A program made the translations under genes and the position numbers. The notes beneath the pieces were generated by a model. That model saw nothing but the letters and a program-made list of their open reading frames with translations, did not search any database and was not told the origin of the DNA. Source: a virus. From it: a stretch of DNA of 64,000 bases. The stretch's first letter is position 1, and the number at the start of each line of letters is the position of its first letter. Below are positions 1 to 64,000 of this stretch, one piece after another. The stretch is from IMG/VR virus record IMGVR_UViG_3300028840_001395, positions 1 to 64,000 of that record. One strand, written 5' to 3'.

Positions 1-605
1 CCGACCTTCGTGGTCTGAGGCTCGGTGGCGGGGGCGGGTGGCGGAGCCGGGGTCTGGTACTCGACCTCGGTGGGGGGCTCCTCACTCACCGTCATCGTGG
101 CCTTCTCCGGCACCGGAGTGGAGGTGGCCTCTTCACCCGGAGCATAGGGCGCATCCTCGATGGGAGCGTCCACCGGGAGGGGGGGAGCGGTCTTGGTCGT
201 GGCCTGGGCCGGGTCGGGACGGGGCGGCGTGATGGCGGCAGCCTCTCGGGCCTCATCCTGGTGATTCTTGAACTTGTCCACCGAACCGACGATCTGCTCC
301 TCCTCGGAAGCCTCCTCCATCTGCATCGGCTCGCCCCGCTCGTTCCCCGCAGACTGGGCCGGACGCACCCGGACTCCGGCGGGCTGCGGGCGATACGTCG
401 AGGTCTGATCCTCGGCGGGCACGAGCCACCCAGCCCGGATACCTGCCTGCAACTGGGGAACCGTGTAGGTCTGGCCACCCCAGCGCATCACGGAGCCGTC
501 GAACTCCACGACGGTGCCCTCGGGGACATCCTGCTGAACCGCCCCCAGATGAACCTTGCTGGTGAAGCGGTAGGGCTTGAAAGTACCAGTCTCGAAATCC
601 GACAT
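1..605 (-). CDS. Hypothetical phage protein, probably virion-associated (partial, C-terminus missing)
   Basis: An ATG at 603-605 opens a minus-strand frame that stays open to the window edge, giving at least 201 codons. The N-terminal 60 residues (starting MSDFETGTFKPYRFTSKVHL) look like a compact domain: a valine-rich strand, then VVEFDGSVMRWGGQTY, then a PQLQAGIRAGWLVP helix. After that the protein becomes low-complexity, rich in Pro, Glu, Ala and Thr, ending in PAPPPAPATEPQTTKV at the edge. Small globular head plus long disordered tail is common in phage head and neck proteins, but no family is recognised and the role is inference. A good Shine-Dalgarno (GGAGGCGAG) precedes the start. Confidence 0.7.
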   Translation of the reverse strand, partial: MSDFETGTFKPYRFTSKVHLGAVQQDVPEGTVVEFDGSVMRWGGQTYTVPQLQAGIRAGWLVPAEDQTSTYRPQPAGVRVRPAQSAGNERGEPMQMEEASEEEQIVGSVDKFKNHQDEAREAAAITPPRPDPAQATTKTAPPLPVDAPIEDAPYAPGEEATSTPVPEKATMTVSEEPPTEVEYQTPAPPPAPATEPQTTKV

Positions 606-766
606 GACTCGCCTCCACGGTCAAATCCACTACATACTACCCCGGAAGTTCGGGGGGAGTTTCAGCTCAAGGTGGTTTAGTTTACCCCGACACCCGAAGG
701 TTGTCACGAATCCCAGCCTTAGATATCACGCAAAACCGGGCACGAAAGCCGGATGTCTCAATGATT

Positions 767-1150
767 TCAGGAACTTGCAAGAGGGGAGGTTCTCGGGATG
801 GTGTCGGGGATGCCCCGGTCAACCTCCAGGAGGTGCCATTTTTCCACCCCCAGGACTTCGATCAGGACGTTATGGGCAGCCATCGGGTCGCATTCTTCCC
901 CGTGAGTGAAGAAGTCACAGGCGACGTAGCCCTTCTCGGGCCAGGTGTGGATTGCGAAGTGAGACTCCTCGACCACGATGACCCCGGTGACGCCCTTGTG
1001 GTCGAACGTGTGAAAGACAGAATCGACGGCCTTGGCGTGAGCCACCCCGGCAGCCACGAGGAGGGCGTTCCGAAGCTGCTCTACATCACTGAGGAGGCTG
1101 GGATGGATACCCCAGTACTCTGCGAGGATGTGGGTGCTCTTGGTGTCCAC
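767..1150 (-). CDS. speD: SpeD-like pyruvoyl-dependent decarboxylase proenzyme (S-adenosylmethionine decarboxylase family)
   Basis: The 127-aa protein has the length and layout of the short bacterial/archaeal AdoMet decarboxylase proenzyme (class 1B). That enzyme self-cleaves at a serine to make a pyruvoyl cofactor, then decarboxylates AdoMet to supply aminopropyl groups for spermidine. The processing motif VVEESHFAIHTWPEKGY is intact, including the cleavage Glu-Ser, the His of ESH and the downstream HTWPE. The usual FTCG motif, whose Cys is the proton donor in Thermotoga-type enzymes, reads FFTHGEECDP here, so His replaces that Cys. Other cysteines lie three residues before the FFTHG motif and four after its His. 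The GTG start at 1150 fits the family N-terminus. It sits beside the Acb2-like gene. Substrate could be AdoMet or, as in neofunctionalised SpeD homologues, arginine or ornithine. Confidence 0.88.
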   Translation of the reverse strand: MDTKSTHILAEYWGIHPSLLSDVEQLRNALLVAAGVAHAKAVDSVFHTFDHKGVTGVIVVEESHFAIHTWPEKGYVACDFFTHGEECDPMAAHNVLIEVLGVEKWHLLEVDRGIPDTIPRTSPLASS

Positions 1151-1186
1151 CTGCTCACCTCATACAAGACGGCAGGTATAGGAGAG

Positions 1187-1429
1187 CTAGCGGGCGTGGG
1201 CGACCCCTGCACTGGCCCACATCCGGGCCTCCTCGACCTTCTCGATGGCCAGCGTCAGTTCCCGGCTGGGGTTCGGACAGTGGATCATCAACTGGGTGGC
1301 GAACTCCATCGCCGCGTCCTGAATCGCCTTGTGATCTTCGACCTCCTCCTTGGAGGGGACCTTGTAGTACATCCGGTTCTTCAGGTCGGCATCGGTGATG
1401 GCTCTGTCACGAACGAACTTCCCGGCCAT
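1187..1429 (-). CDS. acb2: Acb2/Tad1-hairpin-domain protein, candidate anti-CBASS cyclic-nucleotide sponge
   Basis: An 80-aa protein, the family's usual size. The pattern NRMYYKVP, then HKAIQDAAMEFATQL, then CPNPSRELTLAIEKVEEARMW matches the helical-hairpin Acb2/Tad1 domain as remembered (aromatic-Tyr plus Pro, a long helix, a Cys-Pro turn, then a Leu-Glu-Glu-Ala-xx-Trp helix). Known Acb2 proteins bind cyclic di- and trinucleotides and so block CBASS and some other cyclic-nucleotide immune systems. Tyr22 aligns with a ligand-stacking Tyr of characterised Acb2. The partner basic residue 15 positions later is Gln37 here, so ligand preference may differ. The ATG at 1429 overlaps the upstream stop as TGATG, indicating translational coupling; the GTG one codon earlier is less likely. 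Assignment is from remembered motifs, not a search. Confidence 0.78.
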   Translation of the reverse strand: MAGKFVRDRAITDADLKNRMYYKVPSKEEVEDHKAIQDAAMEFATQLMIHCPNPSRELTLAIEKVEEARMWASAGVAHAR

Positions 1430-2010
1430 CACATCACCTCCCAGAGCTTCATCGGATTGTCGATGGTGTCATCCAGGCTCAGATCCTTGGGATACTTGCC
1501 GCTCCAGCGAGCGGCGAAGGGGTCAACCCCAATGCCGTCTGCGTCCATGTTGTCCGGGTGCAGCACACCACTCCCGACCAGCTTCAGATGCTCCACGTCC
1601 TCGGAAGTGAGGGTGAGAGTCGAGTAGGGATCACACTTCACCCCCCAAGTCCACTCCTCACCGTCATCGCTGTAGGGAACCGGCACGGGATCCTCGGTGG
1701 CGATGCAGACCTCGTTCTCGGTTCCCTGATCTGCGATGGTGCCGTCAGGCTCGACCACCCGGAAGATGTCACCCGTGCGAAGGGCGCTGAACCGTGTTCG
1801 ATGCCAGCAGACGACGCCCTCGGCGTCCATGTAGGCGATGTCGGCACCCCGGATCTTGAGGGACGACCCTGACCAGCCCGGATTCGGGGTGACCTTGATG
1901 TTGATCTTCTTGGGCGGCGACTCCTTGGCGTCCAGCTTGACCGGAAGGAGTCCGGCTCCGCCCAGCACCATCAGGCTGCCCAGAAATCCTCGACGGGTCA
2001 TGTCAGGCAT
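1429..2010 (-). CDS. Hypothetical protein with a twin-arginine (Tat) signal peptide
   Basis: The 193-aa protein starts MPDMTRRGFLGSLMVLGG and continues AGLLPVKLDA. This is a textbook Tat signal: polar n-region, RRGFLG motif, moderately hydrophobic h-region and an A-x-A-like end near residue 28. The mature part has a Lys/Pro-rich linker and then a beta-rich domain (GADIAYMDAEGVVCWHRTRF, GDIFRVVEPDGT, EVCIATEDPVPVPY) with two Trp-rich stretches. I recall similar domains without a signal peptide in other large phages but cannot give a function. The GGAGGAGGTGACC Shine-Dalgarno supports ATG 2010. It is coupled to the Acb2-like gene. Export of a folded phage protein to the periplasm or membrane is inferred; fortuitous resemblance is possible but the motif is unusually complete. 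Confidence 0.75.
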   Translation of the reverse strand: MPDMTRRGFLGSLMVLGGAGLLPVKLDAKESPPKKINIKVTPNPGWSGSSLKIRGADIAYMDAEGVVCWHRTRFSALRTGDIFRVVEPDGTIADQGTENEVCIATEDPVPVPYSDDGEEWTWGVKCDPYSTLTLTSEDVEHLKLVGSGVLHPDNMDADGIGVDPFAARWSGKYPKDLSLDDTIDNPMKLWEVM

Positions 2011-2034
2011 CGGTCACCTCCTCCCTGATTATAC

Positions 2035-2775
2035 CTACCCGAAAACGATGCGGGCCATGATCATCTGCCAGCCCCGATTGCTACTCCGATAGACGTGGAA
2101 CACCTCGTCGGGAAAGCTCTTGAGACCACATAGCTTTCCCAACGCCTCCCTGAAAGATTCCCGGCATTGCTGGATGGTTCTGCCATGCGAGGACCGGAAA
2201 ACCATGTTCAGGACCAGGAGGAATCGGCCCGTCTTGACCACCTGATCCTGGGCGAAGTGGACGAATGGGGCGCACCGCTGCAAGAGATGATGGTCACCCG
2301 TGGAGTAGTAGGAGTCCGCGATCAGGACACCAGTTCGTTCCAGCTCGGGCGTGAACAGGTAGTCCTCCAGCATCCCATAGAGCCACTGGGCTGTCCCCTC
2401 CTTGGTCTCCTTGGAGAAGAAGTCGGCGTTGTCACGGAGGATACCCTTCTTGACCGGATCGCGGACATGGACGTAGGTAGGGTCCGAATTCGCGGGGAAA
2501 GCAATGGTCAGCGGCTCCGTCCAACTGTCCTTGATCTGATTCTGGGGGACGACCACCAACACACCGTCGATCTCGCCCGACCGAATGAGGTCTTCAGCCA
2601 CCGTCCGGCAGATGATCGACTTCCCAGAGCCCATCTGGCTGCACAGGATGGCGTCTTTCTGATCGGGGTCCGACAGGTCAGCCCGCAGAAACTCTACCGC
2701 GTCTTCCTGGTATCCCCGAAGTGTGATGGAGGCCCCGAAGAGAAGATCTTCCAGCATCTCGAAGGCGTCGCGCAT
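2035..2775 (-). CDS. SF2-helicase-like ATPase fragment, probably degenerate
   Basis: The first ~100 of 246 residues look like the N-terminal RecA domain of an SF2 helicase: TLRGYQEDAVEFL (Q-motif-like), CSQMGSGKSIICRTVAEDLI (Walker A, motif I), then VLVVVPQNQIKDSW (motif Ia). The expected DEAD/DEAH box is replaced by GVLIADSYYSTGDHH. No second RecA domain follows; the C-terminal half (FAQDQVVKTGRFLLVLNMVF onward) resembles nothing I know. Full SF2 enzymes are over 400 aa. This is either a truncated and diverged helicase or a small ATPase reusing one lobe. It lies downstream of the capsid terminator at 2830-2859, so it needs its own promoter or read-through. No obvious promoter is seen in the 115-bp gap. 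Confidence 0.65.
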   Translation of the reverse strand: MRDAFEMLEDLLFGASITLRGYQEDAVEFLRADLSDPDQKDAILCSQMGSGKSIICRTVAEDLIRSGEIDGVLVVVPQNQIKDSWTEPLTIAFPANSDPTYVHVRDPVKKGILRDNADFFSKETKEGTAQWLYGMLEDYLFTPELERTGVLIADSYYSTGDHHLLQRCAPFVHFAQDQVVKTGRFLLVLNMVFRSSHGRTIQQCRESFREALGKLCGLKSFPDEVFHVYRSSNRGWQMIMARIVFG

Positions 2776-2829
2776 GATGACCCCGCAGAATTCCTCTGCG
2801 AGATACTACCCTTTCCCTGAGAAAAGAAA

Positions 2830-2859
2830 CCGCCCCCCGGCCCGCGAGCCGGGGGGCGG
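2830..2859 (-). terminator. Intrinsic terminator after the major capsid gene
   Basis: A perfect 12-bp G+C stem (arms 2830-2841 and 2848-2859) closes a 6-nt loop. On the minus strand it is followed by GTTTCTTTTCTC. It lies 32 bp downstream of the capsid stop codon and before the helicase-like gene, so it should end the head-gene transcript. Confidence 0.85.
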
Positions 2860-2890
2860 CGAAAGCACTAGAAGCTCAGGTGCCGGTCAG

Positions 2891-3766
2891 CTACCGGGTG
2901 ATCGTGAGCCGGGTCAGACCACGGGGGTTGTAGGCCCCGATGCCCAGGTTCTCGAACACGCTGAAGCCGATGGTCCGCGCCTTCGGGTCGTCGGCGGAGA
3001 GCACGGTCAGCTCGGTGCGGACCGGAATCCGACCGAACATCTCGGGCTCGCAGCAGACGTAAACCGTCCCGACCGGAACCAGGCGGCTCGTCACGATCTG
3101 GGCTCCCCAGAGGGTCGCCATCAGGCCGGTCTTGAGCAGGGTCGCCTGGGTCTCGATGTCGAGGATGTCACGCCCGAACTTGCGGAGGTCGGCGTAGTCC
3201 CTCGCGTTCATGTACACGCGCGCGACCCGGAGGTCGTGGCGCTCGATGAGCGCGAAGGCGTCGGCCAGCACGGCACCGGACAGGGGAGCCACGACCGGGA
3301 TGTCGGGGTTCATCTGCGCCGGGAGGCTGTCGAAGCCCGCCGTGGCGATGCTGTCGAGGATGGCGAAGACGCGCTCGTCCTCGGCGGCCTGGATCTGGGC
3401 GCGAGCCAGATCCTGCGCCCGCTCGATGAGGTCGAAGCGACGCTCCTTGATCTGCGTCAGCGGGATCTCGGGGTTGCTGGCGACCTCGAACAGGGGGAAG
3501 ATCACGCGCCGGGGCTTGGTCACGGCGAGGATGTTCTCGCCCTCCTCGCCCACGATGTACGCGGTCACGTCCGGGTCCTTGTCGTAGATCGGCAGGGCAC
3601 CGTCCGGGAGCTGCTCCACCAGGAACGTCTTGCGTCCCACGGCGGCGTAGTCCCGACGAGTGCGGAGGGGCTGCGTCATCGACGCGGCGAGCTTCGCCCG
3701 ACCCTGCGGGGTCTTGACGTACTCACCGATGATGCGCTGCTTGACTGCGTTGCTCACGTTTGCCAT
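2891..3766 (-). CDS. Major capsid protein, HK97-fold type
   Basis: A 291-aa protein with family-typical features. There is a basic helical N-terminus (MANVSNAVKQRIIGEYVKTP) and a central helix (IKERRFDLIERAQDLARAQI) resembling the HK97 spine helix. Next comes a P-domain-like stretch (VARVYMNARDYADLRKFGRD), then WGAQIVTSRLVPVGTVYV and a C-terminal GFSVFENLGIGAYNPRG. The last two elements are hallmarks of capsid proteins in many large phages. It forms the icosahedral head shell. It lies downstream of the protease and scaffold-like genes and just before a strong terminator, the expected place for the most abundant product. Shine-Dalgarno GGGAGGGAG precedes ATG 3766. No long delta-domain is visible, agreeing with a separate scaffold. 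Confidence 0.9.
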   Translation of the reverse strand: MANVSNAVKQRIIGEYVKTPQGRAKLAASMTQPLRTRRDYAAVGRKTFLVEQLPDGALPIYDKDPDVTAYIVGEEGENILAVTKPRRVIFPLFEVASNPEIPLTQIKERRFDLIERAQDLARAQIQAAEDERVFAILDSIATAGFDSLPAQMNPDIPVVAPLSGAVLADAFALIERHDLRVARVYMNARDYADLRKFGRDILDIETQATLLKTGLMATLWGAQIVTSRLVPVGTVYVCCEPEMFGRIPVRTELTVLSADDPKARTIGFSVFENLGIGAYNPRGLTRLTITR

Positions 3767-3781
3767 CGGTTACTCCCTCCC

Positions 3782-4474
3782 TCAGATGCGCTGGTCGTAG
3801 ACCAGTTCGGTCTGGACCGCATCCGGCGGCATCTTGAGGATGCCGATGACGGTGGACTGGTTGTCCGCCCCAGCCACGAAGGACTGCGCCGCGACGGCCT
3901 GCGAGTCGGTCGAGCTGATGGCGGGGCCTGCGATGACCTGCTCGGCGGGCATCAGGAAGCCGTTCCGGGACGAGATGAGCCGCATCCCCGTGGTGTACAC
4001 GAGCGCGGTTCCCGCGACCGGAGCGCCGCCGACGCCGTTGCCGATCATGGCCGTCTCGTAGAGCGCGTTGCCGTAGGTGCCCTGGGAGGACATGTACGGC
4101 CCCTTGCCCGACGCAACGCTCGGAAGGTTCTCGTAGGCGTGGCCATTGGCATCGTTGATGAAGCATCCGAGGACATCATACCCGATGGCCTGCGTCAGGT
4201 CCGCCGCGATGGCGGTCTGCACGGCATTCGAGCCCGGTCCTCCGATGAAGTTGCTCCCCGCGTCGGGCCGCGTGAACGCCACCGAGCCGGAGAGGACACC
4301 CGTCAGAGAGGTGTCAACCCGAGTCGAGACGTTGGTGGCGACCGCCGGGGGGTTGGTCTGGGTGAACGCATCGTCCGTCAGGACACCCACGGTGTTCCGC
4401 ACGCCAGCGTGCAGAAGCCGGAGCATCGAGGAACTCTCCGTCCAACCACCCGAAGCCTGTCCAAGCAGTGGCAT
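3782..4474 (-). CDS. Putative virion structural protein upstream of the capsid gene (head accessory or decoration candidate)
   Basis: The 230-aa product is rich in Gly, Ala, Ser and Thr, with short alternating-hydrophobic segments (QTAIAADLTQAIGYDVLGCF, GTALVYTTGMRLISS, QVIAGPAISSTDSQAVAAQSF). This looks like a beta-rich capsid-associated protein. No enzyme motif or signal peptide is seen. It sits 15 bp upstream of the capsid gene with an excellent GAGGAGGAAAC ribosome site, so high expression is likely. Decoration, head-completion or minor capsid roles are all possible; the name comes from position and composition, not a recognised family. Confidence 0.65.
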   Translation of the reverse strand: MPLLGQASGGWTESSSMLRLLHAGVRNTVGVLTDDAFTQTNPPAVATNVSTRVDTSLTGVLSGSVAFTRPDAGSNFIGGPGSNAVQTAIAADLTQAIGYDVLGCFINDANGHAYENLPSVASGKGPYMSSQGTYGNALYETAMIGNGVGGAPVAGTALVYTTGMRLISSRNGFLMPAEQVIAGPAISSTDSQAVAAQSFVAGADNQSTVIGILKMPPDAVQTELVYDQRI

Positions 4475-4703
4475 GTTTCCTCCTCGCCGTCTGCTCCCTG
4501 TTTACAGGGCCTGGTGGTGGGGCCGTTTCTTACGACCCCGGTTTTCCAACCCACGGCGGTTTCGCGGAACCTCCGTGGAACTGCGTGGGACTCTCATCCC
4601 TTCTACATCTATGCCCATTTAATAGAGCGACTATTGAGAAAAGTCGCTCTACCGAGGGGTCAGGGCCGAGAAAGTTGTGGCCCTGACCCCCGGAGAGAAC
4701 CTG
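4475..4703 (-). other. Intergenic region with two stem-loops between the scaffold-like and head-accessory genes
   Basis: No gene is seen in these 229 bases. A 12-bp perfect stem (4656-4667 with 4679-4690, 11-nt loop) lies right after the scaffold-like stop codon. A 9-bp stem (4623-4631 with 4643-4651) follows. Neither has a strong U-tract on the minus strand, so they may attenuate or protect mRNA ends rather than terminate fully. A short palindrome CCCTGTTTACAGGG (4496-4509) lies 22 bp before the next start. Stepped expression of scaffold versus capsid proteins could depend on these structures. Confidence 0.6.
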
Positions 4704-6335
4704 CTACTCGGCGGAGCCCTTGACGCCGAAGACGCTGCTCACGTCCGGCTCGGAGTCCCAGAGCTGCGACAGCTCGTTGACCTCGTTGCCCCCGGCGGGG
4801 GCGGGCTGGACGTGCCCGACCTTGGCGACGCCCTTGGACGCCTTCTTGGGCTGCGGGCGCTGGGTGGCCTTCTTCTTGCCGCCCTCCTTCTCGTCCTTGT
4901 CCTTGGCCTCTTCCTCGTCCTCTTCCTGGATGGTCTCGGCGGCCTCTTCCTCGGCCTCCTCCTCATCCTCCTTCTTCTCTTCCTCGTCCTCGGACTTCTT
5001 GGACGCGACGCGCTCGATGTCGCCGCCGAAGATGTCCATCAGGAGCGAGTCGTCCTCGGTGATGACCGAGTCCTCGGTGGCCAGGCCCATCGGGTCGCCC
5101 TGCATCGAGAACATGTCGGCCTCGACGCTGGACTCCTTGTCGGAGTCCTCATCGGCCTCCTCGTCCTGGTCGTCGTCGCCGTTGTCGTCGCCGTTGTCGT
5201 CGTCCTCGTCATCCTCGGACTTCTTCTTGGCGGCCTCCTTGTCGGAGCTGTCGTCGTCCTCGTCATCCTCGGACTTCTTGGCGGACATGATCTCCATGCC
5301 CTCCTCGATCATCTCCTCCATGCCCTCGACGCCATCGTCCTCGTCCATCATCTCGGCCAGCATGGCGGCCTCGTCCGGATCGAGGTCGGTGTAGAGGTCA
5401 TCGACCATCACGTCCTGGGCGTAGAAGGAAGCGACCACCTCATCGCGGGCGATGATGCCGTCACCGTCGGTGTCGAGGCTGGCGAACACGGCCTTGCTTC
5501 CGCGCCACTCGTCCTGGCTGACGAAGCCATCGTTGTCCGTGTCGAACTGGTCGAACATCACGGCGATGGGGTTGTCCGGGCTGGCGGTGTGCTCGTCCTT
5601 CGCGGTCGCGGCACCCTCGGCACGCTCCTGCTCCTCGGTCTGGGGCTTGGGAGCGAGGGTGTCACCCTTGGGGTCGTTCTGGTCGGCGTTCTTGAGACCC
5701 TTCACCTCGGCGGTGAGGGCTTCGAGCTTCGCCATCACGGACTCGGCGGAGTACTTGGGGCCGCAGGCCATCTCGACGTCCTCCTCGACCTCGACCTCCT
5801 CGTCGTCCTCGGCCAGAAGCGCATCGACCATCTCGTCCTCGACCATGACCTCATCGTCCAGCATCAGGTCATCCTGGGCGAGGAAGCCGCCACCGAGGCG
5901 CTCCAGGGTCTTGTTGAGCTGCTCGTCGGGCATGTCCATGTAGTCGAGGGCCTGGTCCTCGACCATCTCGGTCGAAGCCTCCTTGCCCAGCGTGTGGCGG
6001 GCGAGGCGGATGCACTTGTCGGCCTTCTTGACGACCTGGGCGCGGAGGCTCTTGGCCGACTTCGGCAGGCGCGGCTGACGCTTGTGCGCCGGGTGATCCT
6101 GATCCTCGACATCGTAGCCAGGGTCTGCCGGAGGGTTGCCGTCCGGATAGGGCGGCGGATGGACATCCTCGGCCCACGAGGACGTGTCACCGTTCTCGTA
6201 CTGGCTGGCCTCGGGGTCCTCCTGGGTGTGCGCCGGGTGGCCCTGATCCTCTGTCCCGTAGCCAGGGGTTGCGGGCGGAGCAGACGCCTTGCGATCTGTC
6301 GCCTGCCGCCTCGTCATGCGGTTACGCTTGCTCAT
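4704..6335 (-). CDS. Acidic scaffold/prohead-core-like protein with two EF-hand calcium-binding loops
   Basis: A 543-aa, very acidic protein between protease and capsid genes, the usual place for a scaffolding or core protein. Residues ~1-90 are Pro-rich with two near-repeats (PGYGTEDQGHPAH and PGYDVEDQDHPAH). Residues ~90-150 form a basic helical domain. Two canonical EF-hand loops follow: DTDNDGFVSQDE (~265-276) and DTDGDGIIARDE (~288-299), both with Asp at 1, 3 and 5, Gly at 6 and Glu at 12. The rest is highly charged Asp/Glu/Lys helix, probably coiled coil, ending in a Pro/Lys-rich tail. Calcium binding is a confident inference from the loops; the scaffold role is inferred from charge and synteny. 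Start ATG 6335 has AAGGAGGAG and overlaps the protease gene by 14 bp. Confidence 0.75.
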   Translation of the reverse strand: MSKRNRMTRRQATDRKASAPPATPGYGTEDQGHPAHTQEDPEASQYENGDTSSWAEDVHPPPYPDGNPPADPGYDVEDQDHPAHKRQPRLPKSAKSLRAQVVKKADKCIRLARHTLGKEASTEMVEDQALDYMDMPDEQLNKTLERLGGGFLAQDDLMLDDEVMVEDEMVDALLAEDDEEVEVEEDVEMACGPKYSAESVMAKLEALTAEVKGLKNADQNDPKGDTLAPKPQTEEQERAEGAATAKDEHTASPDNPIAVMFDQFDTDNDGFVSQDEWRGSKAVFASLDTDGDGIIARDEVVASFYAQDVMVDDLYTDLDPDEAAMLAEMMDEDDGVEGMEEMIEEGMEIMSAKKSEDDEDDDSSDKEAAKKKSEDDEDDDNGDDNGDDDQDEEADEDSDKESSVEADMFSMQGDPMGLATEDSVITEDDSLLMDIFGGDIERVASKKSEDEEEKKEDEEEAEEEAAETIQEEDEEEAKDKDEKEGGKKKATQRPQPKKASKGVAKVGHVQPAPAGGNEVNELSQLWDSEPDVSSVFGVKGSAE

Positions 6336-7950
6336 GGTCTCCTCCTTGAGCTTCCCTTGACCCTCCCGAGGCCCTTCCCCTGGAGAGCAACTTGCTTAGA
6401 CGAAGAATAGTCTTGGATTCAGAAAGCGACGGCTCACGACCCATCGCGGTCGCACAGGCGCTCCTGAAATCCTCGACGGTGCGGTACTTGGTGTGGCGGC
6501 CAACTTCGAGGGCCACCCTGTAGATCGGAACGGGCACCTGGATGCCCGCACGAGCGTTGAACGAAGCCACGGCCTCCAGAAGCTCCACATCAGACCTCGC
6601 GGTCTTGGCCAGAGCATCCAGGCCAGCCAGGTAAGCCCGGCGGATTCTGGTGTTGGCCTCCTTGACCACGTTGTCATTGGGGGCCATCGAGGAATCTTCC
6701 AGGGCTTCGTCCACCGTGTCCTGGCGGAGCTTGTCCTTGATACGGGTCTTCACCCGGTCGAGAACGAACTGCTCCAGCTCCTGCTCGACATCTTCGAGCG
6801 GGGCCTTCGGTTCCTCCGCCTCGTCACCACCCTCATCTTCACCACCCTCGTCCTCGTCCATCCAGCCCGAGAGGAAGCCGTTGGCCTGGATCGGGTCGGT
6901 GATGGTGAACTTCTGACGGGCGGGGGTCTCGAACGTGGTTGAGATGATATCGGCACCCTTGGATGCCTGGCTGGCAAGCTGGGCGTCGCTCTGGGCCACT
7001 CGATCAGGAATGACAGCATCCGAGAATCGAGTGGGGACGACGCCTTCGGCCAGGTTGGCAGCCTTGAGCTGAGCGTCCGGCGACCACTCGGGCGGCGGAC
7101 TGGCCAGAACCTTGGCTGCCCGGCTGGTGATCTCCGGCGTCGGCTCCAAGATGTTTCGCATGACCGCGCCCGTGAAGGCCGGGACACCGACCCAGGAACC
7201 CTCCACGAACATCACGCCGCCCGTGGGGTCGAGATCCTGGTGCCCACACAGCTCCGCGATGAGGTGGCGTCCGCCCTGCTCATCGAAGAAGGTGTTGCCC
7301 TTCATATACTTGATATGAGGGCACATCTCGGTTTCGTCGGCTGCCCAGTGACCACACTTGGTGCAGATGGTGCCATCGACGGTGCAGCCCATTGACAGGG
7401 TGCCCATCTTGCCGTTCTCGATGGCCTTGATCAGCTCGGTGTGCTTGCGGTCGGTGGCGATGAGGATATCCACGTAGATCGAGTCCCCGATGTCGCGTGC
7501 GACGGCATCGATGATGCGACCCTTGGACAGCTCCTCGACCTGGACGTGCTCCACGAAGTTGTGGGCACCCACGAACGTCGGGTACGCCTTGGCCAGAACA
7601 TCACGGTTCCAGGCGTCCTTGTTGTTGTTGATGTACTTCTGGGTGCCCGGCGTGATGCGGAAATCCGGGTAGCGCAGATCCACCTTGAACCCATCCACGA
7701 CCTGGGAGCCCCTCTTGGTTCCCGGCGGAGTCACCGAGTCCACGGAGGCGATGATGGTGGCGTGGGTCAGGAGGAAGTCCTTGGGGCTGAAGGGCTTGGA
7801 GAAGAACTCGGAAGCCCGCTCGATGAGGTTGTCCTTCAACCCCTCTGCGGCGATCTTGGTGCCCTTCCCGGCGACCCGGATGTTCGCCCACTGGGTCTTG
7901 CTCACCGAAGGGTGAACCAGATGGGCGTCAGCGGTCTTGGGCATCGCCAT
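6322..7950 (-). CDS. Putative prohead (capsid maturation) protease with zinc-ribbon insert
   Basis: The 542-aa protein probably processes head proteins during capsid maturation. Residues ~50-260 carry a conserved-looking core: HATIIASVDSV, then DLRYPDFRITPGTQKYINNN, PTFVGAHNFVEHVQ, LSKGRIIDAVARD, VDILIATDRKHTELIKAI and KMGTLSMGCTVDG. The core His (GAHNF) and Ser (TLSMG) are candidates for the catalytic pair of phage serine prohead proteases. A zinc ribbon (CTKCGHWAADETEMCPH) is inserted straight after the Ser motif. The C-terminal third is acidic then helical, perhaps its own scaffold-like part. The start is taken at ATG 7950, overlapping the upstream stop as TGATG; an upstream extension in this frame is unlike coding sequence. 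Order portal, protease, scaffold, capsid supports the call; family membership is not certain. Confidence 0.65.
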   Translation of the reverse strand: MAMPKTADAHLVHPSVSKTQWANIRVAGKGTKIAAEGLKDNLIERASEFFSKPFSPKDFLLTHATIIASVDSVTPPGTKRGSQVVDGFKVDLRYPDFRITPGTQKYINNNKDAWNRDVLAKAYPTFVGAHNFVEHVQVEELSKGRIIDAVARDIGDSIYVDILIATDRKHTELIKAIENGKMGTLSMGCTVDGTICTKCGHWAADETEMCPHIKYMKGNTFFDEQGGRHLIAELCGHQDLDPTGGVMFVEGSWVGVPAFTGAVMRNILEPTPEITSRAAKVLASPPPEWSPDAQLKAANLAEGVVPTRFSDAVIPDRVAQSDAQLASQASKGADIISTTFETPARQKFTITDPIQANGFLSGWMDEDEGGEDEGGDEAEEPKAPLEDVEQELEQFVLDRVKTRIKDKLRQDTVDEALEDSSMAPNDNVVKEANTRIRRAYLAGLDALAKTARSDVELLEAVASFNARAGIQVPVPIYRVALEVGRHTKYRTVEDFRSACATAMGREPSLSESKTILRLSKLLSRGRASGGSREAQGGDHEQA

Positions 7951-8549
7951 CAGAGCGCCTCCAGCAGATCGGGGTCGGGCTGGAACTCCACGTAGGACGG
8001 ATCTCCCAGAATGTCCTCCCGCTTGATGAGGAACAGGCAGTTCCCGCATCCCAGCAGGGGGACACTCTGTCCGCTGCGCCGCTTGTAGATGGCCTTCCTC
8101 AGTGCCTCCTGCTTGCACTTGGGGCACAGGTAGCTGCCGGAGTCCAACTCCCCCTGCGTCGCCTTGTACTGCCGGTCGGCAGAAGCCCAGTAGATGGCCT
8201 TCTTGACGAAGGCTCGGGCCACCCGCTCACGGGTGTTGTGGTCAGACGAAGTGTGGGGGAGCTTGTCGGGGCCACCAGGGACATCCACCGTACCTGCTCC
8301 ACCGGGGATGTTGTCGTCCCCGACCTCGGGGGGCTGGTAGTCCTTGGACTCATACCGCTGGAGATCCTCGACAGCCATACGGGCGGAACCTGTGGAGAAC
8401 TCCACATCCACCATGCCGATTGCAGGCCAGACGGCCTGCACTCTCCCGCTCTGGGCCGCGTGCTCCAGGATGGGATACACGATGTCCCCGACCTGGAACT
8501 CCTTGGCCCGGCGCTGGTAATCGACGTATGCCTGCTTGGTCTTCGGCAC
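7950..8549 (-). CDS. Hypothetical protein with SH3/KOW-like N-terminus and C-terminal zinc ribbon
   Basis: 199 aa in two parts. Residues ~15-70 (FQVGDIVYPILEHAAQSGRV, VWPAIGMVDVEFSTGSARMA) read as a small beta-barrel of SH3/KOW type. After a Gly/Pro linker and a helix (RERVARAFVKKAIYWASADR), the C-terminus has a four-Cys zinc ribbon: CPKCKQEALRKAIYKR, then CGNC. It is coupled to the protease gene. A nucleic-acid-binding or head-assembly role is possible but unproven. The REVA-type helix RERVARAFVKKA resembles the short basic tag found in neighbouring virion-cluster proteins. Confidence 0.7.
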   Translation of the reverse strand: MPKTKQAYVDYQRRAKEFQVGDIVYPILEHAAQSGRVQAVWPAIGMVDVEFSTGSARMAVEDLQRYESKDYQPPEVGDDNIPGGAGTVDVPGGPDKLPHTSSDHNTRERVARAFVKKAIYWASADRQYKATQGELDSGSYLCPKCKQEALRKAIYKRRSGQSVPLLGCGNCLFLIKREDILGDPSYVEFQPDPDLLEAL

Positions 8550-8567
8550 GAGTATCTCCGAAGGCTG

Positions 8568-9269
8568 CTACGCGGTCAGGACGTAGCCGTGGGAGGCCTT
8601 CTTCTCCTTGGCCTCCTCTTCCTTCTCTTCCTGCATGGACTTGGCGGCCTCCTCCTCGGAGTCGTCGGCGGCCTTCTTCTTGCCGCCTTCCTTCTCGTCG
8701 CCGTCGTCCTTGTCCTTGGCCTCTTCCTTCTTCTTCTCGATGTTCTTCAGGAACTCGGGAGGAAGATCCTTCTTGGCCTGGCGAACGACGGTCGCGGCGA
8801 GGTTGAGCGCCTTCTCGACCTGGGCTGCGGCCTCCTTGGGGAGGTCACCCTCACCGATGGCGGCAGCGAGGCCACCGAGGGCAGCCTGGACGCCGGGGCG
8901 CGGGGCCTGGGGATCGGTCGTGATGCGGTCGGGGCCGATCTCGCCGCCCTGCTGCTTCTCGCGCAGCTCGCGGTTCTCCTGCTGCGAGAACTCGCCCTTC
9001 ATGTAGGCCTCATCCGGCTCGTCCTCCAAGGGACCGGCCTTCTCACGCCCGATGTCGTCGGGGTCGAAGCCCTGCTCCTTGACGACATCATCGCCGGTCA
9101 GTGCGACCTTCTCCAGATGATCGGAGAGCATGTCACACCGCAGCGAGAAATCGTGAGCGATCCGCTTCTCGACCCCGAGGGTCTGGAAGTCCACCTCGAA
9201 CAGGTTGGCGAGCCGATCCAGGTCCGCTGTCACGGCCTGTGCGCCCTTCTTGGTCAGCTTCTGGGTCAT
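8568..9269 (-). CDS. Hypothetical charged helical protein in the head cluster
   Basis: 233 aa, mostly helical and highly charged. The N-terminal ~60 residues (TADLDRLANLFEVDFQTLGV, IAHDFSLRCDMLSDHLEKVA) could be a folded helical bundle. A Gln/Arg/Pro linker follows, then an Ala-rich helix. The final 70 residues are Lys/Glu repeats resembling the C-terminal third of the EF-hand scaffold-like protein (both contain EKEGGKKKA). That shared segment suggests relatedness or a common partner in the prohead. The start ATG 9269 overlaps the giant protein's stop as ATGA; an earlier in-frame start would overlap more and lacks a better ribosome site. Confidence 0.7.
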   Translation of the reverse strand: MTQKLTKKGAQAVTADLDRLANLFEVDFQTLGVEKRIAHDFSLRCDMLSDHLEKVALTGDDVVKEQGFDPDDIGREKAGPLEDEPDEAYMKGEFSQQENRELREKQQGGEIGPDRITTDPQAPRPGVQAALGGLAAAIGEGDLPKEAAAQVEKALNLAATVVRQAKKDLPPEFLKNIEKKKEEAKDKDDGDEKEGGKKKAADDSEEEAAKSMQEEKEEEAKEKKASHGYVLTA

Positions 9270-12200
9270 CGTCTGGTTCCTCCTCCGAGTTCCATCCGTG
9301 GAAGCTCTGCTTGGGCACACACTTGCCCTTCGCTTATAAGGTTCCACGTATAGAAAGAAGATTGAAAAACTTTGGGCGAAGATGCGAAACTTTGAGCCTC
9401 TTTGCCCTGCGACTTGTACTTCTTGTCGAGATTCCCGATGTCCTGTTCCTCGACCGTATCTCGAATTTGTGCCCCCGTCAGAGAGTCCGGAGCAGGTTCA
9501 CCTATGATCTCACGGGCAATATCCTGGGCAATCTCGACCTGCTGGACACGAGCCTTGTTCGAGACTTCGTTGCACTTATTGATCTTTTCCGGGTCACCCT
9601 CGGCATCTGCCAGGCACTTCATCAGCTCCTTCTGGATCTGGGCGAACCGCTTATCGTTCCGCAGCGCCCCCTGGGCCGACTTGACCTTTTCGTCAACCTC
9701 ATCCTGGTCGTCGGTGCCATTCTCCCCCTTCCGGGCCGTCTCGGTCAGGAAAGCGTGGATCGTGGTCATCCCGTCCAAGTGGAGGTCTTTCAGCATATCG
9801 GTCAGAACCTTGGCGGACTGCTTGTCCTCGTCCTCATCCGAGGAAGCCTTCTCCTTGATCACCTTGATCATGTCCTTGTAGGGGCCGTTTTCACCCCCTA
9901 CCAAGGAGTACAGCTCATCGTCGGACACCTCTGACATCACCCCCTGTACAAGTTCCCGGCCAGCCGGGCTGTGGAACTCATCCGTGGACATCCCGACGAG
10001 CTTCATCGCCTCGCCCTTCTTGTGAAGGGCCTTGACCAGGGCCTTCATCTCATCGGCGGGTTCCTCCCGGAGGGGGGATATCTTCTCGTCGTTGACCAGG
10101 GCGGCCATCGCCAGGCCATTGGCGATGTTCTGTAGCTCCGCGAACTTGTTCTCATCATCCGTATCTTCGAGCAGCTTCTCCATCTGGGCGATGGCAGCCC
10201 CTCGAAGTTCGGGGGTCATCTTGGAGTACTCCTGGAACGCCTGCTCGGTACGCTGGCGGAGAGCATCCGCGTCCTTGGGCTGGTCGTTGACCTTGGTGCC
10301 TCCAACCAGGGTGGGGTTGGAAACAACCTTCCTGGCCAGCGTCTTGGCAGCGAGGGCCTTGGCGCTGTCCCGGAGGTTCATCCCCTGGCCGAAAGTGTCC
10401 TTCTTCAGCGCCTTGGTGGCCTCTGCGATGGTCTTGTCGGAGAGAGCGTCCCCAGAGAACACGCCCGTCTTGAGCTTCTCAAGCTCATCGGCGTAGGCCA
10501 TGAGGATGGCCCGCTTGTCCTCGTCGCTCTCGACACCCTTGAGTTCCGCCGCGAAGTTGGTATCCCCGACCTGGCGGGCCACGTTGTCGATCTTGTCGAT
10601 GTCCGCCTGGAGCTTCTTCTTCTCGGCCTCGGCCTTCCGCTGCTCAGCCTCTTCCTCAAGGCGCTGCGCCTTCTGGGCGAGGGTTTCTTCCTCAACCTCG
10701 GTCTTCTCATCGGGTGTCAGAGGCTCTCCCTTGGCCTTCTCGGCATCAGAGAGAGCCTTGGACTTCTCAGCCAGGCTGAGACTGACTTCCTCATCCCCCT
10801 TGCCCTTTTCGGCATTCCTCTCATCTGCATCGTCAGGATCGAGCTTGCCCGCAGCCATCGCAGCGGCATTCGCCTCATTCTTGGCGTGGCTATACTCGCC
10901 ATCGGGGAGTCGGAGCCCCCACTCGCCGTTCTCCTTCTGCCAGTAGTCGCCGGGCTTCTTATCCTTGCTGTCCTCGGGAACCTTCCCGGCCAGCCGGTCG
11001 AGCCAGCGCATGGCAACCCGCTTGTAGTTGAGGGAGAGATCCTCGTCTGTGTCCGCCGTGCCGCCCTCGGTGTCCTCATCCCCCATGTCCACCCGCTTCT
11101 TCTTCAGATCCTTGCGGGGTGGCTTGAACTTCGGAGCGGGCTTGACGAGATCCTCGACAGCCTCATCTTCCTTCTCGGCGTGGGTCTTGGTGGCGCGGCG
11201 CGTCATGTAGGTGTGGCCCGGACCCTTGCCCGTCTCCACGAAGCCTCGCTGCTTGAGCATCCTCACGGCATGGGGATTCACGGCATCGAGGCAGAACTTG
11301 ATGTCTGGGAACGGATCGGTCAGGTCATCGTAGTTGCTGATGGCGATGTCCATCAGCTTGCTGCCCAACGCCTTGCGCTGCCAGGCGGGGTCCACCACGA
11401 TGTCGAACTCGTAGCACTCCCGGTCACCAGAATCCGACGAGTCGAACAGAGCTGCCACAAGCTGTCCGTCAACCTCGTATCCGGCTACCCAGTCCTGGTG
11501 AGACAGGACACGGATGCCTACCCGCTGTGCGAGATCCCACGGGTCGGAGCCACGAGGGATGCGCCAGACGAGCTTCGGGGATCCTGCGGTGAGGATGTCC
11601 TCGAACTCCTGGCGGTAGCGGTCGATGATCTCGATGACCTCTGCGAAGCCACCCCCTGCAGCCTGCTTGTCCAGCTTGGTCTTGACCTGGCCCGTCGCCA
11701 GGAAGGTGTCTTCGAGGCCCGGAACGAGATACTGGCTCTTGAGGGTCGAAGGCTCGTGGCCGACCTCCTTGGCGGTCTCTTCCAGAGCCTTCTTGAACTC
11801 CTCCTTGAACTTCTTCTCGCGTTCCTTCTTGTCGTCCGGGGCTGGGTTGCCCTTGTTCCGGATGGCCTTGAGCTTGTTCTGCATCACCCGGTTGGCGTGC
11901 AGCCCCCGGATGTCCTTGGCCGTGATATCCATCGGCTTGAGGTAGTCGTTGACCGTGGTGGAATCGACCTTCACGTCGTCCACCTCGAACACCGGATCGG
12001 TGCCGGACTTGTCCTTGACGGCCTCCCGCAAGACCCGGACGATATCCGGGTCACGGGTCTCCTTCTTCTGGCTCACCCCGGACTTGCCGACGTACTTGAT
12101 CGTGGCCTTGTCCTTACCCACCGTGACGTGCTTGGCCTGCCAGCCGGTGACACCGAAGTGACCTTCCTTGGCCGAGTCGGGGTTGCCCACGCGCTCGTAG

Positions 12201-15200
12201 GTGTCATTGATGAGACCCACAGCCAACGCCGTGAGACGGGTCTTGAGGTCGTCAGAGGACAGATCCTTCTTGACCTTCTTCTGGAGGTCACCGAGCTTCC
12301 CACGGAGCTTCTCGACCCGCTTGGCCTTCTCCCGGTTCCGATGCTGAACCTGGCCTTCCGAATACTCGTAGACTGTGGTGGTGCCCTTGCCGTCCGCCTT
12401 GGGCACTTCCTTCTTCTTCTGGTACTTGGCGGCTACTCGCTCCGCCGGAGTCGCGTTCGGGTGAAGCTCCCGCCACCGCTCGTAGGGAGTCACATTGTCG
12501 CAGTCCGTGGACTCCTCACCGTAGGGGGACTCGATCTCGATGTCCCCGACGCACTCATCGGTCGTCTCCAGAACCTCGGCCCAGACGTACTCGGGCTCGC
12601 CGGTCATCGGCCCGAACACGGCACGCTCACCTTCCTCGAAGGCTTCGCCGTCAGCGGCCATGCGGGAGGCGAAGCGGTCAGCCACGTTCTCGACCAGCGG
12701 GGCGTCGCTGATGAGGAGAGGCACCGAATCCTCGGGGATGACCCAAGAGCCGATCTCCTTGCCATCCTCATCATCGAGTTTCAACTCGGTGTACTTGACG
12801 TTAGCTGCAGCCCGCTTCTTGCGAGGTCTCTTACGGGGTTTCTTGCGGGGCTTCGGCTTGGGCTTGTCCTCGTCGCCTCCGCTTCCCCAGATGCGCTCGA
12901 AGTCCTCCAGATGCTCTTCGGGCAGCTTCTTCATCACGGCCAGCGCAGAGGCATCGCAGAAGTGCTCCTGGGGATGGGTCGATGAGTAGGGCGTCGGGTA
13001 GTTCTTGTTCGCCCGTGCTGACCGGAGCAGCACCTTGCGGATCTCATGAATGGGGATGGGGAGCACCCTGTCCTGGTTCGGAACCTGGAACCAGTAGTTT
13101 TGGTCGTCCATCTTCTCCACGAAGAACGGCCCCTTGATGCGGCGCATCCTGATGGGAAGCTCATCACCCACACCCGGCATCTCGATCTCGGGGGTCTTCT
13201 GACCCACCCGGATGTGGTGCATCTCCCACTCACGCTGGGCCTTCTTGTCCCCGAACTTCTGCCACCACCGATGCGACAATTCGTGGATGATGTTGTGAAC
13301 CACATCCATGTTGAACCGGGCGAAAGGCCGGATATACATGTCGTCCCGCTTGCCGTTGTACCAGGCCATTGTCTTGGCTTGCTGTAGCTGCGGGACGATG
13401 AACACGTCGCCGTAGAGGGTCTTCTTCAGAGTCGCCGGAACCTTGGCTGCCCGGATGAGCTTCGCGGCCTTGTTGATCGTCTTCTTGACGTTCTCCAGCT
13501 TCTTGCCCGTCAACCCCATCGTGTTGTGAACCATGAACGGGCCGAGCTTGAACTTCTCCTCCGTCCCCTCCACCTTGTCGCGCCAGTGCTGGGTCGCGTT
13601 GAGGAAGTCGATGTGCCGCTGGGTCTTCTCCATCCACGGCCCGAACTTGATCGGCATCCGGCGGGCGGACATGAAGTGCCGGGCCGCCAATTCCAGACCC
13701 TTGTGCTTCTTCGCTGGGACGTGCTTCAGGTCGAGCACGCCTTGGGCCACATTCCGGCCATGAACGACGAGCCAACCCCAGGGATTCTTGAGTTGCCTCT
13801 TGATATGGCGATTCTGGAGGGCCTCGGGAGGCACCTGGCGAAGAACGTCTTTCAGGGCCTTCCAGAGTCCCATCAACTCCTGATAGGAATTGGCCAGGTC
13901 TGCGGGGGTTGTGAGCGTCGCCTGCTTCTGGTATCGGAGGGCTACCCGCTCGGCAGATGCCTGCTTCTCCTCGGGCCACGGCTCGGGAGCCGGGCGGATC
14001 TTGAACAGCTTGAGTTCCTTGTTCTGCTTCCGGCCCTTGGGGTAGGGCTCGACCGTGACCACCACATCGCCTTTCGAGTCGGTCTTGAAGCCCTTGATCT
14101 TGCCCTTCTTGTTCTTGTACTTGCCGTAGAGAACCGAGTCTCCGATGTTCAGCTTGAATGTGGCTGCGATCTTCCCACCCTGCACCTCCGAGGGCACCTG
14201 GTAGTAGACGATATCGTCCTCATCGCGCACGTTCAGCCGGTGCGGGGTCTTCTTGAGCATCGAGACCCCCTTCTCGAAGGGAATCATCTTGGCGTTCTTC
14301 AGCACCACATCCCTGTTCCAGACCACCTCCTCGGGATACCCATACTTGGGCACCGTGGGAGTCTGGAACGTGATGGCAACGAGCTTCTCGCCCATCTCGG
14401 GCTTGATGTGCGTGGTCTGCACTCTGGGAACGAAGTGCCCCCAGCGGGACGACACGGCGGTCACGTTGTCCGTCCCGAACTTCTTGTATGGGGGCCTCAT
14501 CTTGAGCTTGCCGTCAGCCAGAATCAGGCGTGCCCGGCGGTTGGTCGTGAAGTGGACGAACGCATCGTCCTTCACGTCCATCAGGTAGTGGGTGTGCTGG
14601 TCTTGAATCGGCGTTCCCAGCCACACCATCCACTCGGGATGAGCCTCGGGAGCCCCTCGGAGGGCCATCTTCGTTCGCCCCCACTCACTGGCATCATCGA
14701 ACATCACAATGAACTCAGGCTGACCGCGAAGTGCCCCCGTGCGCCCCCCGCCCAGCGCCTGACGCACCTTCTTCTCCAGACGACGTGGATTGGCAGCCAG
14801 CACAGGGTCAATCAGGAGAGCCTGGCGGGCGGCCTCGGTGATCTTCTGGAACTCCTTGCCCGTCAGTCCGAACTCCGAAGCGAGTGCCCTCATGTCCATG
14901 ACCTTGCCCGGCTGGGCCAGGACAGCAACGAAGGCATCGGACTCATCGGCGCTCATCTGGACGGTGATCTCGCGGACACGCTGCCGCTGCCGGGCATCGA
15001 GGAACCCCAAACGCTTCCCGGTGGGCATACCCAAGTCCATCAGGTCGAACAAGGTCGCCAGGTCAGCCTTCTTCTCGGCCCAGTTGCCCAGTGCCGAGGC
15101 GAAGCCCTTGTCCTTGCGGGCGATGTCCTTGACCACATCGAGGAGACCCAGGCGCTTCATCTCCAGCAGGGCCTTCTTGCCCACTCCGCCCTCATAGAAC

Positions 15201-16693
15201 GTGTCGATGATCATGTTCGACAGGTGGGACGGCGGGACGTTCTGGAGCTTCTGCCTGTTCCGCTTGATGGAGGCTTCCACGTCCGGGGCGATCTTCAGGC
15301 CATACTTGAGCAAGAACTTGATGGCCCTCACCATCCGGCTCGGGTCGTCCGCGAACACCTTGTCAGGGTTCTGGGGGCACCGGGCAACGCCCTCCTGCAA
15401 GTCCCGCAGGCCACACCCCGTCAGGTCGATGATCTCGGCCTTGTCCGGCCCCTTGGCCAGGTCGAGCAGCCTCCACATCAGCGTGTTGAACGTGAACTCC
15501 CGACGAATCACGTCCTCCTCGATGGTCGAGGGCTCGACCATGTGGGGCTTGTAGCCCTTCCCGGCCTGACCGCCGTAGCTCTCCTTGCGGGCGTTGGCGA
15601 TCTCGATGACCTCACCGTCGAGGTTGGCCCCTCCGACCTCCCAGTCGCCCTTGATGGTCAGGATGGCCACGCCGTAGTTGTTCGTGGTCAGATTGGTCGG
15701 GACAGGAATCGCCCTCTGGAGCTTCTTGGCGAACCACTCCGAATCACGACCAGCCGCGATGGAGTCAATCACCACGTCGATGTCCTTGATAGGCTGGTTG
15801 ATCACGAAGTTGCGGACGGCTCCACCCACGACGTAGGTGTCCTTGGCGACCCCGAGCTTCCGGGCCACGTCCGAGAGGAACTTCATCAGCGCCCGGCTGG
15901 CCTGGTCGGTCATCTCGGACAGGTGTGTCGAAGCCACTCGATTGGCAGTGGCACTGCCAAAAGGAATGGTCTGGAGCTTCGGGAGCCCCCAGACCTCGAT
16001 GTTATCGAACTCCCAGTCGCCTTGGGGCACATCGCCCTTGTAGACCGCCGTGAGGCCGTCCAGGTAGGCCAGAGTGACGTGGGGGCGGTAGATGAGCGGG
16101 AACTTGTCGTCCACCCGAAGGCCTGCGTCAATGAGCTTGTCGCGGAGCTTCCAGCGAATCCCGGCCATGTCGTGACTGTAGCGGATGCCCATCAGGGCGA
16201 CCCTGCGGCCCTTGTCGGGATGGACGAAGTATTCGGGGCCTTGGAGATGGGCTCGAACGGGCTCCCGGATCTCCGCGAAAGCCTCCCGCGAAGCGTTGAG
16301 GAACGCTTCTTCCTGGTCTGCCGGGACGTTCCCGACGTAGAGGAATGTGGCGTGGGGCTTGGACTTGTCCTCGTCGCCCAGCGGGGGGAACTGGCCTGCA
16401 AGCTCCTTCGGGACAGGGATGAAGAATCCGACCCCGGTGCGGTCGCCGGTCTTCTTGCCGTCCTGGGAGTCGGCCTTCTTCTTCGGCTTTGCCGGATCCT
16501 CGCCGTACTTCTTGCCGACCTGGCCGCCCTCGACCTCGCGGTGCTTGACGATATCGCCCTCGTGCTCCTTGCTCCAGGACTTCCAGTGCTTGTCGCAGAA
16601 CCAGGCCCGGCCCCGGCCCTCGGCCCAGACACACTCATGGGTCGGGGGCTTGCTGCATTCCATGCACTTCGACATGGAATGGCGGCCAGCCAT
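9266..16693 (-). CDS. Giant 2475-aa polyvalent protein: zinc finger, 2H phosphoesterase, CCA-adding-like nucleotidyltransferase, ART-like, zincin, topoisomerase IB, GNAT
   Basis: One uninterrupted frame. A Cys/His finger (residues ~10-40) leads. A 2H phosphoesterase follows (~88-250) with HAT at 114-116 and HVT at 205-207. A class II nucleotidyltransferase/poly(A)-polymerase head and RNA-binding region (~265-640) shows VVGGAVRN, DID (304-306), IEEDVIRREFTFNTL and DDPSRMVRAIKFLLKYG. A possible ADP-ribosyltransferase-like region (~655-815: VHFTTNRRARLIL, TDNVTAVSSRWG) is uncertain. A zincin (HELSH 1137-1141) precedes topoisomerase IB (~1430-1665), whose five catalytic residues are visible: Arg1501, Lys1537, Arg1596, His1646, Tyr1655. 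A GNAT domain (~1690-1825) and a ~600-aa charged helical tail complete it. Short RVAxRY tags mark several boundaries. Lying between portal and protease, it may be packaged and injected. ATG 16693 has GGAG spacing and abuts the upstream stop. Confidence 0.88.
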   Translation of the reverse strand: MAGRHSMSKCMECSKPPTHECVWAEGRGRAWFCDKHWKSWSKEHEGDIVKHREVEGGQVGKKYGEDPAKPKKKADSQDGKKTGDRTGVGFFIPVPKELAGQFPPLGDEDKSKPHATFLYVGNVPADQEEAFLNASREAFAEIREPVRAHLQGPEYFVHPDKGRRVALMGIRYSHDMAGIRWKLRDKLIDAGLRVDDKFPLIYRPHVTLAYLDGLTAVYKGDVPQGDWEFDNIEVWGLPKLQTIPFGSATANRVASTHLSEMTDQASRALMKFLSDVARKLGVAKDTYVVGGAVRNFVINQPIKDIDVVIDSIAAGRDSEWFAKKLQRAIPVPTNLTTNNYGVAILTIKGDWEVGGANLDGEVIEIANARKESYGGQAGKGYKPHMVEPSTIEEDVIRREFTFNTLMWRLLDLAKGPDKAEIIDLTGCGLRDLQEGVARCPQNPDKVFADDPSRMVRAIKFLLKYGLKIAPDVEASIKRNRQKLQNVPPSHLSNMIIDTFYEGGVGKKALLEMKRLGLLDVVKDIARKDKGFASALGNWAEKKADLATLFDLMDLGMPTGKRLGFLDARQRQRVREITVQMSADESDAFVAVLAQPGKVMDMRALASEFGLTGKEFQKITEAARQALLIDPVLAANPRRLEKKVRQALGGGRTGALRGQPEFIVMFDDASEWGRTKMALRGAPEAHPEWMVWLGTPIQDQHTHYLMDVKDDAFVHFTTNRRARLILADGKLKMRPPYKKFGTDNVTAVSSRWGHFVPRVQTTHIKPEMGEKLVAITFQTPTVPKYGYPEEVVWNRDVVLKNAKMIPFEKGVSMLKKTPHRLNVRDEDDIVYYQVPSEVQGGKIAATFKLNIGDSVLYGKYKNKKGKIKGFKTDSKGDVVVTVEPYPKGRKQNKELKLFKIRPAPEPWPEEKQASAERVALRYQKQATLTTPADLANSYQELMGLWKALKDVLRQVPPEALQNRHIKRQLKNPWGWLVVHGRNVAQGVLDLKHVPAKKHKGLELAARHFMSARRMPIKFGPWMEKTQRHIDFLNATQHWRDKVEGTEEKFKLGPFMVHNTMGLTGKKLENVKKTINKAAKLIRAAKVPATLKKTLYGDVFIVPQLQQAKTMAWYNGKRDDMYIRPFARFNMDVVHNIIHELSHRWWQKFGDKKAQREWEMHHIRVGQKTPEIEMPGVGDELPIRMRRIKGPFFVEKMDDQNYWFQVPNQDRVLPIPIHEIRKVLLRSARANKNYPTPYSSTHPQEHFCDASALAVMKKLPEEHLEDFERIWGSGGDEDKPKPKPRKKPRKRPRKKRAAANVKYTELKLDDEDGKEIGSWVIPEDSVPLLISDAPLVENVADRFASRMAADGEAFEEGERAVFGPMTGEPEYVWAEVLETTDECVGDIEIESPYGEESTDCDNVTPYERWRELHPNATPAERVAAKYQKKKEVPKADGKGTTTVYEYSEGQVQHRNREKAKRVEKLRGKLGDLQKKVKKDLSSDDLKTRLTALAVGLINDTYERVGNPDSAKEGHFGVTGWQAKHVTVGKDKATIKYVGKSGVSQKKETRDPDIVRVLREAVKDKSGTDPVFEVDDVKVDSTTVNDYLKPMDITAKDIRGLHANRVMQNKLKAIRNKGNPAPDDKKEREKKFKEEFKKALEETAKEVGHEPSTLKSQYLVPGLEDTFLATGQVKTKLDKQAAGGGFAEVIEIIDRYRQEFEDILTAGSPKLVWRIPRGSDPWDLAQRVGIRVLSHQDWVAGYEVDGQLVAALFDSSDSGDRECYEFDIVVDPAWQRKALGSKLMDIAISNYDDLTDPFPDIKFCLDAVNPHAVRMLKQRGFVETGKGPGHTYMTRRATKTHAEKEDEAVEDLVKPAPKFKPPRKDLKKKRVDMGDEDTEGGTADTDEDLSLNYKRVAMRWLDRLAGKVPEDSKDKKPGDYWQKENGEWGLRLPDGEYSHAKNEANAAAMAAGKLDPDDADERNAEKGKGDEEVSLSLAEKSKALSDAEKAKGEPLTPDEKTEVEEETLAQKAQRLEEEAEQRKAEAEKKKLQADIDKIDNVARQVGDTNFAAELKGVESDEDKRAILMAYADELEKLKTGVFSGDALSDKTIAEATKALKKDTFGQGMNLRDSAKALAAKTLARKVVSNPTLVGGTKVNDQPKDADALRQRTEQAFQEYSKMTPELRGAAIAQMEKLLEDTDDENKFAELQNIANGLAMAALVNDEKISPLREEPADEMKALVKALHKKGEAMKLVGMSTDEFHSPAGRELVQGVMSEVSDDELYSLVGGENGPYKDMIKVIKEKASSDEDEDKQSAKVLTDMLKDLHLDGMTTIHAFLTETARKGENGTDDQDEVDEKVKSAQGALRNDKRFAQIQKELMKCLADAEGDPEKINKCNEVSNKARVQQVEIAQDIAREIIGEPAPDSLTGAQIRDTVEEQDIGNLDKKYKSQGKEAQSFASSPKVFQSSFYTWNLISEGQVCAQAELPRMELGGGTRR

Positions 16694-16694
16694 C

Positions 16695-17666
16695 CTAGCT
16701 CCAGGAAACGACTTCAAGGGGCATCCCTTCCCAGACTCGACCCTCATAGAGCCTCATCAGCTTGTCCAGGAACCACTCGTGGGATGCCGGATCCCACGGG
16801 GCATTCCCATCCGCACCGGGCCAATCCGGATTCTGGACAGCGAACTGACCCTCCCGTGCCCCGCCTCGCCCCAGCGTTCGGGGGAGCATGTAGATGCTGT
16901 ACCCCTCGTCCTGGGCGATATCCTTCAGATATCGGTATAGATACGGAGCTTCCGGGCTGTCCCTGAAAGCTCCCTCGATGACGATAGGGACTCCGGGAGG
17001 CACGTCATCCTGCACGTTGATGGTGATGGAACCCTCTGGAACACGGGCCTTGATATACTTGGAGGCCACACGCCTCGATGTCCGCATCTGGAGGATCTTC
17101 CCCGCGTCCTCCTGGGCAAAGTGCCACATGGACTGGACGGTGGAGGCAAACGCCGAGTATAGCTCCTCGGCTGACCTCTCCTGCCCATGACAGGTGACAT
17201 CCGGGTCGTCACAGTGCCGGGCGTTCCGGTAGTCCAGATACATCTGGGCCAGCTCGTCCCGCTTCGCTTTCGGAAGGGCCATGAGGGACTTCATCGGGAC
17301 GCCCAGGATCTTGACCGCCTCATCCACCCACTCGTTCTTGGGCCAGCACACGGGGTTCTTGTCCTCGACACACCTGAAAACGAACTCGAAGACCGCCCGA
17401 AGCTCCTCGGGTTGAGCGGGCCGACCCCAGACGTAGCGGTAGGACTGATCGATGTCCGCCAGGACATCTCCCATCATGTCGGCAGGGCCATCCCCGTTGT
17501 ATAGCTCGGTGCCGTCGTATCTGCCGGGCGGCTCGACATGAGCACCAGGTTCGCCCGGCTGGATAGTCCACCAGCCCGCTGTCCGCTCCAAGTGCGCGAG
17601 AACCTTACGCATCTGGCTTCGGGCTGCGACTTTCTGGGACAGGATCTGGCGCACGCGGGCCTCCAT
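16695..17666 (-). CDS. Hypothetical protein between portal and polyvalent genes, with RVA-type basic tags
   Basis: 323 aa, no family recognised. The N-terminus is a basic amphipathic helix (RVRQILSQKVAARSQMRKVL). A helical domain with several Trp and Cys follows (YRYVWGRPAQPEELRAVFEF, HCDDPDVTCHGQERSAEELY). A second tag RRVASKYIKARVP lies near residue 195, and then a mixed alpha/beta domain (SITINVQDDVPPGVPIVIEG, YLYRYLKDIAQDEGYSIYML). The C-terminus abuts the giant polyvalent protein. The tag shared with that protein suggests a common location, perhaps inside the head; this is inference. Confidence 0.7.
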   Translation of the reverse strand: MEARVRQILSQKVAARSQMRKVLAHLERTAGWWTIQPGEPGAHVEPPGRYDGTELYNGDGPADMMGDVLADIDQSYRYVWGRPAQPEELRAVFEFVFRCVEDKNPVCWPKNEWVDEAVKILGVPMKSLMALPKAKRDELAQMYLDYRNARHCDDPDVTCHGQERSAEELYSAFASTVQSMWHFAQEDAGKILQMRTSRRVASKYIKARVPEGSITINVQDDVPPGVPIVIEGAFRDSPEAPYLYRYLKDIAQDEGYSIYMLPRTLGRGGAREGQFAVQNPDWPGADGNAPWDPASHEWFLDKLMRLYEGRVWEGMPLEVVSWS

Positions 17667-17703
17667 ACGGAGCTAACCTTCTGTATGGAGGGAGAATATA
17701 GGA

Positions 17704-19401
17704 CTAGAAACGACCGCCCTCTTCCTCCGGCTTCTCGTACTTGAGCCCGAGGTTCTCGGCAATCTTCTCCGCAGCGTCCGAATTCTCGGCCAGAGCGTCG
17801 CCCGTCCGGCTGTAGATGCCACGGAGAGCCTCGTTGAACGTCGCGTCCTTGAGGGTGAACAGGTCGCGCTTGAGCTTCTCGTCCACCGTGTCCGGGTCGA
17901 GGTTGAGCAGGTCGAGGATGGTGTCGATGTCCAGCGACCCCTTCTGGTAGAGGTTGAACAGGGCATCGAACGTATCGCTGTTGTCCCGCAGAGCCAGGCG
18001 AGTGAACGAGAGCCGGGGGACGATGACTTCCAGATTCCCGTCCTCGTCCTCCTCCACGAAGCCCATTCGGCGGCACATCGGCTTGAAGAAGCCGTCCTCC
18101 ACCAGGTCTTGGAACAGCTCCCGCATGAGCATGTAGCGGGTGTTGATGACTTCCAGGTGAATCCGGTCGCCCGAGTAGGACGACTCGCCCGACAGAAGGC
18201 TCTCGGTCACGCCCAGGCCCGCATACATCTGCCGGTCGGTGAAGTCCCAGACCCACGACCAGTCGGGAAGCCGCTGGTCTGCTCCCATCTCTTCCCAGTT
18301 GACCTGGAAGTTGGTGATGATGGAGTAATCCGGGTCTTGCAGAGCGAGATCGACCTGCTCCCGAAGCTCCTCGGTCTGTTCCTCGTTCATGTCCTCGGCG
18401 TAGACGAGCCGGTAGGGCGTCATGTGCCGGGAAGCGATGGACGTGAGGCTCTGACGCACCTTGTCACGGAATACCAGCGTCCTCATGCACCGCTGGAGGA
18501 TGCTCTGACCCCGATCCTCGTAGTCCGCCCGCTTCCGCTGGAGGCAGTAGAGGTAGGAGCCCGCGTCAGGGTCCATGTTCAGCGGGATGTTCTCCCCCGC
18601 CTTGATGGACGCCACAACGCCCTCGGGCATCGAGTTGACGATACGGATGGCCTGAGCATCACCCTGCTCGGCCTTCTCGATGATGTTCTTCGTCTTGCTG
18701 TCGGGGATGAGTTCGACCAGCTTCTCATCGGTGAACGGGAAGCTCTCCATGTGGATCTGCTCGGGAGGGAGCACACGGATGGCCGTCCAGCCCTTGTAGT
18801 TCTTCTTCAGCCAGGCAACCTCGCGCTCATCGGCATCCTCGTAGACCTGCCACTTCTCGACGGTCTCGCCCTCGGCGGTGATCTCTCGGATGCACTCCTC
18901 ACGGATCTCGCGGGGCATCTCCGGCGACGTGTCCTCGCAGAAGATGTTGGCCTCGCCCAGCAGGTTGTAGTCGTGGCTGATGCTGATGAGCCGGTGCAGC
19001 AACTTGATGTTCTTCGCCCACCGCTCACAGAACCGCAGGGCCTTCTTCCCTAGCTCCTTGTCCTTGCACTTGGGCGGGGCCAGCCGGAGCTTCGACAGCG
19101 GCAACTCAGTGTGAAGATCGACCGCCTGACCGACGAAGGGCTCGTACTTGTAGAAGAATCGGTAGAAGTTCCGCTGCTCATCGATGCTCTGGGGAAGCTC
19201 AAGGAAGTCCGTGGACAGCTCGGGCGAATACCAGTTGCCGCCCATTCCCAAGACGGTCTGGCCACCGGCACCCCAGACCGAAGCGTTCTTCATCTTCATG
19301 GCGGAGGTGACAATCTTGCTGGGCTTGCCAACCGTGACGTTGCCCCTGACGGGCTTCATCTCTGCCACCTTGATGGTGTGCTCTGGGTCGTTCTTCGTCA
19401 T
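17704..19401 (-). CDS. Portal protein
   Basis: 565 aa, a usual portal length. The dodecameric portal sits at the capsid vertex and is the DNA channel and motor dock. Supporting features include the N-terminal MKMKNASVWGAGGQTVLGMG with NFYRFFYKYEPFVGQAVDLH, typical of portal clip/wing starts. The core has LISISHDYNLLGEANIFCED and WTAIRVLPPEQIHMESFPF. The long stem/crown helices are RSQ-type (ILQRCMRTLVFRDKVRQSL), followed by MYAGLGVTESLLSGESSYSG and the INTRYMLMRELFQDLVEDGF helix. It lies downstream of TerL with two tiny genes between, the standard order. Start overlaps the upstream gene as ATGA. Confidence 0.88.
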   Translation of the reverse strand: MTKNDPEHTIKVAEMKPVRGNVTVGKPSKIVTSAMKMKNASVWGAGGQTVLGMGGNWYSPELSTDFLELPQSIDEQRNFYRFFYKYEPFVGQAVDLHTELPLSKLRLAPPKCKDKELGKKALRFCERWAKNIKLLHRLISISHDYNLLGEANIFCEDTSPEMPREIREECIREITAEGETVEKWQVYEDADEREVAWLKKNYKGWTAIRVLPPEQIHMESFPFTDEKLVELIPDSKTKNIIEKAEQGDAQAIRIVNSMPEGVVASIKAGENIPLNMDPDAGSYLYCLQRKRADYEDRGQSILQRCMRTLVFRDKVRQSLTSIASRHMTPYRLVYAEDMNEEQTEELREQVDLALQDPDYSIITNFQVNWEEMGADQRLPDWSWVWDFTDRQMYAGLGVTESLLSGESSYSGDRIHLEVINTRYMLMRELFQDLVEDGFFKPMCRRMGFVEEDEDGNLEVIVPRLSFTRLALRDNSDTFDALFNLYQKGSLDIDTILDLLNLDPDTVDEKLKRDLFTLKDATFNEALRGIYSRTGDALAENSDAAEKIAENLGLKYEKPEEEGGRF

Positions 19402-19736
19402 TCGCTACCCTGCACTGTCTGGGCTGCCTGCTCGTCCCTCGCTTCCCGCTCGGCCCGTGCGATCTCGGCAAGCTGCTCCTCGGAGAGCATATCCCGCTCG
19501 TCATGGTCGATTCTGGGGGTCAGGTAGCCGATGTTACTGACGAGCGACAGGGCTCTCTGAATGGTGTCCTGGGCGAGCTTGGCCCGACGAGCTTCCGTGC
19601 CTCGCCTCCGATTGGTGTTGATGACCTTCCCGCAAGAGTGGGCGGCCTTCCCCAGACACCTCTTGGCTTCTGCCAGGTGCGTCTGAAGTTCCCGGTCAGC
19701 TTCGCTGGCTGCCAGTCTGGCCCGAAGCCTAGTCAC
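19398..19736 (-). CDS. Small hypothetical helical protein between TerL and portal
   Basis: 112 aa, Arg/Ala/Glu-rich and almost wholly helical (LRARLAASEADRELQTHLAE, IRQ-type heptads, ERDMLSEEQLAEIARAEREA). The start is taken as GTG 19736 because it overlaps the preceding stop as GTGA; the longer upstream extension is out of character. It is coupled by ATGA to the portal gene. A coiled-coil adaptor or packaging accessory is possible, with no direct evidence. Confidence 0.6.
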   Translation of the reverse strand: MTRLRARLAASEADRELQTHLAEAKRCLGKAAHSCGKVINTNRRRGTEARRAKLAQDTIQRALSLVSNIGYLTPRIDHDERDMLSEEQLAEIARAEREARDEQAAQTVQGSE

Positions 19737-19990
19737 TTCGGCCCCCACTTGTGCTTCTTGGTCATCTGGCCCTTCTCGTAGGCGGCCTTGAGCACCTTCT
19801 TGAGCTTCCGGATATCGGTGGGGGAGCCCTTGAAAACCCGCTCCCACGACCCTCCGGCTCGCACAAACACGTCGGAGATCAAGCTGAACTCCTCCGGCAC
19901 GTATTCTACCTTACCCTCCAAGGTCGAAACTGTCAGCTTCTTGATGAACCGATGGTCGGCCCGAACAGGGCTACGGGGGTCAATGTCCAT
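19733..19990 (-). CDS. Small hypothetical protein after the terminase gene
   Basis: 85 aa: an acidic-basic N-terminus, a short beta region (KKLTVSTLEGKVEYVP), and a basic helix ending KKVLKAAYEKGQMTKKHKW. Start and stop overlap both neighbours by 1-4 bases (TGATG and GTGA), so it is translated with TerL and the portal set. No family recognised. Confidence 0.6.
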   Translation of the reverse strand: MDIDPRSPVRADHRFIKKLTVSTLEGKVEYVPEEFSLISDVFVRAGGSWERVFKGSPTDIRKLKKVLKAAYEKGQMTKKHKWGPK

Positions 19991-21864
19991 CAGCGCCTCC
20001 CCCGAATCCGACCATGTGCGATGGGGGACCTCTGCCGATCTGGACTCGTGCCCAGCTTACGGGCGTTCAGCCGGGCCTTTCTCATGGCCGACTGCATCTG
20101 CTTCTGTCCTCGGATAGCCCCGGAGCGACCTCCCGTGTGGACACCCGTGATGTAGCGAGTGTTGCCGAGATTCTTGCTGGCGAGCCAAACCATACGGACG
20201 ATTGCGTCCGAACGGTCATCATGCTTTCCATCCACGTTGGGCGCAGCCACGGTGGTCACGTACTTGGAGTGATACTGGGCCTGCAGCTCCAGCATCTCCT
20301 GGATATAGTCGCAATGTTGCTTCCCGGCATCCTGTGGGATGGGCCAGTCATACAAGACCAGCCGCTTGTCCCACATCATGTCCTTGAAGTTGCGGAAGAT
20401 CTCGCTGGTCAGGTTCTTCGTGAAGTGCTCAGACCGAAGCTGCTTGAGGCCCTTCTTTGCCAGTGCCTGCTCGAACGCGATGCCGGACCACTGATCGAAC
20501 AACCCCTCGGTCATGTAGAAGCGCCGGGAGTAGTTGAACACCCACTGGGCGACCTCATCGAAGTCCAGCCGGTCCACGTTCTCGTAGTCGCCCTCCCCGG
20601 CCTTGATCTGCTCCACCAGGTCGAGGACAATCTTGGCCTCCCCGTCAATCATCTCGATGTGGCCGATGGCGATGGCCGATGCGTCACCCACCAGGCCCAG
20701 GTCGATGCCGACGAAGTGGGGTCGCTTGGCCGGAGCCTGGGTCATCGGACGGTGGCTCGGGTCCACACACTCGATGAGGTCTGACTCTCGCTCGATCCAG
20801 CCCTTCGTCCGGTCGGAGAACTCGCCCCCGAACTCGGTGAAGAACACCACCGGGTCTTTGACGTACTTGCTCTCAAAGTAGCTGCGGGGGATGGTCGGGT
20901 TGACCTCCCAAGACGGTGCTTGGATTGCCAGCATGTCCTGTGAAGCCCGGCCCCCGGCCATCGCCATCTGGTAGAGCTTGTAGAACTGCCCCTGACGGCC
21001 CAGCGGGGACGAGATGGAGAGGATACGACCCTCGACGCCTCCGATGGGGACGGTCGAGTCGTTGGGGTCTTTCTGGGAGAAGGTCGCGGTCGAGGGCGTA
21101 ATGGCGTCGTACACCGCCTGGGCCGACGACTGCTGGGTGCCGTCCGTGAAGTGGGCAAGCTCATCCAAGATGATGATCATGTTGCCCGGACCACGAAGTC
21201 CCTTGGCGATGCAAGAGCGGAAGCTCACCCGAAGAGAAGCCCGTGCTCCAGGGTTGTCGCAGTAGCGACCCGAGTGGTCGATGTCCGCCGGGGTCTGGAA
21301 CCGGGCGTAGGTCTGGGTGTTGTTCGCCGTGTAGGGGGAGAAGAAACCGCACTCGCTGAAGTAGGCCGACACGTCCCGATACAGGATGCCCGCCTGATCC
21401 TTGTCGGTAGCAACGGAGATGATGCCGATCTCCTTGCCAGGCGGGATTCCGTAGTAGCCCTGTGGGTCACCCTTCAGAAGGAGCTTGTAGGTCTCATAGG
21501 CACCCACGGCAGCGGCCAGGTAGGTCTTGCCGGAACGGCGACCGATGACAAGGACAAGCTCGGGACGGTCGTGATCGACCTCCTTGATGTTGCTCCGGCC
21601 CTCGTTGAACAGGTACTCCAGATACTCGCGCTCGGTGAAGTGCCAGTAGCCCGAAAGCTGCCAGTCCTTCGCCACCTTGAACCGCTTCCTGTCATCCAGT
21701 TCGATGCCGTAGTGGGCCTTGAGGATCACGCGCTGGACGGGGAACAGGTGGAGATTGACACCCCACCGAGACTCGCAGAACTCGATGATATTGGCGATCT
21801 GGGAAGTCGCACCCTTGACCGTCTGGCCGACGTTCAGGGCGATGTCAGAAAGCCCGCTCCCCAT
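19990..21864 (-). CDS. terL: Terminase large subunit (packaging ATPase and nuclease)
   Basis: The 624-aa motor protein pumps and cuts DNA at the portal. Its ATPase domain has Walker A GRRSGKT (~108-114), Walker B MIIILDELAHF (~229-239) and a coupling motif-like ILSISSPLG. The C-terminal RNase H-like nuclease has its first acidic residue in FVGIDLGLVGDASAIAIGH and a late acidic pair in GKHDDRSDAIVRM. An insertion with Cys/His residues (ARASLRVSFRSCIAKGLRGP) lies before Walker B. The basic tail (RKARLNARKLGTSPDRQRSP) may bind DNA. Start ATG 21864 is 8 bp from the upstream stop. Confidence 0.95.
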   Translation of the reverse strand: MGSGLSDIALNVGQTVKGATSQIANIIEFCESRWGVNLHLFPVQRVILKAHYGIELDDRKRFKVAKDWQLSGYWHFTEREYLEYLFNEGRSNIKEVDHDRPELVLVIGRRSGKTYLAAAVGAYETYKLLLKGDPQGYYGIPPGKEIGIISVATDKDQAGILYRDVSAYFSECGFFSPYTANNTQTYARFQTPADIDHSGRYCDNPGARASLRVSFRSCIAKGLRGPGNMIIILDELAHFTDGTQQSSAQAVYDAITPSTATFSQKDPNDSTVPIGGVEGRILSISSPLGRQGQFYKLYQMAMAGGRASQDMLAIQAPSWEVNPTIPRSYFESKYVKDPVVFFTEFGGEFSDRTKGWIERESDLIECVDPSHRPMTQAPAKRPHFVGIDLGLVGDASAIAIGHIEMIDGEAKIVLDLVEQIKAGEGDYENVDRLDFDEVAQWVFNYSRRFYMTEGLFDQWSGIAFEQALAKKGLKQLRSEHFTKNLTSEIFRNFKDMMWDKRLVLYDWPIPQDAGKQHCDYIQEMLELQAQYHSKYVTTVAAPNVDGKHDDRSDAIVRMVWLASKNLGNTRYITGVHTGGRSGAIRGQKQMQSAMRKARLNARKLGTSPDRQRSPIAHGRIRGRR

Positions 21865-21871
21865 GAGGCAC

Positions 21872-22552
21872 CTACACGATGCTCTTCATGCGCCGCTTGG
21901 CTTCGGCCTCCCAGCCCTCATCGTTGAGGCTGCTGGCGAGCTTGGCGAACACGGTCTCGACCATCTCACCCGCCAGTCCGGAGTCCTCCAGGGCTCCTCG
22001 GAACGTGTTCATGATGAACTCGAACAGCACCTTGAAGGCCGGGGATTCCATGTCCACGCCTCGGGCCGAGATCTGCTCCTTGCGCTTGAGCCAGGTATCA
22101 CCAATGGCCTTGAGGGCGGCGATGCGCCGGTTGGAGATGAGGCTGGTCTCCTGGCCCTGACGCTCAGCTTCCTGACGCTCAAAGCCGATGCTGGCAGCTT
22201 CCTCGCCCAACGCGAGAAGGATCTGCTGCAGCACGTCGGGGGACTCGGGGTTATCACGGGCGACTTCGAGGATGGAATCGGTGTCGATGATCTCGTTCTT
22301 GCGCCGGATCTTCTCCGCCACCTCGGGCGTGGCGGGGTCGAGGGTCACGTCCTTCTTCCGACCAGGCTTGGTCAGCATGACGATGGGAGTGCCGTCCTTC
22401 TTGGTCTGGATCTCGTCCTTGTCGGCCAGGTCTGCGATCTCCTTGTACTTGATCTGGCCCATCTCGGTCTTGACCTGGACACGGGTAGCCCCGTCCGGCA
22501 CCTTGGCCAAGAGCTTGTCTCTCCTCCGCTTGTCTACCGTGCGTTTCGGCAC
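21872..22552 (-). CDS. Putative terminase small subunit or packaging accessory protein
   Basis: 226 aa from a GTG start with GGAGGAAG upstream. The N-terminus is basic (KRTVDKRRRDKLLAKVP). A short domain follows (TEMGQIKYKEIADLADKDEI), then a long helical region (IRRKNEIIDTDSILEVARDN, SNRRIAALKAIGDTWLKRKE, FEFIMNTFRGALEDSGLAGE). TerS proteins are small, helical, with an HTH, and are encoded next to TerL. The position fits, and ISNRRIAALKAIGDTWL recalls a TerS-like helix, but no HTH is convincing. It could equally be a head-completion factor. Confidence 0.5.
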   Translation of the reverse strand: MPKRTVDKRRRDKLLAKVPDGATRVQVKTEMGQIKYKEIADLADKDEIQTKKDGTPIVMLTKPGRKKDVTLDPATPEVAEKIRRKNEIIDTDSILEVARDNPESPDVLQQILLALGEEAASIGFERQEAERQGQETSLISNRRIAALKAIGDTWLKRKEQISARGVDMESPAFKVLFEFIMNTFRGALEDSGLAGEMVETVFAKLASSLNDEGWEAEAKRRMKSIV

Positions 22553-22562
22553 GACTTCCTCC

Positions 22563-23108
22563 CTACGTCAGCACTGGCGGCTCGATGTTCGGGCTCCCCG
22601 TGAACATCTCACCCGTGGGCGGGATGAATGGCGTGAAGTTGACCACCGTACCGTAGTGCTCAGCCCTGAAGTCAATCTCGTCCGCCGACCCGGAATAGTA
22701 GCCTACCACGACGTTGATACCGGCTGCCAAAGCGTCGAAGCCGGGCAGTCGGTCAATCGCCGCCGCAATCGCCAGGGCCGTCGCTGCAGCCCCCCCGCCG
22801 GGGATGAAGTCGATGTTGCTGATGAGCCGGTAGTTCCCAAGAACGAGAATTGCCCGACCCGTCGTGAAGTTGTTGTCCGCGACAGTGAACTGACCCACTG
22901 CGGGATAGGGGGTGAAAGGAGCCACCGGGTTGGTGTTGATCAGACCGTTCTGGATCTGGGCGTAGCCATCCTTGTGGATGGGGCCGTAGAGCACCGCCGT
23001 CCTGGTGTGGGCAGGCTGAAGCGGTGGGGAACGGTCAGGCTCGGTGTGGTGTGGGTAGGTCCCGACCAGAACCCGGAACGGCGTCGGTGCATGGACTCGT
23101 CTGTGCAT
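22563..23108 (-). CDS. Hypothetical virion-like protein
   Basis: 181 aa with a Pro-rich first third (PTPFRVLVGTYPHHTEPDRS) and a beta-rich remainder (GRAILVLGNYRLISNIDFIP, INVVVGYYSGSADEIDFRAE, TVVNFTPFIPPTGEMF). Composition resembles small structural proteins of tail, neck or head. It is 10 bp from its neighbours on both sides. No family recognised. Confidence 0.6.
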   Translation of the reverse strand: MHRRVHAPTPFRVLVGTYPHHTEPDRSPPLQPAHTRTAVLYGPIHKDGYAQIQNGLINTNPVAPFTPYPAVGQFTVADNNFTTGRAILVLGNYRLISNIDFIPGGGAAATALAIAAAIDRLPGFDALAAGINVVVGYYSGSADEIDFRAEHYGTVVNFTPFIPPTGEMFTGSPNIEPPVLT

Positions 23109-23117
23109 GACCTACTC

Positions 23118-25667
23118 CTACAGCTCGGTGCCCCCGAACAGGATGTCGCTCAGCACCTCCGCAGAGGCATCTTCTTCCAACTCCACTTCGCCGTCGAGCT
23201 GACTCTGGAGAGCGAATTCGCTCGGGTCGAACAGAGATGCCGTGACCTCATGGTCTGGGGCCTCGGACAGCTTGATGGAACGCTCCTGATACGCCTTCAC
23301 GTCCGCCACGGGCGGGGCGTCCACCAGCTTCTTGTTGTACTTCGCGCAGTAGCCGTCCGCGTTCTTCTGGGTACAGGAAGCGCAACGGTCCATCGCCATG
23401 ACGAACTTGAGACCGTTCGCCCGGTGCTTCAACGCACCCTTCTTGCACCCCTTCACCCCAGACGGGGAGGCATACGCCTCGGCGTCCACGTAGAGGAACC
23501 CGGCCAGACCCTCGTGAATCTCGCGGGCCTCCTTGATGACGGGAGCGGCAGCTTTGAGCAACGGCCCAGAGAACCGGGCCTTGAGCATCTGGTCAAGCTC
23601 CACGCCAGCGGTGCCTTCGCTCATCAGGCGACGCGACCAGTTCAGGAGACCCTGGATCTCGGCCACCTTCTGTCCGGACTTCTTCGCCAGAGCGGCGATG
23701 CGGTCAGTCCGGTCGTCCAAGACCTTCGGAGCAGGACGGCTCTGACCGGCTGCCTCGAAGTGCTGACCCTCGTAGTCACCCTTCTGGGCAAGCTGCCGGT
23801 CGTGCATGAGCTGTTCGGCAGCCGCATACATCTGCTCCGGAGTCTCACACGCCTTGCGGATCTTCTCGGCCTCGATCTTCTGGATCTTGCCCGCCTTGAC
23901 GAGCTTGTTCAGATGCCCCAGCGCCGCATCCCGAAGCTCCTTGGCCCGGTTATCCACGATGTTGCCTCGGGCGTTGCGGTCGAGGTTGCCCTCTGGCTTC
24001 GCCACGGCACCGGCACCGTCGTATTCGCCAGCCTCCTCGGTGGCGAGCTTCTCCTGGCGGCGCTGCTCCCCGATCTTCACCGCTGCTCCGGCCAGGCGCA
24101 TCAGTTCTGCCGGAGGCTTGTTGATCGCCAGAATTCGACCCACCTCTTCGCTGGTGAGCAGACCGGCGTTGATGGCCCGATTGAGGTACTTCTGGAGCTT
24201 GCCTGCCTCGCGCTTGGTGACCTCGGCCTCCCGCTCATCGAGCGAAGCCCCTGCCGATTCACGCTCCGCCTGGGCCTGGGCGACACCCTCACCCGTCCCG
24301 GCGTAGGATGCCTGCTTGTTCTGCCGGGCCTGCATGAGCCGGGCAGCCGCCTTGAGCATCACCGCAGGAGTGCCCCCAGACTGACGGATCTCCTGGGCCT
24401 CCGCCTGTGTGAGCAGATCCTCCTTGACCCACTTGGCCAGCTTGACCAAAGCAGCCTTGCGCCGCTTGTCAATGGCCTTGTCCTCGGAGCCCTGAACGGT
24501 CGTCGGAGGTGTCGCTGCCTGCCCCAGAGCCTCGGTGGCCTCCTTCTCGGTAGCCACGACGGGCTTGACGACCGGCTTCGGAGTCGGGTCGTGCTGCTTC
24601 TCTTCGGGGCCACGGAGGAAGGCTTCCCGCAGGATGGTCTTGGGGTCACCCTCACTGGCGACCTTGTAGCCAGCCAGACCCAGCCACTCACGGTAGTAGC
24701 TCAGAGCACTGTCCCACGGAACCTCGGAGACAGCGGCCATCCCCAGCTTCTTGCCCACCGTATCATCGTCGGTGATGACGTAGTGGGCTGTCCGTGCGAT
24801 CTTCTTCAGCTCCTTCGACCACTTGCCGTTCTTGAGCCCAGGGAAGGCATTGGCCCGGACGAATACCTTGCCCGCCAGACCATGCTCCCGTTCGATGATC
24901 TCCACCGCCTTGACAGTGCGACGGGCATCGTGACCAAGCTGCCTGACCAGGCCCCGCTTGATGTCCAGCATGTCAGCACCGTAGTGCGACTGACGCATGG
25001 CCCACAGAATCGCGTCCTTGACCTCTTCGGCGGTCTTGGACGCAGGCTGCGGGAGACCAGACTCCGGCCCCTCCTTGATGGACTCGTTGTACTGGGCGAC
25101 TTCGCGGTCAGTGACGTTCGGGATGATGTTGATGCCGTCCGTGCGACGGTCAACGCCCCACGCATCCTCAAGCTCGGGCGAACTGTCCAGCGGAGGCCGG
25201 TCGGGGAGAAGCTCCTTCGGGAGCCGGTCGGGATCTTGCTTCTGGGTCGGGTCGAGCCACTGAAGGTCGGCCAGAGAAGCCGCCTGCTTCTCCTGGGGGG
25301 TCATGGGGAGGGCACCCTCATCTTCGGAGAGCATCGAACCCAGGAGCGTCCCATCATGGTCGGTCGGCGTGGGCATCGCTCCATCCTCGAACACGCCGTC
25401 GAGGTAGAGGCCCTCTCCACCTTCGGAGGAGGACTCCATGAAGAAGCTGTCGTCGTCCTCGCTGCCCCCTTCCACGATGCCGTCAGGCAGCCCCGCGAGG
25501 CCCTTGGCCTCGGGCAGTCGAGCGCCCTGCTCGACCCCCTCGTTGGGCGGGGTGTAGAAGTCGTAGCCGTCGAGTCCGAAGTTCGAGCCATCGGTGAAGG
25601 TGAACTCGTCGGCAGGGAGCCCGGACTCGCCCAGGTGGTCAGTCCAATCGCTATTCTTCTTGGTCAC
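23118..25667 (-). CDS. 849-aa protein with three helical repeats and a C-terminal Cys-rich domain (polyvalent/virion-associated candidate)
   Basis: Starts at GTG 25667, overlapping the upstream stop as GTGA; the longer open frame to 25796 is a run-on. Residues ~1-200 are acidic and low-complexity. A domain near 240-360 (KDAILWAMRQSHYGADMLDI, VFVRANAFPGLKNGKWSKEL) is unassigned. Three ~45-aa helical repeats follow, sharing Leu-x-Lys, GLLT-x-x-EA-x-x-I and a Pro-x-x-x-[ML]-x-x-A-A end, at about 445-495, 540-590 and 620-670. The C-terminal ~110 residues have a Cys cluster (GCKKG, DRCASCTQKNADGYCAKYNK) like a metal-binding knuckle I associate with large phage polyvalent proteins. Possible internal head protein. 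Confidence 0.7.
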   Translation of the reverse strand: MTKKNSDWTDHLGESGLPADEFTFTDGSNFGLDGYDFYTPPNEGVEQGARLPEAKGLAGLPDGIVEGGSEDDDSFFMESSSEGGEGLYLDGVFEDGAMPTPTDHDGTLLGSMLSEDEGALPMTPQEKQAASLADLQWLDPTQKQDPDRLPKELLPDRPPLDSSPELEDAWGVDRRTDGINIIPNVTDREVAQYNESIKEGPESGLPQPASKTAEEVKDAILWAMRQSHYGADMLDIKRGLVRQLGHDARRTVKAVEIIEREHGLAGKVFVRANAFPGLKNGKWSKELKKIARTAHYVITDDDTVGKKLGMAAVSEVPWDSALSYYREWLGLAGYKVASEGDPKTILREAFLRGPEEKQHDPTPKPVVKPVVATEKEATEALGQAATPPTTVQGSEDKAIDKRRKAALVKLAKWVKEDLLTQAEAQEIRQSGGTPAVMLKAAARLMQARQNKQASYAGTGEGVAQAQAERESAGASLDEREAEVTKREAGKLQKYLNRAINAGLLTSEEVGRILAINKPPAELMRLAGAAVKIGEQRRQEKLATEEAGEYDGAGAVAKPEGNLDRNARGNIVDNRAKELRDAALGHLNKLVKAGKIQKIEAEKIRKACETPEQMYAAAEQLMHDRQLAQKGDYEGQHFEAAGQSRPAPKVLDDRTDRIAALAKKSGQKVAEIQGLLNWSRRLMSEGTAGVELDQMLKARFSGPLLKAAAPVIKEAREIHEGLAGFLYVDAEAYASPSGVKGCKKGALKHRANGLKFVMAMDRCASCTQKNADGYCAKYNKKLVDAPPVADVKAYQERSIKLSEAPDHEVTASLFDPSEFALQSQLDGEVELEEDASAEVLSDILFGGTEL

Positions 25668-26296
25668 GATGCGCTCCTCTGGAGATACCGATGTGCCACC
25701 CGTCTTGCTAGAATACCCCGGACGCCAGAAGCCATCTTGCTCCGAGCCACCTTGCCTGGAGCCTCGTCCATCTCCGCTTCTTCTTCCTCGGCCCATTCCT
25801 CGGGATTCTCCCGAATCTCGTCCACATCCTCCATGATCTCAACGACTTCCTCGCGCTCACGAGGGCTCTGCTCCTCGACAGCGGGGTTCCAGTGCGGGGC
25901 GTTGATCTCGTCGTAGAGGGTGTCGGTGAAGGCGGACAATGCCTCGGAAACATTCATCATCTGGCGGCGCATGTCCGAGATCTTCTGAATGTATCCCTTG
26001 CCGCCGAGACTTCCATCGGGGCTGACACGGGCGGACTTGATCTTGGTGAACTGGGTATAGGCCGACTGGGCGTGTCCCAGTGCCGAGAGAGCAGCGCGAA
26101 GAGTCTTCGCAAGAGGCTTGAGGTTTTTGGGCTGGAACTCGAAATCCCCAACGATTTCGCGCTCCGTTGGGCCAGGAGAGCCCCAGCCCCACTCGTTCTT
26201 GTCCCCACCACGATCCTTGATGAAGCGGACTTCACCAGCCGTTTTGACGCGCCGCGCCGTGTGTCGGGCTGCTACTTTCTGCGCTGGGGTGGCCAT
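25664..26296 (-). CDS. Hypothetical protein with RVA-type tags at both ends
   Basis: 210 aa from ATG 26296, which has GGAGG six bases upstream. A GTG four codons earlier is less likely. The N-terminus (MATPAQKVAARHTARRVKTA) and C-terminus (RGILARRVAHRYLQRSAS) both carry the basic VAxRxxxR tag of this gene cluster. The middle has long helices (LKPLAKTLRAALSALGHAQS, MRRQMMNVSEALSAFTDTLY) and a Glu-rich segment. Function unknown. Paired end tags suggest virion targeting or protease processing, which is inference. Confidence 0.7.
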   Translation of the reverse strand: MATPAQKVAARHTARRVKTAGEVRFIKDRGGDKNEWGWGSPGPTEREIVGDFEFQPKNLKPLAKTLRAALSALGHAQSAYTQFTKIKSARVSPDGSLGGKGYIQKISDMRRQMMNVSEALSAFTDTLYDEINAPHWNPAVEEQSPREREEVVEIMEDVDEIRENPEEWAEEEEAEMDEAPGKVARSKMASGVRGILARRVAHRYLQRSAS

Positions 26297-26351
26297 TCGT
26301 GCCTCCACACTTCTCCTACAGACTCCGACCTATAGAGTGAATATCAGAAAC

Positions 26352-27206
26352 CTACCCGAGCACCGGAATGACCTCATCTGGCTGATCTACTCCCATTTTC
26401 TGCCAGTGGACAACGATATTGCCTCGTGCCCAGGTGACGAACTTCTTCACCGCCAGGTAGATGATCCTGCCGATAAAGGTGACTGGGAGGGCTCCATAAC
26501 CCAGCCCCGCCATTGCAGCCAGGAGCCCGATACCGGACTCGGGGAGGGTGGAGAGTAGCTCCCCGAAACCCATCCCTCCGGTGAATCCCTGGATGAGCCC
26601 TTCCATGTCCCAGGACAGCTCGGCCACGTTGAACCAGATCCAGATGAAGATGGCTGCCACGATGGGCCGTCGCATGGTCTTCAGGACGCGAGACTTCTCC
26701 ACGAAGTCGTCCAGGGGCTTGACGAAGCTCTTGGCTCCGGCGAGCGCCTTGGCCACCCACGGCGCGTTGCCGGTGATGCGATTCATGAGGTCGGTGAGGC
26801 CCGGCATCTTGTTCTTCGGCACGAAGTAGAGCGAGAGTGGGAACGTCTCGGCCATCTTACGGAAGACCTTGATGATGGCCTGCTTGCCCTTCTTCGCCCA
26901 CTCCTTGATCTTCTTCGGGATGTCCGCCAGACCCTTGATGCCGAGGAACTGCTTGATGCGCTCCCACACCTTCGGCACCTTCTTGAACAGCTCGACCAGC
27001 TTCTTCAGCTTGCGGACGAGGCCCCCGAAGGCCACGCGATTCTGGTGGGTCGGCAGGTAGAAGGCTTCCCCGAAGGCTTCCAGCACCTCGGGGGTCAGGT
27101 CATGGAGGGCGGCTGTCCGGCGCTTGAATGTCTTGGAGGCGCAGACCTCGCGGACAGCGAGACGCACCTGGTAGCGGTCAGCGATCTGCTGGGCGAGAGC
27201 GGCCAT
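26352..27206 (-). CDS. Putative membrane-interacting protein with two or three hydrophobic segments
   Basis: 284 aa. The N-terminus (ALAQQIADRYQVRLAVREVC) is a tag-like helix. A very basic middle (GGLVRKLKKLVELFKKVPKV, IKEWAKKGKQAIIKVFRKM) precedes hydrophobic spans: RRPIVAAIFIWIWFNVAEL, ESGIGLLAAMAGLGYGALPV and VTFIGRIIYLAVKKFV. This layout, basic amphipathic helices plus membrane spans, fits a virion protein that inserts in a membrane during DNA entry. A lysis role is another possibility. Stop and start abut the neighbouring gene by one base. Confidence 0.65.
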   Translation of the reverse strand: MAALAQQIADRYQVRLAVREVCASKTFKRRTAALHDLTPEVLEAFGEAFYLPTHQNRVAFGGLVRKLKKLVELFKKVPKVWERIKQFLGIKGLADIPKKIKEWAKKGKQAIIKVFRKMAETFPLSLYFVPKNKMPGLTDLMNRITGNAPWVAKALAGAKSFVKPLDDFVEKSRVLKTMRRPIVAAIFIWIWFNVAELSWDMEGLIQGFTGGMGFGELLSTLPESGIGLLAAMAGLGYGALPVTFIGRIIYLAVKKFVTWARGNIVVHWQKMGVDQPDEVIPVLG

Positions 27207-27207
27207 C

Positions 27208-27555
27208 CTACCGGGTCGAGTCCGACGCTTCCCTGACTGTCGGCCCCCACTGGGCGGACAGGTCAGAGGCGAACATCATGCTCGGGAGCTTCATGCCCAG
27301 GCTGTTGGCAGCCTTGAAGATGTTGTTCCGCAGGAGAGCCACATCCCAGTTGGCTCCTCTGGAGGAGATGTCCTGTAGCCGAGACAGGGCCTCCTGTGCG
27401 CCACGGGACATATCAAGCTCATCTGTGATCCTGTCCCACACGTCCCGCATGAGGTCAGCCGACTGGGCATCCTCCTTACGGAGACGGCTATGGAGTTTCA
27501 CGAACCCCCTGTAGTCCACAAGGCTCCGAAGAATATCGGTCCCGCTCATAGACAT
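27208..27555 (-). CDS. Small hypothetical protein
   Basis: 115 aa, mostly helical (LRSLVDYRGFVKLHSRLRKE, SADLMRDVWDRITDELDMSR), ending with SDLSAQWGPTVREASDS. The phrase QWGPTVREA resembles EQWGPTIKEA at the N-terminus of the 70-aa protein at 29408-29620, so the two may share a partner-binding segment. No family recognised. Confidence 0.6.
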   Translation of the reverse strand: MSMSGTDILRSLVDYRGFVKLHSRLRKEDAQSADLMRDVWDRITDELDMSRGAQEALSRLQDISSRGANWDVALLRNNIFKAANSLGMKLPSMMFASDLSAQWGPTVREASDSTR

Positions 27556-27565
27556 CTCTGACTCC

Positions 27566-28129
27566 TCAGACCTTCAGGGGCTTGCCCGTGTCATCGAACA
27601 GCCGCTCGATGATGAACTGTTCACCGTCCTGCTTGAACGCCCACAGGTCTTGCGTGCTCTTGTGAACCAGTTCGTCCTCGCGCCCCGCCGACTGGAAGAA
27701 GCCCGAGAGATCCCCGAGGTCAGAGACGACCATCCTGACGTTCGCGGCCTGCTTCTTCGATGCCTTGGCCAGACGGAGATGCTCCGCCAGGATGGGCCGG
27801 AACTTGCCGTCATCCCACTGGACGAACACCCGCTCATCGAGCGAGGTGGAGTGTCCGGCTCCGGTCTTGACGGTGACGACCGTTCCCTCCATCCCATCGT
27901 CGGGGATGTCGCTGTAGGACAGCACCGACCCCAGGTTGGCGATGAAACGCACCCGAACTCCGGCATCCACCGGGAGCCGGAGGGCGTTGGCGGCTCTGGA
28001 CTTGTCGGTCAGATCCCGCATCGAGCGGGACGATGAGCCGTCCTCCTCATTGGCCTGAAGGTGCTGATCGAGTGCCGACTCGACCGAGAATACACCGCTC
28101 ATCCCGTCCCAGAAATCCTGATCACCCAT
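27566..28129 (-). CDS. Hypothetical protein with SH3-like central domain
   Basis: 187 aa. The middle (AGVRVRFIANLGSVLSYSDI, GMEGTVVTVKTGAGHSTSLD, RVFVQWDDGKFRPILAEHLR) reads as an SH3/KOW-type barrel. The C-terminus (DLWAFKQDGEQFIIERLFDD) is a short strand-rich unit typical of small phage virion proteins. Function unknown. It lies between tail-like genes and is read in the same operon. Confidence 0.65.
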   Translation of the reverse strand: MGDQDFWDGMSGVFSVESALDQHLQANEEDGSSSRSMRDLTDKSRAANALRLPVDAGVRVRFIANLGSVLSYSDIPDDGMEGTVVTVKTGAGHSTSLDERVFVQWDDGKFRPILAEHLRLAKASKKQAANVRMVVSDLGDLSGFFQSAGREDELVHKSTQDLWAFKQDGEQFIIERLFDDTGKPLKV

Positions 28130-28141
28130 CTTGCGCTCCCG

Positions 28142-29398
28142 TTAGTTCGTCGCTCCGCCCATGACGCGGTGGACAGTCCACTCCACACCCAGCGTCTGGG
28201 GAGCCGTGAACACGATGTTGAAGCCAGTCGTGCTCTTGCCCGTGATGGCCCAGGAAGTCGTCGGCCCCGCGTCAGCCTCGATGCTCACCGTGTAGTTGGC
28301 GTCTGGCTGCGGGGTGACGAAAGCCACCGACTTCGACAGGTCTGCCGCAAAGGCCACGGTGCCCCGCTGAACCGGCTCCTCCAGAGAGGCTGTCCCGCCC
28401 GAGGTCACGGTGCCCTTCTTCGATCCCGCGATGGACACGGCAATCGAATTGAGCATGTTGATGTTGCCGACCTCGGAACCCCGGATGACCACCGACCGAT
28501 CTCCCGCTAGGCGAAGGTCCGGTCCTCCCGAGCAGCCCACGATGGAGAGCTTGCCCTGGGTGTTCAGCGTTGAGTTCACGGGCGGTGACAGGCTGCCACG
28601 TCCCAGGTTCGGGCAACCGACAAGCTGGTAGTCCGAAGTCGTGATGGAGGGCACATCCCCGCCGTTGTAGTCCAGTTGGAGGTTCGGCACACTGTCCACG
28701 GTGGACAGTACGAAGCTGGCGCACATCTCGGCCATGACCAGAGAAGTGGCGCTGCTCTCGGCCATGCTGCCGCCCTGGATGAGCACGTTGTTGACCGACG
28801 TGGCCCGCACCGGGCGTCCCGCACCCGAGTTGATGATGTCACAACCCCGGAAGGCGATGACATTCTCGCCCACCTCGGAACCCGCGCCACCATCGATCCT
28901 GACGGCAGCGTAGGCGTCATGGGCGTTGGTGATGCGGAAGCCGGAGAGGGTGACGTACTTGGGGATGGTGCCCAGCGCCGCCTGGATGACCAGCGTATGA
29001 TAGGCCCCAGGGCCGTTCGGATTGTCCTCGGCCAGTGACGCCAGCGTGGCCCCGAAGCCGATGAGATGAACGCCGTCACGGACCAGGTTGAGGGTCTCCT
29101 TGTAGCGACCCGGCCCGACCAGGACGAAGTAGGGGTTCAGGACGCTCGACGTGGCCGGGATGGCGTCCAGAGCGGACTGGACGGTCGAGTACTCGGCTCC
29201 GGCACCGCTCTGGCCGACCACGAGGAGGTTGCCGATGGAGCGGAGGCCAGCAAGCTGGGCCACGGTGATGCCCCCGGTGACCACGGCGTCCACGAACTCG
29301 ATGGAACCGTCCGCAGCGGCCCGGATGAGCCGGTCTCCGCCCGCAGTTGCGCCCGGCTCGATCTCGATCTGGTCAACCAGAAGTGGGTCTTGTGCCAT
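28142..29398 (-). CDS. Beta-helix tail spike/fibre or baseplate-associated protein
   Basis: 418 aa. Residues ~60-330 have the turn-rich pattern of a right-handed parallel beta-helix of the pectate-lyase type. It begins YSTVQSALDAIPATSSVLNP then YFVLVGPGRYKETLNL and continues with repeated short strands such as VTLSGFRITNAH and VNNVLIQGGSM. This family forms trimeric receptor-binding or depolymerising spikes; no catalytic triad is evident. The last ~75 residues (GTVAFAADLSKSVAFVTPQP to VEWTVHRV) are a fibre-tip-like beta domain that also ends the protein at 29630-30310. The N-terminus (EIEPGATAGGDRLIRAA) looks like a short anchoring peptide. Confidence 0.72.
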   Translation of the reverse strand: MAQDPLLVDQIEIEPGATAGGDRLIRAAADGSIEFVDAVVTGGITVAQLAGLRSIGNLLVVGQSGAGAEYSTVQSALDAIPATSSVLNPYFVLVGPGRYKETLNLVRDGVHLIGFGATLASLAEDNPNGPGAYHTLVIQAALGTIPKYVTLSGFRITNAHDAYAAVRIDGGAGSEVGENVIAFRGCDIINSGAGRPVRATSVNNVLIQGGSMAESSATSLVMAEMCASFVLSTVDSVPNLQLDYNGGDVPSITTSDYQLVGCPNLGRGSLSPPVNSTLNTQGKLSIVGCSGGPDLRLAGDRSVVIRGSEVGNINMLNSIAVSIAGSKKGTVTSGGTASLEEPVQRGTVAFAADLSKSVAFVTPQPDANYTVSIEADAGPTTSWAITGKSTTGFNIVFTAPQTLGVEWTVHRVMGGATN

Positions 29399-29407
29399 CG
29401 ACTACCT

Positions 29408-29620
29408 CTACATCACCTTCTTGACGGCCTCTTCGAGCTTGAACAGAGCCTTGCTCACCGCAACGCTCTCCCGATGAATGGCCCGAGGGTCGGAGACACG
29501 CCGCTTGATCTGGGCGAGCAGATCCGACATGCCATAGGTCATATCGAGAACGGTGTCCCCAGGGTAGGAGAACGTCCCCGCCTCCTTGATCGTCGGCCCC
29601 CACTGCTCTTTCAAGCCCAT
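29408..29620 (-). CDS. Small hypothetical protein
   Basis: 70 aa, helical C-terminus (SDLLAQIKRRVSDPRAI, ALFKLEEAVKKVM). Its N-terminal EQWGPTIKEA matches a C-terminal segment of the 115-aa protein at 27208-27555. It lies in the tail-protein operon with 9-bp gaps either side. No family recognised. Confidence 0.55.
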   Translation of the reverse strand: MGLKEQWGPTIKEAGTFSYPGDTVLDMTYGMSDLLAQIKRRVSDPRAIHRESVAVSKALFKLEEAVKKVM

Positions 29621-29629
29621 CTTGCCCTC

Positions 29630-30310
29630 CTACACGAACACGTCGAACCCGACTTCGGCGGTGGCCCCTGTCTCCAGGGTATATCCAAGCTCCACCGTGA
29701 AGCCGGTCTTGGTCTTGTTGATGACACGAGCCAGGTAGAAGTCATCCGCTGTCAGAATCACCCGGTAGTCATCCGTGGTGAACGGCGTCGAGAACGTCAC
29801 CGCCTTCTGGCCCATGTCGAAGTCCTGGAACGTCAGGAAGCCGCTTGTGGTGCTCGCCTGCTGGGTGGCTACCAGGACGACGTACTCGACGTTCTTCGGC
29901 TCTGTGGGCGAGCCATACATGCAGGGGGCCACGATCTTGAAGCTCGTGAGGGTCTTGTCCTCGGTCTTGAGCACCACGTTGTCGGGCACCGAGTAGGCCA
30001 CCCGGTAGTTGGTGTTGTTCAAGACCCCCGCCGGGATGCTGACCGTCTGTTCAGTCTGTCCAGTGAAGACCACGATGCCGTTGGCCACGGCGGTCTCGGC
30101 CACCTGTTGCTGGACGATGTACTTGGCTCGCTCGATGTCGTTGAGGACGTACTCGGGGATGCTGGTGGCGCAGTCCACGGCTCCGTAGGCGGCTCGGATG
30201 TTCCGCACCGATACGAGCCCCTGGGCGTCCACCACGATGTCGAAGTAGTACGCCGTTCCGCCCGATGACGACTCGTAGGTGAAGACTGACTGTTGCCTGA
30301 TGAGCGTCAT
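29630..30310 (-). CDS. Tail/baseplate-like protein with C-terminal fibre-type beta domain
   Basis: 226 aa and beta-rich. The final ~75 residues (FLTFQDFDMGQKAVTFSTPF, TTDDYRVILTADDFYLARVI, KTGFTVELGYTLETG) follow the same strand order as the C-terminus of the beta-helix protein next door, including the K-TGF-x-V/I pattern. Such H-type or tip domains occur on phage fibres. Another copy of a related unit may sit near residues 75-120 (QTVSIPAGVLNNTNYRVAYS). No catalytic motif. Attachment or baseplate role is inferred. Confidence 0.65.
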   Translation of the reverse strand: MTLIRQQSVFTYESSSGGTAYYFDIVVDAQGLVSVRNIRAAYGAVDCATSIPEYVLNDIERAKYIVQQQVAETAVANGIVVFTGQTEQTVSIPAGVLNNTNYRVAYSVPDNVVLKTEDKTLTSFKIVAPCMYGSPTEPKNVEYVVLVATQQASTTSGFLTFQDFDMGQKAVTFSTPFTTDDYRVILTADDFYLARVINKTKTGFTVELGYTLETGATAEVGFDVFV

Positions 30311-30312
30311 CG

Positions 30313-31044
30313 TCAGACTGCCTTCACCGCCGCCTTGAGCGCCTTGTCCAGCTTGCCCTTGAGATCACGCAGATCCTTGAACACGAAGGTCGTCTCGAAG
30401 GGTGTGACCATCTGATTGGGCAGGTAACGACCATCTGGATCGATGGCCGAGAACACGTACATGTTGTTCATGCCACGCTTCTTCACCCACGGACTCGTGC
30501 TGTCCGGGTCATAGAAGAAAGCCCCGATGCGGACCCCAAAGCCCTCATCGACATAGAGTTCCCGCATGGCCTCATCGAACTCCTCGGCCAGAGAGTAGTC
30601 GATCTCCTCAAGGTCGTGATAGCTGATGTCATTGGGCGCGAGACCCAGTTCCGGGTGCCTCTTCGCAAACCACTTCGCGGTCTCATCGTGGATCTTGTCG
30701 TCGGCACCTGACCGCATGGACTCAGCCTTGGAGTTGCTGAAGCCATACCCCGTGCTGATAGTGTATTCTAGTGGAACCCAGCACTCAGCACCCCAACCCC
30801 CATCAGAGCCAGAACCGAACTTGGAGTTCCGCTGACCCTTGACGACAGGGAGCAAGGTCGCGTCAGACTCCCAACGGGAGCAGAGATCGTCAGCGGCATC
30901 TTCCACAGCCCGGCGGACGATCTTGTCCATCTCGGGGTCATCGAGGGCCTGGCGGGCAGCGAACTTCCGCAGCAGCGGCACCAGATGCCGTCGAAGTTCG
31001 GGCTTCTCATGGGCCAGCTTGACCAGTTCTCCACGAAGACCCAT
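30313..31044 (-). CDS. Hypothetical protein with the recurrent N-terminal LRxELxxLAH tag
   Basis: 243 aa from ATG 31044 (TGATG overlap with the upstream stop). The first 30 residues, GLRGELVKLAHEKPELRRHL then VPLLRKFA, are an amphipathic helix that I recall as an N-terminal extension on many unrelated proteins of large phages, probably a localisation tag. The body (VKGQRNSKFGSGSDGGWGAE, YVDEGFGVRIGAFFYDPDST, NNMYVFSAIDPDGRYLPNQM) is a mixed domain of unknown family. The C-terminal helix is Lys-rich. Confidence 0.65.
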   Translation of the reverse strand: MGLRGELVKLAHEKPELRRHLVPLLRKFAARQALDDPEMDKIVRRAVEDAADDLCSRWESDATLLPVVKGQRNSKFGSGSDGGWGAECWVPLEYTISTGYGFSNSKAESMRSGADDKIHDETAKWFAKRHPELGLAPNDISYHDLEEIDYSLAEEFDEAMRELYVDEGFGVRIGAFFYDPDSTSPWVKKRGMNNMYVFSAIDPDGRYLPNQMVTPFETTFVFKDLRDLKGKLDKALKAAVKAV

Positions 31045-31355
31045 CACCAGACTCCCGTTGTCTCGAAGCCCCGCTTCTCGAACCAGGCTGCCAGCTTCAC
31101 CAGCGCCTCCCGATTCCGAGACCAGACCTCGACAGAATCGAAGGTATCCTTGACCCCCAGGTCAGGGATTGAGTCCACCTCGGCCATCGCCACCTTGCCG
31201 TCGCGGAACGAGCGCAGCAGGTTGGGGAGATTCTTGATCTCTCGGATGCCGTAGAGGACTTGGAAGCGATACTCGGGCGTGGAGAACTTCCCGACCCAGC
31301 GCCGGGCCACCCGCTTCGCCATCACGACCCGCTTCTTGGACTCTTGTTCTGCCAT
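31044..31355 (-). CDS. Small hypothetical protein with N-terminal RVA-type tag
   Basis: 103 aa from ATG 31355, which has GGAGAGG at the right distance; a TTG four codons earlier is not needed. The N-terminus (SKKRVVMAKRVARRWVGKFS) carries the basic KRVARRW tag. The rest (YRFQVLYGIREIKNLPNLLR, DSVEVWSRNREALVKLAAWF) is a small alpha/beta unit. Unknown function. It is the first gene of the structural-side operon after the sigma-like regulator. Confidence 0.6.
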   Translation of the reverse strand: MAEQESKKRVVMAKRVARRWVGKFSTPEYRFQVLYGIREIKNLPNLLRSFRDGKVAMAEVDSIPDLGVKDTFDSVEVWSRNREALVKLAAWFEKRGFETTGVW

Positions 31356-31415
31356 AGCCCTCTCCAAAGCTCTACTCCTATGTACGCATAGGGCGATTAT
31401 CGACTGAGGAGGGGT

Positions 31416-32021
31416 CTACGCGATGCGGTGAGCCACGACGTTGCAGCCGGAGGGACGCTGGACTTCACGGAGGATGTTGAGGTTGCTGGCGACATACTGG
31501 AACAATTCCACGTATTTGCCGAACTTGACGTTGGCCCCCATGCGCTTCAGGGACCGGAGGAAGCGGTGTCGGACAAGCCCTTGGCTGACTCCAAGCTGCT
31601 TGGCTACCTCGGACTGGCAGGTCGTCTGCCACATCAGGAGCATGATCTGGACATCCAAGGGGTCGGAGAGGAAACCCGTCAGGTCTTTCTCCATCTTCTT
31701 CTTCGGGATATCGGGGAGGTTGAGGAGGAAGCGGATTCTGTCAGCGGCCCGCATCAGGCGATAACAGACCGTGGGCTGACTCACCCCGAAGATCAGGGCG
31801 ATGTCTGTCTGCCGGAGCCGTTTGAAGTAGTAGAGGTCTACGAAGTCGGCCTCTCGGTCGGGTAGCAGGTTGAGGATATCCTGAATCTGCTCGATCTGCT
31901 TGAGGTCATCTTCGGAGGGTTCGGTGAAGATGGAGTCCATATACGCCATCGAATCCTCGTTGGCGAACCGGGATTCCATCTCCGTAGGGTCGATTGTGTG
32001 ATGACCTGACCATGAAGTCAT
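31416..32021 (-). CDS. Sigma-region-4-like transcription regulator with two HTH units
   Basis: 201 aa. Residues ~50-100 (LNLLPDREADFVDLYYFKRL, RQTDIALIFGVSQPTVCYRL) match sigma-70 region 4: a helix pair followed by a DIALIFGVS-QPTV recognition HTH. A second, similar HTH follows at ~120-165 (MLLMWQTTCQSEVAKQLGVS, QGLVRHRFLRSLKRM). No region 2 is present, so it is not a full sigma factor. Promoter-recognition or co-activator roles like those of other phage sigma-4-like proteins are plausible. It is preceded by a good host-type promoter (32078-32105) and lies at the boundary between replication and structural genes, a good place for a late-gene switch. Start ATG 32021 has AGGAGGCG. Confidence 0.75.
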   Translation of the reverse strand: MTSWSGHHTIDPTEMESRFANEDSMAYMDSIFTEPSEDDLKQIEQIQDILNLLPDREADFVDLYYFKRLRQTDIALIFGVSQPTVCYRLMRAADRIRFLLNLPDIPKKKMEKDLTGFLSDPLDVQIMLLMWQTTCQSEVAKQLGVSQGLVRHRFLRSLKRMGANVKFGKYVELFQYVASNLNILREVQRPSGCNVVAHRIA

Positions 32022-32077
32022 TTCTCACGCCTCCTGGAGAAGGACCAGTTACAGCGCGAGAAGCTCAGGGTGCCCCC

Positions 32078-32105
32078 ATTATACCGTTCGACGGTGATTT
32101 GTCAC
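32078..32105 (-). promoter_or_regulatory. Sigma-70-type promoter for the sigma-4-like gene
   Basis: On the minus strand, GTGACA (32105-32100), a 16-bp spacer, then a perfect TATAAT (32083-32078). The spacer holds the inverted repeat ACCGT-TCG-ACGGT (32083-32095), a possible operator. The -35 overlaps the stop codon of the NusG-like gene. Confidence 0.75.
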
Positions 32106-32680
32106 CCCTCATTCTCGATTGCCTCAAGAAATACGAGAGGGATGGTGGCAATGACCCGTAGGGAGCGGAGCTTGATCTTCACGAAAGCGTCCTCTCCATC
32201 CTTCCCCAGCACGACACCTTCGAGCATCCGGTAGGTGCCCTCGATGACTCGAACCTCGTCGTGGATCTCGATATCGGAGCTGACCAGCTCCTTGAATTGC
32301 TGTTTTAGCTCATCGATTTTCTTGTTCGGGATGGTGCTCAGGACGCGAATGGAGTGAGGGCCGGAGTTGGAGGACATGACCTGGTTGATATAGGGCTTCC
32401 GTTCCAGGTCGAAGTAGGCCGTCTCTGGAAGCCCTGTGGCCAGAAAGACGTATCCCTCCATCAACTGGACGGTGAACTTGCGCTTGCCCTTGCTGTAGGT
32501 GACGGCGGGGATGAAGATGGGGAAGTCTGGGCCGATATTGAGGTCTGATCGGAGGGTATCTTCTAGAACGCCATCCTCGACCTTCGTTTCTCCCATCCGG
32601 GAGAGTTCAACGGCTATCCAAGTGGTTTCGTCCCGGCGGTCCAATCGAATCCCCGTCCAATTCTGCCACTCGTAGCGCAA
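32102..32680 (-). CDS. NusG-like transcription elongation/antitermination factor
   Basis: 192 aa. The first ~110 residues form an NGN-like domain: TTWIAVELSRMGETKVEDGV, then IFIPAVTYSKGKRKFTVQLM and EGYVFLATGLPETAYF, matching the NusG pattern of Trp-x-Ala-Val, a helix, a 'P' strand and a GY-V strand. A KOW domain ends the protein (IEIHDEVRVIEGTYRMLEGV, VKIKLRSLRVIATIPLVFLE). NusG-family proteins bind RNA polymerase beta' and alter pausing and termination. A phage copy upstream of the long structural operon suggests antitermination. The start at ATG 32680 overlaps the gamma/tau gene by 74 bp; a later start would remove the first NGN strand. Confidence 0.75.
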   Translation of the reverse strand: MRYEWQNWTGIRLDRRDETTWIAVELSRMGETKVEDGVLEDTLRSDLNIGPDFPIFIPAVTYSKGKRKFTVQLMEGYVFLATGLPETAYFDLERKPYINQVMSSNSGPHSIRVLSTIPNKKIDELKQQFKELVSSDIEIHDEVRVIEGTYRMLEGVVLGKDGEDAFVKIKLRSLRVIATIPLVFLEAIENEG

Positions 32681-34025
32681 GAAGCGTGCAAAACTGGTCG
32701 GGGCCGAATACGTCCTGGGAAACTTTCTGCCCTTGATCCCCCTGATGAGCAGAACTTCCAGGCTTCGCCACCGCCCTTGGGTCTACTTCGACCTCTCCTT
32801 TGAGCATTGGAGGGGCCGAACCCCTAGATAGTTTACCAGAGTCAGGTGAAAGTTTTGCAGAAGTTTTCTCATCCTCGGAGGATGCCTTGTCGCCCGCCGA
32901 TTTCTCGGGGGGAGTTCCAGTCTGGACGACAACCATCTCGGGCTGACTTCCAACGACGGAACCTCCAACATGGTGAAGATGGCCCAGGTCACAGACCAAC
33001 ATGGCCTCGGTCGGGCGTCCGGGGCGGCTCGACAGCCGGGCGGCGAACCCCAGCAGATTGGCCTGGTGCTGATCATAGATGCTCTGGAGTCGGTCGGCGT
33101 CCCAGTAGGCGTCGGGGGTGGTGGCCTTGATGCCGACCTCGTAGATGGTCACGGCGGTCTTGGCCAAAGCCGTGTAGCAGGTCAGCGGGGACGTGCGCTT
33201 CATCAGGTCGCGGGCCGACTTGATCACCACGGACAGATCTCGACCCAGATTCTCCAAGATGTCGAGGTAGACCTCGTTGTGGTCGAGGTGCAGGTAGGAG
33301 GTGACGTTCTCCTTGTTGATCACACCCAGCATCGAGACACCCTCGATAGCCTTGAGGGCATCTCGGATGTGGCATTCGGTGATCTCTGCGATGAGCTGAA
33401 GCATCCCGTCCTCGTACTTGATGCCCTCCTGGTCGCAGATGTAGGTCAGTCGCTTGGCGATATCTTCTGGCTCGACGGCCTGAATCACGAACGCGGGGGC
33501 GCAGCGAGACAGAATCGTAGTCCGCATCTTCTCGGGCTCGGTGGTGCAGAAGATACAGACCAGCTTCTTGTCGTCGGAGTCCGGGTTGTTCTCTTCCAGG
33601 GGCTTGAGCAGGGCATCCAAGGCATCCCTGCTCAACTGGTGGGACTCATCGAACAGGTAGATCTGCTTGCGCCCTGTGAACGTGTGATACTGGATCTCGT
33701 CCACGACCTGTCGGATGGCGTCCTTGCCCGAGTTCGTGGCGGCGTCAACCTCGATGAAGTCCACCGAGGTTCCCAGGCTCAGCAGCGACTTGCAGGACTC
33801 GCACTGATCGCAGGGGTCGCCCTCGTCGGTCGGGCTCTCACACAGCAGGGCTCGGGCCAGAATCCGGCCCAAGGTGGTCTTGCCAGAGCCGAAGGGGCCA
33901 GCGAAGAGGTAGGACTGTCGCCTGCCGGTGCCCTTGGCGATGAAGTTCCGCAGAACGCGAATGGTGGCGTCCTGGCCGAGCACGTCATCGAAGCGGGTGG
34001 GCCGGTACTTGGTATCGAGGCTCAT
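32607..34025 (-). CDS. dnaX: DNA polymerase III gamma/tau-like clamp-loader ATPase
   Basis: 472 aa. It opens clamp rings onto primed DNA. The N-terminus TKYRPTRFDDVLGQD is the classical DnaX start. Walker A is FAGPFGSGKTTLGRIL, the zinc module is CDQCESC (with an upstream Cys), Walker B is IYLFDESHQLS with a DE-S-H box, and sensor 1 and SRC motifs are IFCTTEPEKM and ILSRCAPAF. Domain III runs to ~350. The C-terminus is Pro/Ser-rich and short, so this is more gamma-like than a full tau. Partners delta and delta' are at 57979 and 59270, and the clamp at 37507. Confidence 0.93.
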   Translation of the reverse strand: MSLDTKYRPTRFDDVLGQDATIRVLRNFIAKGTGRRQSYLFAGPFGSGKTTLGRILARALLCESPTDEGDPCDQCESCKSLLSLGTSVDFIEVDAATNSGKDAIRQVVDEIQYHTFTGRKQIYLFDESHQLSRDALDALLKPLEENNPDSDDKKLVCIFCTTEPEKMRTTILSRCAPAFVIQAVEPEDIAKRLTYICDQEGIKYEDGMLQLIAEITECHIRDALKAIEGVSMLGVINKENVTSYLHLDHNEVYLDILENLGRDLSVVIKSARDLMKRTSPLTCYTALAKTAVTIYEVGIKATTPDAYWDADRLQSIYDQHQANLLGFAARLSSRPGRPTEAMLVCDLGHLHHVGGSVVGSQPEMVVVQTGTPPEKSAGDKASSEDEKTSAKLSPDSGKLSRGSAPPMLKGEVEVDPRAVAKPGSSAHQGDQGQKVSQDVFGPDQFCTLLALRVAELDGDSIGPPGRNHLDSR

Positions 34026-34048
34026 CGTGCCCCCTGGTGCTTTCTTCT

Positions 34049-34073
34049 ACTACCCGAACAGGGGGCTAGATAG
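34049..34073 (-). promoter_or_regulatory. Bipartite promoter-like element upstream of dnaX
   Basis: Minus strand CTATC (34073-34069), 15 bp, GTAGT (34053-34049), about 25 bp before the ATG. One of ten related sites in this half of the window. Confidence 0.5.
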
Positions 34074-34078
34074 ACCTC

Positions 34079-34531
34079 CTAGTCGTCCCCGAACAGCTCC
34101 TGGATGTGGTTCGGCTCGGGAGCCGCTCCGCTCGTCCGCCAGTAGCCGTGGCGCTCGACTTCCTCCTTGTAGAAGGACACGTCGGGGAGCCGGACGTAGA
34201 ACTTGAGGTCGCCGTCCTTCTCGTTCTCCTCGGCCCCACAGGCGCAGAGGTGGTGGTCGAGCAGGGCGACCTTCTGCTTGTCGGTCATCTCCTGCCACTC
34301 ATCCTGGGCCAGGGTGATGACGAACTTCCAGTCGGTCTCGCCCAGGATGCCCAGGAGCGGAGGTGCCTTGGCGGTCTTGCCCGCGATCACGGCGTCCCCG
34401 ACCTGGGTGGCCTTCTCCTTGAACACCACGGCGATCTCGTCCGCTACCGACGCCAGCCGGGGGTGGAACTTGGAGATCAGATCCTTGACGGTCTTGTGGA
34501 TGTCCTCGCCTGCCTTGAACTGTGCTCCCAT
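34079..34531 (-). CDS. Phage metallopeptidase-family protein with degenerate HExxH motif
   Basis: 150 aa resembling the short 'putative phage metallopeptidase' family: LASVADEIAVVFKEKATQVG, then DWKFVITLAQDEWQEMTDKQ and KVALLDHHLCACGAEEN, ending VSFYKEEVERHGYWR. In the family the central motif is DHELCH, giving zinc-binding HExxH. Here it reads DHHLCA, so both the catalytic Glu and the second His are gone. It is probably not a peptidase. The fold may serve in protein or DNA binding. It lies between primase and dnaX, the family's usual neighbourhood of replication genes. Confidence 0.72.
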   Translation of the reverse strand: MGAQFKAGEDIHKTVKDLISKFHPRLASVADEIAVVFKEKATQVGDAVIAGKTAKAPPLLGILGETDWKFVITLAQDEWQEMTDKQKVALLDHHLCACGAEENEKDGDLKFYVRLPDVSFYKEEVERHGYWRTSGAAPEPNHIQELFGDD

Positions 34532-34541
34532 AACTCGCCTC

Positions 34542-35255
34542 CTACAGCAAGAAAGAAGACCGGAGGGCTGTCTCGCCCCCTCGGTCCCAAATCTCTCCGG
34601 GGTCTGAACCCCCCGAGTAAGTCACTTCACGACACTCTAACCCTACCCTCTTGAGCGAGGCCAGTGCCCCCCATCGGCGTTTTCCAGTCGAATCAGTGTA
34701 TCCGTGGACACCTTTCCGGCCCGCCTCGTCTCGGTCATAGACCATGTGTACCCACCCCTTGCAGAAGCGCCGGAGGAACTCGACGTGCCACCAGGACAGC
34801 TTCGCCCGAACCGAGGCCAATACGGCATCCCCTTCGGGCACAACCCACTGCATCGGGCTCAAGTCGAACAACCCCTCGGTGACCCACACGTCACCACCGG
34901 CCCAGATGAGGGGCATGGCCGTCCGAAGCCCCAGCCAGAAGGGGTTCCAGGCAGCCTCATCCAGCCTGTAGTCGGTGATCTTCTTGATCCCCGTGTGTCG
35001 GCCCTCGAAACCAATGACGCGGCCTCTGGGCGAGTACACGGGGCAGATGAGCCAGCCGTCCAGGGCATCCCCGTAGTCCCCGTATCGCTTCCGAAAGGTC
35101 TTGTCGGGGACGGGATTCGAGGTTGGCGTCCAGATGGTGATACCTTCGGACTCGATGAACTCGGGCCGGACACCCCGACCCAGGAGGTAGCCCTCGCCTT
35201 CTTCGGTCAGCTCGCATCCTGCGAGAGCGTCATCCAGCCAACTCACTGGCACCAT
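34542..35255 (-). CDS. DnaG-type primase core (Toprim) without the zinc-binding domain
   Basis: 237 aa. The N-terminal part (YLLGRGVRPEFIESEGITIW) and GWLICPVYSPRGRVIGFEGR-H match the DnaG RNA-polymerase subdomain, in which a basic GFxxR patch binds template. The Toprim domain shows GDVWVTEGLFDLSPM (catalytic Glu) and WVHMVYDRDEAGRKG (DxD-type Asp pair). DnaG is about 580 aa with a zinc finger and a helicase-binding domain; both are absent here. They may be supplied by the Cys-rich proteins encoded just upstream (35826 and 36259), which is speculation. The start overlaps the upstream gene by 26 bp. Confidence 0.82.
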   Translation of the reverse strand: MVPVSWLDDALAGCELTEEGEGYLLGRGVRPEFIESEGITIWTPTSNPVPDKTFRKRYGDYGDALDGWLICPVYSPRGRVIGFEGRHTGIKKITDYRLDEAAWNPFWLGLRTAMPLIWAGGDVWVTEGLFDLSPMQWVVPEGDAVLASVRAKLSWWHVEFLRRFCKGWVHMVYDRDEAGRKGVHGYTDSTGKRRWGALASLKRVGLECREVTYSGGSDPGEIWDRGGETALRSSFLL

Positions 35256-35835
35256 TCCAGGCCACGGCGATGCTCCGACTCGGGTTGTGAGCGACGGCAG
35301 CGACCTTCTTGGGGGTGATGTGGTTCAGAAGACCCACGAAGTCCCTGTCCTTGGGGACTACCACGGCACAGTCGTCGGGGATCCACGAGGACGGACGGAC
35401 AGGGAAGCCCAGGGTGTCCGGCTGGAGCCAGTCAGGCCGTTGATACGGGCCAAGCTCGTTATCTTCCTCCCGCACTCGGGGGGCCAGGATTTCCAGATCG
35501 CCCAGGTCGTAGTCTTCGAGGTGCATCGTCGCGGCGATCACGCCGCCCTTGGAAAAGGGCTGGACGTTCCCCCACTCGTCACGTAGGCCCCGGTGGACGA
35601 CCGAGAGAGTCATGGCCCAGAACAGGTCTCCGGGGGTCGTGATCTCCCGGATTGCGGCTTTCACGATGTCGCCAGGGTGGGGCTCCTCAATCCACATGAG
35701 CCCTTCCGATGAGGTGACCAGGTAGGGGACAGTCTCCGGCGATACGTGGAACTCCATGATAAGGGGGACGTTCCCCTTCTTGGCTGCCGCCTTGGAGTGA
35801 ACTCGGACGACTTGCAGAAGATTGCTCACTGCCAC
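35230..35835 (-). CDS. Hypothetical protein in the replication operon
   Basis: 201 aa, beta-rich (VPLIMEFHVSPETVPYLVTS, GGVIAATMHLEDYDLGDLEI, SWIPDDCAVVVPKDRDFVG), with no zinc or nucleotide-binding motif. It overlaps the primase gene downstream by 26 bp and the Cys-rich gene upstream by 10 bp, so it is translationally coupled to replication genes. No family recognised. Confidence 0.65.
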   Translation of the reverse strand: MAVSNLLQVVRVHSKAAAKKGNVPLIMEFHVSPETVPYLVTSSEGLMWIEEPHPGDIVKAAIREITTPGDLFWAMTLSVVHRGLRDEWGNVQPFSKGGVIAATMHLEDYDLGDLEILAPRVREEDNELGPYQRPDWLQPDTLGFPVRPSSWIPDDCAVVVPKDRDFVGLLNHITPKKVAAVAHNPSRSIAVAWNGASELAG

Positions 35836-36266
35836 AGCTCCTCATCAGGAATCTGATCGATGGCGTTGTCCACCTCGTTGCAGTCCTCGGTCACATCCGG
35901 GCTGTCGAGCACCCAGAGCAATGCCGCTATGTCAGGATACTCCGAAGCCACTGGCCCTCGGGCCTTCGAGTTGACAAGATCGTAGAAGGCCCCCTTGATA
36001 CGGGCCTTCTCTTGTCGGGCCTCCCAGAGAGGGCATTCACGGGCATTCTCCGGACACCCCTCTACCCGCATGTCGCAGATGGGACGCCCCTTGACATCAG
36101 GATGGTTGCAGAATCCGACCTGTCGGCTCGGGTCACCCCCCACGGGCACCATCTTGTTGAACTTGCAGGTGTGGGGCTGCTTGCGGAAGTTGTCCTTCAG
36201 GAGCTTCTTCAGGTGCCGGTAGCAGACCTGCTTGAACTTCTGCCGGATGGTGGACTCATCACGCAC
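35826..36266 (-). CDS. Cys-rich hypothetical protein, possible metal-binding DNA-replication accessory
   Basis: 146 aa from GTG 36266. The N-terminus is basic (FKQVCYRHLKKLLKDNFRKQ). Seven cysteines follow in a patterned region: HTCKFN, VGFCNHPD, PICDMRVEGCPENARECPLW. This could bind zinc or an iron-sulphur cluster. The C-terminus is acidic. Such Cys-rich small proteins next to primase cores might replace the missing primase zinc domain; this is a guess. Confidence 0.6.
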   Translation of the reverse strand: MRDESTIRQKFKQVCYRHLKKLLKDNFRKQPHTCKFNKMVPVGGDPSRQVGFCNHPDVKGRPICDMRVEGCPENARECPLWEARQEKARIKGAFYDLVNSKARGPVASEYPDIAALLWVLDSPDVTEDCNEVDNAIDQIPDEELWQ

Positions 36267-36870
36267 GCATCAACTCCTGCCAACTCCACTTACTCCCCAG
36301 AGCGTCCTGGATGTCAACCGGAAGCTGCTCCCAGCCGATGACCTTGTTGTCGTAGAGATAGACATGGGAAGGCACCTTCAGCAGTCGCTTGACGAACTTG
36401 ATACCCTTCTCGGTCGGCTTCCACAGCCCCGAATCCTTCTTGTCCTGGGATCGGGTCGCGGGAGCCGTGATGGCGAGCCCCCATTTGGTGATGTAGGAAT
36501 AGTCCCGCCCCTCACCCTCCGAACGGATGTCGGTGTACTTCACCCAGTCCTGGGTCTCCCCGAAGCGACGAACTAGCCGGATGAGGAAGCGAGCCATGTT
36601 GGCGTTGAGCTTCCGGCGATAGACCTTGATGTTCTGGCCACAGCACGGACACTCACCCCCATCACCTTCCAGGCACATCGTCACCTGACGAACGGCATCC
36701 TCGTGGGTCAGATCCGACCGAGGGGCGGGGAGGACACCATCCAGGTCACTGTGCGGGTACTCGCTCCGGGGAAAGAGCGCCCCTTCATCCTCATCTTCGT
36801 CGTCGTTGAGGCCCAGAAGGTCATCGATGTCCAGGGGCTCTCGGCCTGCGAAGGGGTCTCTGGTGCTCAT
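36259..36870 (-). CDS. Zinc-ribbon plus winged-helix-like DNA-binding protein
   Basis: 203 aa. After an acidic tail (LLGLNDDEDEDEGALFPRSE) come a CPCCGQNIKVYRRK zinc knuckle, a helical part (MARFLIRLVRRFGETQDWVK) and a winged-helix-like end (ITKWGLAITAPATRSQDKKD, GLWKPTEKGIKFVKRLLKVP). This resembles a widespread phage protein of unknown function that I recall as a probable DNA-binding wHTH. The start ATG 36870 overlaps the upstream stop as ATGA; the longer frame to 36990 is not coding-like. Confidence 0.65.
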   Translation of the reverse strand: MSTRDPFAGREPLDIDDLLGLNDDEDEDEGALFPRSEYPHSDLDGVLPAPRSDLTHEDAVRQVTMCLEGDGGECPCCGQNIKVYRRKLNANMARFLIRLVRRFGETQDWVKYTDIRSEGEGRDYSYITKWGLAITAPATRSQDKKDSGLWKPTEKGIKFVKRLLKVPSHVYLYDNKVIGWEQLPVDIQDALGSKWSWQELMRA

Positions 36871-37502
36871 CGGACAGCCTCGAACCGAGCGGCACCGTTC
36901 TTCTTGACGATGCGGTATGCCTGGTCGGCAGCCTCGACCAGCGCCGGGTTGTGGGTCACCAGCAGGATGTCCAGCCCCAGCCGCTCGCACAGGACGGACA
37001 TGAAACGGCCCATGTTGGCGACGTAGTTGCCGTCGAAAGCCGGAAGAGACTCATCCAGCAGCAGGACAGGTCGGAGTCCACGACGGAGGATGATGATGAC
37101 CCGGAGCAGGATGGACTGAACAGTCGCCACAGCCCCGCCAAAGGCGTCGTTGCTCATGCCTTCGACTTCGGCCCCGCCGGGATGTGTCTGTGAGGTCACC
37201 AGATCCACCGTGACCTTGCCCCGCTGGACATCCACGTTGGCCTTGACCCGAAGATCCTGGTCATCGAACACGGTCTGTAGCCCCTCGGTCTGGAGCTTCT
37301 CGACTGCCTCAACCCCGACCGTGACCTCCTGGTCGATGAGTTGCCGGAGCAGCCCGGCCACGAGGTCGAGCAGTGCCTCTTCGTTCTCCAGGGTGCGGAT
37401 GTCACTCTCGACGGTATTCAGCCGCGAGGCGACTCCATCTCGGAGACCGATGGCCCGGTCGAGCTTCGACCGCAGCTCGGTCGCTGTAGGGAGGGAAGGC
37501 AT
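36867..37502 (-). CDS. C-terminal half of a split Rad50/SbcC-type ATPase
   Basis: 211 aa from ATG 37502. A coiled-coil N-terminus (LRSKLDRAIGLRDGVASRLN, ENEEALLDLVAGLLRQLIDQ) leads into the ABC signature (SNDAFGGAVATVQSILLRVI), Walker B (RPVLLLDESLPAFDG) with a D-loop, and the H-loop (LLVTHNPALVEAADQAY). No Walker A exists here. The complementary N-terminal half, with Walker A and ending at a CPVCG zinc hook, is encoded at 46876-47964 beside SbcD. The two could assemble one complete ATPase. An alternative is an independent, unusual SMC-like fragment. It lies next to the clamp gene (4-bp gap). Confidence 0.78.
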   Translation of the reverse strand: MPSLPTATELRSKLDRAIGLRDGVASRLNTVESDIRTLENEEALLDLVAGLLRQLIDQEVTVGVEAVEKLQTEGLQTVFDDQDLRVKANVDVQRGKVTVDLVTSQTHPGGAEVEGMSNDAFGGAVATVQSILLRVIIILRRGLRPVLLLDESLPAFDGNYVANMGRFMSVLCERLGLDILLVTHNPALVEAADQAYRIVKKNGAARFEAVR

Positions 37503-37506
37503 CCCG

Positions 37507-38673
37507 TCACCGGAGCCACGCCGCAACGGTCAGGTACTCGTCGCCGCCCTTGCCTTCCTCGTCCGCGAACAGGACATCCACGAACCGCAGGTAGCCACCC
37601 TTCTTGCGACGGCTGACGCCGAACTTGATGGTGTCCGACTTCACGAAGTCGAGGATCTTGGTCAGGTTCGGGTAGGCCAGGGTGAAACCCTCATCCGGGA
37701 GAGGGTCAGCGTCGGGCTCGGAGCCCGACTCCACACAGGTCACCTTCTGCTCCGCCGTCCCACCCGTGGCGGTCTGCATCGAGAGGATGACAGGCCGCTC
37801 CGTGTCGTCCGGGTCGCCGGGTCGGGTGAAGCGGAGGCGGTCATCCTCTCGCTGGGCACCCGACTCCAGGAAGGGGATGGCGTTCCGAAGCTCCTCGGTG
37901 TCGAGCACCCACCAGTGCGGATCCTTGTCCGGAGGGCGGTTGAAGACCGGGAAGTTGGCATCGAACCGGCTCTCCTCGAACACGGCCCCGTCCGACCGGC
38001 GGAGGAACAGGCACTTGTCGTGCTCCAGCACTTCCACGTCGTCCTTGATCGTGGCCAGGAAGCTCAGGATGGCCCCCGCATCCTTGGAGTGGACGCGCAT
38101 CGAGGAGTCCTTGAGAGCCGCCACCGACACCAGGGTCGCCGTCCGCTTGTTCGTGCTGGCGAGCACCCCCTCCTTGACCTCGCAGACGCACAGCTCCGGC
38201 TGACGGCTCTCGTCCGCCGACGCGAAGTTGCGGGAGTAGTCGATGGCCCGGTGCAGCCGCTCGGCGGGCATCAGGGCGATGATCTTGGCATCCCCCAGCG
38301 CCTTGTCCCAGAACGGGAACTTGCTCGGGTCGAGCGACTGGAACTTCTGCGTGCCCTTGCCAGGGCAGACCGCCTCGACCACGGCCCCGTCGAACTCGAA
38401 GGTCAGGGCAGCGTCCGGCAGCTTGCTGAGCCACTTCTTGAGCCGCCAGCCCTCGATGGTGAAGGCGTCGAAGTCCGACTCATCCACTGTCGCTGTCACC
38501 GGGCACAGGGCCGAGATGCGGGTCGAGTAGGTCATCACCTGGATCTTCTCGCGGTCGGCGGGATCACGCCGGAACAGGAAGTGAACCGACAGATCGCTGC
38601 CCGTCCCTGCCAGGCATGAGGCCACCACGTCCAGCGCGTTCTCCAAATCCTGCTTCGCCACCTGAATCTTCAT
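37507..38673 (-). CDS. dnaN: DNA polymerase III beta sliding clamp
   Basis: 388 aa, close to the 366-aa bacterial clamp. The start MKIQVAKQDLENALDVVASC is typical. Three repeated clamp folds can be traced: FDAFTIEGWRLKKWLSKLPD, AERLHRAIDYSRNFASADES with VLASTNKRTATLVSVAALKD, and GFTLAYPNLTKILDFVKSDT. The ring tethers polymerase. An insertion near residue 270 (PHWWVLDTEELRNAIPFLES) enlarges domain 3. It is coupled by ATGA to the upstream coiled-coil gene. Clamp plus gamma/tau, delta and delta' suggests the phage also encodes a Pol III-type polymerase outside this window. Confidence 0.88.
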   Translation of the reverse strand: MKIQVAKQDLENALDVVASCLAGTGSDLSVHFLFRRDPADREKIQVMTYSTRISALCPVTATVDESDFDAFTIEGWRLKKWLSKLPDAALTFEFDGAVVEAVCPGKGTQKFQSLDPSKFPFWDKALGDAKIIALMPAERLHRAIDYSRNFASADESRQPELCVCEVKEGVLASTNKRTATLVSVAALKDSSMRVHSKDAGAILSFLATIKDDVEVLEHDKCLFLRRSDGAVFEESRFDANFPVFNRPPDKDPHWWVLDTEELRNAIPFLESGAQREDDRLRFTRPGDPDDTERPVILSMQTATGGTAEQKVTCVESGSEPDADPLPDEGFTLAYPNLTKILDFVKSDTIKFGVSRRKKGGYLRFVDVLFADEEGKGGDEYLTVAAWLR

Positions 38674-38942
38674 GCTTCCTCCAGAAACGGGCGCACCTCA
38701 CCCTCAGCGGTCTCGATGCGCTGCGTCAAATCCTTCACTTCCTGGTCGAACCTATCTTCGAGCTTCTCGATGGCCCCGTCGAGCTTCTCGGGGGCCACCT
38801 TGCGCTTCTTGCATTCGGCCTCGATGCTCTCCACGTCCTCGCGGGCAGCCGTCAGACGCCCCTTGACGTTGCTCACGCTTTCCTTGGCGTCATCCCGGCG
38901 TCCCAGCAGGGCATCGAGCATCGCACGCTTCTCATCGGCCAT
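38670..38942 (-). CDS. Small coiled-coil protein upstream of the clamp
   Basis: 90 aa, entirely heptad-like (MLDALLGRRDDAKESVSNVK, REDVESIEAECKKRKVAPEK, KLEDRFDQEVKDLTQRIETA). It has one Cys and no enzyme motif. It overlaps dnaN by ATGA. Given the split Rad50 nearby, it might be a detached coiled-coil piece of that ATPase, or an unrelated regulator. Confidence 0.6.
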   Translation of the reverse strand: MADEKRAMLDALLGRRDDAKESVSNVKGRLTAAREDVESIEAECKKRKVAPEKLDGAIEKLEDRFDQEVKDLTQRIETAEGEVRPFLEEA

Positions 38943-38964
38943 TTCAACCTCCGCAGCTAGTCCT

Positions 38965-38989
38965 ACTACCCCTTGTCTCCGGAAGTTGA
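38965..38989 (-). promoter_or_regulatory. Bipartite promoter-like element upstream of the coiled-coil/clamp operon
   Basis: Minus strand TCAAC (38989-38985), 15 bp, GTAGT (38969-38965), preceded by a six-G run. It overlaps the end of the Cas4-like gene. Confidence 0.5.
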
Positions 38990-39973
38990 CCCCCCATCGA
39001 AACTGAGAAGCTGGAATCCCTCCACACCGTCGAGCATCTCATCGGTGTTCCGGGGCTTGCGGCGATTCTTGGACTTCTGGGCCTGGCGGTCGGGGCAGAC
39101 GCTCTCGTAGTCACAGAACCGGCAGGTCTTCCAGTGGGGCTTGGCGTCGAACTTCTCCTTGTCCATCGCCTTGCGGACATCCACGGCCCGCTGGGCGAGC
39201 CCCTTGACATCCTCCTTGGAACACTCGACCCACTCGATCCCCTCCTCCTTGACCTCGTTGCCCTCGTCGTCCAGCACGGGCTTTCCATCTACATCGAGGA
39301 CCGTCGCGCCGTAGGGGTAACGGTAGTAGCAGAAGCCCAGACGGTCAGGCATCTGCTTGTAGCACAGGTAGAAACAGAGGGCGTACCAGCGCAACTGGTC
39401 GGGGTCGGTGTAGGTCATCAACCCACCCTTGCCGTCCTTGTAACGCCGGGAGTTCTTGCCGTCGATGATGGTGACCCCGGTGTCCTCGCGCTTGACGATG
39501 AGGTCAGCACGACCACCGATGGGCGTGTACTTGTTGGCGTAGGCCACCATGTCCTGCTCGGCCTTCGAGTAGGGGCCGATGAGCCGATGGGCCTTCATGG
39601 TCTTCATGTAGCCCAACACCCCGGCCTTGATGACCTCCAGCATCTCTTCCCTGGGAGGGGCCTGTCGCCAGTCGATGTAGTTCCGGGCCGCTTCGAGCTT
39701 GAAGTTCTGCTCGCACATCTCCAGCAGCCGCTCGATGAGCTGATCCTTGGACAGGAGCTTCCACAGCTCGTCGTTGTAGAACCGCTCGATGACCCACTGG
39801 ATGACGACGCCCATCAGGGCGTGATGCCAGGACTTCTGGAAGGGCTTGGGCTTCTTCCTGCCCGGCCCACCACCGACATCGATGGCTCCCCACCCCTTCG
39901 ACCAGAGGAAATTCTGCGGGCAATCTTCATACTTGGCGAGGCTTGACCAGTAGAGCGTGAATTCCCGTGCCAT
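38966..39973 (-). CDS. PD-(D/E)XK nuclease, RecB/Cas4-like with Fe-S cluster cysteines
   Basis: 335 aa. A nuclease of the Cas4/AddB-C-terminal group that degrades or trims DNA ends. The N-terminus has SSLAKYEDCPQNFLW (first Cys). The core shows GGRADLIVKREDTGVTIIDG followed by KNSRR, giving the D-(x)n-D-x-K signature. A Gln-containing helix follows (DPDQLRWYALCFYLCYKQM). The C-terminal trio CRFCDYESVC completes a likely four-Cys [4Fe-4S] site. It probably acts with RecD-like helicase or SbcCD in recombination. Confidence 0.88.
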   Translation of the reverse strand: MAREFTLYWSSLAKYEDCPQNFLWSKGWGAIDVGGGPGRKKPKPFQKSWHHALMGVVIQWVIERFYNDELWKLLSKDQLIERLLEMCEQNFKLEAARNYIDWRQAPPREEMLEVIKAGVLGYMKTMKAHRLIGPYSKAEQDMVAYANKYTPIGGRADLIVKREDTGVTIIDGKNSRRYKDGKGGLMTYTDPDQLRWYALCFYLCYKQMPDRLGFCYYRYPYGATVLDVDGKPVLDDEGNEVKEEGIEWVECSKEDVKGLAQRAVDVRKAMDKEKFDAKPHWKTCRFCDYESVCPDRQAQKSKNRRKPRNTDEMLDGVEGFQLLSFDGGSTSGDKG

Positions 39974-40026
39974 ACCACTCCTACCCTTTCTCCGAGGTAT
40001 CTTATCCTACCCCGAAGCGGGCGGAG

Positions 40027-41184
40027 TCAAACAGGATTTTCCACGGCCCAGATGAGGTTCTGACACAGCTCGTCCAGCTTGGCGAAGTCAGGTGTCCGGG
40101 GAAGAGAGGACTTCCGCCACACCTCGATGAGATCCTTGTCCTGCTCCTCGGCCCAGGAGTCGAGGTAGTCGAAGGCCCACTCGCCGTTGAGCACGCCCCT
40201 CAGCTTGGGCGCGTCGTGTACCCTCTTGACGATGACGTCACCCGTGGTGCCTATCTCCCGGCACATAGTCATGAGCCGGACAAGGTGCATCCCGTGCTTG
40301 GTGTCGTACCCGAACTTCTTCTCCAAGGCGGCACGGGCCGGGTTCCGGTGCTTCTTCCAGTTCTGGTAGTGCTCCCAGTCCAGCACGGCCTGCCGCCACT
40401 GCTTCTCCCTGGTGAGCATCTCCAGGAAGTTCTCCTCGTAGCCCAGGAGGCGTCCGGCGGCGGCGAACTGCTCGTCGTCCGCGATCTCCAACTCGGTCAG
40501 ACGACGGTACATCTGCTCCTTGACGTAGATCTTCTCGGCGTCGTCCATCTGGCCGAAGTCGATCTCCCAGGAGTCGATCTGCTTCTGGATGCGGCTCATC
40601 GCAGCGTTGAGCTGATCCTTGGAGATGGCCACCATGTCCGAGAGGCCGAACTCCGACCGCAGCGGCCTGTGGGTCGGCGGGTCAAGCAGCCAGCGGCGGT
40701 GCCGCTTGATGCGCTTGATCTGCGACATCGCATAGCCCCGGAAGCTGGCGCTGGCCTTCTTCGAGAGGAAGTCCTGCCGGGCGTTCCGAAGGATCTGGCC
40801 GACGTGGTTGCAAACCACGAGGTCATCGCCGTGGGCGAACAGCACATCGAGGATGTTCGGGTTGCAGGCTGCCGCCATCTGAACGAACTTGATCACGTTG
40901 AAGATGGTGCAATCGATGGGCTGCTTGACCTCCAGTTGGTCGAACTTGTGCAGGAAGCCCATCCGATACTGATGGGGCGGCACGCAGACGCCCTTGTAGT
41001 CGTAGTCCGAGTCGGGCCGATTCGTCCCGTAGGCCCGGCTGCCCGTGACCGCGACCAGAATCAGGCGGTCCTTCTCGCCCATCCACCTCATGTGGGAGCG
41101 GGACTTGTCGCTCAAGAGAGACGCAATGTTGAACAGGGTGTGGAGGTTGCCCTCGGCCTCCGGCCCCTTGACGATTCCATCCAT
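40027..41184 (-). CDS. RlaP-type predicted nucleotidyltransferase (RNA-repair associated)
   Basis: 385 aa from ATG 41184 (TGATG overlap). The polymerase-beta-fold catalytic motif is VAVTGSRAYGTNRPDSDYDY followed by KGV, matching GSRAYG-(x)n-DSDxD of the RlaP family. That family is linked to RNA ligases and repair in bacteria and phages. Helical segments follow (FVQMAAACNPNILDVLFAHG, ASFRGYAMSQIKRIKRHRRW), typical of this group. Substrate unknown; it probably transfers a nucleotide to RNA ends or a protein. It sits one gene away from the Tpt1/KptA gene, supporting an RNA-repair role. Confidence 0.82.
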   Translation of the reverse strand: MDGIVKGPEAEGNLHTLFNIASLLSDKSRSHMRWMGEKDRLILVAVTGSRAYGTNRPDSDYDYKGVCVPPHQYRMGFLHKFDQLEVKQPIDCTIFNVIKFVQMAAACNPNILDVLFAHGDDLVVCNHVGQILRNARQDFLSKKASASFRGYAMSQIKRIKRHRRWLLDPPTHRPLRSEFGLSDMVAISKDQLNAAMSRIQKQIDSWEIDFGQMDDAEKIYVKEQMYRRLTELEIADDEQFAAAGRLLGYEENFLEMLTREKQWRQAVLDWEHYQNWKKHRNPARAALEKKFGYDTKHGMHLVRLMTMCREIGTTGDVIVKRVHDAPKLRGVLNGEWAFDYLDSWAEEQDKDLIEVWRKSSLPRTPDFAKLDELCQNLIWAVENPV

Positions 41185-41531
41185 CAGATCACCTCGTAAT
41201 CCTCCAGGGCCATCGGCCCTTCGAGCTTGAACGTGCCCTTCTGCTTCCCGTTGGGATCCCACCCCTGCGTCAGGGCGGAGAGAATGAGCTTCTTCGCGTC
41301 CTTGGGCGTCACCGCCGCCTTCAGATCCTCGTCGGGCATCTCCGGCCCACGGTCATGCACCATGAGCTTAGCCTGCAAGGTCGCCCCGTGATCCTTGATG
41401 TCCTCGTGGGCCAGGAACCAGACCACATCGGGAGCCGCTCCTGGAAGGGTCTTGTGGTGGTTCCCCAGCGCCCAGCGGAAAGCTCTGTCCTCGATCTCGA
41501 TGCGCCTCGACTTCTTTCTCGGTAGTGTCAT
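41184..41531 (-). CDS. Hypothetical protein coupled to the RlaP-type gene
   Basis: 115 aa, basic N-terminus (LPRKKSRRIEIEDRAFRWAL), a conserved-looking core (PDVVWFLAHEDIKDHGATLQ) and an acidic helical middle (DEDLKAAVTPKDAKKLILSA). Overlaps the nucleotidyltransferase start as TGATG. It has its own promoter-like element upstream. No family recognised. Confidence 0.6.
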   Translation of the reverse strand: MTLPRKKSRRIEIEDRAFRWALGNHHKTLPGAAPDVVWFLAHEDIKDHGATLQAKLMVHDRGPEMPDEDLKAAVTPKDAKKLILSALTQGWDPNGKQKGTFKLEGPMALEDYEVI

Positions 41532-41549
41532 GCGTCACCTCTTGCCTAG

Positions 41550-41574
41550 ACTACTCTCTCGAAAGGTCTGATGA
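41550..41574 (-). promoter_or_regulatory. Bipartite promoter-like element (AGAGTAGTCTAGG type) upstream of 41184-41531
   Basis: Minus strand TCATC (41574-41570), 15 bp, GTAGT (41554-41550) within AGAGTAGTCTAGG. The same 13-mer occurs upstream of the kinase-phosphatase and coaD genes. Confidence 0.6.
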
Positions 41575-41575
41575 G

Positions 41576-42127
41576 CTACTGTTTCCCCAGGTACTCCGGC
41601 GGAACATGATCGGTGAGCCAGACCCCATTGTCGCTCACGAAGAACTCGAAACCATCCCTGAACATCCGCCCAGCCTGAACCTTGAACATGATGGGGCGGC
41701 CCCCGCGTCGCAGACCCACCGTATGGGCGGTCTGTGGGTCCGGGGAGAGATGGACGTGGTGGCGCTCCATCTTCTTCAATCCCTCCCGCTCAATGGCCTC
41801 CCTCACCTTCGGGTAGCTCCCGTGGTAGAGATACTCGGGCGGCTCGGAGGGCTGGTATCCCAGGTTGACCTTGACGGAGTGGCCCTGGCTGGCCCGGATA
41901 CGCTTGCCATCCTCGGACATGGCGAACCGCTTCTTGTTGTTCTCGGCCACCGCTTGCAGGATGAGTTGCCGGGTCATCCAGTTCGGAGACTTCTCGACCA
42001 GCGTGTTGAAGTCCGTCCAGCCCTGGTCATCGAGGGTGATGCCGATCTTCTCGGGCTTGTGTCGGAGCACCAGGCTCATGAACTTGCTGGCCCTGACGAC
42101 CGGGTTCTGGCTTCTCTTGCCAGCCAT
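41576..42127 (-). CDS. kptA: RNA 2'-phosphotransferase, Tpt1/KptA family
   Basis: 183 aa, family length. The enzyme moves an internal RNA 2'-phosphate to NAD+, giving ADP-ribose 1'',2''-cyclic phosphate and clean RNA. Visible motifs: SKFMSLVLRHKPEKIGITLD (the Arg-His of the catalytic set), DGKRIRASQGHSVKVNLGY, YLYHGSYPKVREAIEREGLK, HHVHLSPDPQTAHTVGLRRG and FEFFVSDNGVWLTDHVPPEY. All main conserved Arg/His positions of the family seem present. The start is ATG 42127 (MAGKRS); the frame upstream is not conserved. It is neighbour to the RlaP-type and Pnkp genes. Confidence 0.92.
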   Translation of the reverse strand: MAGKRSQNPVVRASKFMSLVLRHKPEKIGITLDDQGWTDFNTLVEKSPNWMTRQLILQAVAENNKKRFAMSEDGKRIRASQGHSVKVNLGYQPSEPPEYLYHGSYPKVREAIEREGLKKMERHHVHLSPDPQTAHTVGLRRGGRPIMFKVQAGRMFRDGFEFFVSDNGVWLTDHVPPEYLGKQ

Positions 42128-42159
42128 CTTTCTATCTCCCGTGGGTGGCTGCCAGCACA

Positions 42160-42411
42160 TCAGGATTCGTGGAACTCGTGGCACTTCCCGCAGTACTTGT
42201 GGCGAACATCGTTGGGGTTGTAGGAAGTCATCCCGCACTTGAGGCACTTGATGGCCATATCCCCATGAGCACCCTCGACCGGGATGATCTTGTAGGTCTT
42301 GCGGGTCTTCTCCGCCGGGGGCTCGGCCTTGGGAGGAGGAGCCGCCCTCCGCGTCGGCAGCGGCGCTCTCCGGCCACTCCTGCTACGTCTGCCGCCTCTG
42401 CAACAACCCAT
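42160..42411 (-). CDS. Small zinc-ribbon protein
   Basis: 83 aa from ATG 42411 (TGATG overlap). The N-terminus is Arg/Pro-rich and disordered. The C-terminal 35 residues (IKCLKCGMTSYNPNDVRHKY followed by CGKCHEFH) form a four-Cys ribbon with the TSxNPNDV phrase that I recall from many phage zinc-ribbon proteins. Probably a nucleic-acid-binding accessory. Function unknown. Confidence 0.7.
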   Translation of the reverse strand: MGCCRGGRRSRSGRRAPLPTRRAAPPPKAEPPAEKTRKTYKIIPVEGAHGDMAIKCLKCGMTSYNPNDVRHKYCGKCHEFHES

Positions 42412-42755
42412 CAGTGCCACGTCACATTCTCGGGAATCTCATCGTCATCGTCACCGAAGATGCGATCCCAGCCGTCCCGATACGCCCTGGACGCTACGCG
42501 GGCAGGCCCCTTGTGACCTGTCCCCTCCTGGACCACCTCGACATCGTAGAGCGGACTGCCCTCACGCCTCTTGACGTTGATGATCTCCTTGCCGTCCATC
42601 TCTTCCTCGGTCATCGAGTCGGTGTTCTTGACCCTTCCGACCTCGATAGACCGCTGACCTTCCTCGTTCTGGCGAAGGCGCATGATCTGGGCTTCATCCT
42701 TGTCCTCACCGAGGATGATGGCCTGGTCGATCTTCTTGGCCTTCTTCTCGCTCAC
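42411..42755 (-). CDS. Hypothetical charged protein
   Basis: 114 aa from GTG 42755 with GGAGGCGAGG upstream. Lys/Glu-rich N-terminus (SEKKAKKIDQAIILGEDKDE) and a C-terminus with ARVASRAYRDGWDRIFGDD and an acidic run. The segment PARVASRAYRDG recalls the RVA tag seen in structural-cluster proteins. No family recognised. Confidence 0.55.
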   Translation of the reverse strand: MSEKKAKKIDQAIILGEDKDEAQIMRLRQNEEGQRSIEVGRVKNTDSMTEEEMDGKEIINVKRREGSPLYDVEVVQEGTGHKGPARVASRAYRDGWDRIFGDDDDEIPENVTWH

Positions 42756-42776
42756 GACCTCGCCTCCGTGGAGGAT

Positions 42777-42800
42777 TCTACCACACCTATAGCCCCATGA
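42777..42800 (-). promoter_or_regulatory. Bipartite promoter-like element upstream of 42411-42755
   Basis: Minus strand TCATG (42800-42796), 14 bp, GTAGA (42781-42777). Weaker member of the ten-site set; the first half lies inside the upstream coding sequence. Confidence 0.4.
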
Positions 42801-43026
42801 CCTTGGATACGAACTTCTTCACGACCTCCACCACCTCGACAGCCGACCGATCTCCCCGGTCATAGGCATCGAAAGCCTCCCTGGAATAGGGGTCAGCCGC
42901 TCGGGCGTAGTCGAGGTAGTCCCGTTTCTTCTCCGCAGAGAGGTTCCCGCCCCAGGCTCGGACGAATGGCCCGAGATACCACTCACGGTGAGGACGGTCA
43001 CCTGGCCTGCACTCTCCCTCTGCCAT
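42787..43026 (-). CDS. Small hypothetical protein after the kinase-phosphatase gene
   Basis: 79 aa from ATG 43026, one base past the upstream stop. Contains PHREWYLGPFVRAWGGNLSA and helical YLDYARAADPYSREAFDAYD, then VVEVVKKFVSKVMGL. No known domain. Confidence 0.5.
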   Translation of the reverse strand: MAEGECRPGDRPHREWYLGPFVRAWGGNLSAEKKRDYLDYARAADPYSREAFDAYDRGDRSAVEVVEVVKKFVSKVMGL

Positions 43027-43027
43027 G

Positions 43028-43999
43028 TCAGGCTCCGAAGAACTCGTGCGCCCAGGCGAACTGGAATCCACACCGCTCCGCGAAGGTCTTGTCCTTGGTC
43101 ATGTCGCCCACGAAAATGGTCTGGCTCGGGTCGAGCTTGTATTTCTCGATGAACCACACGCCCATGCCGGGGCACGGCTTCGGCCAGTACGACTGCGGGA
43201 CGCCGCCCCGCTCGGTCGAGTAGATGTAGTCGATGTCCACGCCCAGGAGCCGGTTGGTCTCATCGAACGCCTCGATGGCCCCCTGCTCGGGCACGTACTT
43301 CTTGTCACCCGGCTTCTTGGCGATGCCAGACTGGTTGCTGGCCCCACACAGGATGAAGCCCTCGCGCTGCTTGGCCTGGAGCAGATCCCGGCGACCATCC
43401 ATGATCTGCACCTCGACGGCGCAGGTCGGAGAGGGGTTGTCCGGGTTACTCGACGTGCGGAGGGTGCCGTCGTAGTCGAGGATGATGGCCCGGTTGGTGT
43501 AATCGTCTGGCAGGGTGATCTCGACCGGGACAGTCTCGATGGCCGTGAACCCCTCGGACTGCTCGGGCATCACCAGTCGCTTGAACCAGGCGAACTGGGC
43601 CACGGGCGGGAACATGTTGGGGTCATCCTTGTGAGCCTTGTAGTCCTCCTTGCGGAACAGCTTGCCGTAGCGCCGGATCTGACGCAGAGCGGCGAGGAAC
43701 TGGCACTGTTCCTTGGTGGCGTCCAGCCACACGAGCCGGACGGGGAGCCCCAGCTCCTGACCCACAGCCAGGAGCGTCTCTCGGGCCTCCACGGTGCCGT
43801 AGGTGTTGTCCAGGACGAACAACCGCTTGCCCTGTGCGTGCAGCTCGCGGACTCGCTGGTAGACCTGGCCTCCATCCTTGAGGGAGCCTCCCAGCTCGTC
43901 CCGGTTCACCCGGATGTAGCCCACCTTCTCGAAGCGTGCGGTCTCCCGTGTCTTGCCCGAAGCCATCGGGCCACCCACGGCCACAATTTCACCGCTCAT
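43028..43999 (-). CDS. pnkp: Polynucleotide kinase-phosphatase (T4 Pnkp order)
   Basis: 323 aa. It heals nucleic-acid ends by adding 5'-phosphate and removing 3'-phosphate or 2',3'-cyclic phosphate. The kinase half begins with P-loop GGPMASGKT (~9-17), then RVNRDELGGSL, VLDNTYGTVEARETL (lid/acceptor Asp) and RQIRRYGK. The HAD phosphatase half has AIILDYDGTLRTSSNPDNPS (catalytic Asp175 and Asp177), ILCGASNQSGIAKKPG (motif II Ser) and FVGDMTKDKTFAERCGF (motif III/IV Asp pair). Kinase-first order is as in T4. Genome context with KptA and an RlaP homologue favours RNA repair. Confidence 0.94.
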   Translation of the reverse strand: MSGEIVAVGGPMASGKTRETARFEKVGYIRVNRDELGGSLKDGGQVYQRVRELHAQGKRLFVLDNTYGTVEARETLLAVGQELGLPVRLVWLDATKEQCQFLAALRQIRRYGKLFRKEDYKAHKDDPNMFPPVAQFAWFKRLVMPEQSEGFTAIETVPVEITLPDDYTNRAIILDYDGTLRTSSNPDNPSPTCAVEVQIMDGRRDLLQAKQREGFILCGASNQSGIAKKPGDKKYVPEQGAIEAFDETNRLLGVDIDYIYSTERGGVPQSYWPKPCPGMGVWFIEKYKLDPSQTIFVGDMTKDKTFAERCGFQFAWAHEFFGA

Positions 44000-44017
44000 G
44001 CGATACCTCCTACCTAG

Positions 44018-44042
44018 ACTACTCTCTCGGAGAGCGAGATAA
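44018..44042 (-). promoter_or_regulatory. Bipartite promoter-like element upstream of pnkp
   Basis: Minus strand CTTATC (44043-44038), 15 bp, GTAGT (44022-44018) within AGAGTAGTCTAGG. Spacing and both half-sites match the coaD site exactly. Confidence 0.65.
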
Positions 44043-44044
44043 GC

Positions 44045-44821
44045 CTAGTCCAGCAAGTCCATGATGTCGGTAGGTTCAAAATCATGGAGGGGTCTGTCCC
44101 CAGCAGCTTCCAGACGTTTCCGAGCCACATCGCAGTAGCCAGGCTCCTTCTCAATCAGGACATATCCCCGTCCCATCTGCTGGGCCACGACCCCCACAGT
44201 GCCGCTTCCGGCGAAGGGGTCGAGAACCACATCCTCGGGGTCTGTGTACACTTCAAGAACCCGCTGGACAAGAGACTCGGGGAAGGCTGCGGGGTGTTCC
44301 ACCGCCATGTGCTTCTCACCGACCGTGCTCCACACGGCCCGCTGGCTCAACTGGCGGTTCCTGATCTTCTGCTCCTTGGGCGCACCCTCGATCTTGCGGA
44401 AGGTGTAGAGGTGCTCGAACTCGGGGACAGGGCGAGGGGCAGAGATGGCGTGCTTGCCCCCGGTGATCTTGGAGAAGTCCTTGTGCCAGACCCGCTGGGC
44501 CTGGAGGACAAGTCCGTTGGCGAGGCCCTGCGACCAGTAGATCCAGCCCATCGGCATCTCGCACGGGGCCTCTGTCCCCAGAATCTCTCGGGCCGGGATG
44601 ATGTCTCCGAAGTTGAACACGGCGTAGCCACCACGCTTGAGGACGCGCCGACACTCCCTGAAGGTCTCGTTGAGCAGTTGCAGCAGGACGCCGATTCGGA
44701 TGTCCGGCTCGTAGTCCTTTCCAACCGCATAGGGCGGTGACGTGAACACGAGAGCCACTGATTCGGAGGGGATCTTGGGCAGCACGTCTTCACTACGACC
44801 ACAGATCAGAGTGTTCTTCAC
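44045..44821 (-). CDS. DNA methyltransferase, N4-cytosine/N6-adenine beta-class
   Basis: 258 aa from GTG 44821 (GTGA overlap with the HNH gene). The catalytic motif is VFTSPPYAVGKDYE (SPPY suggests N4-cytosine, though some adenine enzymes share it). The AdoMet-binding motif is VVLDPFAGSGTVGVVAQQMG near the C-terminus, so the order is IV then I as in the beta class. Middle: GYAVFNFGDIIPAREIL and PEFEHLYTFRKIEG. No partner restriction enzyme of standard type is next to it, so it may protect phage DNA from host restriction. The HNH gene beside it might be a nuclease partner; uncertain. Confidence 0.9.
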   Translation of the reverse strand: MKNTLICGRSEDVLPKIPSESVALVFTSPPYAVGKDYEPDIRIGVLLQLLNETFRECRRVLKRGGYAVFNFGDIIPAREILGTEAPCEMPMGWIYWSQGLANGLVLQAQRVWHKDFSKITGGKHAISAPRPVPEFEHLYTFRKIEGAPKEQKIRNRQLSQRAVWSTVGEKHMAVEHPAAFPESLVQRVLEVYTDPEDVVLDPFAGSGTVGVVAQQMGRGYVLIEKEPGYCDVARKRLEAAGDRPLHDFEPTDIMDLLD

Positions 44822-45309
44822 GGGATCGGAACTCCTACGGACAAGAGCCAGGACAGGTCGAGAGTCCACTCATGGACGCTGCGCTCGTTCCAGATCCGGG
44901 CCGCATCGCGGACATGCTCCCGCGCCTGGCGCTCCGTCCAGCCGTTGACCTCCATCATGTGAGCGATGGCCTCGTCCGCGAACCCCTGGGTCTGGGTGAA
45001 CCCGAAGTGCTTGACCCCGTGGCAGGCCGGACAGAGCGCGATGAGCCGGACGAGTTTCTGGACGTGAGTCTTCTCATCGTAGTCCCAGATCTCGTGACAC
45101 TCGACTGGATGCTTCGGCCCCTTCCCACCACAGATCTCGCAGTGGTATCCGGCTGCCGCGTAGGTCATCTTGCGGAGCTTGTCCCAGTCCTTCCTCGGGA
45201 GGTCAGAGCGCAGGTTCTTCCCCCACGCCGTCGAGGGAACCAGTTCGACAGTCAGAGTCTCGGTCGGAGACGTGTCGTTGAGGTCGAACTCCTGAAAGCC
45301 GTCAGCCAT
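44818..45309 (-). CDS. HNH-family nuclease-like protein with zinc cysteines
   Basis: 163 aa. The core is CEICGGKG, then VECHEIWDYDEKTHVQKLVR and LIALCPACHGVKHFGFTQTQ: two CxxC pairs for structural zinc, with H-(x)n-N/H-H type residues of the beta-beta-alpha metal fold. The C-terminus is a helical domain (MEVNGWTERQAREHVRDAAR). Such short HNH proteins are common in phages. Start ATG 45309 overlaps coaD by 8 bp. Function could be DNA nicking in recombination or restriction-like cleavage with the adjacent methyltransferase. Confidence 0.8.
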   Translation of the reverse strand: MADGFQEFDLNDTSPTETLTVELVPSTAWGKNLRSDLPRKDWDKLRKMTYAAAGYHCEICGGKGPKHPVECHEIWDYDEKTHVQKLVRLIALCPACHGVKHFGFTQTQGFADEAIAHMMEVNGWTERQAREHVRDAARIWNERSVHEWTLDLSWLLSVGVPIP

Positions 45310-45823
45310 CTCCAAACCTCTCCCGAAGGCGCTTCCGGACGGCGGGGGGCACCATCCGATCCACCACCTCGCGCCAGCCGTTCGGGCCGATGAGTCCCTT
45401 GACCAGACTGGACGACACCTCGCAGTATTCACGGGGCGGAATGAGATACACGCTCTCGACTTCGGGGTCGATGTCCTCGTTGACGTGCCTCATCATCTTC
45501 TCGAAGGCCAGATCCTCGGCTGACCGGACACCCCGAACCAGATGCGTAGCCCCTACCTTGGATGCGTAGCGGACGAGGTAGTCGCCTCCGAATCCGGCAA
45601 CCTCGACCTTCTTGCCCTCGGGCCAGATGATGACCTTCTCCAGCAGCATGTCCACAGTCTCTTGGAGCATGTCCATGCGCTCCTCCAGACTGAACATCGG
45701 TGTCTTGTCCGGGTTGACCCCGACCGCGATCACCAGATCATCGAAGAGGGTGATCGCCTGTTGCATGACCCAGACGTGGCCCACGGTGGGAGGGTCGAAA
45801 CTGCCTGCGTAGATGGCTTTCAT
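45302..45823 (-). CDS. coaD: Phosphopantetheine adenylyltransferase
   Basis: 173 aa, family length. It catalyses the fourth step of coenzyme A synthesis, ATP plus 4'-phosphopantetheine to dephospho-CoA. Motifs: YAGSFDPPTVGHVWVMQQA (nucleotidyl-transfer TxGH motif), LVRGVRSAEDLAFEKMMRHV (R-GxR-x-xxDxxxE) and CEVSSSLVKGLIGPNG (ISSTxVR equivalent). All expected sites are in place. It has its own promoter-like element. A CoA gene in a phage is an auxiliary metabolic gene; it could also supply a nucleotide-modifying activity. No other CoA gene is visible here. Confidence 0.93.
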   Translation of the reverse strand: MKAIYAGSFDPPTVGHVWVMQQAITLFDDLVIAVGVNPDKTPMFSLEERMDMLQETVDMLLEKVIIWPEGKKVEVAGFGGDYLVRYASKVGATHLVRGVRSAEDLAFEKMMRHVNEDIDPEVESVYLIPPREYCEVSSSLVKGLIGPNGWREVVDRMVPPAVRKRLRERFGDG

Positions 45824-45839
45824 GAGACCTCCGCCCTAG

Positions 45840-45864
45840 ACTACTCTGCCGAGATCGGGGATAA
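45840..45864 (-). promoter_or_regulatory. Bipartite promoter-like element upstream of coaD
   Basis: Minus strand CTTATC (45865-45860), 15 bp, GTAGT (45844-45840) within AGAGTAGTCTAGG, 20 bp before the start codon. Confidence 0.65.
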
Positions 45865-45866
45865 GC

Positions 45867-46886
45867 CTATGCCCCCGCCTTCTCCAGGTAGAGGATAGCC
45901 CGCTCTCGCACCTCGTCCTCGATCCCGTCCATCCCCTCAATGGTCTCCCGAAGTGACACGTCATCCTGTCGGGTGAGCACATCTCGGAGCCCCTCCACGA
46001 AGGTCTCGATGTTCATCTGTCGAGCCTCAGCCCGGACGCGACCCTCGATGTCGAATACCTCCTTGGCAGGCTGCACCCGCAAGGGCTTCTCCTCGATGCT
46101 GAAGACCTCCTTGCCTGGGCCGAAACGGAGGATCGCACAGGATGGCGTCCGTTTCAGGTCATCCTCGACCAGCGCCCCGCGAGCCAGGCTGCCGATGTTG
46201 ACCACCCACTTACCGTGGGCGATCTCGGTGACCCCCTGGTTCTTGTGCCAGTGTCCGAAGCACCACACGTCCGGGTCGAGGTTGGCCAGGTCAGAGTAAT
46301 TCAGCACATCCTCGGCCCCGAAGAATTCGCCCCCCTCCTCGCTGGCCAGACAGTGAGCCACCACGACCAGATGATCCTCGTCGCCCTTGGTGATAGCGTT
46401 GAAGCGGTTCACGTCATACTGGGTGCCGTGATAGGGAATGCCCACCACCCGGACGCGGAGCTTGGGCTTGGTCGTCCCGTCCACCTTCACCGCGTCCGGC
46501 CAGATCGTGAAACGGGCCTCGTGCTCATCGAACAAAGGCACGAACGTCCGGGTCTTGAACAGCACCCCCAGAGGGCTCTCTTCCAGGTATTCCAGGCTCC
46601 CGTACTTCACGTCATGGTTGCCCACGGTAGCATGGACTGTCACGCTCTGGTGGACTTCTGCGACCCGCTGGATGAGCTTGTGGCTGTTCCTGACCGGGCT
46701 CTTGATGTGAAAGAGGTCGCCGCCGTCGAGAATGGCCTCGGCATTCTCGTCCAGGGCGATCTCCACCGTCTGGGACAGCTTGTCCAGAATCGTAGCGGCC
46801 CAGTCGTCTGTCCGCGACTGGGGTGGTTGGTCAGCCAGGTGGGCATCGGAGCGCCAGATCAGGGTGATGGTGTCGTCAGTGCTCAT
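45867..46886 (-). CDS. sbcD: SbcD/Mre11-type DNA exo/endonuclease
   Basis: 339 aa, calcineurin-like metallophosphoesterase. Motifs in order: WRSDAHLAD, AILDGGDLFHIKS, ATVGNHDV, LVVVAHC and WCFGHWHKNQ, the full Mre11 metal set. The C-terminal capping part is short. With a Rad50/SbcC partner it opens hairpins and resects ends. It starts at ATG 46886, inside the last codons of the Rad50 N-half gene (overlap 11 bp), so the two are co-translated. The ATG two codons earlier is possible, but GGGGGA spacing favours 46886. Confidence 0.92.
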   Translation of the reverse strand: MSTDDTITLIWRSDAHLADQPPQSRTDDWAATILDKLSQTVEIALDENAEAILDGGDLFHIKSPVRNSHKLIQRVAEVHQSVTVHATVGNHDVKYGSLEYLEESPLGVLFKTRTFVPLFDEHEARFTIWPDAVKVDGTTKPKLRVRVVGIPYHGTQYDVNRFNAITKGDEDHLVVVAHCLASEEGGEFFGAEDVLNYSDLANLDPDVWCFGHWHKNQGVTEIAHGKWVVNIGSLARGALVEDDLKRTPSCAILRFGPGKEVFSIEEKPLRVQPAKEVFDIEGRVRAEARQMNIETFVEGLRDVLTRQDDVSLRETIEGMDGIEDEVRERAILYLEKAGA

Positions 46887-47964
46887 GGTCATCCCCCAGC
46901 ACCGAACCGCAGACCGGGCATTCCCCAAGCTCCTCCAGAAGCTCGGCCACAGCCTTCTCGGCACTATCCAGACTTGCCTGTTCCGCAACCAGCTTCTCTT
47001 CCAGGGTGGCAACCCTCTTGGTGGCCGCAGCGTGCCGGGCCTTGAGGTCTTGCAGCACACCCAGGGCGTCGAGGAACCGGGTTGCCGGGGTGAAGTCGAT
47101 GTCCACCTCGATGTTCTCGACCCCAGCGAGGGACTCGACCCGCTCCACCGCGTCTGTGTAGCGGGTCTGCAACTCCCGCAGGTCGTCGGATTCATCGAGG
47201 ATGGCCTGGAGAGAGTCGAAGTCCTGGTCACCCGGCACTTCGACATCCTCGATGCCTTCCAGGGCTTCCACCGCCGCTGTGGCGGAGTTCTTCCTGTCCC
47301 GCAGGTCAGAGAGCCCGAGAATGGCCTTTTCGACCACAGCGGCCTTCTGAAGCCCCTGCTCGATGCTCTGGACTTCACCCTCCAGGTCGTCCAGGCCGTC
47401 GAACCGCCCAAGCTCCTCTTGGAGCGTCTGCCTGTCAGACATCCGCACCTTGAGTGTCGAACCAGCCGAACGCCGGTCAGACTCGGACAGCTTGAGCGCC
47501 TGATTGAGCTGAGTCACCCGCTCCACGTCGGCCACAGCCTCGGCCAGCACACTTCCGGGCTGGTCGAGCAGGAAGATCTGGCCGGTGAACTGGGGGGCGA
47601 ACTGGGGCCAGATCTCCCGACCCCCGGCCTGGATGGGTCGGATGCCCAGGTCACGCACCTCGTCGGGAACATGCTGACCCGGATGGATGGGCGACCCATC
47701 GTTGATCACGTAGGTCGGCTTGGCCTTCTTCGCCTTGCCCTTCGACCATTCCAGCTTGCCGTCCGGGAACTGGACTTCGACGGTGGCCTTGGGCTTCTTG
47801 TGCCGGACGAACCCGGTGCCACGGGTGTTCTGGAAGGCTCCCCGAATGGCCCGCATCAGGGCGGACTTGCCCGAGTTGTTCGGGCCGGTGATGACTGTGA
47901 AGCCATTCACCTCGATGGACGCATCTGCGATGCTTTGGAAGTTCTGGACGCGGACCTTGAACAT
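46876..47964 (-). CDS. N-terminal half of a split Rad50/SbcC-type ATPase, ending at the zinc hook
   Basis: 362 aa. Residues 1-60 are a Rad50/RecF-like ATPase start: VRVQNFQSIADASIEVNGFT, then TGPNNSGKSALMRAIRGAFQ (Walker A). A Q-loop region (QIFLLDQPGSVLAEAVADVE) follows, then coiled coil from ~160 to 340. The last 15 residues hold CPVCG, the zinc-hook CxxC, and the protein stops ten residues later. No signature, Walker B or H-loop exists, so it cannot hydrolyse ATP alone. The missing half is encoded at 36867-37502. Overlap with sbcD fits an Mre11-Rad50 complex. Confidence 0.85.
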   Translation of the reverse strand: MFKVRVQNFQSIADASIEVNGFTVITGPNNSGKSALMRAIRGAFQNTRGTGFVRHKKPKATVEVQFPDGKLEWSKGKAKKAKPTYVINDGSPIHPGQHVPDEVRDLGIRPIQAGGREIWPQFAPQFTGQIFLLDQPGSVLAEAVADVERVTQLNQALKLSESDRRSAGSTLKVRMSDRQTLQEELGRFDGLDDLEGEVQSIEQGLQKAAVVEKAILGLSDLRDRKNSATAAVEALEGIEDVEVPGDQDFDSLQAILDESDDLRELQTRYTDAVERVESLAGVENIEVDIDFTPATRFLDALGVLQDLKARHAAATKRVATLEEKLVAEQASLDSAEKAVAELLEELGECPVCGSVLGDDHEH

Positions 47965-47987
47965 CGGTCACCCGCCTTTCAGAGCTA

Positions 47988-49241
47988 CTACTCCTCGACG
48001 GTCTCTTCCGAGTCCCCCTTGGAGGACTGGTTGCCCGTGAGGATGGCGTCGATGTCCGCGAAGTCGTCCTCCTCCGGCTGCGGGATGTTCTCGACCTTCC
48101 CGGAGGACATCGCCACCATGACGGCCTTGTACAGCTCAGGCCACGCCCCCTCAACCTGGGCGATCTCCTCCTTGAACTTGGACATGCCCTGACCACGGAT
48201 CTCGGTGCCGTCCTTGCGCTCCCAGGTGAGCCACGCGCCGCCCTTCTTCACGACCCCGTGGGACGAGGCCGTCTCGATGACGGAGCGGATGTCGTCAATC
48301 CCCTCCCCGAACCGGATGTAGAGATCATCTTCGAGGCCCTGGCTGCCCGCGACCTTGCACTTGTCGATCTTGAGCCGAACCACCGCGCCAGAAGCGGCAT
48401 CGACCTTCTGGTGCTTGCGGGGATCGTAGGCCTTCTCCTTCAAGGACTTGACCCGCTTGAGCCGCAGACGCAGGGCGGAGTAGAACTTCCAGGCGTTGCC
48501 GCCCGCTGTGGTGGTCTTGTCCCCGTAGCCCGACATGTTGATCTTGTCCCGAAGCTGGCTGACACCGATCACGCAGGAGCCAGTCCGGGTGATCACGGTC
48601 TGAAGCTGCGGGAGGAACTGCGACCAGATCCGGGCGACGTTGCCCAATCCACCACCGCCACCGCCCGTGTCGCCCTTGTCGTCAAGCTCCTGGGACATCA
48701 CGGCCTCGGGAATACCGGCGCTCACCGAGTCCACGATGATGAGGGTGACCCCGGCCTTGGCCATCGCCCACAGAACCTTGATGCCCTTCTCCAGGCTGTC
48801 GGGCTGGACGAGCATGAACTTCTTGGGATCCTGCACCGGGACACCGATGGTCGTCGCGTAGGCCAGGTCGATGGCGTGCTCCCAGTCGATGAAGCACACG
48901 GTGCCGCCCTTGGCGATGGTCGTGGCGGAGGCGGTCAGGGCCAGGGTGGTCTTGCCTGCCGACTCCATGCCGTAGAGATTGACGATGCGACCACGGGGGA
49001 GGCCGGGACACGGCATCACACCGAAGCGATTGGTGCGACCCCCGATGAGGAAGTCGGCCACGATAGACCCCGTGGGGAGGTGAGGGATGGACTTCTTGAG
49101 CCGCCCCTCGTTGACCTCCACGAAGGAGTCATCCTTGAGCACACTCGACACGATCTTCTTGCCCGCCAGCAGCGGGTTCGGAGACCCCTGCTTCTCATCC
49201 TTGTCCTTCTTGGTGGACTTCTTCGCCTTCGCCTTCGCCAT
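47988..49241 (-). CDS. recA: RecA/UvsX-type recombinase
   Basis: 417 aa from ATG 49241 with AGGAGGAAGACG; the open frame to 49277 is not needed. It forms filaments on ssDNA for strand exchange. Motifs: VNLYGMESAGKTTLALTASA (Walker A), VCFIDWEHAIDLAYATTIGV, TLIIVDSVSAGIPE (Walker B), GVSQLRDKINMSGYGDKTTT (loop L1/L2 region with AGGNAWKFYSALRLRLKRV). An insertion of glycines (DTGGGGGGLGNVARIWSQFL) replaces the usual loop L1 sequence. The C-terminus is acidic, as is usual. It overlaps the RuvC-like gene by 47 bp. Confidence 0.94.
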   Translation of the reverse strand: MAKAKAKKSTKKDKDEKQGSPNPLLAGKKIVSSVLKDDSFVEVNEGRLKKSIPHLPTGSIVADFLIGGRTNRFGVMPCPGLPRGRIVNLYGMESAGKTTLALTASATTIAKGGTVCFIDWEHAIDLAYATTIGVPVQDPKKFMLVQPDSLEKGIKVLWAMAKAGVTLIIVDSVSAGIPEAVMSQELDDKGDTGGGGGGLGNVARIWSQFLPQLQTVITRTGSCVIGVSQLRDKINMSGYGDKTTTAGGNAWKFYSALRLRLKRVKSLKEKAYDPRKHQKVDAASGAVVRLKIDKCKVAGSQGLEDDLYIRFGEGIDDIRSVIETASSHGVVKKGGAWLTWERKDGTEIRGQGMSKFKEEIAQVEGAWPELYKAVMVAMSSGKVENIPQPEEDDFADIDAILTGNQSSKGDSEETVEE

Positions 49242-49887
49242 CGTCTTCCTCCTGCGACCATAGGAAAAATCGTTCATCCTCCCGGTAGAGGATACCTTTC
49301 AAAGCTGTCTCGCCAGCCCGCTTGCCCCGAGAGTACTTGTGGATCTCGGTGAACTGCTTCTTCTCCAAGGGTGTCAGGTCACTGACCCCTATTACCCCAT
49401 CATGGAGCAACCAGAACCTAGCTGCCGACCTGGCGACCCAGTAGGCGTCTGCCTCGTTGTGGTTCCAGCGGCCCTTGCCGCCCGTGTCGGCCTTGGCAGC
49501 CTCCACCATGTCGGGCTTGTTCATCTTCCAGCCCTTCGGTCGCTCAAGGAACCGATGGGCGTGGGCCTTGATCTGGCCGGGCGAGAAGAACACCACGTCC
49601 ACCTTCTCCATCCGGAGAGCCTCACAGGTGAACAGGAAGAGACCATACATGCCCTCTGACCAGAGATCGTTGAACACGGGATACTCGACCCCGAGCTTCT
49701 TCACGTCGAGTGACTGGACGAGGGCTTGGACGTGAGATCGCATCTCGACGTAGCGGTCAACGAAGAGGGTCTTGGCCGAAGTCTGGAATCGACCGCGCTC
49801 AAGACAACGGCCAGGCCCTGCACCATCGGTATCGTGCAGAGCCCAGCCGAAGTTCGTCAATGAGGGGTCAAATCCGAGGACGCGCAT
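49195..49887 (-). CDS. RuvC-like Holliday-junction resolvase
   Basis: 230 aa, RNase H-fold. Catalytic acids appear in RVLGFDPSLTNFGWALHDTD (first Asp), KLGVEYPVFNDLWSEGMYGL (Glu) and WNHNEADAYWVARSAARF (late acidic pair). These match the RuvC/phage-resolvase pattern. It cuts branched DNA before packaging. The C-terminal ~60 residues are charged and lie in the recA overlap, so they are probably dispensable. Start ATG 49887. Confidence 0.85.
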   Translation of the reverse strand: MRVLGFDPSLTNFGWALHDTDGAGPGRCLERGRFQTSAKTLFVDRYVEMRSHVQALVQSLDVKKLGVEYPVFNDLWSEGMYGLFLFTCEALRMEKVDVVFFSPGQIKAHAHRFLERPKGWKMNKPDMVEAAKADTGGKGRWNHNEADAYWVARSAARFWLLHDGVIGVSDLTPLEKKQFTEIHKYSRGKRAGETALKGILYREDERFFLWSQEEDDGEGEGEEVHQEGQG

Positions 49888-49908
49888 CGGCCCCCTCCGG
49901 GCCGAAGG

Positions 49909-50646
49909 CTAGTCGAGAAGGTCGTCCACCAGGTCATCGATCTCGCCCGTGGTGGCCGTGGACGGGGCCGTCGCACCGCCGCCACCCGCCGTCGCTCCGG
50001 TGCCGCCCGCGAGCTTGTCCTTGACCTGCTCGATGGTCATCTCGCGGCCCACCTCGCCCTGGATGCTGCTGACGACCTGCTTGGCGGCGTCGATCATCTT
50101 GGTGACCAGCTCCTTGGCCTTGTCGCTCTCCATCAGCTTCCGCAGGAGGTTCTCCTTGCACGGGGAGAAGGTGAGCTTCTGGAACTTCGCCTCGGTGCAG
50201 GTGATCGTGATGTCGTGCATCCCGAAGTTGAACTCCTTGTGGATCTGCTGGAGCGACTTGTACTTGTCCGCCGAGAAGACCCAGGGCATCACCTCGGCCT
50301 CACCGCCCATGAGCCGGGACTTGTCCACGTCGCCCATCTTGTCGGTGGGCCACATGATGACCGCCGTGGCCACGCGGGTCTTGGGCGGGCTGCCCGCGAG
50401 CTTGGTGTACTCCGGCCCCTTGTTGACGACGTACCCGACGCCCTGGATGTAGTGGATGGGAGCACCGACGAACTTGGGAGCCACGGGGTTGTCCGCGTCA
50501 CCCATCTCGGGCTTGTCCGCGTCGAGGCCCTCCCACCAGACGAAGGACACCCGGTAGGTCTTGCCCTCCTCGAACTTGGCACGCTTGCCCTTGTTGCCGA
50601 TGTTCTCGTCGTTCTGACCGAAACTGAACTCCTGGAAACCGCTCAT
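49909..50646 (-). CDS. Single-stranded DNA-binding protein-like
   Basis: 245 aa from ATG 50646 with AAAAGGAGG. The middle is beta-rich (GKTYRVSFVWWEGLDADKPE, APIHYIQGVGYVVNKGPEYT, AEVMPWVFSADKYKSLQQIH), consistent with an OB fold like large-phage SSB proteins. A helical part and a Gly/Ala/Thr-rich linker lead to the acidic tip TGEIDDLVDDLLD, the usual protein-interaction tail of SSBs. Genes for RecA, resolvase and RecD-like helicase surround it. Fold assignment is by pattern and context. Confidence 0.68.
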   Translation of the reverse strand: MSGFQEFSFGQNDENIGNKGKRAKFEEGKTYRVSFVWWEGLDADKPEMGDADNPVAPKFVGAPIHYIQGVGYVVNKGPEYTKLAGSPPKTRVATAVIMWPTDKMGDVDKSRLMGGEAEVMPWVFSADKYKSLQQIHKEFNFGMHDITITCTEAKFQKLTFSPCKENLLRKLMESDKAKELVTKMIDAAKQVVSSIQGEVGREMTIEQVKDKLAGGTGATAGGGGATAPSTATTGEIDDLVDDLLD

Positions 50647-50709
50647 GGCTCTCGCCTCCTTTTGGGACGGAACTAGGTCATCTTGGACAGGTTCCGTCAG
50701 TCTGTATCT

Positions 50710-50733
50710 ACTACACCCAGCCTCAGAAAATGA
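50710..50733 (-). promoter_or_regulatory. Bipartite promoter-like element upstream of the SSB-like gene
   Basis: Minus strand TCATT (50733-50729) after a six-G run, 14 bp, GTAGT (50714-50710). Lies right after the stop codon of the preceding gene. Confidence 0.55.
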
Positions 50734-50742
50734 ACCCCCCAA

Positions 50743-51579
50743 TCAGTCCATTTTCTCGAATGAGGACAGTATTTCATCCACCGCCGACTCGTCCAGGTCA
50801 GGTTTGTCGCCTTCGGGAACGATGTCATCTTCGAGGAAACTGTCGATTTCCTCGGTGGTTGCGGTGGAAGGAAGCTCCTTGTCCAGGTCTGCGGACTCGG
50901 GCTCCTCGGGGGTCTCTTCTTCCTCGGCTTCCTCGGGCTGCTCCATCGGCTCGGGGTCTTCCCAATCTCCCGACTGCTGGGCCACATGGATCTCGCCGTC
51001 CACTCCTTGGAGGATGTCGTCCACGTCCTTCAACTCGGCAGCCGCACCCGTGGGCTTGATGTCCGGGGCGTCCGGGGCTCTCGACCCCCAGCGGTTCCCC
51101 AGCCCGATCTCTTCCTGGCAGAGCTTGAGCTGATCGCGGAGGCGTCCCTGGGTGTCCTTGAGGTCGGTGCGCTTGGCCTTGACCACTGTGAGGGCCGATT
51201 CCAGAGACATCTGCACCTGCTCCAGCCGGTTCGCCTCCTGCACCTCGTTCTTCAGCTTGCCGCTGGCAATGGCCTCGCGGTCGGACACACTACGCCCCGC
51301 CCTCGTCTCCGGGTCGCTGGCGAAGAGATCCTTCTTCGCCAGATCGAGTTCGGTGTTGGCCACGAGCAGGCGACGCCGGACAGCGTGAAGCCGCTGGGAC
51401 ACGTCGAGGAAGATACGCTCACAGCGGTCGAGCATCTTCCTGGCTTCGGCCACCTTGTTGTTGAGCCGCTTGGGGCCATAGACGAGAGGGTCGGAGTCCA
51501 ATTCGACGGACAGATCCCGAAGCTCCTCGTAGATGGCGTCCGCCTCGGCCTGCGAAAAGGTCAGGACTGGTGTGGTCAT
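50743..51579 (-). CDS. Hypothetical coiled-coil protein with SSB-like acidic tail
   Basis: 278 aa. Helical coiled coil over ~1-160 (EELRDLSVELDSDPLVYGPK, ARKMLDRCERIFLDVSQRLH, LEQVQMSLESALTVVKAKRT). The C-terminal 90 residues are highly acidic. They hold STATTEEIDSFLEDD, resembling STATTGEIDDLVDD at the SSB-like C-terminus encoded next door, so both may bind the same partner. No enzyme motif. Confidence 0.65.
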   Translation of the reverse strand: MTTPVLTFSQAEADAIYEELRDLSVELDSDPLVYGPKRLNNKVAEARKMLDRCERIFLDVSQRLHAVRRRLLVANTELDLAKKDLFASDPETRAGRSVSDREAIASGKLKNEVQEANRLEQVQMSLESALTVVKAKRTDLKDTQGRLRDQLKLCQEEIGLGNRWGSRAPDAPDIKPTGAAAELKDVDDILQGVDGEIHVAQQSGDWEDPEPMEQPEEAEEEETPEEPESADLDKELPSTATTEEIDSFLEDDIVPEGDKPDLDESAVDEILSSFEKMD

Positions 51580-52004
51580 CAGCTCTCCCCGTTACCGTTC
51601 CCGTTGCGGAGCACCTCGACCATGAGCTTGGTGTAGTTGCCCTTGATGGCCCGCCGGGCGTTGTCGAGCTGGTCGGAGGACAGGTTCGCACCCGCCGTCG
51701 CGTGCTCGTGCGCCGCCAGGTCAGCCTGCATCCCGACCACCAGAGCCGCGATGCGCCCCTCCTTGAGCGTCATGCCACCCTTCTGGGCCAGGGCCACATC
51801 ACCATCCTGGGCCGAGTTCAGGTCAGCCCCGCCGCCCGCGTCGTCCTGAATCGTGTCCCAGGCGGCGCTGAATCCGACGTAGTGATCGCCACCACGGCCC
51901 TTGACCGACCGGGTGCAGACGACCTTGGTGATGCGGACACCCTTCTTCACCTTGTCCAAGGTCTCCGTCAGGGCCTTCTTCTCATCGTCCGTCAGCTTGC
52001 TCAT
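51579..52004 (-). CDS. Hypothetical protein in the recombination operon
   Basis: 141 aa from ATG 52004 with GGAGG. Contains ITKVVCTRSVKGRGGDHYVG then FSAAWDTIQDD, an Asp/Ala/Gly-rich middle, and a helical end (KEGRIAALVVGMQADLAAHE). No family recognised. Overlaps the next gene by one base. Confidence 0.6.
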   Translation of the reverse strand: MSKLTDDEKKALTETLDKVKKGVRITKVVCTRSVKGRGGDHYVGFSAAWDTIQDDAGGGADLNSAQDGDVALAQKGGMTLKEGRIAALVVGMQADLAAHEHATAGANLSSDQLDNARRAIKGNYTKLMVEVLRNGNGNGES

Positions 52005-52040
52005 CTTTCCAGCCTCCAATCAGGCGGTAGTTCACCACTT

Positions 52041-52064
52041 ACTACCCCTCCCGATTGGAGATGA
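52041..52064 (-). promoter_or_regulatory. Bipartite promoter-like element upstream of 51579-52004
   Basis: Minus strand TCATC (52064-52060) after a six-G run, 14 bp, GTAGT (52045-52041), in the 71-bp gap after the RecD-like gene. Confidence 0.55.
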
Positions 52065-52075
52065 CCCCCCTATTT

Positions 52076-54421
52076 TTAGGCGGCATCGGGAACAATACGC
52101 TCCTTGAACAGCGTGTTTCTCTGGTCTTCCCGGTCGTTGGCGACGGCACGGGCCAGCGCAGAGTGAGTTCCGACCAGGATGACCTTCTGCTTGGCCCGAG
52201 TCACCGCCGTGTAGAGCAGGTTGCGCTGAAGCTGGTGGCTGAAGCTGTCCACGATGGGCATCACGATCACGTCGTATTCAAGCCCCTGCGCCTTGTGAAC
52301 CGTACAGGTGTAGGCCAACCTCACCAGCCGGGGCACATCCTTGAACGGAACCCGGACGAACAGCGGAGGATCACCGAAGATCTTCAGTTCAACCTCCTTG
52401 GCCTTCCGGTCAATTCGGGACACCTTGCCCACATCACCGTTGTACACGCCCAGCCGGTAGTTGTTCTTGACGACCATGATACGGTCATCCTCCCGCATCA
52501 TGTCCTGGCCGATACGGGCCTCGGCCAGCCCACTGCGCTGCGGGTTGAGCAACTCCCGAAGGGCCACGTTGAGGCTCGTCACACCCACCGTCCCCGCATG
52601 GCGAGGGGACAAGATCTGGAAATTCCTTCGCTTGTCGTAGAGCTTCTCGGCCAACTGCATGATGACCTGTTGAACCTTCTCTTCAGACCCCACCTGGACA
52701 AGCGAGAAGTCCGAGGGCGGCTGGCACTCGGGAACCTTGCCGTGGTAGATGTCGTGGGCCGCGAACACGATGTCGCTGGTGTCCTTCTGCCGGAAGATCT
52801 CGGTGAGGTTGACCACCGGGAAGTTGCCCGAGTTGATGAGATCCCGCAGCACGTTCCCCGGCCCGACCGAAGGAAGCTGGGCCGCATCCCCGACGATGAC
52901 CATCCGACACTGGGGCGAAGTGCAGGTCAACAGCCTGAAGATGAGATGCTGGTCGAGCATCGAAGCCTCATCGACCACCACGACCTGGGCCGGATGCGGG
53001 TTGTCCGGGTCATAGCCCCACAGACTATCGGCCTCGCCCCCCTTGAGGTCACGTTCCGAGTCACCCACAATGCCCGCGTAGGTGGACTCCCGCTTCTCAT
53101 CGCTCTTGCCCTTGGCCGAGAACGCCCGGTGGATGGTGTAGGCGTGGGCTCCCGTGAGCTTGGCCAGGTTCTTGGCTGCGATGCCCGTGGGGGCACAGAG
53201 AAGGAACGTGACCCCGGCCTCCTGAAGGATGTTCACCACGGCCCGCAAGCTGGTGGTCTTCCCCGTTCCAGGCAGGCCCGTCAAAACGCTGACGGGCTGC
53301 GTGAGAGCGTTCAAGACGCCCTCTTTCTGGGTGTCCGACAGCTTGAGGTGCTGGGCTTCACCCCACTCCTGAATGGCTGTCTCGACCACCTTGTCGAGCC
53401 GGGGACGCTTGAGCTTGGACTTCTTCTCGGTCTTGGGGCCAACCGACCCGAGCTGGCTGATATAGGGCTTCTTGTCGAGACCCCCACGCCGGAACCCCGC
53501 CGCCTTCTGCCGGTCGAGAAGAAGAGAAGCCGCCTCCTGCTCCATCTTCCAGTAGGAAGGCTCATAGATGGCGAGGGTGCCCTGCTTGGTGTCCCGGTCG
53601 AGGATGATATCCTCCGTCTTGTGCAACTCGGTCAGAGCCGTGGCGACATCCTTCTTGTCCACATCCGGAATGAGTGACTGAATCTCACCGAACATCTGTC
53701 CAGTAGTCATGTAGAGATGTCCGAAGTTCCGCTGGTTCTTGCACGAGTAGAGGACAGCCCCACGGATACGGTCGGGCACGTTCACGTCCAGCCCGAGCTT
53801 CATCGCCACCGCGTCGGCCTGGTGAAAGGAGATCCCGTCCACCCGTACCAGCGCCCACGGGTTGCTGCTCAAGACGTGTTCGGCATCATCCCCGAACACC
53901 GTCCAGACCTCGCGGACCTTTCCGGTCGGGAGGCCCAGGTCGTTGAGGAAGTCCAGGGTCTTGAAGTACGCCTGGACGGTCTCCCACCGCTGGACGATGT
54001 ACATGGCGGTGAAGGAGTTGACTCCGGGCACTTCTTCGAGCTTCGCCTTGTCGGCCAACACCTTGAGGAACTCGTCATCCCCGAAGTGACCCCGGATCTG
54101 AAGCAAGACCCGTGAGCCGACCCCGTGAGAGACCAGCACCTTCTCGGCGTTGTCAGGATCCCACCCTCCCTTGAACACCGGAGCCTTGGTGATGGCAAGC
54201 TGCTTGCCATACTTGGAGTGGTTCTTCCACTCGGCCTCGAACCCGAACCAGGTGCCGACCTTGATGACCAGACCCTGAACATGCCCCCGCACGGTAACCT
54301 GCTGCTTCTGGAACACCAAGGCTTCCGCCTCGTCCGAGTCGAGAAGCACCTTCAAGATGTAGAAGCCCTGTGCAGGCTCCTCAAAAAGGACAGCATTCAC
54401 TCGTCCAGAGAAGTACATCAA
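52076..54421 (-). CDS. recD2: RecD2-like 5'-3' DNA helicase
   Basis: 781 aa, SF1B family. The N-terminal ~330 residues match the RecD2/YrrC helical-hairpin and OB-like region (SGRVNAVLFEEPAQGFYILK, GVGSRVLLQIRGHF with helix-hairpin-helix repeats). Helicase motifs: SVLTGLPGTGKTTSLRAVVN (Walker A), CAPTGIAAKNLAKLTG, QVVVVDEASMLDQHLIFRLL (motif II), VIVGDAAQLPSVGPGNVLRD (III), FRQKDTSDIVFAA (IV) and TCTVHKAQGLEYDVIVMPIV with LLYTAVTRAKQKVILVG (V, VI). It unwinds DNA in repair or recombination. It is coupled to the next gene by ATGA. Confidence 0.92.
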   Translation of the reverse strand: MMYFSGRVNAVLFEEPAQGFYILKVLLDSDEAEALVFQKQQVTVRGHVQGLVIKVGTWFGFEAEWKNHSKYGKQLAITKAPVFKGGWDPDNAEKVLVSHGVGSRVLLQIRGHFGDDEFLKVLADKAKLEEVPGVNSFTAMYIVQRWETVQAYFKTLDFLNDLGLPTGKVREVWTVFGDDAEHVLSSNPWALVRVDGISFHQADAVAMKLGLDVNVPDRIRGAVLYSCKNQRNFGHLYMTTGQMFGEIQSLIPDVDKKDVATALTELHKTEDIILDRDTKQGTLAIYEPSYWKMEQEAASLLLDRQKAAGFRRGGLDKKPYISQLGSVGPKTEKKSKLKRPRLDKVVETAIQEWGEAQHLKLSDTQKEGVLNALTQPVSVLTGLPGTGKTTSLRAVVNILQEAGVTFLLCAPTGIAAKNLAKLTGAHAYTIHRAFSAKGKSDEKRESTYAGIVGDSERDLKGGEADSLWGYDPDNPHPAQVVVVDEASMLDQHLIFRLLTCTSPQCRMVIVGDAAQLPSVGPGNVLRDLINSGNFPVVNLTEIFRQKDTSDIVFAAHDIYHGKVPECQPPSDFSLVQVGSEEKVQQVIMQLAEKLYDKRRNFQILSPRHAGTVGVTSLNVALRELLNPQRSGLAEARIGQDMMREDDRIMVVKNNYRLGVYNGDVGKVSRIDRKAKEVELKIFGDPPLFVRVPFKDVPRLVRLAYTCTVHKAQGLEYDVIVMPIVDSFSHQLQRNLLYTAVTRAKQKVILVGTHSALARAVANDREDQRNTLFKERIVPDAA

Positions 54422-54930
54422 TCGCCCTTCATATCCCGCAGAAAGTCCCGCAATCCTGTGATCATCTCTCTCATCTGCGAGGCCCGGCCCCCCAGGGTTT
54501 CCAAGTCGTCGGTGTTGAGCATCCCCCGCAAAGCATCTCGGTCGAACTTCGTCACGGCAGCCAGTCGAGACCGATGCCCCAACAGCATCGCCAGGTCAAC
54601 ATTCTGACCCTCAACCTCCCATCCCTGATCCGTCTGCTTGAGGGTTCCCTCGGCAGAGAAGTTGAACAGGAACGCCTGATCTTCGTGATGACCCGCCGGA
54701 CACTTCCCGGCGGACTCCCACATGCAACAACCACCGCCCCAGCGAGTCTCATCAACGGGTTCGGTGGGATGATGGTGGATGGCCAGAATGACCTGCTCAT
54801 CGAGGAATGGGGCCAGAGCTTCCCGAACGGACACAGGCGTCGGATGCTGATCGGTCTGGACTAGGATCTCCGTATCACCCTCATGGGTGTAGAAGATACC
54901 CTCCAGCAACAGTGTCCGAAGCTCGCCCAT
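54418..54930 (-). CDS. Hypothetical protein coupled to recD2
   Basis: 170 aa. N-terminus EGIFYTHEGDTEILVQTDQH, then ILAIHHHPTEPVDETRWGGG and a Cys pair region (GCCMWESAGKCPAGHHED), then a helical end (DALRGMLNTDDLETLGGRAS). His/Cys-rich phrases suggest metal binding. No family recognised. Confidence 0.6.
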   Translation of the reverse strand: MGELRTLLLEGIFYTHEGDTEILVQTDQHPTPVSVREALAPFLDEQVILAIHHHPTEPVDETRWGGGCCMWESAGKCPAGHHEDQAFLFNFSAEGTLKQTDQGWEVEGQNVDLAMLLGHRSRLAAVTKFDRDALRGMLNTDDLETLGGRASQMREMITGLRDFLRDMKGD

Positions 54931-54947
54931 GCACTCCTCCGCCTACT

Positions 54948-54971
54948 TCTACACCCCTACGCGAAGAATGA
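54948..54971 (-). promoter_or_regulatory. Bipartite promoter-like element upstream of the recD2 operon
   Basis: Minus strand TCATT (54971-54967) after a six-G run, 14 bp, GTAGA (54952-54948). Confidence 0.5.
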
Positions 54972-55011
54972 ACCCCCCTATAGTGGTTCAGACGGAGGAT
55001 TACCACTACAT

Positions 55012-57855
55012 CTAGGGGCGGCGAAGCTCGCACTTGTCCCCGGAGCAGAACTTGTCATCGACCTCGTGCTGGGAGCCGGTCATGTCGATGGGGGAGATGC
55101 GGGCAGCCATCTCCTTGTACTCGTCCTCGGAGATAGCCTGGTAGGGCGGGTGCTTGTATCCGTGGTCAGCATCTTCCAGGGGAAGCATCGAGACACCCTT
55201 GAGCCGATCCTCGAAGGATTCCAGGCACGACTGGATGTCCCGGACTTCCTCCTTGTTGAAGGTCACGGTCACGCTGACGGCATTGTTCGCCCAGTGGCGC
55301 TGCATGTCGGCGGCGTTGACGAACTGCTCCCAGATGGTCGCCTCGCACTTGCCCTTGACGAAGTGTTTCTCCGCCACCGGGAAGGCCACGACCGAGGTGT
55401 CATCCGCGTAGTCGTCCGGCTCGACCGTGTACCCGGCCTTCCGGGCAGCCTCGACCAGCGGGCTCGTGTTCGCCACCCGGATGTGCCGGACGTAGAACGG
55501 CGCGTGCGGGTAGTGGATGCCCGGCGTCGCCCCGCAGAGAAGAGACGTGGTGCCGGACGGCTTGACCGTGGTGGTCTTGATGGACAGCGGGACACCCAGC
55601 CAGTCCGAGTAGATGCGGTCGAGCCGGTGGATGTAGTCGTATCCCTTGTCACACCACTGGAGGAAGCCCCGACGCCCGAGCTTCACCATCGCCTGAATGA
55701 TACCGGACATCGAGCAACCGATTCTGCGGTTCCGGGTCATCACCGCGTTGGCCCGAGGAACGTGCGTCGGGACCAGCGTCACCGTCTTGGCGTAGAGGTA
55801 GGCCATCTTCAGGGTGCGCTCGTAGTCGTCGTAGTCGTCATGGTGGGCAGGGAAGGTCTCGACCAGGTTGCACAGTTCGTGGGACTCCAGAAGCTGCTCA
55901 CCGCAGGGGTTGGACCCCATCACGCGCCAGTCCTTGTTGTCCGGCACCCCATCCATCCGCGAGAAGGCCCGAGCGTTCTCCAGCCAAAGGACTCCAGGCT
56001 CGCCGTTGTCCGCGATGCGGGCGGCGACGGTGCTGTAGTCCATGCCCTGGTAGGCATAGACGCTGTTGTTGCTGGCCCAGCGGCGGTCTTCCAGAGCCTT
56101 CTGGTCGCTCTTGAGGTTGATGAACTCATCATCATCGGGCTCACCGAACATGATCTCCGCCGTCCGGCGAATACCTCCGGCGACCACGCCCTTCCCGATG
56201 TAGTTGAAGATGTCCACGATGATGGCCGAGGTGATGCGGTAGGGCTCGCCCGACCCGCTGAACTTCACCTTGGTCACGTCGATCTTTCCGGTGTCCTGAT
56301 GATAGGGCACATTGAACTTGACCTTGACGCCCTTCGGGAGCAACAGGCGGGTGAGGTTCTCCACCATGTCCTGCAAGGGCTTGGGGCCAGAGGCCGTCCC
56401 GCCGAAGGTCTTGAGCGGAACACCACGGCCACGGATCTGCGTGTAGTCGATGTTCAGCGGGTAGTGACCCTTGCCGACGAAGGTGTTGAGGATGACCCTG
56501 ATCAACTCGACCCAACCCTCACGGCTGTCCTCGACCACGTAGGGTTCCTCGGTCGTCCGGGGCATCTGGAGCTTGACCTTGCCAGCCCCCTTGGTGTCCG
56601 CCCCGGTGCCGACGCCGAGCATCGACATATCCATGAGGAAGCAGAAGGGGTCAGCGAAGTCCTCGGAGATGCCCTCGCTCGACACGAAAGCGCAGTTCTG
56701 AAGAGAGGCAGCGCCCCGCTCGTACACCACGTCCGTGCCCATCATCCAGAGGCCACGGCCAGGCGGGAGGAATTTGAAGGCCCACATGCGCTCGAACATG
56801 TCCTGGGCGGACTTCTGCGCTTTCTGCTCGTTCCAGGGCAATCCCATCTGACGGCAGTGGATCTTCTGGATGTTGTAGCATCCCTCCACGACCCGGCGAC
56901 AGGTCTCCCAGAACTCCTCCGTGCGGTCTTCACCCTCGACCTGCCGGGCGTAGGTGTTGTGGCTGGCAAACCCACCCGTAAAATGAGTCTGGATATCTGT
57001 GCTAAGAACAGCGATTTCCTTCTTTCCAGCGGGAAATACACGAACCACCCTAACAATATCATCAGGATCACAGCGGAATGCCCCACCACCCTTCGCTTGG
57101 AGATTCCTTTTGAACACCTCCAACAGACGCTGTGGCTGGAAGATCCCAAGTAGGCGGAACAAGGTTCGTCTTCGATGGGTTCTAAGGTTGTAGACCTGCT
57201 GACGACCCTCTACTTTCTTTCTCATCCCCTTGGTGTAAGGGATGCCCCACTCATCCAACAGGGATTCAACCTTCCGCAACATGGGATTGTCCACCTGAAT
57301 GAACTGAACGCTGTTCATTCGGTCGAAACACCCTTCCCCATCATACGCTGCTGAAAGGTATCCCCCAGAGAAGCTGGTATCAGTGTCCCATACTGGCCCG
57401 AAAGGACGAAGGAGATGAACAGCCCCTCCCTTATGAGTCCCCCCTAACTCTTGTGTCTCCTTCCAATAAAGGCGATTGTCAGTTTCGGACAATTTCACGA
57501 GCCAGGGGTGATCAGGGGTCGCATAAAGGACAGTCCCGTCCTCCAACTCCACCCCAAGAACTTCAGCATCTTCCGTCTCGTTGTGCATCACGATGCCGTG
57601 TCTCAGATGTCTGAGAGCCCGACCTTTGCGCTCAGGGTCAAATCCAATGATGCCCTGACCCACCTGAAGCTCTCCCGCAGGCCTCCATACAAGGTCATCA
57701 CAAAGGACGGGTGTGTCCACCGTGACACACCTCTTGTAGGTGAAGTAGCCCACCGGCCCCCACTCGGGCTGCTTGTCCTTGTACTGATCGAGGAAGTCGG
57801 TGGAGAGGGAGAATACGCGAACCTTGCGGTCTGCCGCAACCTGCTCAAAAATCAT
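55012..57855 (-). CDS. nrdJ: Adenosylcobalamin-dependent ribonucleotide reductase (class II) with in-frame intein
   Basis: 947-aa precursor; after splicing about 689 aa. It reduces ribonucleotides to dNTPs, needing vitamin B12 but no oxygen. Extein motifs: LQNCAFVSSEGISEDF (Cys388, redox pair), SNPCGEQLLESHELCNLVE (Cys651 thiyl radical site, Glu653, Cys662 redox partner), KTTTVKPSGTTSLLCGATPG and a C-terminal CSGDKC pair for re-reduction. The intein spans residues 43-300 and is annotated separately. The N-extein is only 42 residues, ending GYFTYKR and joining TYARQVEG, the normal NrdJ junction. No cobalamin-synthesis gene is seen, so host B12 or a precursor would be used. Confidence 0.95.
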   Translation of the reverse strand: MIFEQVAADRKVRVFSLSTDFLDQYKDKQPEWGPVGYFTYKRCVTVDTPVLCDDLVWRPAGELQVGQGIIGFDPERKGRALRHLRHGIVMHNETEDAEVLGVELEDGTVLYATPDHPWLVKLSETDNRLYWKETQELGGTHKGGAVHLLRPFGPVWDTDTSFSGGYLSAAYDGEGCFDRMNSVQFIQVDNPMLRKVESLLDEWGIPYTKGMRKKVEGRQQVYNLRTHRRRTLFRLLGIFQPQRLLEVFKRNLQAKGGGAFRCDPDDIVRVVRVFPAGKKEIAVLSTDIQTHFTGGFASHNTYARQVEGEDRTEEFWETCRRVVEGCYNIQKIHCRQMGLPWNEQKAQKSAQDMFERMWAFKFLPPGRGLWMMGTDVVYERGAASLQNCAFVSSEGISEDFADPFCFLMDMSMLGVGTGADTKGAGKVKLQMPRTTEEPYVVEDSREGWVELIRVILNTFVGKGHYPLNIDYTQIRGRGVPLKTFGGTASGPKPLQDMVENLTRLLLPKGVKVKFNVPYHQDTGKIDVTKVKFSGSGEPYRITSAIIVDIFNYIGKGVVAGGIRRTAEIMFGEPDDDEFINLKSDQKALEDRRWASNNSVYAYQGMDYSTVAARIADNGEPGVLWLENARAFSRMDGVPDNKDWRVMGSNPCGEQLLESHELCNLVETFPAHHDDYDDYERTLKMAYLYAKTVTLVPTHVPRANAVMTRNRRIGCSMSGIIQAMVKLGRRGFLQWCDKGYDYIHRLDRIYSDWLGVPLSIKTTTVKPSGTTSLLCGATPGIHYPHAPFYVRHIRVANTSPLVEAARKAGYTVEPDDYADDTSVVAFPVAEKHFVKGKCEATIWEQFVNAADMQRHWANNAVSVTVTFNKEEVRDIQSCLESFEDRLKGVSMLPLEDADHGYKHPPYQAISEDEYKEMAARISPIDMTGSQHEVDDKFCSGDKCELRRP
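56956..57729 (-). mobile_element. Intein with LAGLIDADG-type endonuclease remnant or mini-endonuclease in nrdJ
   Basis: 258 aa from Cys43 to Asn300 of the precursor. Splicing block A is CVTVDTPVLCDDLVWRPAGE. Block B is VLYATPDHPWLV (T-x-x-H). A LAGLIDADG-like motif GGYLSAAYDGEGCF is present once. Block G is FTGGFASHN followed by Thr as the +1 residue. The Cys1, block B His, terminal His-Asn and Thr+1 are all intact, so splicing should work. Only one dodecapeptide was seen, so homing activity is doubtful. The DNA looks less G+C-rich than the exteins, consistent with later arrival. Confidence 0.9.
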
Positions 57856-57978
57856 GTACTACTCGCTCCCGTTGAAAGAACACCCTGGTTCCCATCTGCG
57901 AAGATTTGGATTCCCCGTCCCCGCAGATGTACGTCCATAGAACAGATCCTATCAATGGACTATCGAACCAGGATCACC

Positions 57979-58965
57979 CTACCCGCAGATCGCAAGAAGG
58001 CGCGCGGTCAAACCTGTCCACGGTGCAACATGACCCGACAACACCGCCCGCTGAGATTCTCCAATGACCTTCAACAATCTGACGACTTCTTCTCTCTTCC
58101 AACCCCGCACCTGGGGCAACAATTTGTTCTTGTAAAACCAAGGGTTCTCTCGAAGCATGTCGGCTGCTTCGTCTGGACTCCTATCCCGGACTTCGATGGC
58201 CCCCAGCCAGCGCACCGCTGTCCGCCCCAGCCAGCCGCACACGGCCATTGTCGGGTCGCCCTTGTGCGTGTTCTTCACCCTGGTCAATGCCCTCGATACA
58301 CCCACAGCTTTCTTGGTTGAGAGTGCCTCGGTGATCGGGGACAGCGAAGCCTCCATCATGGGAGCCATCATGGGCTTGATCTGCGCCCCGGTCAGCTCAT
58401 CCACCCCATCGAGGTCGGCCAGCAAGCACATCTTCATCAGCTCGAACGAGAGCACCCCGAAGTCTGACCCACACCTGGTCACGAGGGCTCGGGCCAGACG
58501 CTCGGAGAGCTTCTTCTTGTATCGCTTGACCTCCGTGACACAGAACTCCACCGCCTGGGCTTCGGCTTCCCAGGGCTTACTCGCCGGGGCGGCGGGGTAG
58601 TTCCGATGGAGATTGGCCGGGAGCTTCTTGAGCCACTTGCCGAACTTGGTGTTGCCCTTGGGGTCATCCGCGTAGTCGAGCAAGAGGACGATGCCCTCAT
58701 CGCCGTCATCAAGATGCTCCTGAAGCAAGGTCAAGTCGGCCTTCTCGGGCTTGCTGACCACGACTAGAATCTGGGTCTCATCATCGAACAGCAATCCAGC
58801 CTGGGACAGCGCCGCCCGTAGGTCGGACTTACTCGACCCATCCACGTAGTCGATTCTCCAGCCCGCCTTCTTCTGAACCTTGATGGCCTCGGCCACAGCC
58901 CGTCGCTGCAGGAGTCCTTGCGACCCAGAGATAGCGGTGATGGTGACGGGCTTCTTCTCGGCCAT
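57979..58965 (-). CDS. holA: DNA polymerase III delta-subunit-like (clamp loader)
   Basis: 328 aa, the HolA length. N-terminus ITAISGSQGLLQRRAVAEAI and GWRIDYVDGSSKSDLRAALS resemble delta's NTP-binding-like fold without a working P-loop. LFDDETQILVVVSKPEKADL and DEGIVLLLDYADDPKGNTKF follow the delta pattern. A helical lid/collar (SFELMKMCLLADLDGVDELT) follows, then PWFYKNKLLPQVRGWKREEV at the end. It would open the beta ring. Start and stop overlap neighbours by TGATG. Confidence 0.8.
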   Translation of the reverse strand: MAEKKPVTITAISGSQGLLQRRAVAEAIKVQKKAGWRIDYVDGSSKSDLRAALSQAGLLFDDETQILVVVSKPEKADLTLLQEHLDDGDEGIVLLLDYADDPKGNTKFGKWLKKLPANLHRNYPAAPASKPWEAEAQAVEFCVTEVKRYKKKLSERLARALVTRCGSDFGVLSFELMKMCLLADLDGVDELTGAQIKPMMAPMMEASLSPITEALSTKKAVGVSRALTRVKNTHKGDPTMAVCGWLGRTAVRWLGAIEVRDRSPDEAADMLRENPWFYKNKLLPQVRGWKREEVVRLLKVIGESQRAVLSGHVAPWTGLTARLLAICG

Positions 58966-59270
58966 CAGACGACCGACCGCAGCCCTTCCTTGAGCGCACG
59001 GACTCGGGCCGAAGGAGGCCGCTCGGGCACCGGGATACTCCAGTAGGAGTCGGGATACACGGGCCGGAGGATGGACTCCATGAAAGGAATCTCACTGAAT
59101 CCAGCAAAGGCCACCGATACCGGGATCTCATGGTGGGTGTCGTCGTCCAGATCCCAGAACCCGAACAGGGCCTCCTTGGGTGAGTCCGACCACCCAAGTT
59201 CGTGTCCGTTCTCCCGACGCAGCTCGAACTCGTCTATCCAGGCTCGCAGGCTGTCATACTTGATGCTCAT
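58965..59270 (-). CDS. Small hypothetical protein between clamp-loader genes
   Basis: 101 aa from ATG 59270 (TGATG with the delta'-like stop). Contains KYDSLRAWIDEFELRRENGH, EALFGFWDLDDDTHHEIPVS and YPDSYWSIPVPERPP. No family recognised. Coupled at both ends to clamp-loader genes. Confidence 0.6.
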   Translation of the reverse strand: MSIKYDSLRAWIDEFELRRENGHELGWSDSPKEALFGFWDLDDDTHHEIPVSVAFAGFSEIPFMESILRPVYPDSYWSIPVPERPPSARVRALKEGLRSVV

Positions 59271-59884
59271 CAGGTTCCCTCCACCAGAGCGGCAGCAATC
59301 TCTATCTGCGTCGGGTTCCGCCACCGAGTCACGGGACGAAGGCGCTCCCACAAGGCCAACTTTGCCGGATCATCGAGGTCAGCACTCAAGACGCCCGCGA
59401 TGGCGTTGAGCAACTCGACCTCCTTGCCCTTGACCCGGAAGAGAGCGGAACCGACTCGGTAGGTCTCGTTGAGGGTCACGGCCTCGACTAGCTCCCAGGC
59501 TGCCGTGACGACATCCTCATCTTCCTCGACATCTTCCAGGGTCGGAGCCCAGCGTTCCAGACAGCGAGAACGGATGGTCGGGGATACTCCGCCGAGATCG
59601 TTGGCCCACAGGATAGGGGTCACCACCTCGGGGTTGAACTCCTCGATGCGCTTGAGCAGCACGTCGCTGGCCTTGGGCCAAGCCAGATCCATCGGCCCGA
59701 CCACGAGGACACCGGCTTCCATGCCCACGGGAGGGGAGAGAAGAGAGGCTACGACCTCGCGGGCTTCGGCGGCTTTGAGCCCGTCGTCACCGAAGGGGGG
59801 AGCCACCAGACGCCCCAACGTAGGGGCTTCTGCGAGGGCAGCTTCTCTTGCTCCGGGGCCGTGGAACAGAATGCAGGATGCCAC
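59270..59884 (-). CDS. holB: DNA polymerase III delta'-like protein, reduced
   Basis: 204 aa from GTG 59884. N-terminus ASCILFHGPGAREAALAEAP is a P-loop-like start lacking the GKT. Typical delta' phrases follow: DVLLKRIEEFNPEVVTPILW, then ANDLGGVSPTIRSRCLERWA, the conserved 'SRC' arginine-finger motif. It is shorter than E. coli delta' (334 aa); the collar domain seems abbreviated. Neighbouring delta and distant gamma/tau make a full loader. Confidence 0.75.
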   Translation of the reverse strand: MASCILFHGPGAREAALAEAPTLGRLVAPPFGDDGLKAAEAREVVASLLSPPVGMEAGVLVVGPMDLAWPKASDVLLKRIEEFNPEVVTPILWANDLGGVSPTIRSRCLERWAPTLEDVEEDEDVVTAAWELVEAVTLNETYRVGSALFRVKGKEVELLNAIAGVLSADLDDPAKLALWERLRPVTRWRNPTQIEIAAALVEGT

Positions 59885-59904
59885 CAGGTCACCTCTCTAG
59901 ACCT

Positions 59905-59929
59905 TCTACCCCACGCGAGGGGTGAATGA
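59905..59929 (-). promoter_or_regulatory. Bipartite promoter-like element upstream of the delta'/delta operon
   Basis: Minus strand TCATT (59929-59925), 15 bp, GTAGA (59909-59905). Confidence 0.45.
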
Positions 59930-59931
59930 CT

Positions 59932-60135
59932 CTAGGTGGTGACGTGAAAAGGCTGTCCGCAGGTGAGGCACTTGTAGCGGATGGTACGACCCCCGGCTGC
60001 GGGGTTGAATGCTCCTCGGTGAGAGGGTGCGCCATGACCTCGCATGAACACGATCTCGGCCTGCTGACCCTCACAGTCGTTCTTCGCCCGACAGGCGACC
60101 CACACCTTGTCTCCGACCTTGGGCTTGTCCGCCAT
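59932..60135 (-). CDS. Small zinc-binding hypothetical protein
   Basis: 67 aa. Begins KVGDKVWVACRAKNDCEGQQ, an SH3-like strand start with Cys, and ends RTIRYKCLTCGQPFHV with a CxxC. Four cysteines could bind zinc. Coupled to the next gene by TGATG. Function unknown. Confidence 0.6.
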   Translation of the reverse strand: MADKPKVGDKVWVACRAKNDCEGQQAEIVFMRGHGAPSHRGAFNPAAGGRTIRYKCLTCGQPFHVTT

Positions 60136-60656
60136 CAGTCCTCCACGATGGGGTAGTTCAAATCCCCGGCCTCGTCATCCACGATAGGGAAACCAGAGTC
60201 ACCGATAGACCCTACCCGGACAATGGGGTCTCCATCACCTTCCAGGTCAGAATCTTCGGTCACCATGCTCTCGGGGTCGGGAGGGATGAAGCCCAGCTCT
60301 TGAAGCCTGCGACGAAGGGTACCTGCCAGGTAGTCGATGTAGGTGTTGTAGTCCCCTCGACCGACCAGGTTCAGGTTGTTCTGGTTCCGGGTGCCATCCG
60401 AGTGGAATACCTGGTTGGCGGGATCTTTCAGCATGGGGACGACCCCGAACTGCCAGACATCCCACCTGACACTGAAGGGGAAGAAGGCAGTATCCCCTGA
60501 ACGGAGTACCTCTGGCCCTCCCCAGTTGACCACGACTTCCTCGGAGGGTCGAGAACGAAAGCTACCAGGGAAGTTGATCTGGGCTCTCCGCATGAGGATA
60601 TAGAAGCATCCCACAGCAATCTGGTAGATCTCACTATCCGACAGGGCAAGAGCCAT
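60135..60656 (-). CDS. Hypothetical protein, first gene of the replication operon
   Basis: 173 aa. N-terminal helix (LSDSEIYQIAVGCFYILMRR), then a beta region (VLRSGDTAFFPFSVRWDVWQ) and an acidic C-terminus with two similar units (GDPIVRVGSIGDSGFPIVDD and AGDLNYPIVED). No family recognised. Directly follows the long leader with GAAACTTT repeats. Confidence 0.6.
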   Translation of the reverse strand: MALALSDSEIYQIAVGCFYILMRRAQINFPGSFRSRPSEEVVVNWGGPEVLRSGDTAFFPFSVRWDVWQFGVVPMLKDPANQVFHSDGTRNQNNLNLVGRGDYNTYIDYLAGTLRRRLQELGFIPPDPESMVTEDSDLEGDGDPIVRVGSIGDSGFPIVDDEAGDLNYPIVED

Positions 60657-61452
60657 CTTTTGGCCTCCCTATCTACTCTGCCCTATAGACAGACTCTCGG
60701 ACACTTCCTTCAAACCTTGAACCCCGTATCTCGAAACTTTCTATCCACTAGGGACAGATATATTGAAACTTTGCGATGAAAGTCTGTTCTTTTTAGAGAA
60801 TTGACGAAACTTTCGGAATTTTGATAGACCCCGACCAAGGAAGCAAGGGCTTCCGGGGTGCTTCTTCCTGTCATCCGGTCTTTCTGCTCCGTGTAGGATT
60901 GGAAAGAGAAGATGAAGAGGAAGTAGCTTTGATGCTGCTTCTGTTTCTACGGTCGTCCTTCGGACTTCCTCTCTCCTCTCTCTTAGTAGAGGTCGGTCAG
61001 AGGTCGGAGGATAGGTTCTCCGAGGACAGGAGAGCTACTCAACCAGAAGGCGTCCTTCTTCCTTCTGGTGGCTCTCTCCCAGACCCTCTCACCCATGACA
61101 TTCTGGATGAGTAGGGTACGCCGCTTGGCTGCCTCCCTCTCTGAGGTCTTGAAGGACAAGATGCAAGAGAGGGTTGGTGGAAGGCTGACTTGTCAGAGAG
61201 CCAGGAACCGATTCAAGGGGCGCTCACATCTAGCTCAATGGCTTCCCCTCCGGTTACCCAGATACCAGTCATCGGAGAGATCCAGACCGACCTGGAAGCT
61301 CACCTAGCCCCCTGAACTGTATCCCGTAGTGGGAAATTGAGCCGAGGCGCTACTGGTACGCTTGCCTGTAAAGAACAAGAGAATCGGTTCTTCCGAATGA
61401 TCAAGATGCCAGAGCGTCACAGACCTGTCAAGAACGTAGTGTGGAAAGCCTG
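60657..61452. promoter_or_regulatory. 0.8-kb non-coding leader with three GAAACTTT repeats
   Basis: No gene convinces me here. The part next to the replication operon is A+T-rich and holds three direct GAAACTTT copies at 60733-60740, 60765-60772 and 60806-60813 (AAAGTTTC on the transcribed strand), spaced 32 and 41 bp. They lie 77-157 bp upstream of the first start codon and could be binding sites or part of an origin or early promoter. The remaining ~600 bp is pyrimidine/purine-skewed with two weak plus-strand frames (60821-61114 and 61068-61307) that lack ribosome sites and look non-coding. No tRNA cloverleaf was found. Confidence 0.5.
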
Positions 61453-63537
61453 TCAGGGGGCGGAGTTGGCCCACTCCTCGTAGGATGAAGGTTGGCCGAA
61501 CCAGCGGGTGATCTCCTGGTCGGTCTTGCCTTCCATCCAGCGGGTCGTGATCCGCTCGATCATCACGTCGGAGGCCCGACGCTTCCGCTTCTGCTTCTTG
61601 ATCACGTCGGCCCAGTCGGGCTTCTTCTGGAACCAGGGGATGCGGTTGGACTCGAACTTCTGCTGAATCTCACCCAGGATGGAACTGTTGCTCCACAGGG
61701 CATCGAAGAACAGCTTCCAGCCCTTGGGCCAGTACTTCTGGCTCAAGTCTGTCGGCTGAACGCCGACCACTTGGGCCACTTCCTTCTTGGCGGGGATGCG
61801 GCTCTGGTTGACCACGATGTCCAGCCAGGCGGACATCACATCTTCAGTCTTGCCCTTCCCCTGCCAGGAACGCCGCATCACGTCACGGATCTTCTTCCCG
61901 AGGGGATCCTTGCTCCAGAGGACGAGATCCATCAGGTAGGAGCCAGCCTCCCGCTTCTCAGCCTCGGTGTCCGCGATCTCCAGTTCCTCGCCCTCGACGC
62001 CCACGGGAACCTGCTGGTGATACTTCTGGATGGTCTTGGCCTCGTTGACCACCTTCCGGCCCAGGTAGGCCTTGAGCTTGCCCCCGGCGACGGACTTGGG
62101 GGTCTCCGCGCCCTTCTTGATCTTGTCGCCTAGATTCTTCCCGGCCTCGTAGGGGGGACGCTTGAGGCCGGACTCGGAACCATCGAAGCTGAGGCCCATC
62201 AGCGCGGAGTTGAGGATGTCGAAGGGCTCGATGGGCACGCTGTAGGTTCTGGCGGTCGCCTTGATCGCCATCTCCAGGATGCCATACATCCCCGAGTACT
62301 TCTTGTCGAACCACTCCGGCTGGACAGAGAAGCCGTTGTCCGCGAACCAGGCCCGTGCCTGGTCGAGTCCACGCTGGCCCTTGTCGAACCAGGTGCCCAC
62401 CTTGACTCCGGCAGCCCCTTCGAGCACCTGGGCGCGGAGCATCTTGTCGTAATCGTCCGCCATCGAGGCCAGAATCCAGCGTGCGGCGACTCGGAAACGG
62501 GCATCCTTGATGCTGGCTGCCCTGAGCAGCTTGAGCACGGTTCTCGCGGTCTTGATGTTCATTTCACACCTATCCGATCTTGATGCCTTACGTCGGCGGA
62601 ACTTCTTGGAAAAGAGTATCTCGGGGTCAGGCCTCTGTTGGAACCAGGGGAGCCCTTCCATCTCGTATCGCTTCTGGAGCTGTGCCTGGAGACTCTGATT
62701 GGCCCAAAGGGCGTCGAACACCCTTCGCCAAGCCCTTGGCCAGTACTTCTGGCTCAAGTCCTGTGGGAGGACTCCGGCTCGTTGAGCGACTTCCTTCTTC
62801 GGGGGGATACGCTTCTCGGTCTCCACGATGTCGAGCCAGGTGTTCATCACCTCTTCGGTGCGGCCCGTGCCCGCCCAGGTTTTCCTCATGAAGTCGCGGA
62901 TCTTCCTGCCCAGTGAATCTTGAGGTTGTCTGAAGATGATCTCCAAGAGGAAATCTCCGGCTTCCTCATCGCTGGCTGGCACAGGGGCGTCGTAGTCTTC
63001 AGGCAGGGATTCAAACTTCTTCTGTCGATTGGCCTCGGTGTATATCCCTCTTACCATGTAGCCCTGAAGGTCACGGTTGGCGGCCACGTTTGGACTCATC
63101 CTTCCAGAGAGGATAGCCTCAGCCTGATTCTTCCCGGCCTCGAAGACGGGACGCGACTTCTTCAGCTTCTCCGGGTCGATGATGCTCAGACCCATGAGGT
63201 AGTCGTGGATGACCTCGTAGGGGTCGAGCGACAAGTTGAGCCTCTTGAGTGCCCGCTGGATCTCCTTCATCACGATGTTGTAGACCACGGTGGAATCCAT
63301 GTCGAACCAGCGAGGGTCGAGTTCGTATCCTCGGTCGAGGAAGTACTTCTCGGCCTGCTGGAGACCCTTCTTTCCACGCTTCCACCAGGTATCGGGACGG
63401 ACTCCAGCGACCCCTTCAAGCATCTGCGTCCGCATGAAACGGTCGTATTCGGTGGACATCGAGGCCAGAATCACCCGAACACGGGGGTCTGATCTCCCGA
63501 GGAGCTTGATGATCGCTGCCGCTACACGAATATCCAT
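61453..63537 (-). CDS. Tandemly duplicated protein, possibly sigma-factor-like
   Basis: 694 aa comprising two paralogous units, residues ~1-322 and ~326-690. Both start with a basic helix (MDIRVAAAIIKLLGR; MNIKTARTVLKLLRA), then ILASM-x-x-[ED]YD-x-[FM][ML]R, [QK]-x-LEG-[VA]AGV, a central Pro-[YF]-[ED]-[VI]-[IL] with [YL]MGLS and [FY]EAGKN, and a C-terminal HTH-like KKEVAQ-x-x-GV-x-P-x-DLSQKYWP. The central MGLS region followed by YL-x-x-x-V and the late HTH recall sigma regions 2 and 4, but weakly. An internal ATG at 62562 with AGGTG six bases before could make unit 2 alone. First gene of the leftward set, opposite the plus-strand gene. Confidence 0.75.
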   Translation of the reverse strand: MDIRVAAAIIKLLGRSDPRVRVILASMSTEYDRFMRTQMLEGVAGVRPDTWWKRGKKGLQQAEKYFLDRGYELDPRWFDMDSTVVYNIVMKEIQRALKRLNLSLDPYEVIHDYLMGLSIIDPEKLKKSRPVFEAGKNQAEAILSGRMSPNVAANRDLQGYMVRGIYTEANRQKKFESLPEDYDAPVPASDEEAGDFLLEIIFRQPQDSLGRKIRDFMRKTWAGTGRTEEVMNTWLDIVETEKRIPPKKEVAQRAGVLPQDLSQKYWPRAWRRVFDALWANQSLQAQLQKRYEMEGLPWFQQRPDPEILFSKKFRRRKASRSDRCEMNIKTARTVLKLLRAASIKDARFRVAARWILASMADDYDKMLRAQVLEGAAGVKVGTWFDKGQRGLDQARAWFADNGFSVQPEWFDKKYSGMYGILEMAIKATARTYSVPIEPFDILNSALMGLSFDGSESGLKRPPYEAGKNLGDKIKKGAETPKSVAGGKLKAYLGRKVVNEAKTIQKYHQQVPVGVEGEELEIADTEAEKREAGSYLMDLVLWSKDPLGKKIRDVMRRSWQGKGKTEDVMSAWLDIVVNQSRIPAKKEVAQVVGVQPTDLSQKYWPKGWKLFFDALWSNSSILGEIQQKFESNRIPWFQKKPDWADVIKKQKRKRRASDVMIERITTRWMEGKTDQEITRWFGQPSSYEEWANSAP

Positions 63538-63540
63538 CAT

Positions 63541-63761
63541 CCACCCACACCAGGTTCCTGTCTTTACAGGGATATAGGCGGGCAACCGAAAAAGTTGTCG
63601 CCTCCCCCCGATTTCTTGGTGTCAGAGGTTGACTTGTCAGGGGGGTCTGGTATTGTGGTCTGCAAGCTACGACCCGGACCCGCTGGTCATTAAGCTCAGT
63701 CCTGTCGTGGCCCGATACATAACCGTGGCTCAGGCCAATGGCCCCAGCCCAGGAGGAAGCG
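63541..63761. promoter_or_regulatory. Divergent intergenic region
   Basis: It separates the leftward gene from the rightward gene. Plus strand: TTGACT (63629-63634), 16 bp, TATTGT (63651-63656), a fair sigma-70 promoter with a ~105-nt leader and AGGAGGAAG before ATG 63762. Minus strand: A+T-poor, with CCTGTAAAGACAGG (63557-63570 region) forming a short hairpin before the leftward start. Confidence 0.6.
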
Positions 63762-64000
63762 ATGCCCCAGTCCAGAGATCCCAGTCTCCCCCCTGTTCTG
63801 ACCATCTTCATCGAGCCGTTGCTCAAGGTGCTCGGTCGAAAGGTCAACTTCAAACCCGGCGTGTTCGTCAATCGCAAAGAGGTCATCCACGACGCCATCC
63901 GTGAAGCCGGTTTCGACCCCGACAATCTGGCCCAGTACGGCGACCCCGACAAGGGCTGGAAGTTCAGTGGGCAGAAGCCGATGGGGTTCCAGCGCCGTGT
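63762..64000 (+). CDS. Hypothetical protein (partial, runs off the window)
   Basis: The only convincing plus-strand gene. ATG 63762 follows a strong AGGAGGAAGCG ribosome site, and the frame stays open for 79 codons to the edge. The visible part includes VLTIFIEPLLKVLGRKVNFK, VFVNRKEVIHDAIREAGFDP and KGWKFSGQKPMGFQRR. No family recognised. Its direction marks a transcription divide at ~63.6 kb. Confidence 0.7.
   Translation, partial: MPQSRDPSLPPVLTIFIEPLLKVLGRKVNFKPGVFVNRKEVIHDAIREAGFDPDNLAQYGDPDKGWKFSGQKPMGFQRR

Follow-up and report, generated by a model that had tools for sequence, protein, structure and literature searches.

A giant polyvalent protein in the head-gene cluster of a huge phage and a recurrent peptide that may mark head cargo

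Introduction

Why would a phage place, among its head genes, a single polypeptide that combines RNA-end, DNA-topology, peptidase-like and acetyltransferase domains? The question is raised by a giant gene in the window analysed here (64,000 nucleotides, positions 1 to 64,000 of IMG/VR record IMGVR_UViG_3300028840_001395), which comes from a 436-kb bacterial virus of a huge-phage clade. Phages and conjugative elements are known to encode polyvalent proteins, in which unrelated enzymatic domains share one polypeptide encoded in the portal/terminase neighbourhood, and the giant protein resembles them in both respects. The inventory of Iyer et al. (2017, PMC5512222) includes zincin, 2H, GNAT, ART and Pol-beta nucleotidyltransferase domains. 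The new element is a short motif, [SA]xRVAxR[YWF]L, which lies in the inter-domain linkers of the giant protein and also at the extreme N- or C-termini of dozens of other proteins of the clade. The motif strings had no match in a literature search.

Reading frame and genomic context

The giant open frame claimed by the initial annotation is intact and lies on the minus strand, which that annotation left unstated. Its longest form (16747-9266, minus strand, 2493 aa, named P0001) begins at an ATG that overlaps the upstream gene. The start at 16693 has a good ribosome-binding site, GGAG 6 nt upstream, and comes directly past the stop codon of that gene, and is therefore preferred, giving a protein of 2475 aa. 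Residue numbers below refer to P0001 and equal those of the initial annotation plus 18, except where stated. The frame contains no internal stop, and GC3 holds at 0.78-0.91 except in the last ~75 codons. A frameshift near the 3' end, suspected from this drop in GC3, was rejected, as L006 ends similarly and the start of the next gene overlaps the giant's stop (ATGA). On these sequence features a frameshift, which the initial annotation had named as grounds for abandoning its claim, does not appear to be indicated.

The head genes around the giant gene are as follows.

19990-21864, minus strand: terminase large subunit (TerL)
17704-19401, minus strand: portal protein (phrog_16240, 1.8e-28)
16695-17666, minus strand: 323-aa protein between portal and giant; motif copy RVASKY mid-protein and a weak N-terminal copy
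9266-16693, minus strand: giant polyvalent protein gene, 2475 aa; ATG at 16693, TGA at 9268-9266
8568-9269, minus strand: gene downstream of the giant, its start overlapping the giant's stop
6322-8127, minus strand: prohead (head maturation) protease (phrog_18299, 2.8e-11); no motif copy
4704-6335, minus strand: EF-hand protein between protease and capsid; no clear motif copy
2891-3766, minus strand: major capsid protein, HK97-type (phrog_2522, 3.7e-50); no clear motif copy

The gene order is thus TerL, portal, 323-aa protein, giant, protease, capsid. The giant was earlier placed next to the portal gene; the order of portal, giant and protease given then is confirmed, with the capsid gene further along, but the 323-aa gene intervenes between portal and giant. 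The giant unites several domains of unrelated biochemistry, and its gene lies among the portal/terminase head genes in a slot conserved in relatives. It is a polyvalent protein in the sense of Iyer et al. (2017), though its combination of enzymes is unusual.

Domain composition of the giant protein

The modules, all on the minus strand, are listed from the N-terminus.

16484-16684, minus strand: zinc-finger-like N-terminal module (residues 22-88)
15956-16459, minus strand: 2H phosphoesterase domain (97-264; HAT 132-134, HVT 223-225)
15131-15901, minus strand: class II CCA-adding/poly(A)-polymerase-type nucleotidyltransferase (283-539; GG308-309, R312, D322, D324, RREFTFN)
14765-15124, minus strand: C-terminal extension of the nucleotidyltransferase (542-661), conserved together with it in relatives
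14189-14590, minus strand: ART-like domain (720-853; D728, H732, T734, R738, E806 and E807 invariant)
13994-14164, minus strand: SH3/KOW-like small domain (862-918; Spt5 KOW fold matches, probability up to 0.69)
12881-13792, minus strand: zincin-like domain (986-1289; H1155, E1156, H1159, E1261)
11666-12430, minus strand: topoisomerase IB domain (1440-1694; R1519, K1555, R1614, H1664, Y1673)
11198-11614, minus strand: GNAT acetyltransferase domain (1712-1850)
10925-11194, minus strand: conserved charged linker module (1852-1941; KPPRxDL...DLSxNYKRVAxRW), present after the portal across the clade
9524-10495, minus strand: conserved all-helical tail module (2085-2408)

The 2H, nucleotidyltransferase and topoisomerase IB domains proposed by the initial annotation are borne out by profile matches and invariant motifs. 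All 24 of 24 relatives keep the two HxT motifs of the 2H domain unchanged, and the domain's match to Pfam 2_5_RNA_ligase2 (6.6e-6) reaches 26.7 bits, 0.3 below the cut-off of 27. The nucleotidyltransferase, above cut-off for Pfam PolyA_pol (1.5e-15), carries the GG...DxD and RRxFTxN motifs and an RNA-binding part, with catalytic residues invariant among relatives; its sequence does not distinguish CCA from poly(A) specificity. The topoisomerase IB domain is above cut-off for Pfam Topoisom_I (3.2e-24) and matches PDB 2f4q (1.8e-7), and the five catalytic residues named earlier (Arg1501, Lys1537, Arg1596, His1646 and Tyr1655 in the initial numbering) are invariant in 29/29 relatives. The GNAT assignment also stands, above the Pfam cut-off (3.2e-5), and among the relatives only one (L008) has this domain.

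The remaining assignments are made with more caution. A zinc finger in the N-terminal module, formerly noted simply as a finger, is likely, with C28, C31 and C51 invariant among relatives and H or C at position 54. The ART-like identity, suggested earlier as a possibility, is tentatively considered likely too, though its matches are weak: Tox-ART-HYD1 is matched by three of eight relatives (0.034), DarT weakly, and Certhrax as a weak fold match (probability 0.35). For the proposed zincin (HELSH), the HExxH is kept in 10/10 relatives and the downstream Glu in 9/9, and relatives weakly match MPTase-PolyVal (0.009; 2/10 relatives) and Peptidase_Mx1 (0.003); Foldseek did not confirm a zincin fold. 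The invariant HExxH...E and the weak profile matches tentatively suggest a zincin. A fold search with the ART/SH3/zincin segment returned no significant match, nor did the zincin and ART profiles against PDB sequences or a fold search with the tail.

As judged from sequence, then, the modules are present with their catalytic residues kept, and possible targets can be suggested. Where host nucleases have cut tRNAs, the 2H phosphoesterase and CCA-type nucleotidyltransferase would mend the ends; the topoisomerase IB would act on incoming or packaged DNA, relaxing it; and the zincin, ART-like and GNAT domains might, at a guess, modify or cut host proteins. Topoisomerase IB and the CCA-type nucleotidyltransferase are absent from the text of PMC5512222 ('topoisomerase' occurs only in a reference title, and 'cca' is absent).

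The same slot in related huge phages

A search of viral contigs with the whole giant protein returned zero relatives, and relatives were gathered through an alignment of the portal instead. Many of the 80 portal relatives found hold shuffled subsets of the giant's modules in the same slot. The initial annotation had proposed a search of large-phage genomes for the same domain order; the slot and the modules recur, in shuffled versions. Several relatives have the charged linker and helical tail alone, so these two form the constant part, and in phages with none of the enzyme modules found here in the slot, the tail still follows the portal. The filling of this slot by shuffled modules around a conserved tail therefore makes the giant a polyvalent protein. 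Exchangeable enzymes would be strung together N-terminal to the constant linker and tail, which most likely anchor the giant in the prohead beside the portal. Position and shuffled relatives together make a polyvalent, perhaps packaged protein, as first suggested, the best reading, in which the packaging itself is the presumptive part.

Two further proteins illustrate the variation. In the huge phage LR745208, a 508-aa HAD_SAK_1 plus topoisomerase IB protein occupies the same slot after a portal that is 65% identical; its topoisomerase is 49% identical to the giant's and the linker module is in common, whereas it has two enzyme modules only, and an RNA-repair phosphatase replaces the 2H and nucleotidyltransferase domains. 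A giant protein (2175 aa) is likewise encoded in the terminase/portal region by virus Rctr197k_045 (KX853510); its zincin module is 28% identical over 309 aa, and it too has a GNAT domain. It differs in lying upstream of the portal and in lacking the topoisomerase and nucleotidyltransferase modules and the motif. Among cultured phages the nearest portal relatives are Tunturi_5 and phage G, and in the stretches around their portal genes the giant's modules and the motif are absent; the one motif match in the stretch of phage G is at chance level. We found no virion proteomics in the Tunturi paper's text.

A recurrent peptide in linkers and at termini

The motif copies in the giant, and in two other proteins of the window, are the following.

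15923-15940, minus strand: degenerate copy RVASTH (residue 270; score 13.0), between 2H and nucleotidyltransferase
13931-13948, minus strand: RVALRY (934), in the linker preceding the zincin
12671-12688, minus strand: degenerate copy NVADRF (1354; score 10.9)
12422-12439, minus strand: RVAAKY (1437), directly before topoisomerase IB
11003-11020, minus strand: RVAMRW (1910), closing the charged linker module
25664-26308, minus strand: 214-aa protein, function unassigned, with copies at both N- and C-terminus (QKVAARH, RRVAHRYLQRSAS*)
31044-31367, minus strand: 107-aa protein, function unassigned, with N-terminal MAKRVARRW

The motif occurs 10 times on coding-strand ORFs of the window against 0 on opposite-strand ORFs. 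In the whole genome the counts are 24 and 2 (the reversed pattern gives 3 per strand), and relatives contain 130 sites, where residue shuffles yield 10 and the opposite strand 8. Its position is equally marked: 15 of 51 sites lie within 17 residues of the C-terminus (2.6 expected; unequalled in 200,000 simulations), the C-terminal copies sitting 8-17 residues from the protein end, and 15 further sites come right after the start Met. Some relatives (G002, G004) have only weak or infrequent copies.

Carriers include HAD_SAK_1 RNA-repair phosphatases (in two phages), C39 and WLM peptidases, a topoisomerase IB plus HExxH protein and a ferritin-like protein; most have no assigned function. A standalone 2H protein (L072) has its own C-terminal copy, and the giant has a degenerate copy between its 2H domain and the next enzyme. 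The motif thus behaves like a modular terminal tag.

Every synonymous codon is in use across the sites, so selection acts on the peptide rather than the DNA; an origin as DNA-level recombination repeats was rejected on the same ground. Some sites do move with a module (before topoisomerase IB, or where the charged linker ends), as would be expected if the motif were a helix cap or linker of incidental origin, spread by module shuffling and without any role in targeting. Such spread fails to explain the motif at the ends of many proteins otherwise unalike in sequence, the codon usage also speaks against it, and we regard it as very improbable.

Possible functions of the peptide

We lean towards the reading that the giant is a head-associated polyvalent protein, that the peptide is a cargo tag loading proteins into the head, and that the giant is a set of tagged units fused together. 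Single tagged proteins would enter the head by binding a head component, the giant would be a chain of such units, and the cargo would be ejected into the host. A cargo tag is the simplest reading of a terminal and linker peptide, with head loading our best guess and cleavage less likely. A bolder version, that a position-independent tag of ~10 residues loads dozens of enzymes into the HK97-fold head and that the giant fuses tagged cargoes and delivers a tRNA-repair/topoisomerase/peptidase kit, is put somewhat short of an even chance. Injection and action before phage gene expression, proposed earlier, are plausible.

The initial annotation had also raised possible proteolytic release, for which no specific support was found. 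A packaged polyprotein could be cut at RVAxR[YWF] by the prohead protease or by the zincin itself, freeing the enzymes during head maturation: the motif lies between modules, a protease gene is nearby, giant-phage prohead proteases cut internal proteins (at A-X-E in SPN3US; PMC10052503), and self-processing by the zincin of polyvalent proteins has been proposed (PMC5512222). The motif nevertheless looks more like a targeting tag than a release site, because it lies near C-termini and after start codons, and because the protease, capsid and portal proteins have no clear copy. The best scores in the protease (3.5) and major capsid protein (7.7), the usual substrates, fall under the best antisense PSSM score of 9.3, used as the comparison level; a prohead-protease site would be expected in both. 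Moreover, trimming 8-17 residues off the C-terminal end of many small proteins would achieve little, and the motif is basic and helical, unlike A-X-E. We consider cleavage unlikely.

Alternatively, the giant might be a late intracellular multi-enzyme, serving packaging topology and tRNA maintenance rather than the virion, with the motif an interaction or localisation tag for an intracellular compartment. Some huge phages build such compartments, the topoisomerase could serve DNA packaging, and the giant's own packaging is presumed. The probability of this reading is low in our judgement: the gene's head-cluster position is conserved across the clade, the replication proteins checked in the window (a small sample) carry no copy, and nuclear import in Chimalliviridae reportedly proceeds without conventional terminal signals (PMC13282480).

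Comparison with known systems and implications

The cargo-tag reading has precedents. In T4, the capsid targeting sequence of IPI-IPIII, a ~10-residue peptide on otherwise different proteins, loads them into the prohead (PMC9026906). It is N-terminal and removed by gp21, whereas the clade's putative loading peptide is N-terminal, C-terminal or internal, a difference that, by analogy, may count against a cargo tag. Encapsulin targeting peptides, which dock in a pocket on the shell's inner surface, mark cargo of HK97-fold shells (PMC8229669) and are likewise short, terminal and borne by otherwise different proteins; the ferritin-like carrier recalls encapsulin cargo. The likeness is one of length and position, the carriers' status as cargo is putative, and the clade's peptide differs in marking dozens of different proteins. 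An RVAxR linker or terminal tag was not found in the available part of PMC5512222.

If the peptide is a loading signal, one could predict from sequence alone which proteins uncultured huge phages inject, the origin of giant polyvalent proteins would be explained by fusion of separately tagged cargo proteins, and experiments would gain a handle. Judged by the enzyme set, these phages may be ready on arrival to repair tRNA ends and change DNA topology, which bears on survival of tRNA-cutting host defences.

Three features escaped the initial annotation: the repeated motif, the conservation of the tail and, encoded elsewhere in the same genome, a second protein that combines topoisomerase IB with HExxH.

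Gene structure and genomic context

The giant polyvalent-type protein is encoded in the first 64 kb of a virus record 435,804 bases long, in a minus-strand frame whose longest reading begins at 16747 and spans 2493 aa (P0001, numbered 18 ahead of the shorter form). A GGAG ribosome-binding site precedes the ATG at 16693, which follows closely on the stop of the preceding gene, and the length of 2475 aa initially annotated is therefore right. The frame is unbroken with a GC3 of 0.78-0.91 throughout except in its last ~75 codons, and its TGA is overlapped by the ATG of the next gene downstream. The minus-strand head genes, read from terminase to capsid, are:

19990-21864, minus: terminase
17704-19401, minus: portal
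between portal and giant, minus: 323-aa protein
16693 to 9266, minus: giant
directly after the giant, minus: 233-aa protein
6322-8127, minus: head maturation protease
4704-6335, minus: EF-hand protein
2891-3766, minus: capsid protein

The giant, initially placed next to the portal, is indeed near it but one gene away, as the 323-aa protein intervenes. The portal shares 37% identity with its counterpart in Tunturi_5, a cultured Acidobacteriota phage, and 23% with the one in Bacillus phage G, hinting at distant kinship. The protein between protease and capsid, encoded where a scaffold would be expected, carries an EF-hand-like calcium-binding motif.

Enzyme domains of the giant

Pfam matches above cut-off identify a topoisomerase IB (3.2e-24), a poly(A)-polymerase/CCA head domain (1.5e-15) and a GNAT domain (3.2e-5), while the 2H family match falls 0.3 bits short. 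The PDB chains matched are bacterial poly(A) polymerases, CCA enzymes and topoisomerase 2f4q. The topoisomerase residues proposed in the initial annotation (Arg1501, Lys1537, Arg1596, His1646 and Tyr1655) are invariant in 29/29 relatives, as are the two HxT motifs of the 2H domain in 24/24; the GG, DxD and RR of the nucleotidyltransferase are also invariant. Invariant residues, including the zincin HExxH (10/10 relatives), and weak profile matches tentatively suggest a zincin (MPTase-PolyVal, 0.009; Peptidase_Mx1, 0.003) and an ART-like domain (Tox-ART-HYD1, 0.034; DarT, 0.12). The predicted structure of the ART-like/SH3-like/zincin region (mean pLDDT 67.6) yields a weak match to the Certhrax ART and, for the SH3-like part, matches to Spt5 KOW domains.

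By architecture and context, the giant falls in the polyvalent class (PMC5512222), although topoisomerase IB and CCA-type nucleotidyltransferase, both present here, are not named as such domains in that paper. Jumbo phages encode each of the two separately (PMC7824862).

In four relatives (L008, L017, L073 and L079), a LAGLIDADG intein of ~410-425 aa splits the nucleotidyltransferase directly after RREFTFN; that of L073 matches Intein_splicing (2e-8) and LAGLIDADG_3 (1.7e-11). In two others (L009 and L044), the head and C-terminal part are encoded in different frames, separated by about 0.8-1 kb, perhaps through an intron or insertion.

The same slot in relatives

The portal of the 485-kb phage LR745208 is 65% identical to that of the window, and a portal alignment including it, used as query, retrieved 80 portal loci from IMG/VR, several on records of 0.3-0.6 Mb. 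At many of these loci, modules of the giant follow the portal in varying sets, orders and gene numbers. The closest protein (L006, 2103 aa) consists of 2H, nucleotidyltransferase, SH3, zincin, topoisomerase, linker and tail, and LR745208 fuses a Swiss-Army-Knife HAD phosphatase to topoisomerase IB. Since in several phages this slot contains nothing but the charged linker module and the helical tail, these two represent the constant part and the enzymes are exchangeable passengers. The tail is all-helical in its predicted structure (pLDDT 73.9), for which a fold search found no structural relatives.

A repeated peptide in linkers and at protein ends

A short peptide tag, approximately [SA]xRVAxR[YWF]L, recurs in the giant (P0001 numbering):

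270: degenerate copy, between 2H and nucleotidyltransferase
934: RVALRY, linker
1354: degenerate copy, linker
1437: RVAAKY, linker
1910: RVAMRW, linker

The copies divide the protein into finger and 2H; nucleotidyltransferase, ART and SH3; zincin; a short region; topoisomerase and GNAT; and tail. Predicted structures place the tag in isolated short helices modelled with low to moderate confidence.

The pattern [KR][VFIL]Ax[KR][YWMFH] has 10 matches in window ORFs on the coding strand and 0 on the opposite strand. Among relatives, [KR][VI]Ax[KR][YWFH] has 130 matches in coding-strand ORFs versus 10 in residue-shuffled sequences and 8 on the opposite strand. Across the genome of this phage, the DNA form has 24 coding-strand occurrences and 2 on the opposite strand (reversed control, 3 and 3), and all synonymous codons are used at tag sites. 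No clear excess over the reversed control is seen in the outgroups (phage G, Tunturi_5 and Rctr197k). No published description of the tag was found in the open-licence literature.

The sites lie mostly at protein ends in stretches picked by the DNA pattern of the tag from this phage and from three relatives (536, 288 and 618 kb). Fifteen of 51 are within 17 residues of the C-terminus (2.6 expected; 0/200,000 simulations equally high), another count of 15/51 lies soon after the start Met, and some proteins are tagged at both ends. A standalone 2H protein in L072, a relative, carries the tag at its own C-terminus, the position at which the giant has its degenerate copy between 2H and nucleotidyltransferase. 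The best reading of the peptide is a modular targeting tag. The main rival, a cleavage site, is opposed by the C-terminal positions and by the lack of the tag in the protease and capsid proteins checked. Terminase and portal do not contain the tag either.

Carriers and putative role of the tag

Recognizable carriers include HAD_SAK_1 RNA-repair phosphatases, C39 and WLM peptidases, a second topoisomerase IB and HExxH protein, SWIM-finger proteins and a ferritin-like protein. As these resemble effector or repair enzymes and the giant lies in the head cluster, the most economical function for a targeting tag would be to load its carriers into the phage head, by analogy with the T4 capsid targeting sequence (PMC9026906) and encapsulin targeting peptides (PMC8229669). 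None of the replication proteins checked (clamp, clamp loader, UvsX, Dda-like helicase and ribonucleotide reductase) has the tag, and known import reportedly works without conventional terminal signals (PMC13282480), which makes a signal for import into the phage nucleus less likely. The domains, their conservation and context, and the enrichment and position of the tag are observed directly; packaging and ejection of the carriers, a receptor for the tag and the targets of the enzymes are inferred.

The second topoisomerase IB protein (1003 aa; L005:3026-6037, at 81-84 kb of this genome) has a HESQH motif and two tags, and adjoins a HAD_SAK_1 phosphatase with a tag at its C-terminus. An unknown protein of ~200-330 aa, encoded upstream of the terminase region in the window (25664-26308) and in three relatives (L028, L065 and L077), has a tag at both ends, the tag being followed by a conserved KTAGEVRF-like stretch. 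An unknown 284-aa protein (window 26352-27206) begins with the tag variant MAALAQQIADRYQVRLAVR, and similar N-termini occur in L006, L009 and L039. A Ferritin-like/DUF5856 protein of another stretch compared (L158:3485-3994) ends in the tag (KIASRVASRYMK) and recalls encapsulin cargo.

Follow-up and report, generated by a model that had tools for sequence, protein, structure and literature searches.

A short RVAxRY peptide recurring in otherwise unrelated proteins of a jumbo-phage lineage: a candidate signal for packaging into the virus head

Otherwise unrelated accessory proteins of a jumbo phage share a short basic peptide, with the approximate consensus S-A-x-R-V-A-[AS]-[RK]-[YWHF]-[LMIV] and a tighter form A-x-R-V-A-[AS]-R-[YW]-[LM]. 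We propose that this tag is a position-independent packaging signal for the virus head, acting like a capsid-targeting sequence, and put the probability of this reading at roughly 0.6. The window analysed here is a stretch of 64,000 nucleotides taken from a 435,804-bp record (IMG/VR IMGVR_UViG_3300028840_001395; genome GC 62%). A single genome can have as many as about 20 tagged proteins, and a single protein up to five copies of the tag; neither the motif nor its variants had a match in the literature searched.

Genes were called with a simple custom hexamer caller, so that start sites are approximate, and the whole-record sequence was analysed in 20-kb stretches, which cuts genes spanning the joins. 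Across all proteins called in the record, the pattern [RK]VA.[RK][YWFH] matched 21 times, compared with a mean of 1.1 and a maximum of 5 in 300 per-protein shuffles; the first-pass annotation had named shuffled proteomes as the comparison to make, and the two rates are clearly not equal. The narrower pattern RVA.[RK][YW] gave 17 matches in the same proteome versus 0.26 in shuffles, and 41 loci of relatives gave 47 motif matches versus 1.64. The excess was present in all seven genomes sampled (this one and six related) and is small in two of them, G007 and G014 (3 versus about 0.4 each). The relatives derive from metagenomes. A profile built from the sites, as had been suggested, returned 149 sites versus 1.7 (position-specific scoring matrix, PSSM; working cut-off 14), a total that is not independent of the regular-expression counts because the matrix was trained on sites that it then counted. 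An unbiased search for terminal patterns recovered the tag again in G001, G013, and G000.

All nine tags listed in the first-pass annotation are present in the window, on the minus strand (as are all features located below) and in the reading frames it gave. Most fit the strict pattern, and two, RVASTH and KVAARS, fall outside it. A giant multi-domain protein of 2493 aa (9266–16747), with 2'-5' RNA ligase, PolyA_pol/CCA nucleotidyltransferase, topoisomerase IB, and GNAT domains, has its tags located between Pfam domains. RVASTH (followed by L; 15923–15940; PSSM score 15.7) separates the 2'-5' RNA ligase-like and PolyA_pol/CCA domains; RVALRY (SAERVALRYQK; 13931–13948; 26.1) stands between a region that we read as ART-like and an HExxH metallopeptidase-like region; RVAAKY (12422–12439; 23.7) directly precedes the topoisomerase IB domain, a place where relatives likewise carry the tag (RVAARYQEKK, RVAARYKSKK); and RVAMRW (11003–11020; 21.7) follows the GNAT domain (LSLNYKRVAMRWL). 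A weak variant in the same protein, NVADRF (12671–12688), scores 11.0 and falls under the cut-off. ORF 16695–17666 has RVASKY at residue 199 (17055–17072; 22.2) and the N-terminal variant KVAARS at residue 12 (17616–17633; 11.6). ORF 25664–26296 is tagged at both ends, by KVAARH at the N-terminus (26261–26278) and RVAHRY at the C-terminus (25685–25702), while ORF 31044–31355 bears an N-terminal RVARRW (31296–31313) that its orthologs keep as [RSA]VAxRW. The N-terminal QIADRY of ORF 26352–27206 (27171–27188) is divergent; orthologs have RVADRYL (G013) and RVATRHL (G008) in its place.

Two tag-like sites of the window lie beyond the original list. RVARAF (8208–8225) belongs to the linker that connects an SH3-like part of ORF 7950–8549 to a zinc-ribbon-like part, and is RVASRY in orthologs; RVAARW (62476–62493; 18.1), internal to ORF 61453–63585, may be a chance match. 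Two low-scoring sites were left out of the tag count. The large terminase has a loose match, KVAKDW, and the ORF 8568 family has another, KVAMDF, which belongs to the sequence conserved within that family. A match at residue 830 of L138 falls inside an ART domain, where it probably represents a VAxxYA-like motif native to the domain.

The predicted placement at termini and domain borders was borne out. Among 99 distinct sites, which do not represent 99 independent events because orthologs are included, 25 are no more than 20 aa from the N-terminus (8.2 expected) and 28 no more than 20 aa from the C-terminus (8.6 expected), the rest being internal. Together, 53 sites are terminal in this sense versus 17 expected, and none of 20,000 simulations reached as high a number. 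The tag is also gained, lost, and moved independently of the protein that carries it. Members of the ORF 25664 family have cores 47–67% identical to the window protein and bear the tag at the N-terminus, at the C-terminus, at both ends, or not at all; within the ORF 7950 family its place is a linker or the C-terminus, and four relatives lack it. All five copies of the HAD_SAK_1 RNA-repair domain carry a tag, N-terminally in G011 and C-terminally in the other four, and a stand-alone topoisomerase IB has a C-terminal tag in G003 and none in four relatives. In two AlphaFold models the tag is a helix at the far side of a low-pLDDT linker; in ORF 25664–26296 the N-terminal tag falls in helix 4–14 and the C-terminal one in helix 195–209, after a linker with pLDDT <50. 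A Foldseek search of this model against the PDB found no match at E 0.001. The amphipathic and basic character ascribed to the tag is confirmed by a mean helical moment of 0.55 (0.34 when shuffled) and a net charge of +2.3.

The proteins that carry the tag are indeed otherwise unrelated. Among 76 tagged proteins were domains for RNA repair and topoisomerase IB, along with peptidase, ART, and DarB-like domains, a repertoire like that of injected 'polyvalent' proteins, whereas 79 length-matched untagged proteins were without such cargo-type domains. One tagged protein matches a DarB-like PHROG, the Pfam family ART-PolyVal matches tagged proteins, and the giant tagged proteins of relatives contain InPase, RNA ligase, and ART-PolyVal domains. 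The association has exceptions in both directions: families expected as cargo (C39 peptidases, CCA enzymes) are without the tag in some genomes, and two UvrD-family helicases that are not obvious cargo are tagged, in G000 (an N-terminal variant) and in G001 (close to the C-terminus).

Nearness to the portal and protease genes, which the first-pass annotation had proposed to examine, was found in all seven genomes sampled, with tagged proteins encoded between the portal gene and the protease, scaffold, and major capsid protein (MCP) genes. Tagged genes also adjoin one another, eight times in G000 versus 1.0 expected. The tags are, however, spread over the genome rather than restricted to the structural cluster as first thought. 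In the window, the head operon has the portal gene (17704–19401) at its upstream end and includes the head maturation protease (6322–7950), a very acidic scaffold-like protein (4704–6335) encoded between the protease and major capsid genes, and the MCP (2891–3766), all of them untagged. No tag was found in 96 orthologs of these four proteins (13 MCP, 20 scaffold, 24 protease, and 39 portal), the best score being 7.9 against the cut-off of 14.

These observations suggest that the tag is a basic amphipathic helix ending the flexible linkers of accessory proteins made with the head, and that it would mark them for loading into the prohead at no fixed position. Its V/A/Y/L face and two basic residues may provide the docking surface for some prohead-core component. 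The identity of this receptor is a guess on our part: the scaffold-like protein 4704–6335 is a possible partner for a basic tag given its acidity, ORF 8568–9347 may be another, and the inner capsid or the portal are further options. The large 'polyvalent' proteins have roughly one tag for each module, a likely result of their assembly from single tagged enzymes by fusion. The cargo, namely RNA-repair enzymes, CCA nucleotidyltransferase, topoisomerase IB, ADP-ribosyltransferase, peptidases, and DarB-like proteins, would then reach the host together with the DNA and counter its defences early on.

The first-pass annotation had offered two functions, a capsid-targeting signal or a prohead-protease site that frees domains inside the head. 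The former is supported, indirectly, by the placement, modularity, helix models, head-operon position, and cargo domains. Cleavage of the tag by the head protease would suit the location of giant-protein tags between Pfam domains and the protease gene in the same operon, but we consider it quite improbable: the orthologs of the head proteins lack the tag altogether, the [ASLIV]xE motifs typical of T4 and SPN3US cleavage (PMC5694885) have a lower density around tags (0.016 per residue) than across the tagged proteins (0.025), no E column appears in the table of tag sites, and cutting at tags 1–13 residues from a C-terminus would free almost nothing. A more serious competitor, though still an unlikely one, is a docking motif for a partner outside the virion, such as a replication focus, a membrane, or a chaperone, that recruits late accessory enzymes in the cell. 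A terminal amphipathic helix on a linker suits any docking motif, the UvrD helicases are tagged, and some tagged genes lie far from the head operon; against this, core replication enzymes fall in the untagged control set, and the head-operon position in all seven genomes points to the virion. One version of this idea, an import signal for a phage nucleus, was set aside, as a search of five genomes at E 0.01 with 201phi2-1 gp105, the nuclear shell protein chimallin, found no homolog, with the proviso that a sequence search may miss a distant one.

The net charge, with two basic residues per helix, and the several tagged proteins that act on nucleic acid would also fit a helix that binds or compacts nucleic acid and keeps packaged or ejected proteins attached to phage DNA. 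This seems to us quite improbable, since position 0 tolerates S, A, or Q with V, A, and the aromatic residue unchanged (MAKSVANRW, MAKAVAARW, VEQVAARH), and since peptidases and other proteins without a link to nucleic acid are tagged as well. Least credible of all is chance, or descent within one family, by which a helix type common in Ala/Arg-rich proteins spread by duplication. R, A, and V are frequent in proteins of a 62% GC genome and some matches are orthologs, but shuffles yield about one match, the tagged proteins are otherwise unrelated, a relative that uses AGR codons (G011) retains the tag, and no tag was found in about 33,000 aa of protein sequence from 201phi2-1 and Tunturi_5. In Tunturi_5, an isolated relative, no tag scored 14 or more in the first 50 kb, and the pattern count over its whole record (12, versus 5 for the reversed-pattern control) was not clearly above the control.

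Short peptides that load proteins into shells are known elsewhere. The cargo-loading peptides of encapsulins are short and terminal, follow a flexible linker, and bring diverse enzymes into an HK97-fold shell; they differ from the RVAxRY tag in sequence, and encapsulins are not phage heads. The capsid-targeting sequence (CTS) of T4 Alt and the internal proteins is an N-terminal peptide of 10–20 residues removed by gp21, which is common to otherwise unrelated head proteins, some of them injected, and sends them to the prohead core (PMC5694885). The RVAxRY tag is likewise common to unrelated proteins, but it can be N-terminal (25/99), C-terminal (28/99), or in linkers, with up to five per protein, and it does not end in an [ILVAS]xE site or otherwise appear to be cleaved, E-type motifs being depleted. 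In SPN3US, the ejection proteins gp53 and gp54, which are diverged paralogs, have identical N-terminal 15 residues, and the authors liken these to T4 CTSs; the propeptides of that phage, however, are mostly >100 residues, with cleavage following AxE/SxE, and only paralogs have the stretch in common (PMC5694885). The N-terminal 30 residues of P1 DarB suffice to bring a reporter into the capsid (PMC9024508). The Dar antirestriction system has large antirestriction proteins as cargo, and the tagged set includes the DarB-like protein mentioned above; the P1 signal is described for one protein and is N-terminal, whereas the present motif is common to up to about 20 proteins of a genome, at any position. 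Polyvalent proteins are large multi-domain phage proteins predicted to be packaged and injected (Iyer et al. 2017; PMC5512222). Our giant tagged proteins resemble them in uniting a number of effector or enzyme domains in a single chain (the domains in PMC5512222 include ART, GNAT, zincin-like peptidase, and nucleotidyltransferase) and in being encoded close to head genes in all seven genomes, in phages that package by a portal/terminase system. In contrast, the portion of that account drawn on here names domains and describes no shared linker or terminal tag, and small proteins of one domain can carry the present tag as well.

RVAxRY is not the only recurrent module in these genomes. LRxxVIRLAHxxPxLRPHLLPLL, RSASEIIRxLExRIARLE, and QWGPTI[KR]EA each mark a separate set of proteins, mostly at the N-terminus, and hardly ever occur alongside RVAxRY. 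Tentatively, and with more doubt than confidence, the lineage could run a sorting code of several unrelated short tags; different tags would then mark different cargo sets, or would lead to the same compartment via different receptors.

If the packaging reading is true, the packaged host-acting proteins of a giant-phage group, most of which are now unannotated, could be listed directly from sequence by searching for a short peptide. It would represent a position-independent loading tag for enzymes in very large capsids, and would suggest that huge multi-domain injected proteins grow via the joining of already tagged enzymes. The set of proteins carried into the cell before gene expression would thereby become testable.

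All nine RVA tags (roughly A-x-R-V-A-[AS]-R-[YW]-[LM]) named in the first-pass annotation were found where it had placed them, and their recurrence is not due to chance. The virus record is 435,804 bp long and the window covers its initial 64 kb; the sequence beyond the window was taken as 20-kb stretches, and a small hexamer-based caller yielded 521 proteins, with gene starts approximate and genes spanning the 20-kb joins cut. In this called proteome, [RK]VA.[RK][YWFH] occurred 21 times against a mean of 1.1 and a maximum of 5 in 300 per-protein shuffles, so shuffled proteomes, a comparison the annotation had proposed, matched at a far lower rate rather than an equal one. Relatives' loci identified via terminase (41) held 47 sites versus 1.64 expected (maximum 4). 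Bulk sampling of seven genomes gave 21 versus 1.2 in the window's own genome (G000), 14 versus 1.05 in G001, 13 versus 0.24 in G013, 11 versus 0.79 in G011 and 12 versus 0.56 in G008, with small excesses in G014 (3 versus 0.42) and G007 (3 versus 0.41). A weight matrix from 99 distinct sites, a set containing orthologs, found 149 places scoring ≥14 versus 1.7 in shuffles, most of them training sites. Scanning ~33,000 aa of protein from 201phi2-1 and Tunturi_5 detected no site. Neither an isolate bearing the tag nor virion proteomics of a tagged phage turned up.

Column counts over the 99 sites, where V and A define the motif and so cannot vary, revealed A at column -2 (51/99), S/L/M at -3, A or S at +3 (56/99) and L/M/V/I at +6 (72/99). 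Position 0 is dispensable, being S or A in orthologs of ORF 31044-31355 (MAKSVANRW, MAKAVAARW), and RIA variants also occur. The tag averages a net charge of +2.3 and a helical hydrophobic moment of 0.55, compared with 0.34 for shuffled sites. The annotation's placement of tags at termini and domain borders was borne out: 25 sites lie ≤20 residues from the N-terminus (8.2 expected) and 28 equally close to the C-terminus (8.6 expected), matched by none of 20,000 simulations, with 1-13 residues remaining after C-terminal tags. In giant proteins, such as the 2493-aa product of ORF 9266-16747 (-), tags fall between Pfam domains with one exception inside an ART domain; that match is probably the domain's own motif. 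The 710-aa ORF 61453-63585, which has an internal RVAARW match at 62493, matched no Pfam or PHROG family.

The tag is gained, lost and moved as a module. In the ORF 25664 family, whose core is 47-67% identical to the window protein, it is N-terminal, C-terminal, at both ends or absent. The ORF 7950 family carries it in the linker that joins an SH3-like domain to a zinc ribbon; the tag is absent from four relatives, and two more, without the ribbon, have it as their C-terminus. The HAD_SAK_1 RNA-repair domain is tagged in all five genomes encoding it among the seven examined, N-terminally in G011 and C-terminally in the others, the G000 copy ending ...VVATRVAARWLRRLG. Stand-alone topoisomerase IB bears a C-terminal tag in genome G003 and none in four relatives. 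AlphaFold models of two families place tags as helices at the far side of low-confidence linkers; with mean pLDDT of 70 and 66, only this general picture can be considered safe.

Among 76 tagged proteins, Pfam and PHROG searches identified topoisomerase IB (7), HAD_SAK_1 (4), PolyA_pol/CCA (4), 2'-5' RNA ligase (3), C39 peptidase (3), ART-PolyVal (2), UvrD helicase (2), and one each of RNA ligase, InPase, WLM peptidase, DarB-like antirestriction, minor head and virion structural proteins. The 79 untagged, length-matched controls from the same genomes comprised methylases, DNA polymerase, ribonucleotide reductase, helicases, chaperonin, portal, head protease and tail protein. One UvrD-family helicase is tagged near its C-terminus and contains an intein (G001, locus L070:15510-20000), the other at its N-terminus (G000, L021:7497-11060). 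A giant tagged G014 protein (L107:10845-19262) carries a LAGLIDADG-domain intein at its CCA nucleotidyltransferase region.

The window's head region is encoded on the - strand, with large terminase (19990-21864), portal (17704-19401), head maturation protease (6322-7950) and major capsid protein (MCP; 2891-3766). Between the protease and MCP genes lies a very acidic scaffold-like protein (4704-6335) with an EF-hand calcium-binding motif and long acidic runs. In 7/7 genomes the stretch from the portal gene to the protease/scaffold/MCP genes includes at least one gene for a tagged protein, and tagged genes are clustered in the seven, significantly in five.

Searching the same genomes for terminal patterns uncovered further modules, whose proteins have few known domains and in one case only also carry the RVA tag. 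LRxxVIRLAHxxPxLRPHLLPLL (more loosely LRxx[LV]I[RK]LAHxxPxLR[PK]HLLPLL[KR], ~25 aa) occurs, mostly N-terminally, on otherwise unrelated hosts: 26 proteins across five genomes (G008 13, G013 5, G001 4, G000 3, G007 1), 19 near the N-terminus. The module is seen at window 30316-31044 and L099:3309-4025 and several times in L140 and L141. It occupies 11 places in LR745208.1 and shares no protein with the RVA tag. RSASE[IV]IRxLExRIARLE is N-terminal in at least 13 G011 proteins (L112-L128). A second terminal tag of G000, xxQWGPTI[KR]EA, marks seven proteins, N-terminally in five (window 27211-27549 and 29411-29620; G000 69110, 74570, 154247, 336254 and 417365). Six G001 proteins of ~200-230 aa start KAYWFS (297925, 309350, 310021, 332207, 333304, 417464) and are perhaps paralogs.

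Packaged proteins bear N-terminal capsid-targeting sequences in T4 (PMC5694885) and P1 (PMC9024508). The RVA tag, in contrast, is position-independent, is repeated inside single proteins and shows no visible cleavage site, and was therefore not filed as a T4-type signal; it probably works like one. The annotation's capsid-targeting proposal is retained, whereas its alternative of a prohead-protease site is disfavored by the lack of a visible cleavage site and by 96 MCP, scaffold, protease and portal orthologs, none of them tagged. The tag could instead be a docking motif serving a role outside the virion, an unlikely reading whose chief support is the tagged UvrD helicases. Enrichment, anatomy, mobility, protein set and gene neighbourhood fit a docking peptide for prohead loading, and polyvalent proteins with a similar domain set were predicted to be packaged in an earlier study (PMC5512222). 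The acidic scaffold-like protein is a putative partner of the tag, as a reasonable guess only. We infer that tagged proteins are packaged into the head, the tag acting as a docking peptide that would load accessory proteins into the prohead.

Follow-up and report, generated by a model that had tools for sequence, protein, structure and literature searches.

Middle and late promoters of phage SPO1 are read by the host RNA polymerase, together with the phage proteins gp28 and gp33/gp34. The jumbo phages phiKZ and AR9 encode multisubunit RNA polymerases of their own and feature phage-only promoters. The sigma28 (FliA) promoter has the form TAAA-N15-GCCGATAA. In T4, middle and late promoters are used by the host RNA polymerase with the phage factors gp55/gp33, as set out in the relevant part of PMC6024815. 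For jumbo phages lacking an RNA polymerase (group 2 of PMC7824862; review PMC13282480), the relevant sections describe sigma factors of a minimal type, with a single HTH, and of a fuller type, which are proposed to recruit the host polymerase to phage promoters.

The window, a 64-kb stretch of DNA, is part of the 436-kb record of a very large, uncultured bacterial virus. About 282 kb of the record were read as stretches, and the remaining sequence was covered by pattern searches. Class A, a motif found genome-wide, consists of two conserved blocks, GGGGYCTTAYTTCG-N~10-CAGAGTAGTCTAGG; its exact form, CTTAY-N14-GAGTAGTCT, occurs at 47 sites in the genome. When up to two mismatches are allowed, 60 sites are found, versus 2 for the reversed pattern; GAGTAGTCT is counted 45 times versus 5. 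A small group, class B, is defined as GGGGGKTCAY-N15/16-GTAGWA and lies 5' of replication genes, at 50.6, 52.0 and 54.9 kb. Predicted sites of the window are reported in Table 1, along with the sigma-like proteins; PWM scores for class A are to be compared with a shuffled maximum of 10.9. The class B site at 52.0 kb has counterparts at the equivalent place in L021 and L022/L027.

Table 1. Predicted promoter sites of the window, and sigma-like proteins encoded by the phage
Feature	Position	Strand	Sequence or match	Context
Class A promoter (predicted)	41548..41575	-	CTCATCAGACCTTTCGAGAGAGTAGTCT, one mismatch (CTCAT), PWM 24.5	5' of gene starting 41531
Class A promoter (predicted)	44016..44043	-	CTTATCTCGCTCTCCGAGAGAGTAGTCT, 0 mismatches, PWM 39.0	5' of gene starting 43999 (kinase/phosphatase, PNK-like)
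Class A promoter (predicted)	45838..45865	-	CTTATCCCCGATCTCGGCAGAGTAGTCT, 0 mismatches, PWM 34.8	5' of gene starting 45823 (cytidylyltransferase-like)
Class B promoter (predicted), clear	50709..50738	-	GGGGTTCATTTTCTGAGGCTGGGTGTAGTA	5' of gene starting 50646
Class B promoter (predicted), clear	52040..52069	-	GGGGGTCATCTCCAATCGGGAGGGGTAGTA	5' of gene starting 52004, directly behind helicase gene
Class B promoter (predicted), clear	54947..54976	-	GGGGTTCATTCTTCGCGTAGGGGTGTAGAA	5' of gene starting 54930 (helicase operon)
Probable class B site, degenerate, without G-run	59904..59929	-	TCATTCACCCCTCGCGTGGGGTAGAA	5' of gene starting 59884
Degenerate class B-like site	38964..38995	-	GGGGGGTCAAC..GGGTAGTA, de novo motif search	5' of gene starting 38942
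Degenerate site, weak -35 half	42776..42802	-	GGTCATG..GTAGAA, de novo motif search	5' of gene starting 42755
Degenerate site, weak -35 half	34048..34072	-	TATCT..GGGTAGTA, de novo motif search	5' of gene starting 34025
P0001, candidate transcription factor or partial sigma, 201 aa	31416..32021	-	Sigma region 4 and second HTH	
P0002, divergent sigma-like protein, 695 aa	61453..63540	-	Two tandem copies, 41% identical	
Third sigma-family protein	158.8-159.8 kb (L031:18752-19789)		PF07638 E 0.025	Outside the window

The two blocks of class A are separated by a single, fixed distance: CTTA-N17-GTAG is observed 52 times, versus 0–4 at other spacings, a near-constant separation within the 16–18 bp range. 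The top pair of a fully blind tetramer-pair screen is CTTA-N18-TAGT (49 vs 0.4), and GaGtAGtcta is recovered from 5' regions by de novo EM. Unrestricted EM on the 5' regions of other genes captured codon periodicity, a problem removed by intergenic-only input. Class B spacing is mostly one base shorter, and the free choice between 14 and 15, assumed in the initial annotation, does not hold.

That annotation had proposed ten minus-strand sites, just 5' of named genes, sharing TCATY-N14/15-GTAGW. Motif-bearing sites are indeed present at all ten places, but the pattern is matched exactly at five (41550, 50710, 52041, 54948, 59905) and inexactly at the others; 0.25 exact matches are expected in the window, none of 100 shuffles reaches 5, and the remaining 372 kb of the record hold four further matches. 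Rather than one motif, the ten sites are a mixture of three class A, three clear class B and four degenerate ones (59884, 38942, 42755, 34025), and the proposed consensus fits the weaker of the two classes. The strong form, with 47 exact copies, lies mostly outside the window and so beyond the view of the initial annotation; the window itself has three class A sites (41.5, 44.0 and 45.8 kb). Other observations were correct: the 13-mer AGAGTAGTCTAGG, with identical spacing, is present at 41531, 43999 and 45823, a run of six Gs stands before four of the sites (38942, 50646, 52004, 54930), and class A sites in the structural half number zero.

Class A sites are found on both strands, 5' of genes, and frequently form divergent or tandem pairs (tandem copies at 98.0 kb), an arrangement typical of sigma-type promoters. 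A same-strand gene start lies within 150 nt of 38 of the 52 sites, though 85% of the sequence is coding; the distance is typically 22–29 nt, with start codons up to ~200 nt away. At its 3' end, the motif passes into the Shine-Dalgarno sequence. Among the scanned class A genes are ArdC antirestriction, Macro, PARP, NAD ligase and PNK, while structural families are absent from them. Class A sites mark genes probably switched on together, in a genome of 436 kb whose genes are mostly unknown.

It may be inferred that class A sites are phage-specific promoters, rather than another kind of regulatory site, at which a phage sigma would bring the host core RNA polymerase to takeover and metabolism genes; a probability of about 0.75 is assigned to this reading, whose promoter part is well supported. 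The promoter would combine GGGGYCTTAYTTC as its -35-like element with GAGTAGTCT as its -10-like element, held at a single spacing, and would drive a middle/early gene set for host takeover and DNA/NAD metabolism. The number of copies, their constant spacing, their place relative to genes, their divergent and tandem occurrence and their persistence in relatives favor the phage-specific, sigma-70-like promoter with altered hexamers of the initial annotation, although the consensus offered for it was that of the weaker class. Class B is a second variant of the class A layout, for which a different sigma-like protein of the phage may serve. One feature speaks against promoters: with TAGTCT as -10, transcription would start at the Shine-Dalgarno sequence or immediately ahead of it, with 5' leaders of only ~10 nt at many genes.

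In relatives, members of an uncultured family of 400-540-kb phages, the layout is kept and the letters have drifted, with spacing unchanged: CTTA, TTTA or GTAA, N17, GTAG. Sites number 34 in G003 (RCTTACTT..GCGTAGAT), 15 in G020 (with GGTAAC), 13 each in G001 and G014, 8 in G004 (with TTTA) and 6 in G005; G001 features divergent overlapping pairs. The fragmentary G010 keeps GTAG with a different -35, and one relative without the class A layout uses GGGGTTCC..CGTAG, resembling class B. The blind pair screen is noisy in relatives at codon-phase spacings. Since the layout drifts between relatives, the family offers a natural comparison of joint promoter and sigma change.

Class A could instead be read by a host alternative sigma, or represent an ordinary host promoter class, the phage simply carrying host-type promoters. 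Sigma70-like TTGACA/TATAAT promoters are in fact present in the phage, so a host sigma is probably used for some genes, and the relative LR745208 has a textbook sigma28-type promoter, TAAA-N14-TGCCGAT. For class A, however, a host reading is unlikely: in IMG/VR and GTDB the strict pattern gives only scattered matches that look like chance, and genomes of 84,980 species contain just 8 of it, none with the flanking G-run context and likewise chance-like; the GTAG core and the 17-nt spacing persist across relatives of 51–64% GC, while the -35 drifts.

PF00623, the profile for the RNA polymerase beta' subunit, has no match in the 436 kb and matches 14 of 14 control genomes, though divergent phage RNAPs could escape the model. 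As no beta' subunit is found by profile, a phage sigma acting on the host polymerase would be the likeliest reader of class A. Two sigma-like candidates had been named at the outset, 31416-32021 (P0001) and 61453-63537 (P0002). The former contains a genuine sigma region 4 (PF08281 E 1.1e-12, also PF04545) and a second HTH, and its A3 profile matches SigF/FliA; Pfam returns region-4 and HTH families only, and a search of the locus for region 2 (-10 recognition, melting) was empty. P0001 is present in every relative tested (34-71% identity), phages without the motif included, and is disfavored as sole class A reader. Class A sites might also be binding sites of a phage activator or repressor, such as P0001, contacting both half-sites next to a core promoter: P0001 has two HTH domains and is conserved throughout the group, and about two turns of the helix separate the half-sites. 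This is very improbable, as P0001 is equally present in G008, G011, G012, G013 and LR745208, where the CTTA-N17-GTAG peak is absent, and informal inspection revealed no second promoter consistently beside class A sites.

For P0002, whose homologues in relatives are single-copy, PHROGs, Pfam and NCBIfam give no sigma match, and in hhalign neither E. coli sigmas nor P0001 align with it significantly. A paralogue in G003, in turn, matches Sigma70_r2 (E 0.005 and 0.03), and the predicted fold retrieves sigma factors first: the first 25 Foldseek PDB rows for the AlphaFold2 model (pLDDT 69) are all sigma chains, with a best E of only 0.12 and low TM-scores. Comparison with VIA gives Z 6.7 and rmsd 2.6 over 77 residues, in region 4 only. 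All 7 phages in which the P0002 homologue is strong show the CTTA-N17-GTAG peak. This association looked decisive, but is weakened by relatedness (2-4 label changes on trees), by incomplete records, those of G001, G004, G005, G010, G012 and G014 being probable fragments, and by G010, where a GTAG promoter is kept and no P0002 homologue was detected. Homologues are weak or absent in G019 and G010, which still use a GTAG -10.

The third protein, at 158.8-159.8 kb, is a candidate at least as good as these two. Its homologues score better (PF04542 E 9e-5 in G008, PF07638 E 3.8e-4 in G020), region 2.2-2.4 and a C-terminal HTH can be aligned, and TTGACA-N17-TAGGAAT lies upstream of its gene; it is also found in phages without class A. 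Covariation of its region 2.4 (NYH, NYI, NML) with the -10 type is suggestive in six phages, but does not stand out clearly across 39 loci, each at most 20 kb long. As class A reader this protein is put first, tentatively and at less than even odds; the duplicated P0002 follows closely as another tentative choice, and P0001 or a host sigma accounts for the rest. It is possible, if doubtful, that P0002 is a fused double sigma, two modules in one 695-aa chain, working beside two sigma-like proteins, with classes A and B read by different modules or sigmas; promoter letters and sigma would then drift jointly across the family at fixed 17-bp geometry, giving mutually orthogonal promoter-sigma pairs in a natural series.

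An RNA element (leader hairpin, or processing or translation signal) is very improbable: short hairpins may form in some spacers (43999: CTCTCCGAGAG; 52004: CTCCAATCGGGAG) and the motif merges into the Shine-Dalgarno sequence, but the spacer varies among the 48 copies read, the PWM confining information to the two blocks, which led to rejection of a conserved hairpin between half-sites, and copies occur in tandem (98.0 kb), as divergent overlapping pairs (G001) and up to ~200 nt from start codons.

Systems of this kind are known; the promoter set described here, and the way it drifts across the family, appear to be new. Like phiKZ and AR9, the window phage is a jumbo phage with phage-only promoters, predicted in its case; unlike them, it yields no beta' homologue to PF00623, a profile that divergent phage RNAPs could evade. 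The sigma28-type promoter of LR745208 has the same position relative to genes as class A, which suggests an analogous promoter role; its type differs from both classes in -35 and -10. As in T4 and SPO1, phage-specific promoter elements (predicted here) are present in many copies, and sigma-like phage proteins would redirect the host polymerase; the elements differ, the sigma is a candidate only, and one layout with drifting letters can be traced across an uncultured 400-540-kb family. As described in the relevant sections of PMC7824862 and PMC13282480, RNAP-less jumbo phages resemble the window phage, which encodes several sigma-like proteins and no RNAP recognized by the beta' profile; those sections propose the role without giving promoters, while here promoters seemingly used by such huge phages are described, one of the sigma-like proteins consists of two copies in tandem, and the several proteins that could steer host RNA polymerase to class A form a testable candidate set.

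A far stronger form of the motif, GGGTCTTATYTCG..CAGAGTAGTCTAGG, was met in 5' regions elsewhere in the genome of the window phage, whose record comprises 435,804 bases (the window being its bases 1-64000, with 62% GC and its called genes all minus-strand). This putative promoter, here class A, is found by several searches. Genome-wide, GAGTAGTCTNNR occurs 45 times, versus 5 for a reversed control; CTTAY-N14-GAGTAGTCT yields 47 exact sites, and 60 at up to two mismatches, versus 2 for the control. Class A is also recovered unaided by an EM search of 5' regions, and ranks first when every tetramer pair is screened blind. Its informative blocks, a G-run with YCTTAYTTC and AGAGTAGTCTAGG, flank an uninformative spacer of fixed length: CTTA-Nk-GTAG features 52 sites at k=17, versus 0–4 at other values of k. 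Sites occupy both strands, mostly 22–29 nt upstream of the start codon.

The initial annotation had described ten intergenic window sites as sharing one candidate promoter, TCATY-N14/15-GTAGW. The exact pattern has five window matches (0.25 expected), all at sites named there, while the other five are variants. Three window sites reach 39.0, 34.8 and 24.5 on a PWM whose training set came from outside the window, versus a shuffled maximum of 10.9; the remaining named ones stay at 4.2 or less. The ten sites are therefore a mixture of three class A, three to four class B and about three degenerate sites, rather than a single motif. Class B (GGGGKTCAW-N15-GTAGWA), also putative, has three exact sites, each 5' of a window gene from the replication region; the window phage and the stretches L021 and L022/L027 have GGGGGG(T)TC..GTAGWA upstream of the gene behind the helicase. 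In 5' regions lacking class A, GTAGTA (9 vs 0.7) and GGGTAG (9 vs 1.0) are still enriched, as are the sigma70-like TATAAT (5 vs 0.09) and TATAGT.

The class A genes scanned for families, among which no structural family was found, have functions fitting an early or middle set. PARP, Macro-domain and ArdC proteins are candidates for a counter-defence or NAD-signalling set, and an NAD-dependent DNA ligase seems to be split over two genes (adenylation plus OB; HHH plus BRCT).

Features of the window phage (window coordinates, kb positions in the genome, or positions in DNA stretches, L)
Feature	Location	Remarks
Divergent class A pairs	98.0, 146.4, 197.5, 230.4, 237.3, 251.1, 270.8, 318.7 kb	
Tandem class A copies	98.0 kb	
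PNK-like gene	43999	putatively class A-driven
Cytidylyltransferase-like genes (two)	45823; 116.7 kb	putatively class A-driven
PARP domain, Macro domain and ArdC antirestriction proteins	L036:15813-17489, L041:427-987, L031:5350-6294	class A genes
Ligase gene pair	L036, 198.1 and 200.1 kb	a class A site each
P0001, sigma-like	31416-32021 (-)	
P0002, sigma-like	61453-63540 (-)	
Third sigma-like candidate	L031:18752-19789; 158.8-159.8 kb	
Perhaps a fourth sigma-like protein	L084:820-2295 (-); ~275.0-276.0 kb	class A-driven (putative); 491 aa; DUF2325, weak sigma region 2-like stretch
172-aa protein	L050:1375-1893 (-); 241.5 kb	RpoD-like region 4 tail only
2475-aa protein, structural region	9266-16693 (-)	topoisomerase IB, poly(A)-polymerase/CCA-head, 2'-5' RNA ligase, GNAT domains; likely polyvalent and co-injected with the DNA
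Strong terminator-like hairpin, structural half	2776-2865 (-)	followed by class B-like GGGTAGTATC, 5' of gene starting 2775

Searched with the PF00623 profile, the genome yields no RNA polymerase beta' subunit. As to possible readers, P0001 contains sigma region 4, with a strongly conserved second HTH; region 2 was not found, and the protein is also conserved in phages without the motif. P0002 consists of two copies, 41% identical to each other, its counterpart in relatives being single. Sequence profiles give it no family name, and its predicted model may have a sigma fold: against PDB all first 25 rows are sigma chains, but with a best E of only 0.12; against BFVD, ranks 1 and 2 are phage sigma factors; on sigma region 4 the model superposes over 77 residues, with an rmsd of 2.6 and a Z of 6.7. 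A paralogue in the relative G003 has a weak Sigma70_r2 match. The 17-nt peak is present in 7/7 phages with a strong P0002 homologue, and four phages without one lack the exact form, a co-occurrence weakened by relatedness, fragmentary records and the relative G010. The third protein combines a sigma region 2-like stretch with a C-terminal HTH, and has relatives at 41 IMG/VR loci; TTGACA-N17-TAGGAAT lies upstream of its gene, as would be expected of an early-made sigma. P0002 and this protein are both candidate readers of class A, with no preference between them.

Database comparison gave no near match among cultured phages; the relatives are uncultured huge phages, with IMG/VR records up to 536 kb. 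The putative promoters of several of them, by de novo and spacing tests, keep the layout with changed letters, the -35 tetramer lying 17 nt from GTAG in G003 (RCTTACTT..GCGTAGAT, 34 sites), G001 (GGCTTAGCC..GGGTAGAG, 13), G014 (GGCTTAG..GTAGAA, 13), G005 (TTGCTTAG..CTCGTAGA, 6), G004 (TTTA..GGTAGAT, 8) and G020 (GGTAAC..GTAG, 15). The G010 motif, GGGGGTTCC-N16-CGTAGAG (11 sites vs 0–2 at other spacings), resembles class B. G008 (L104, L106) has a strong two-part motif of its own, CGTGTAAAAG..CGCTTSATRGGTG, divergent pairs included. In LR745208.1 (485 kb; L142-L144), 48.5% identical to the window phage in the helicase and 52.9% in P0001, a textbook sigma28-type promoter, TAAA-N14-TGCCGATAGG, is located 24–30 nt 5' of many genes.

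The literature searched gave no description of the window phage's promoters. In T4 and SPO1, phage sigma factors redirect the host polymerase to phage promoters. The same role is proposed for sigma factors of RNAP-less jumbo phages (PMC7824862, PMC13282480). The putative arrangement in the window phage would be of the same kind as all of these, a phage sigma directing host polymerase to phage promoters; its unusual features are the double sigma-like chain of P0002 and the drifting promoter family.
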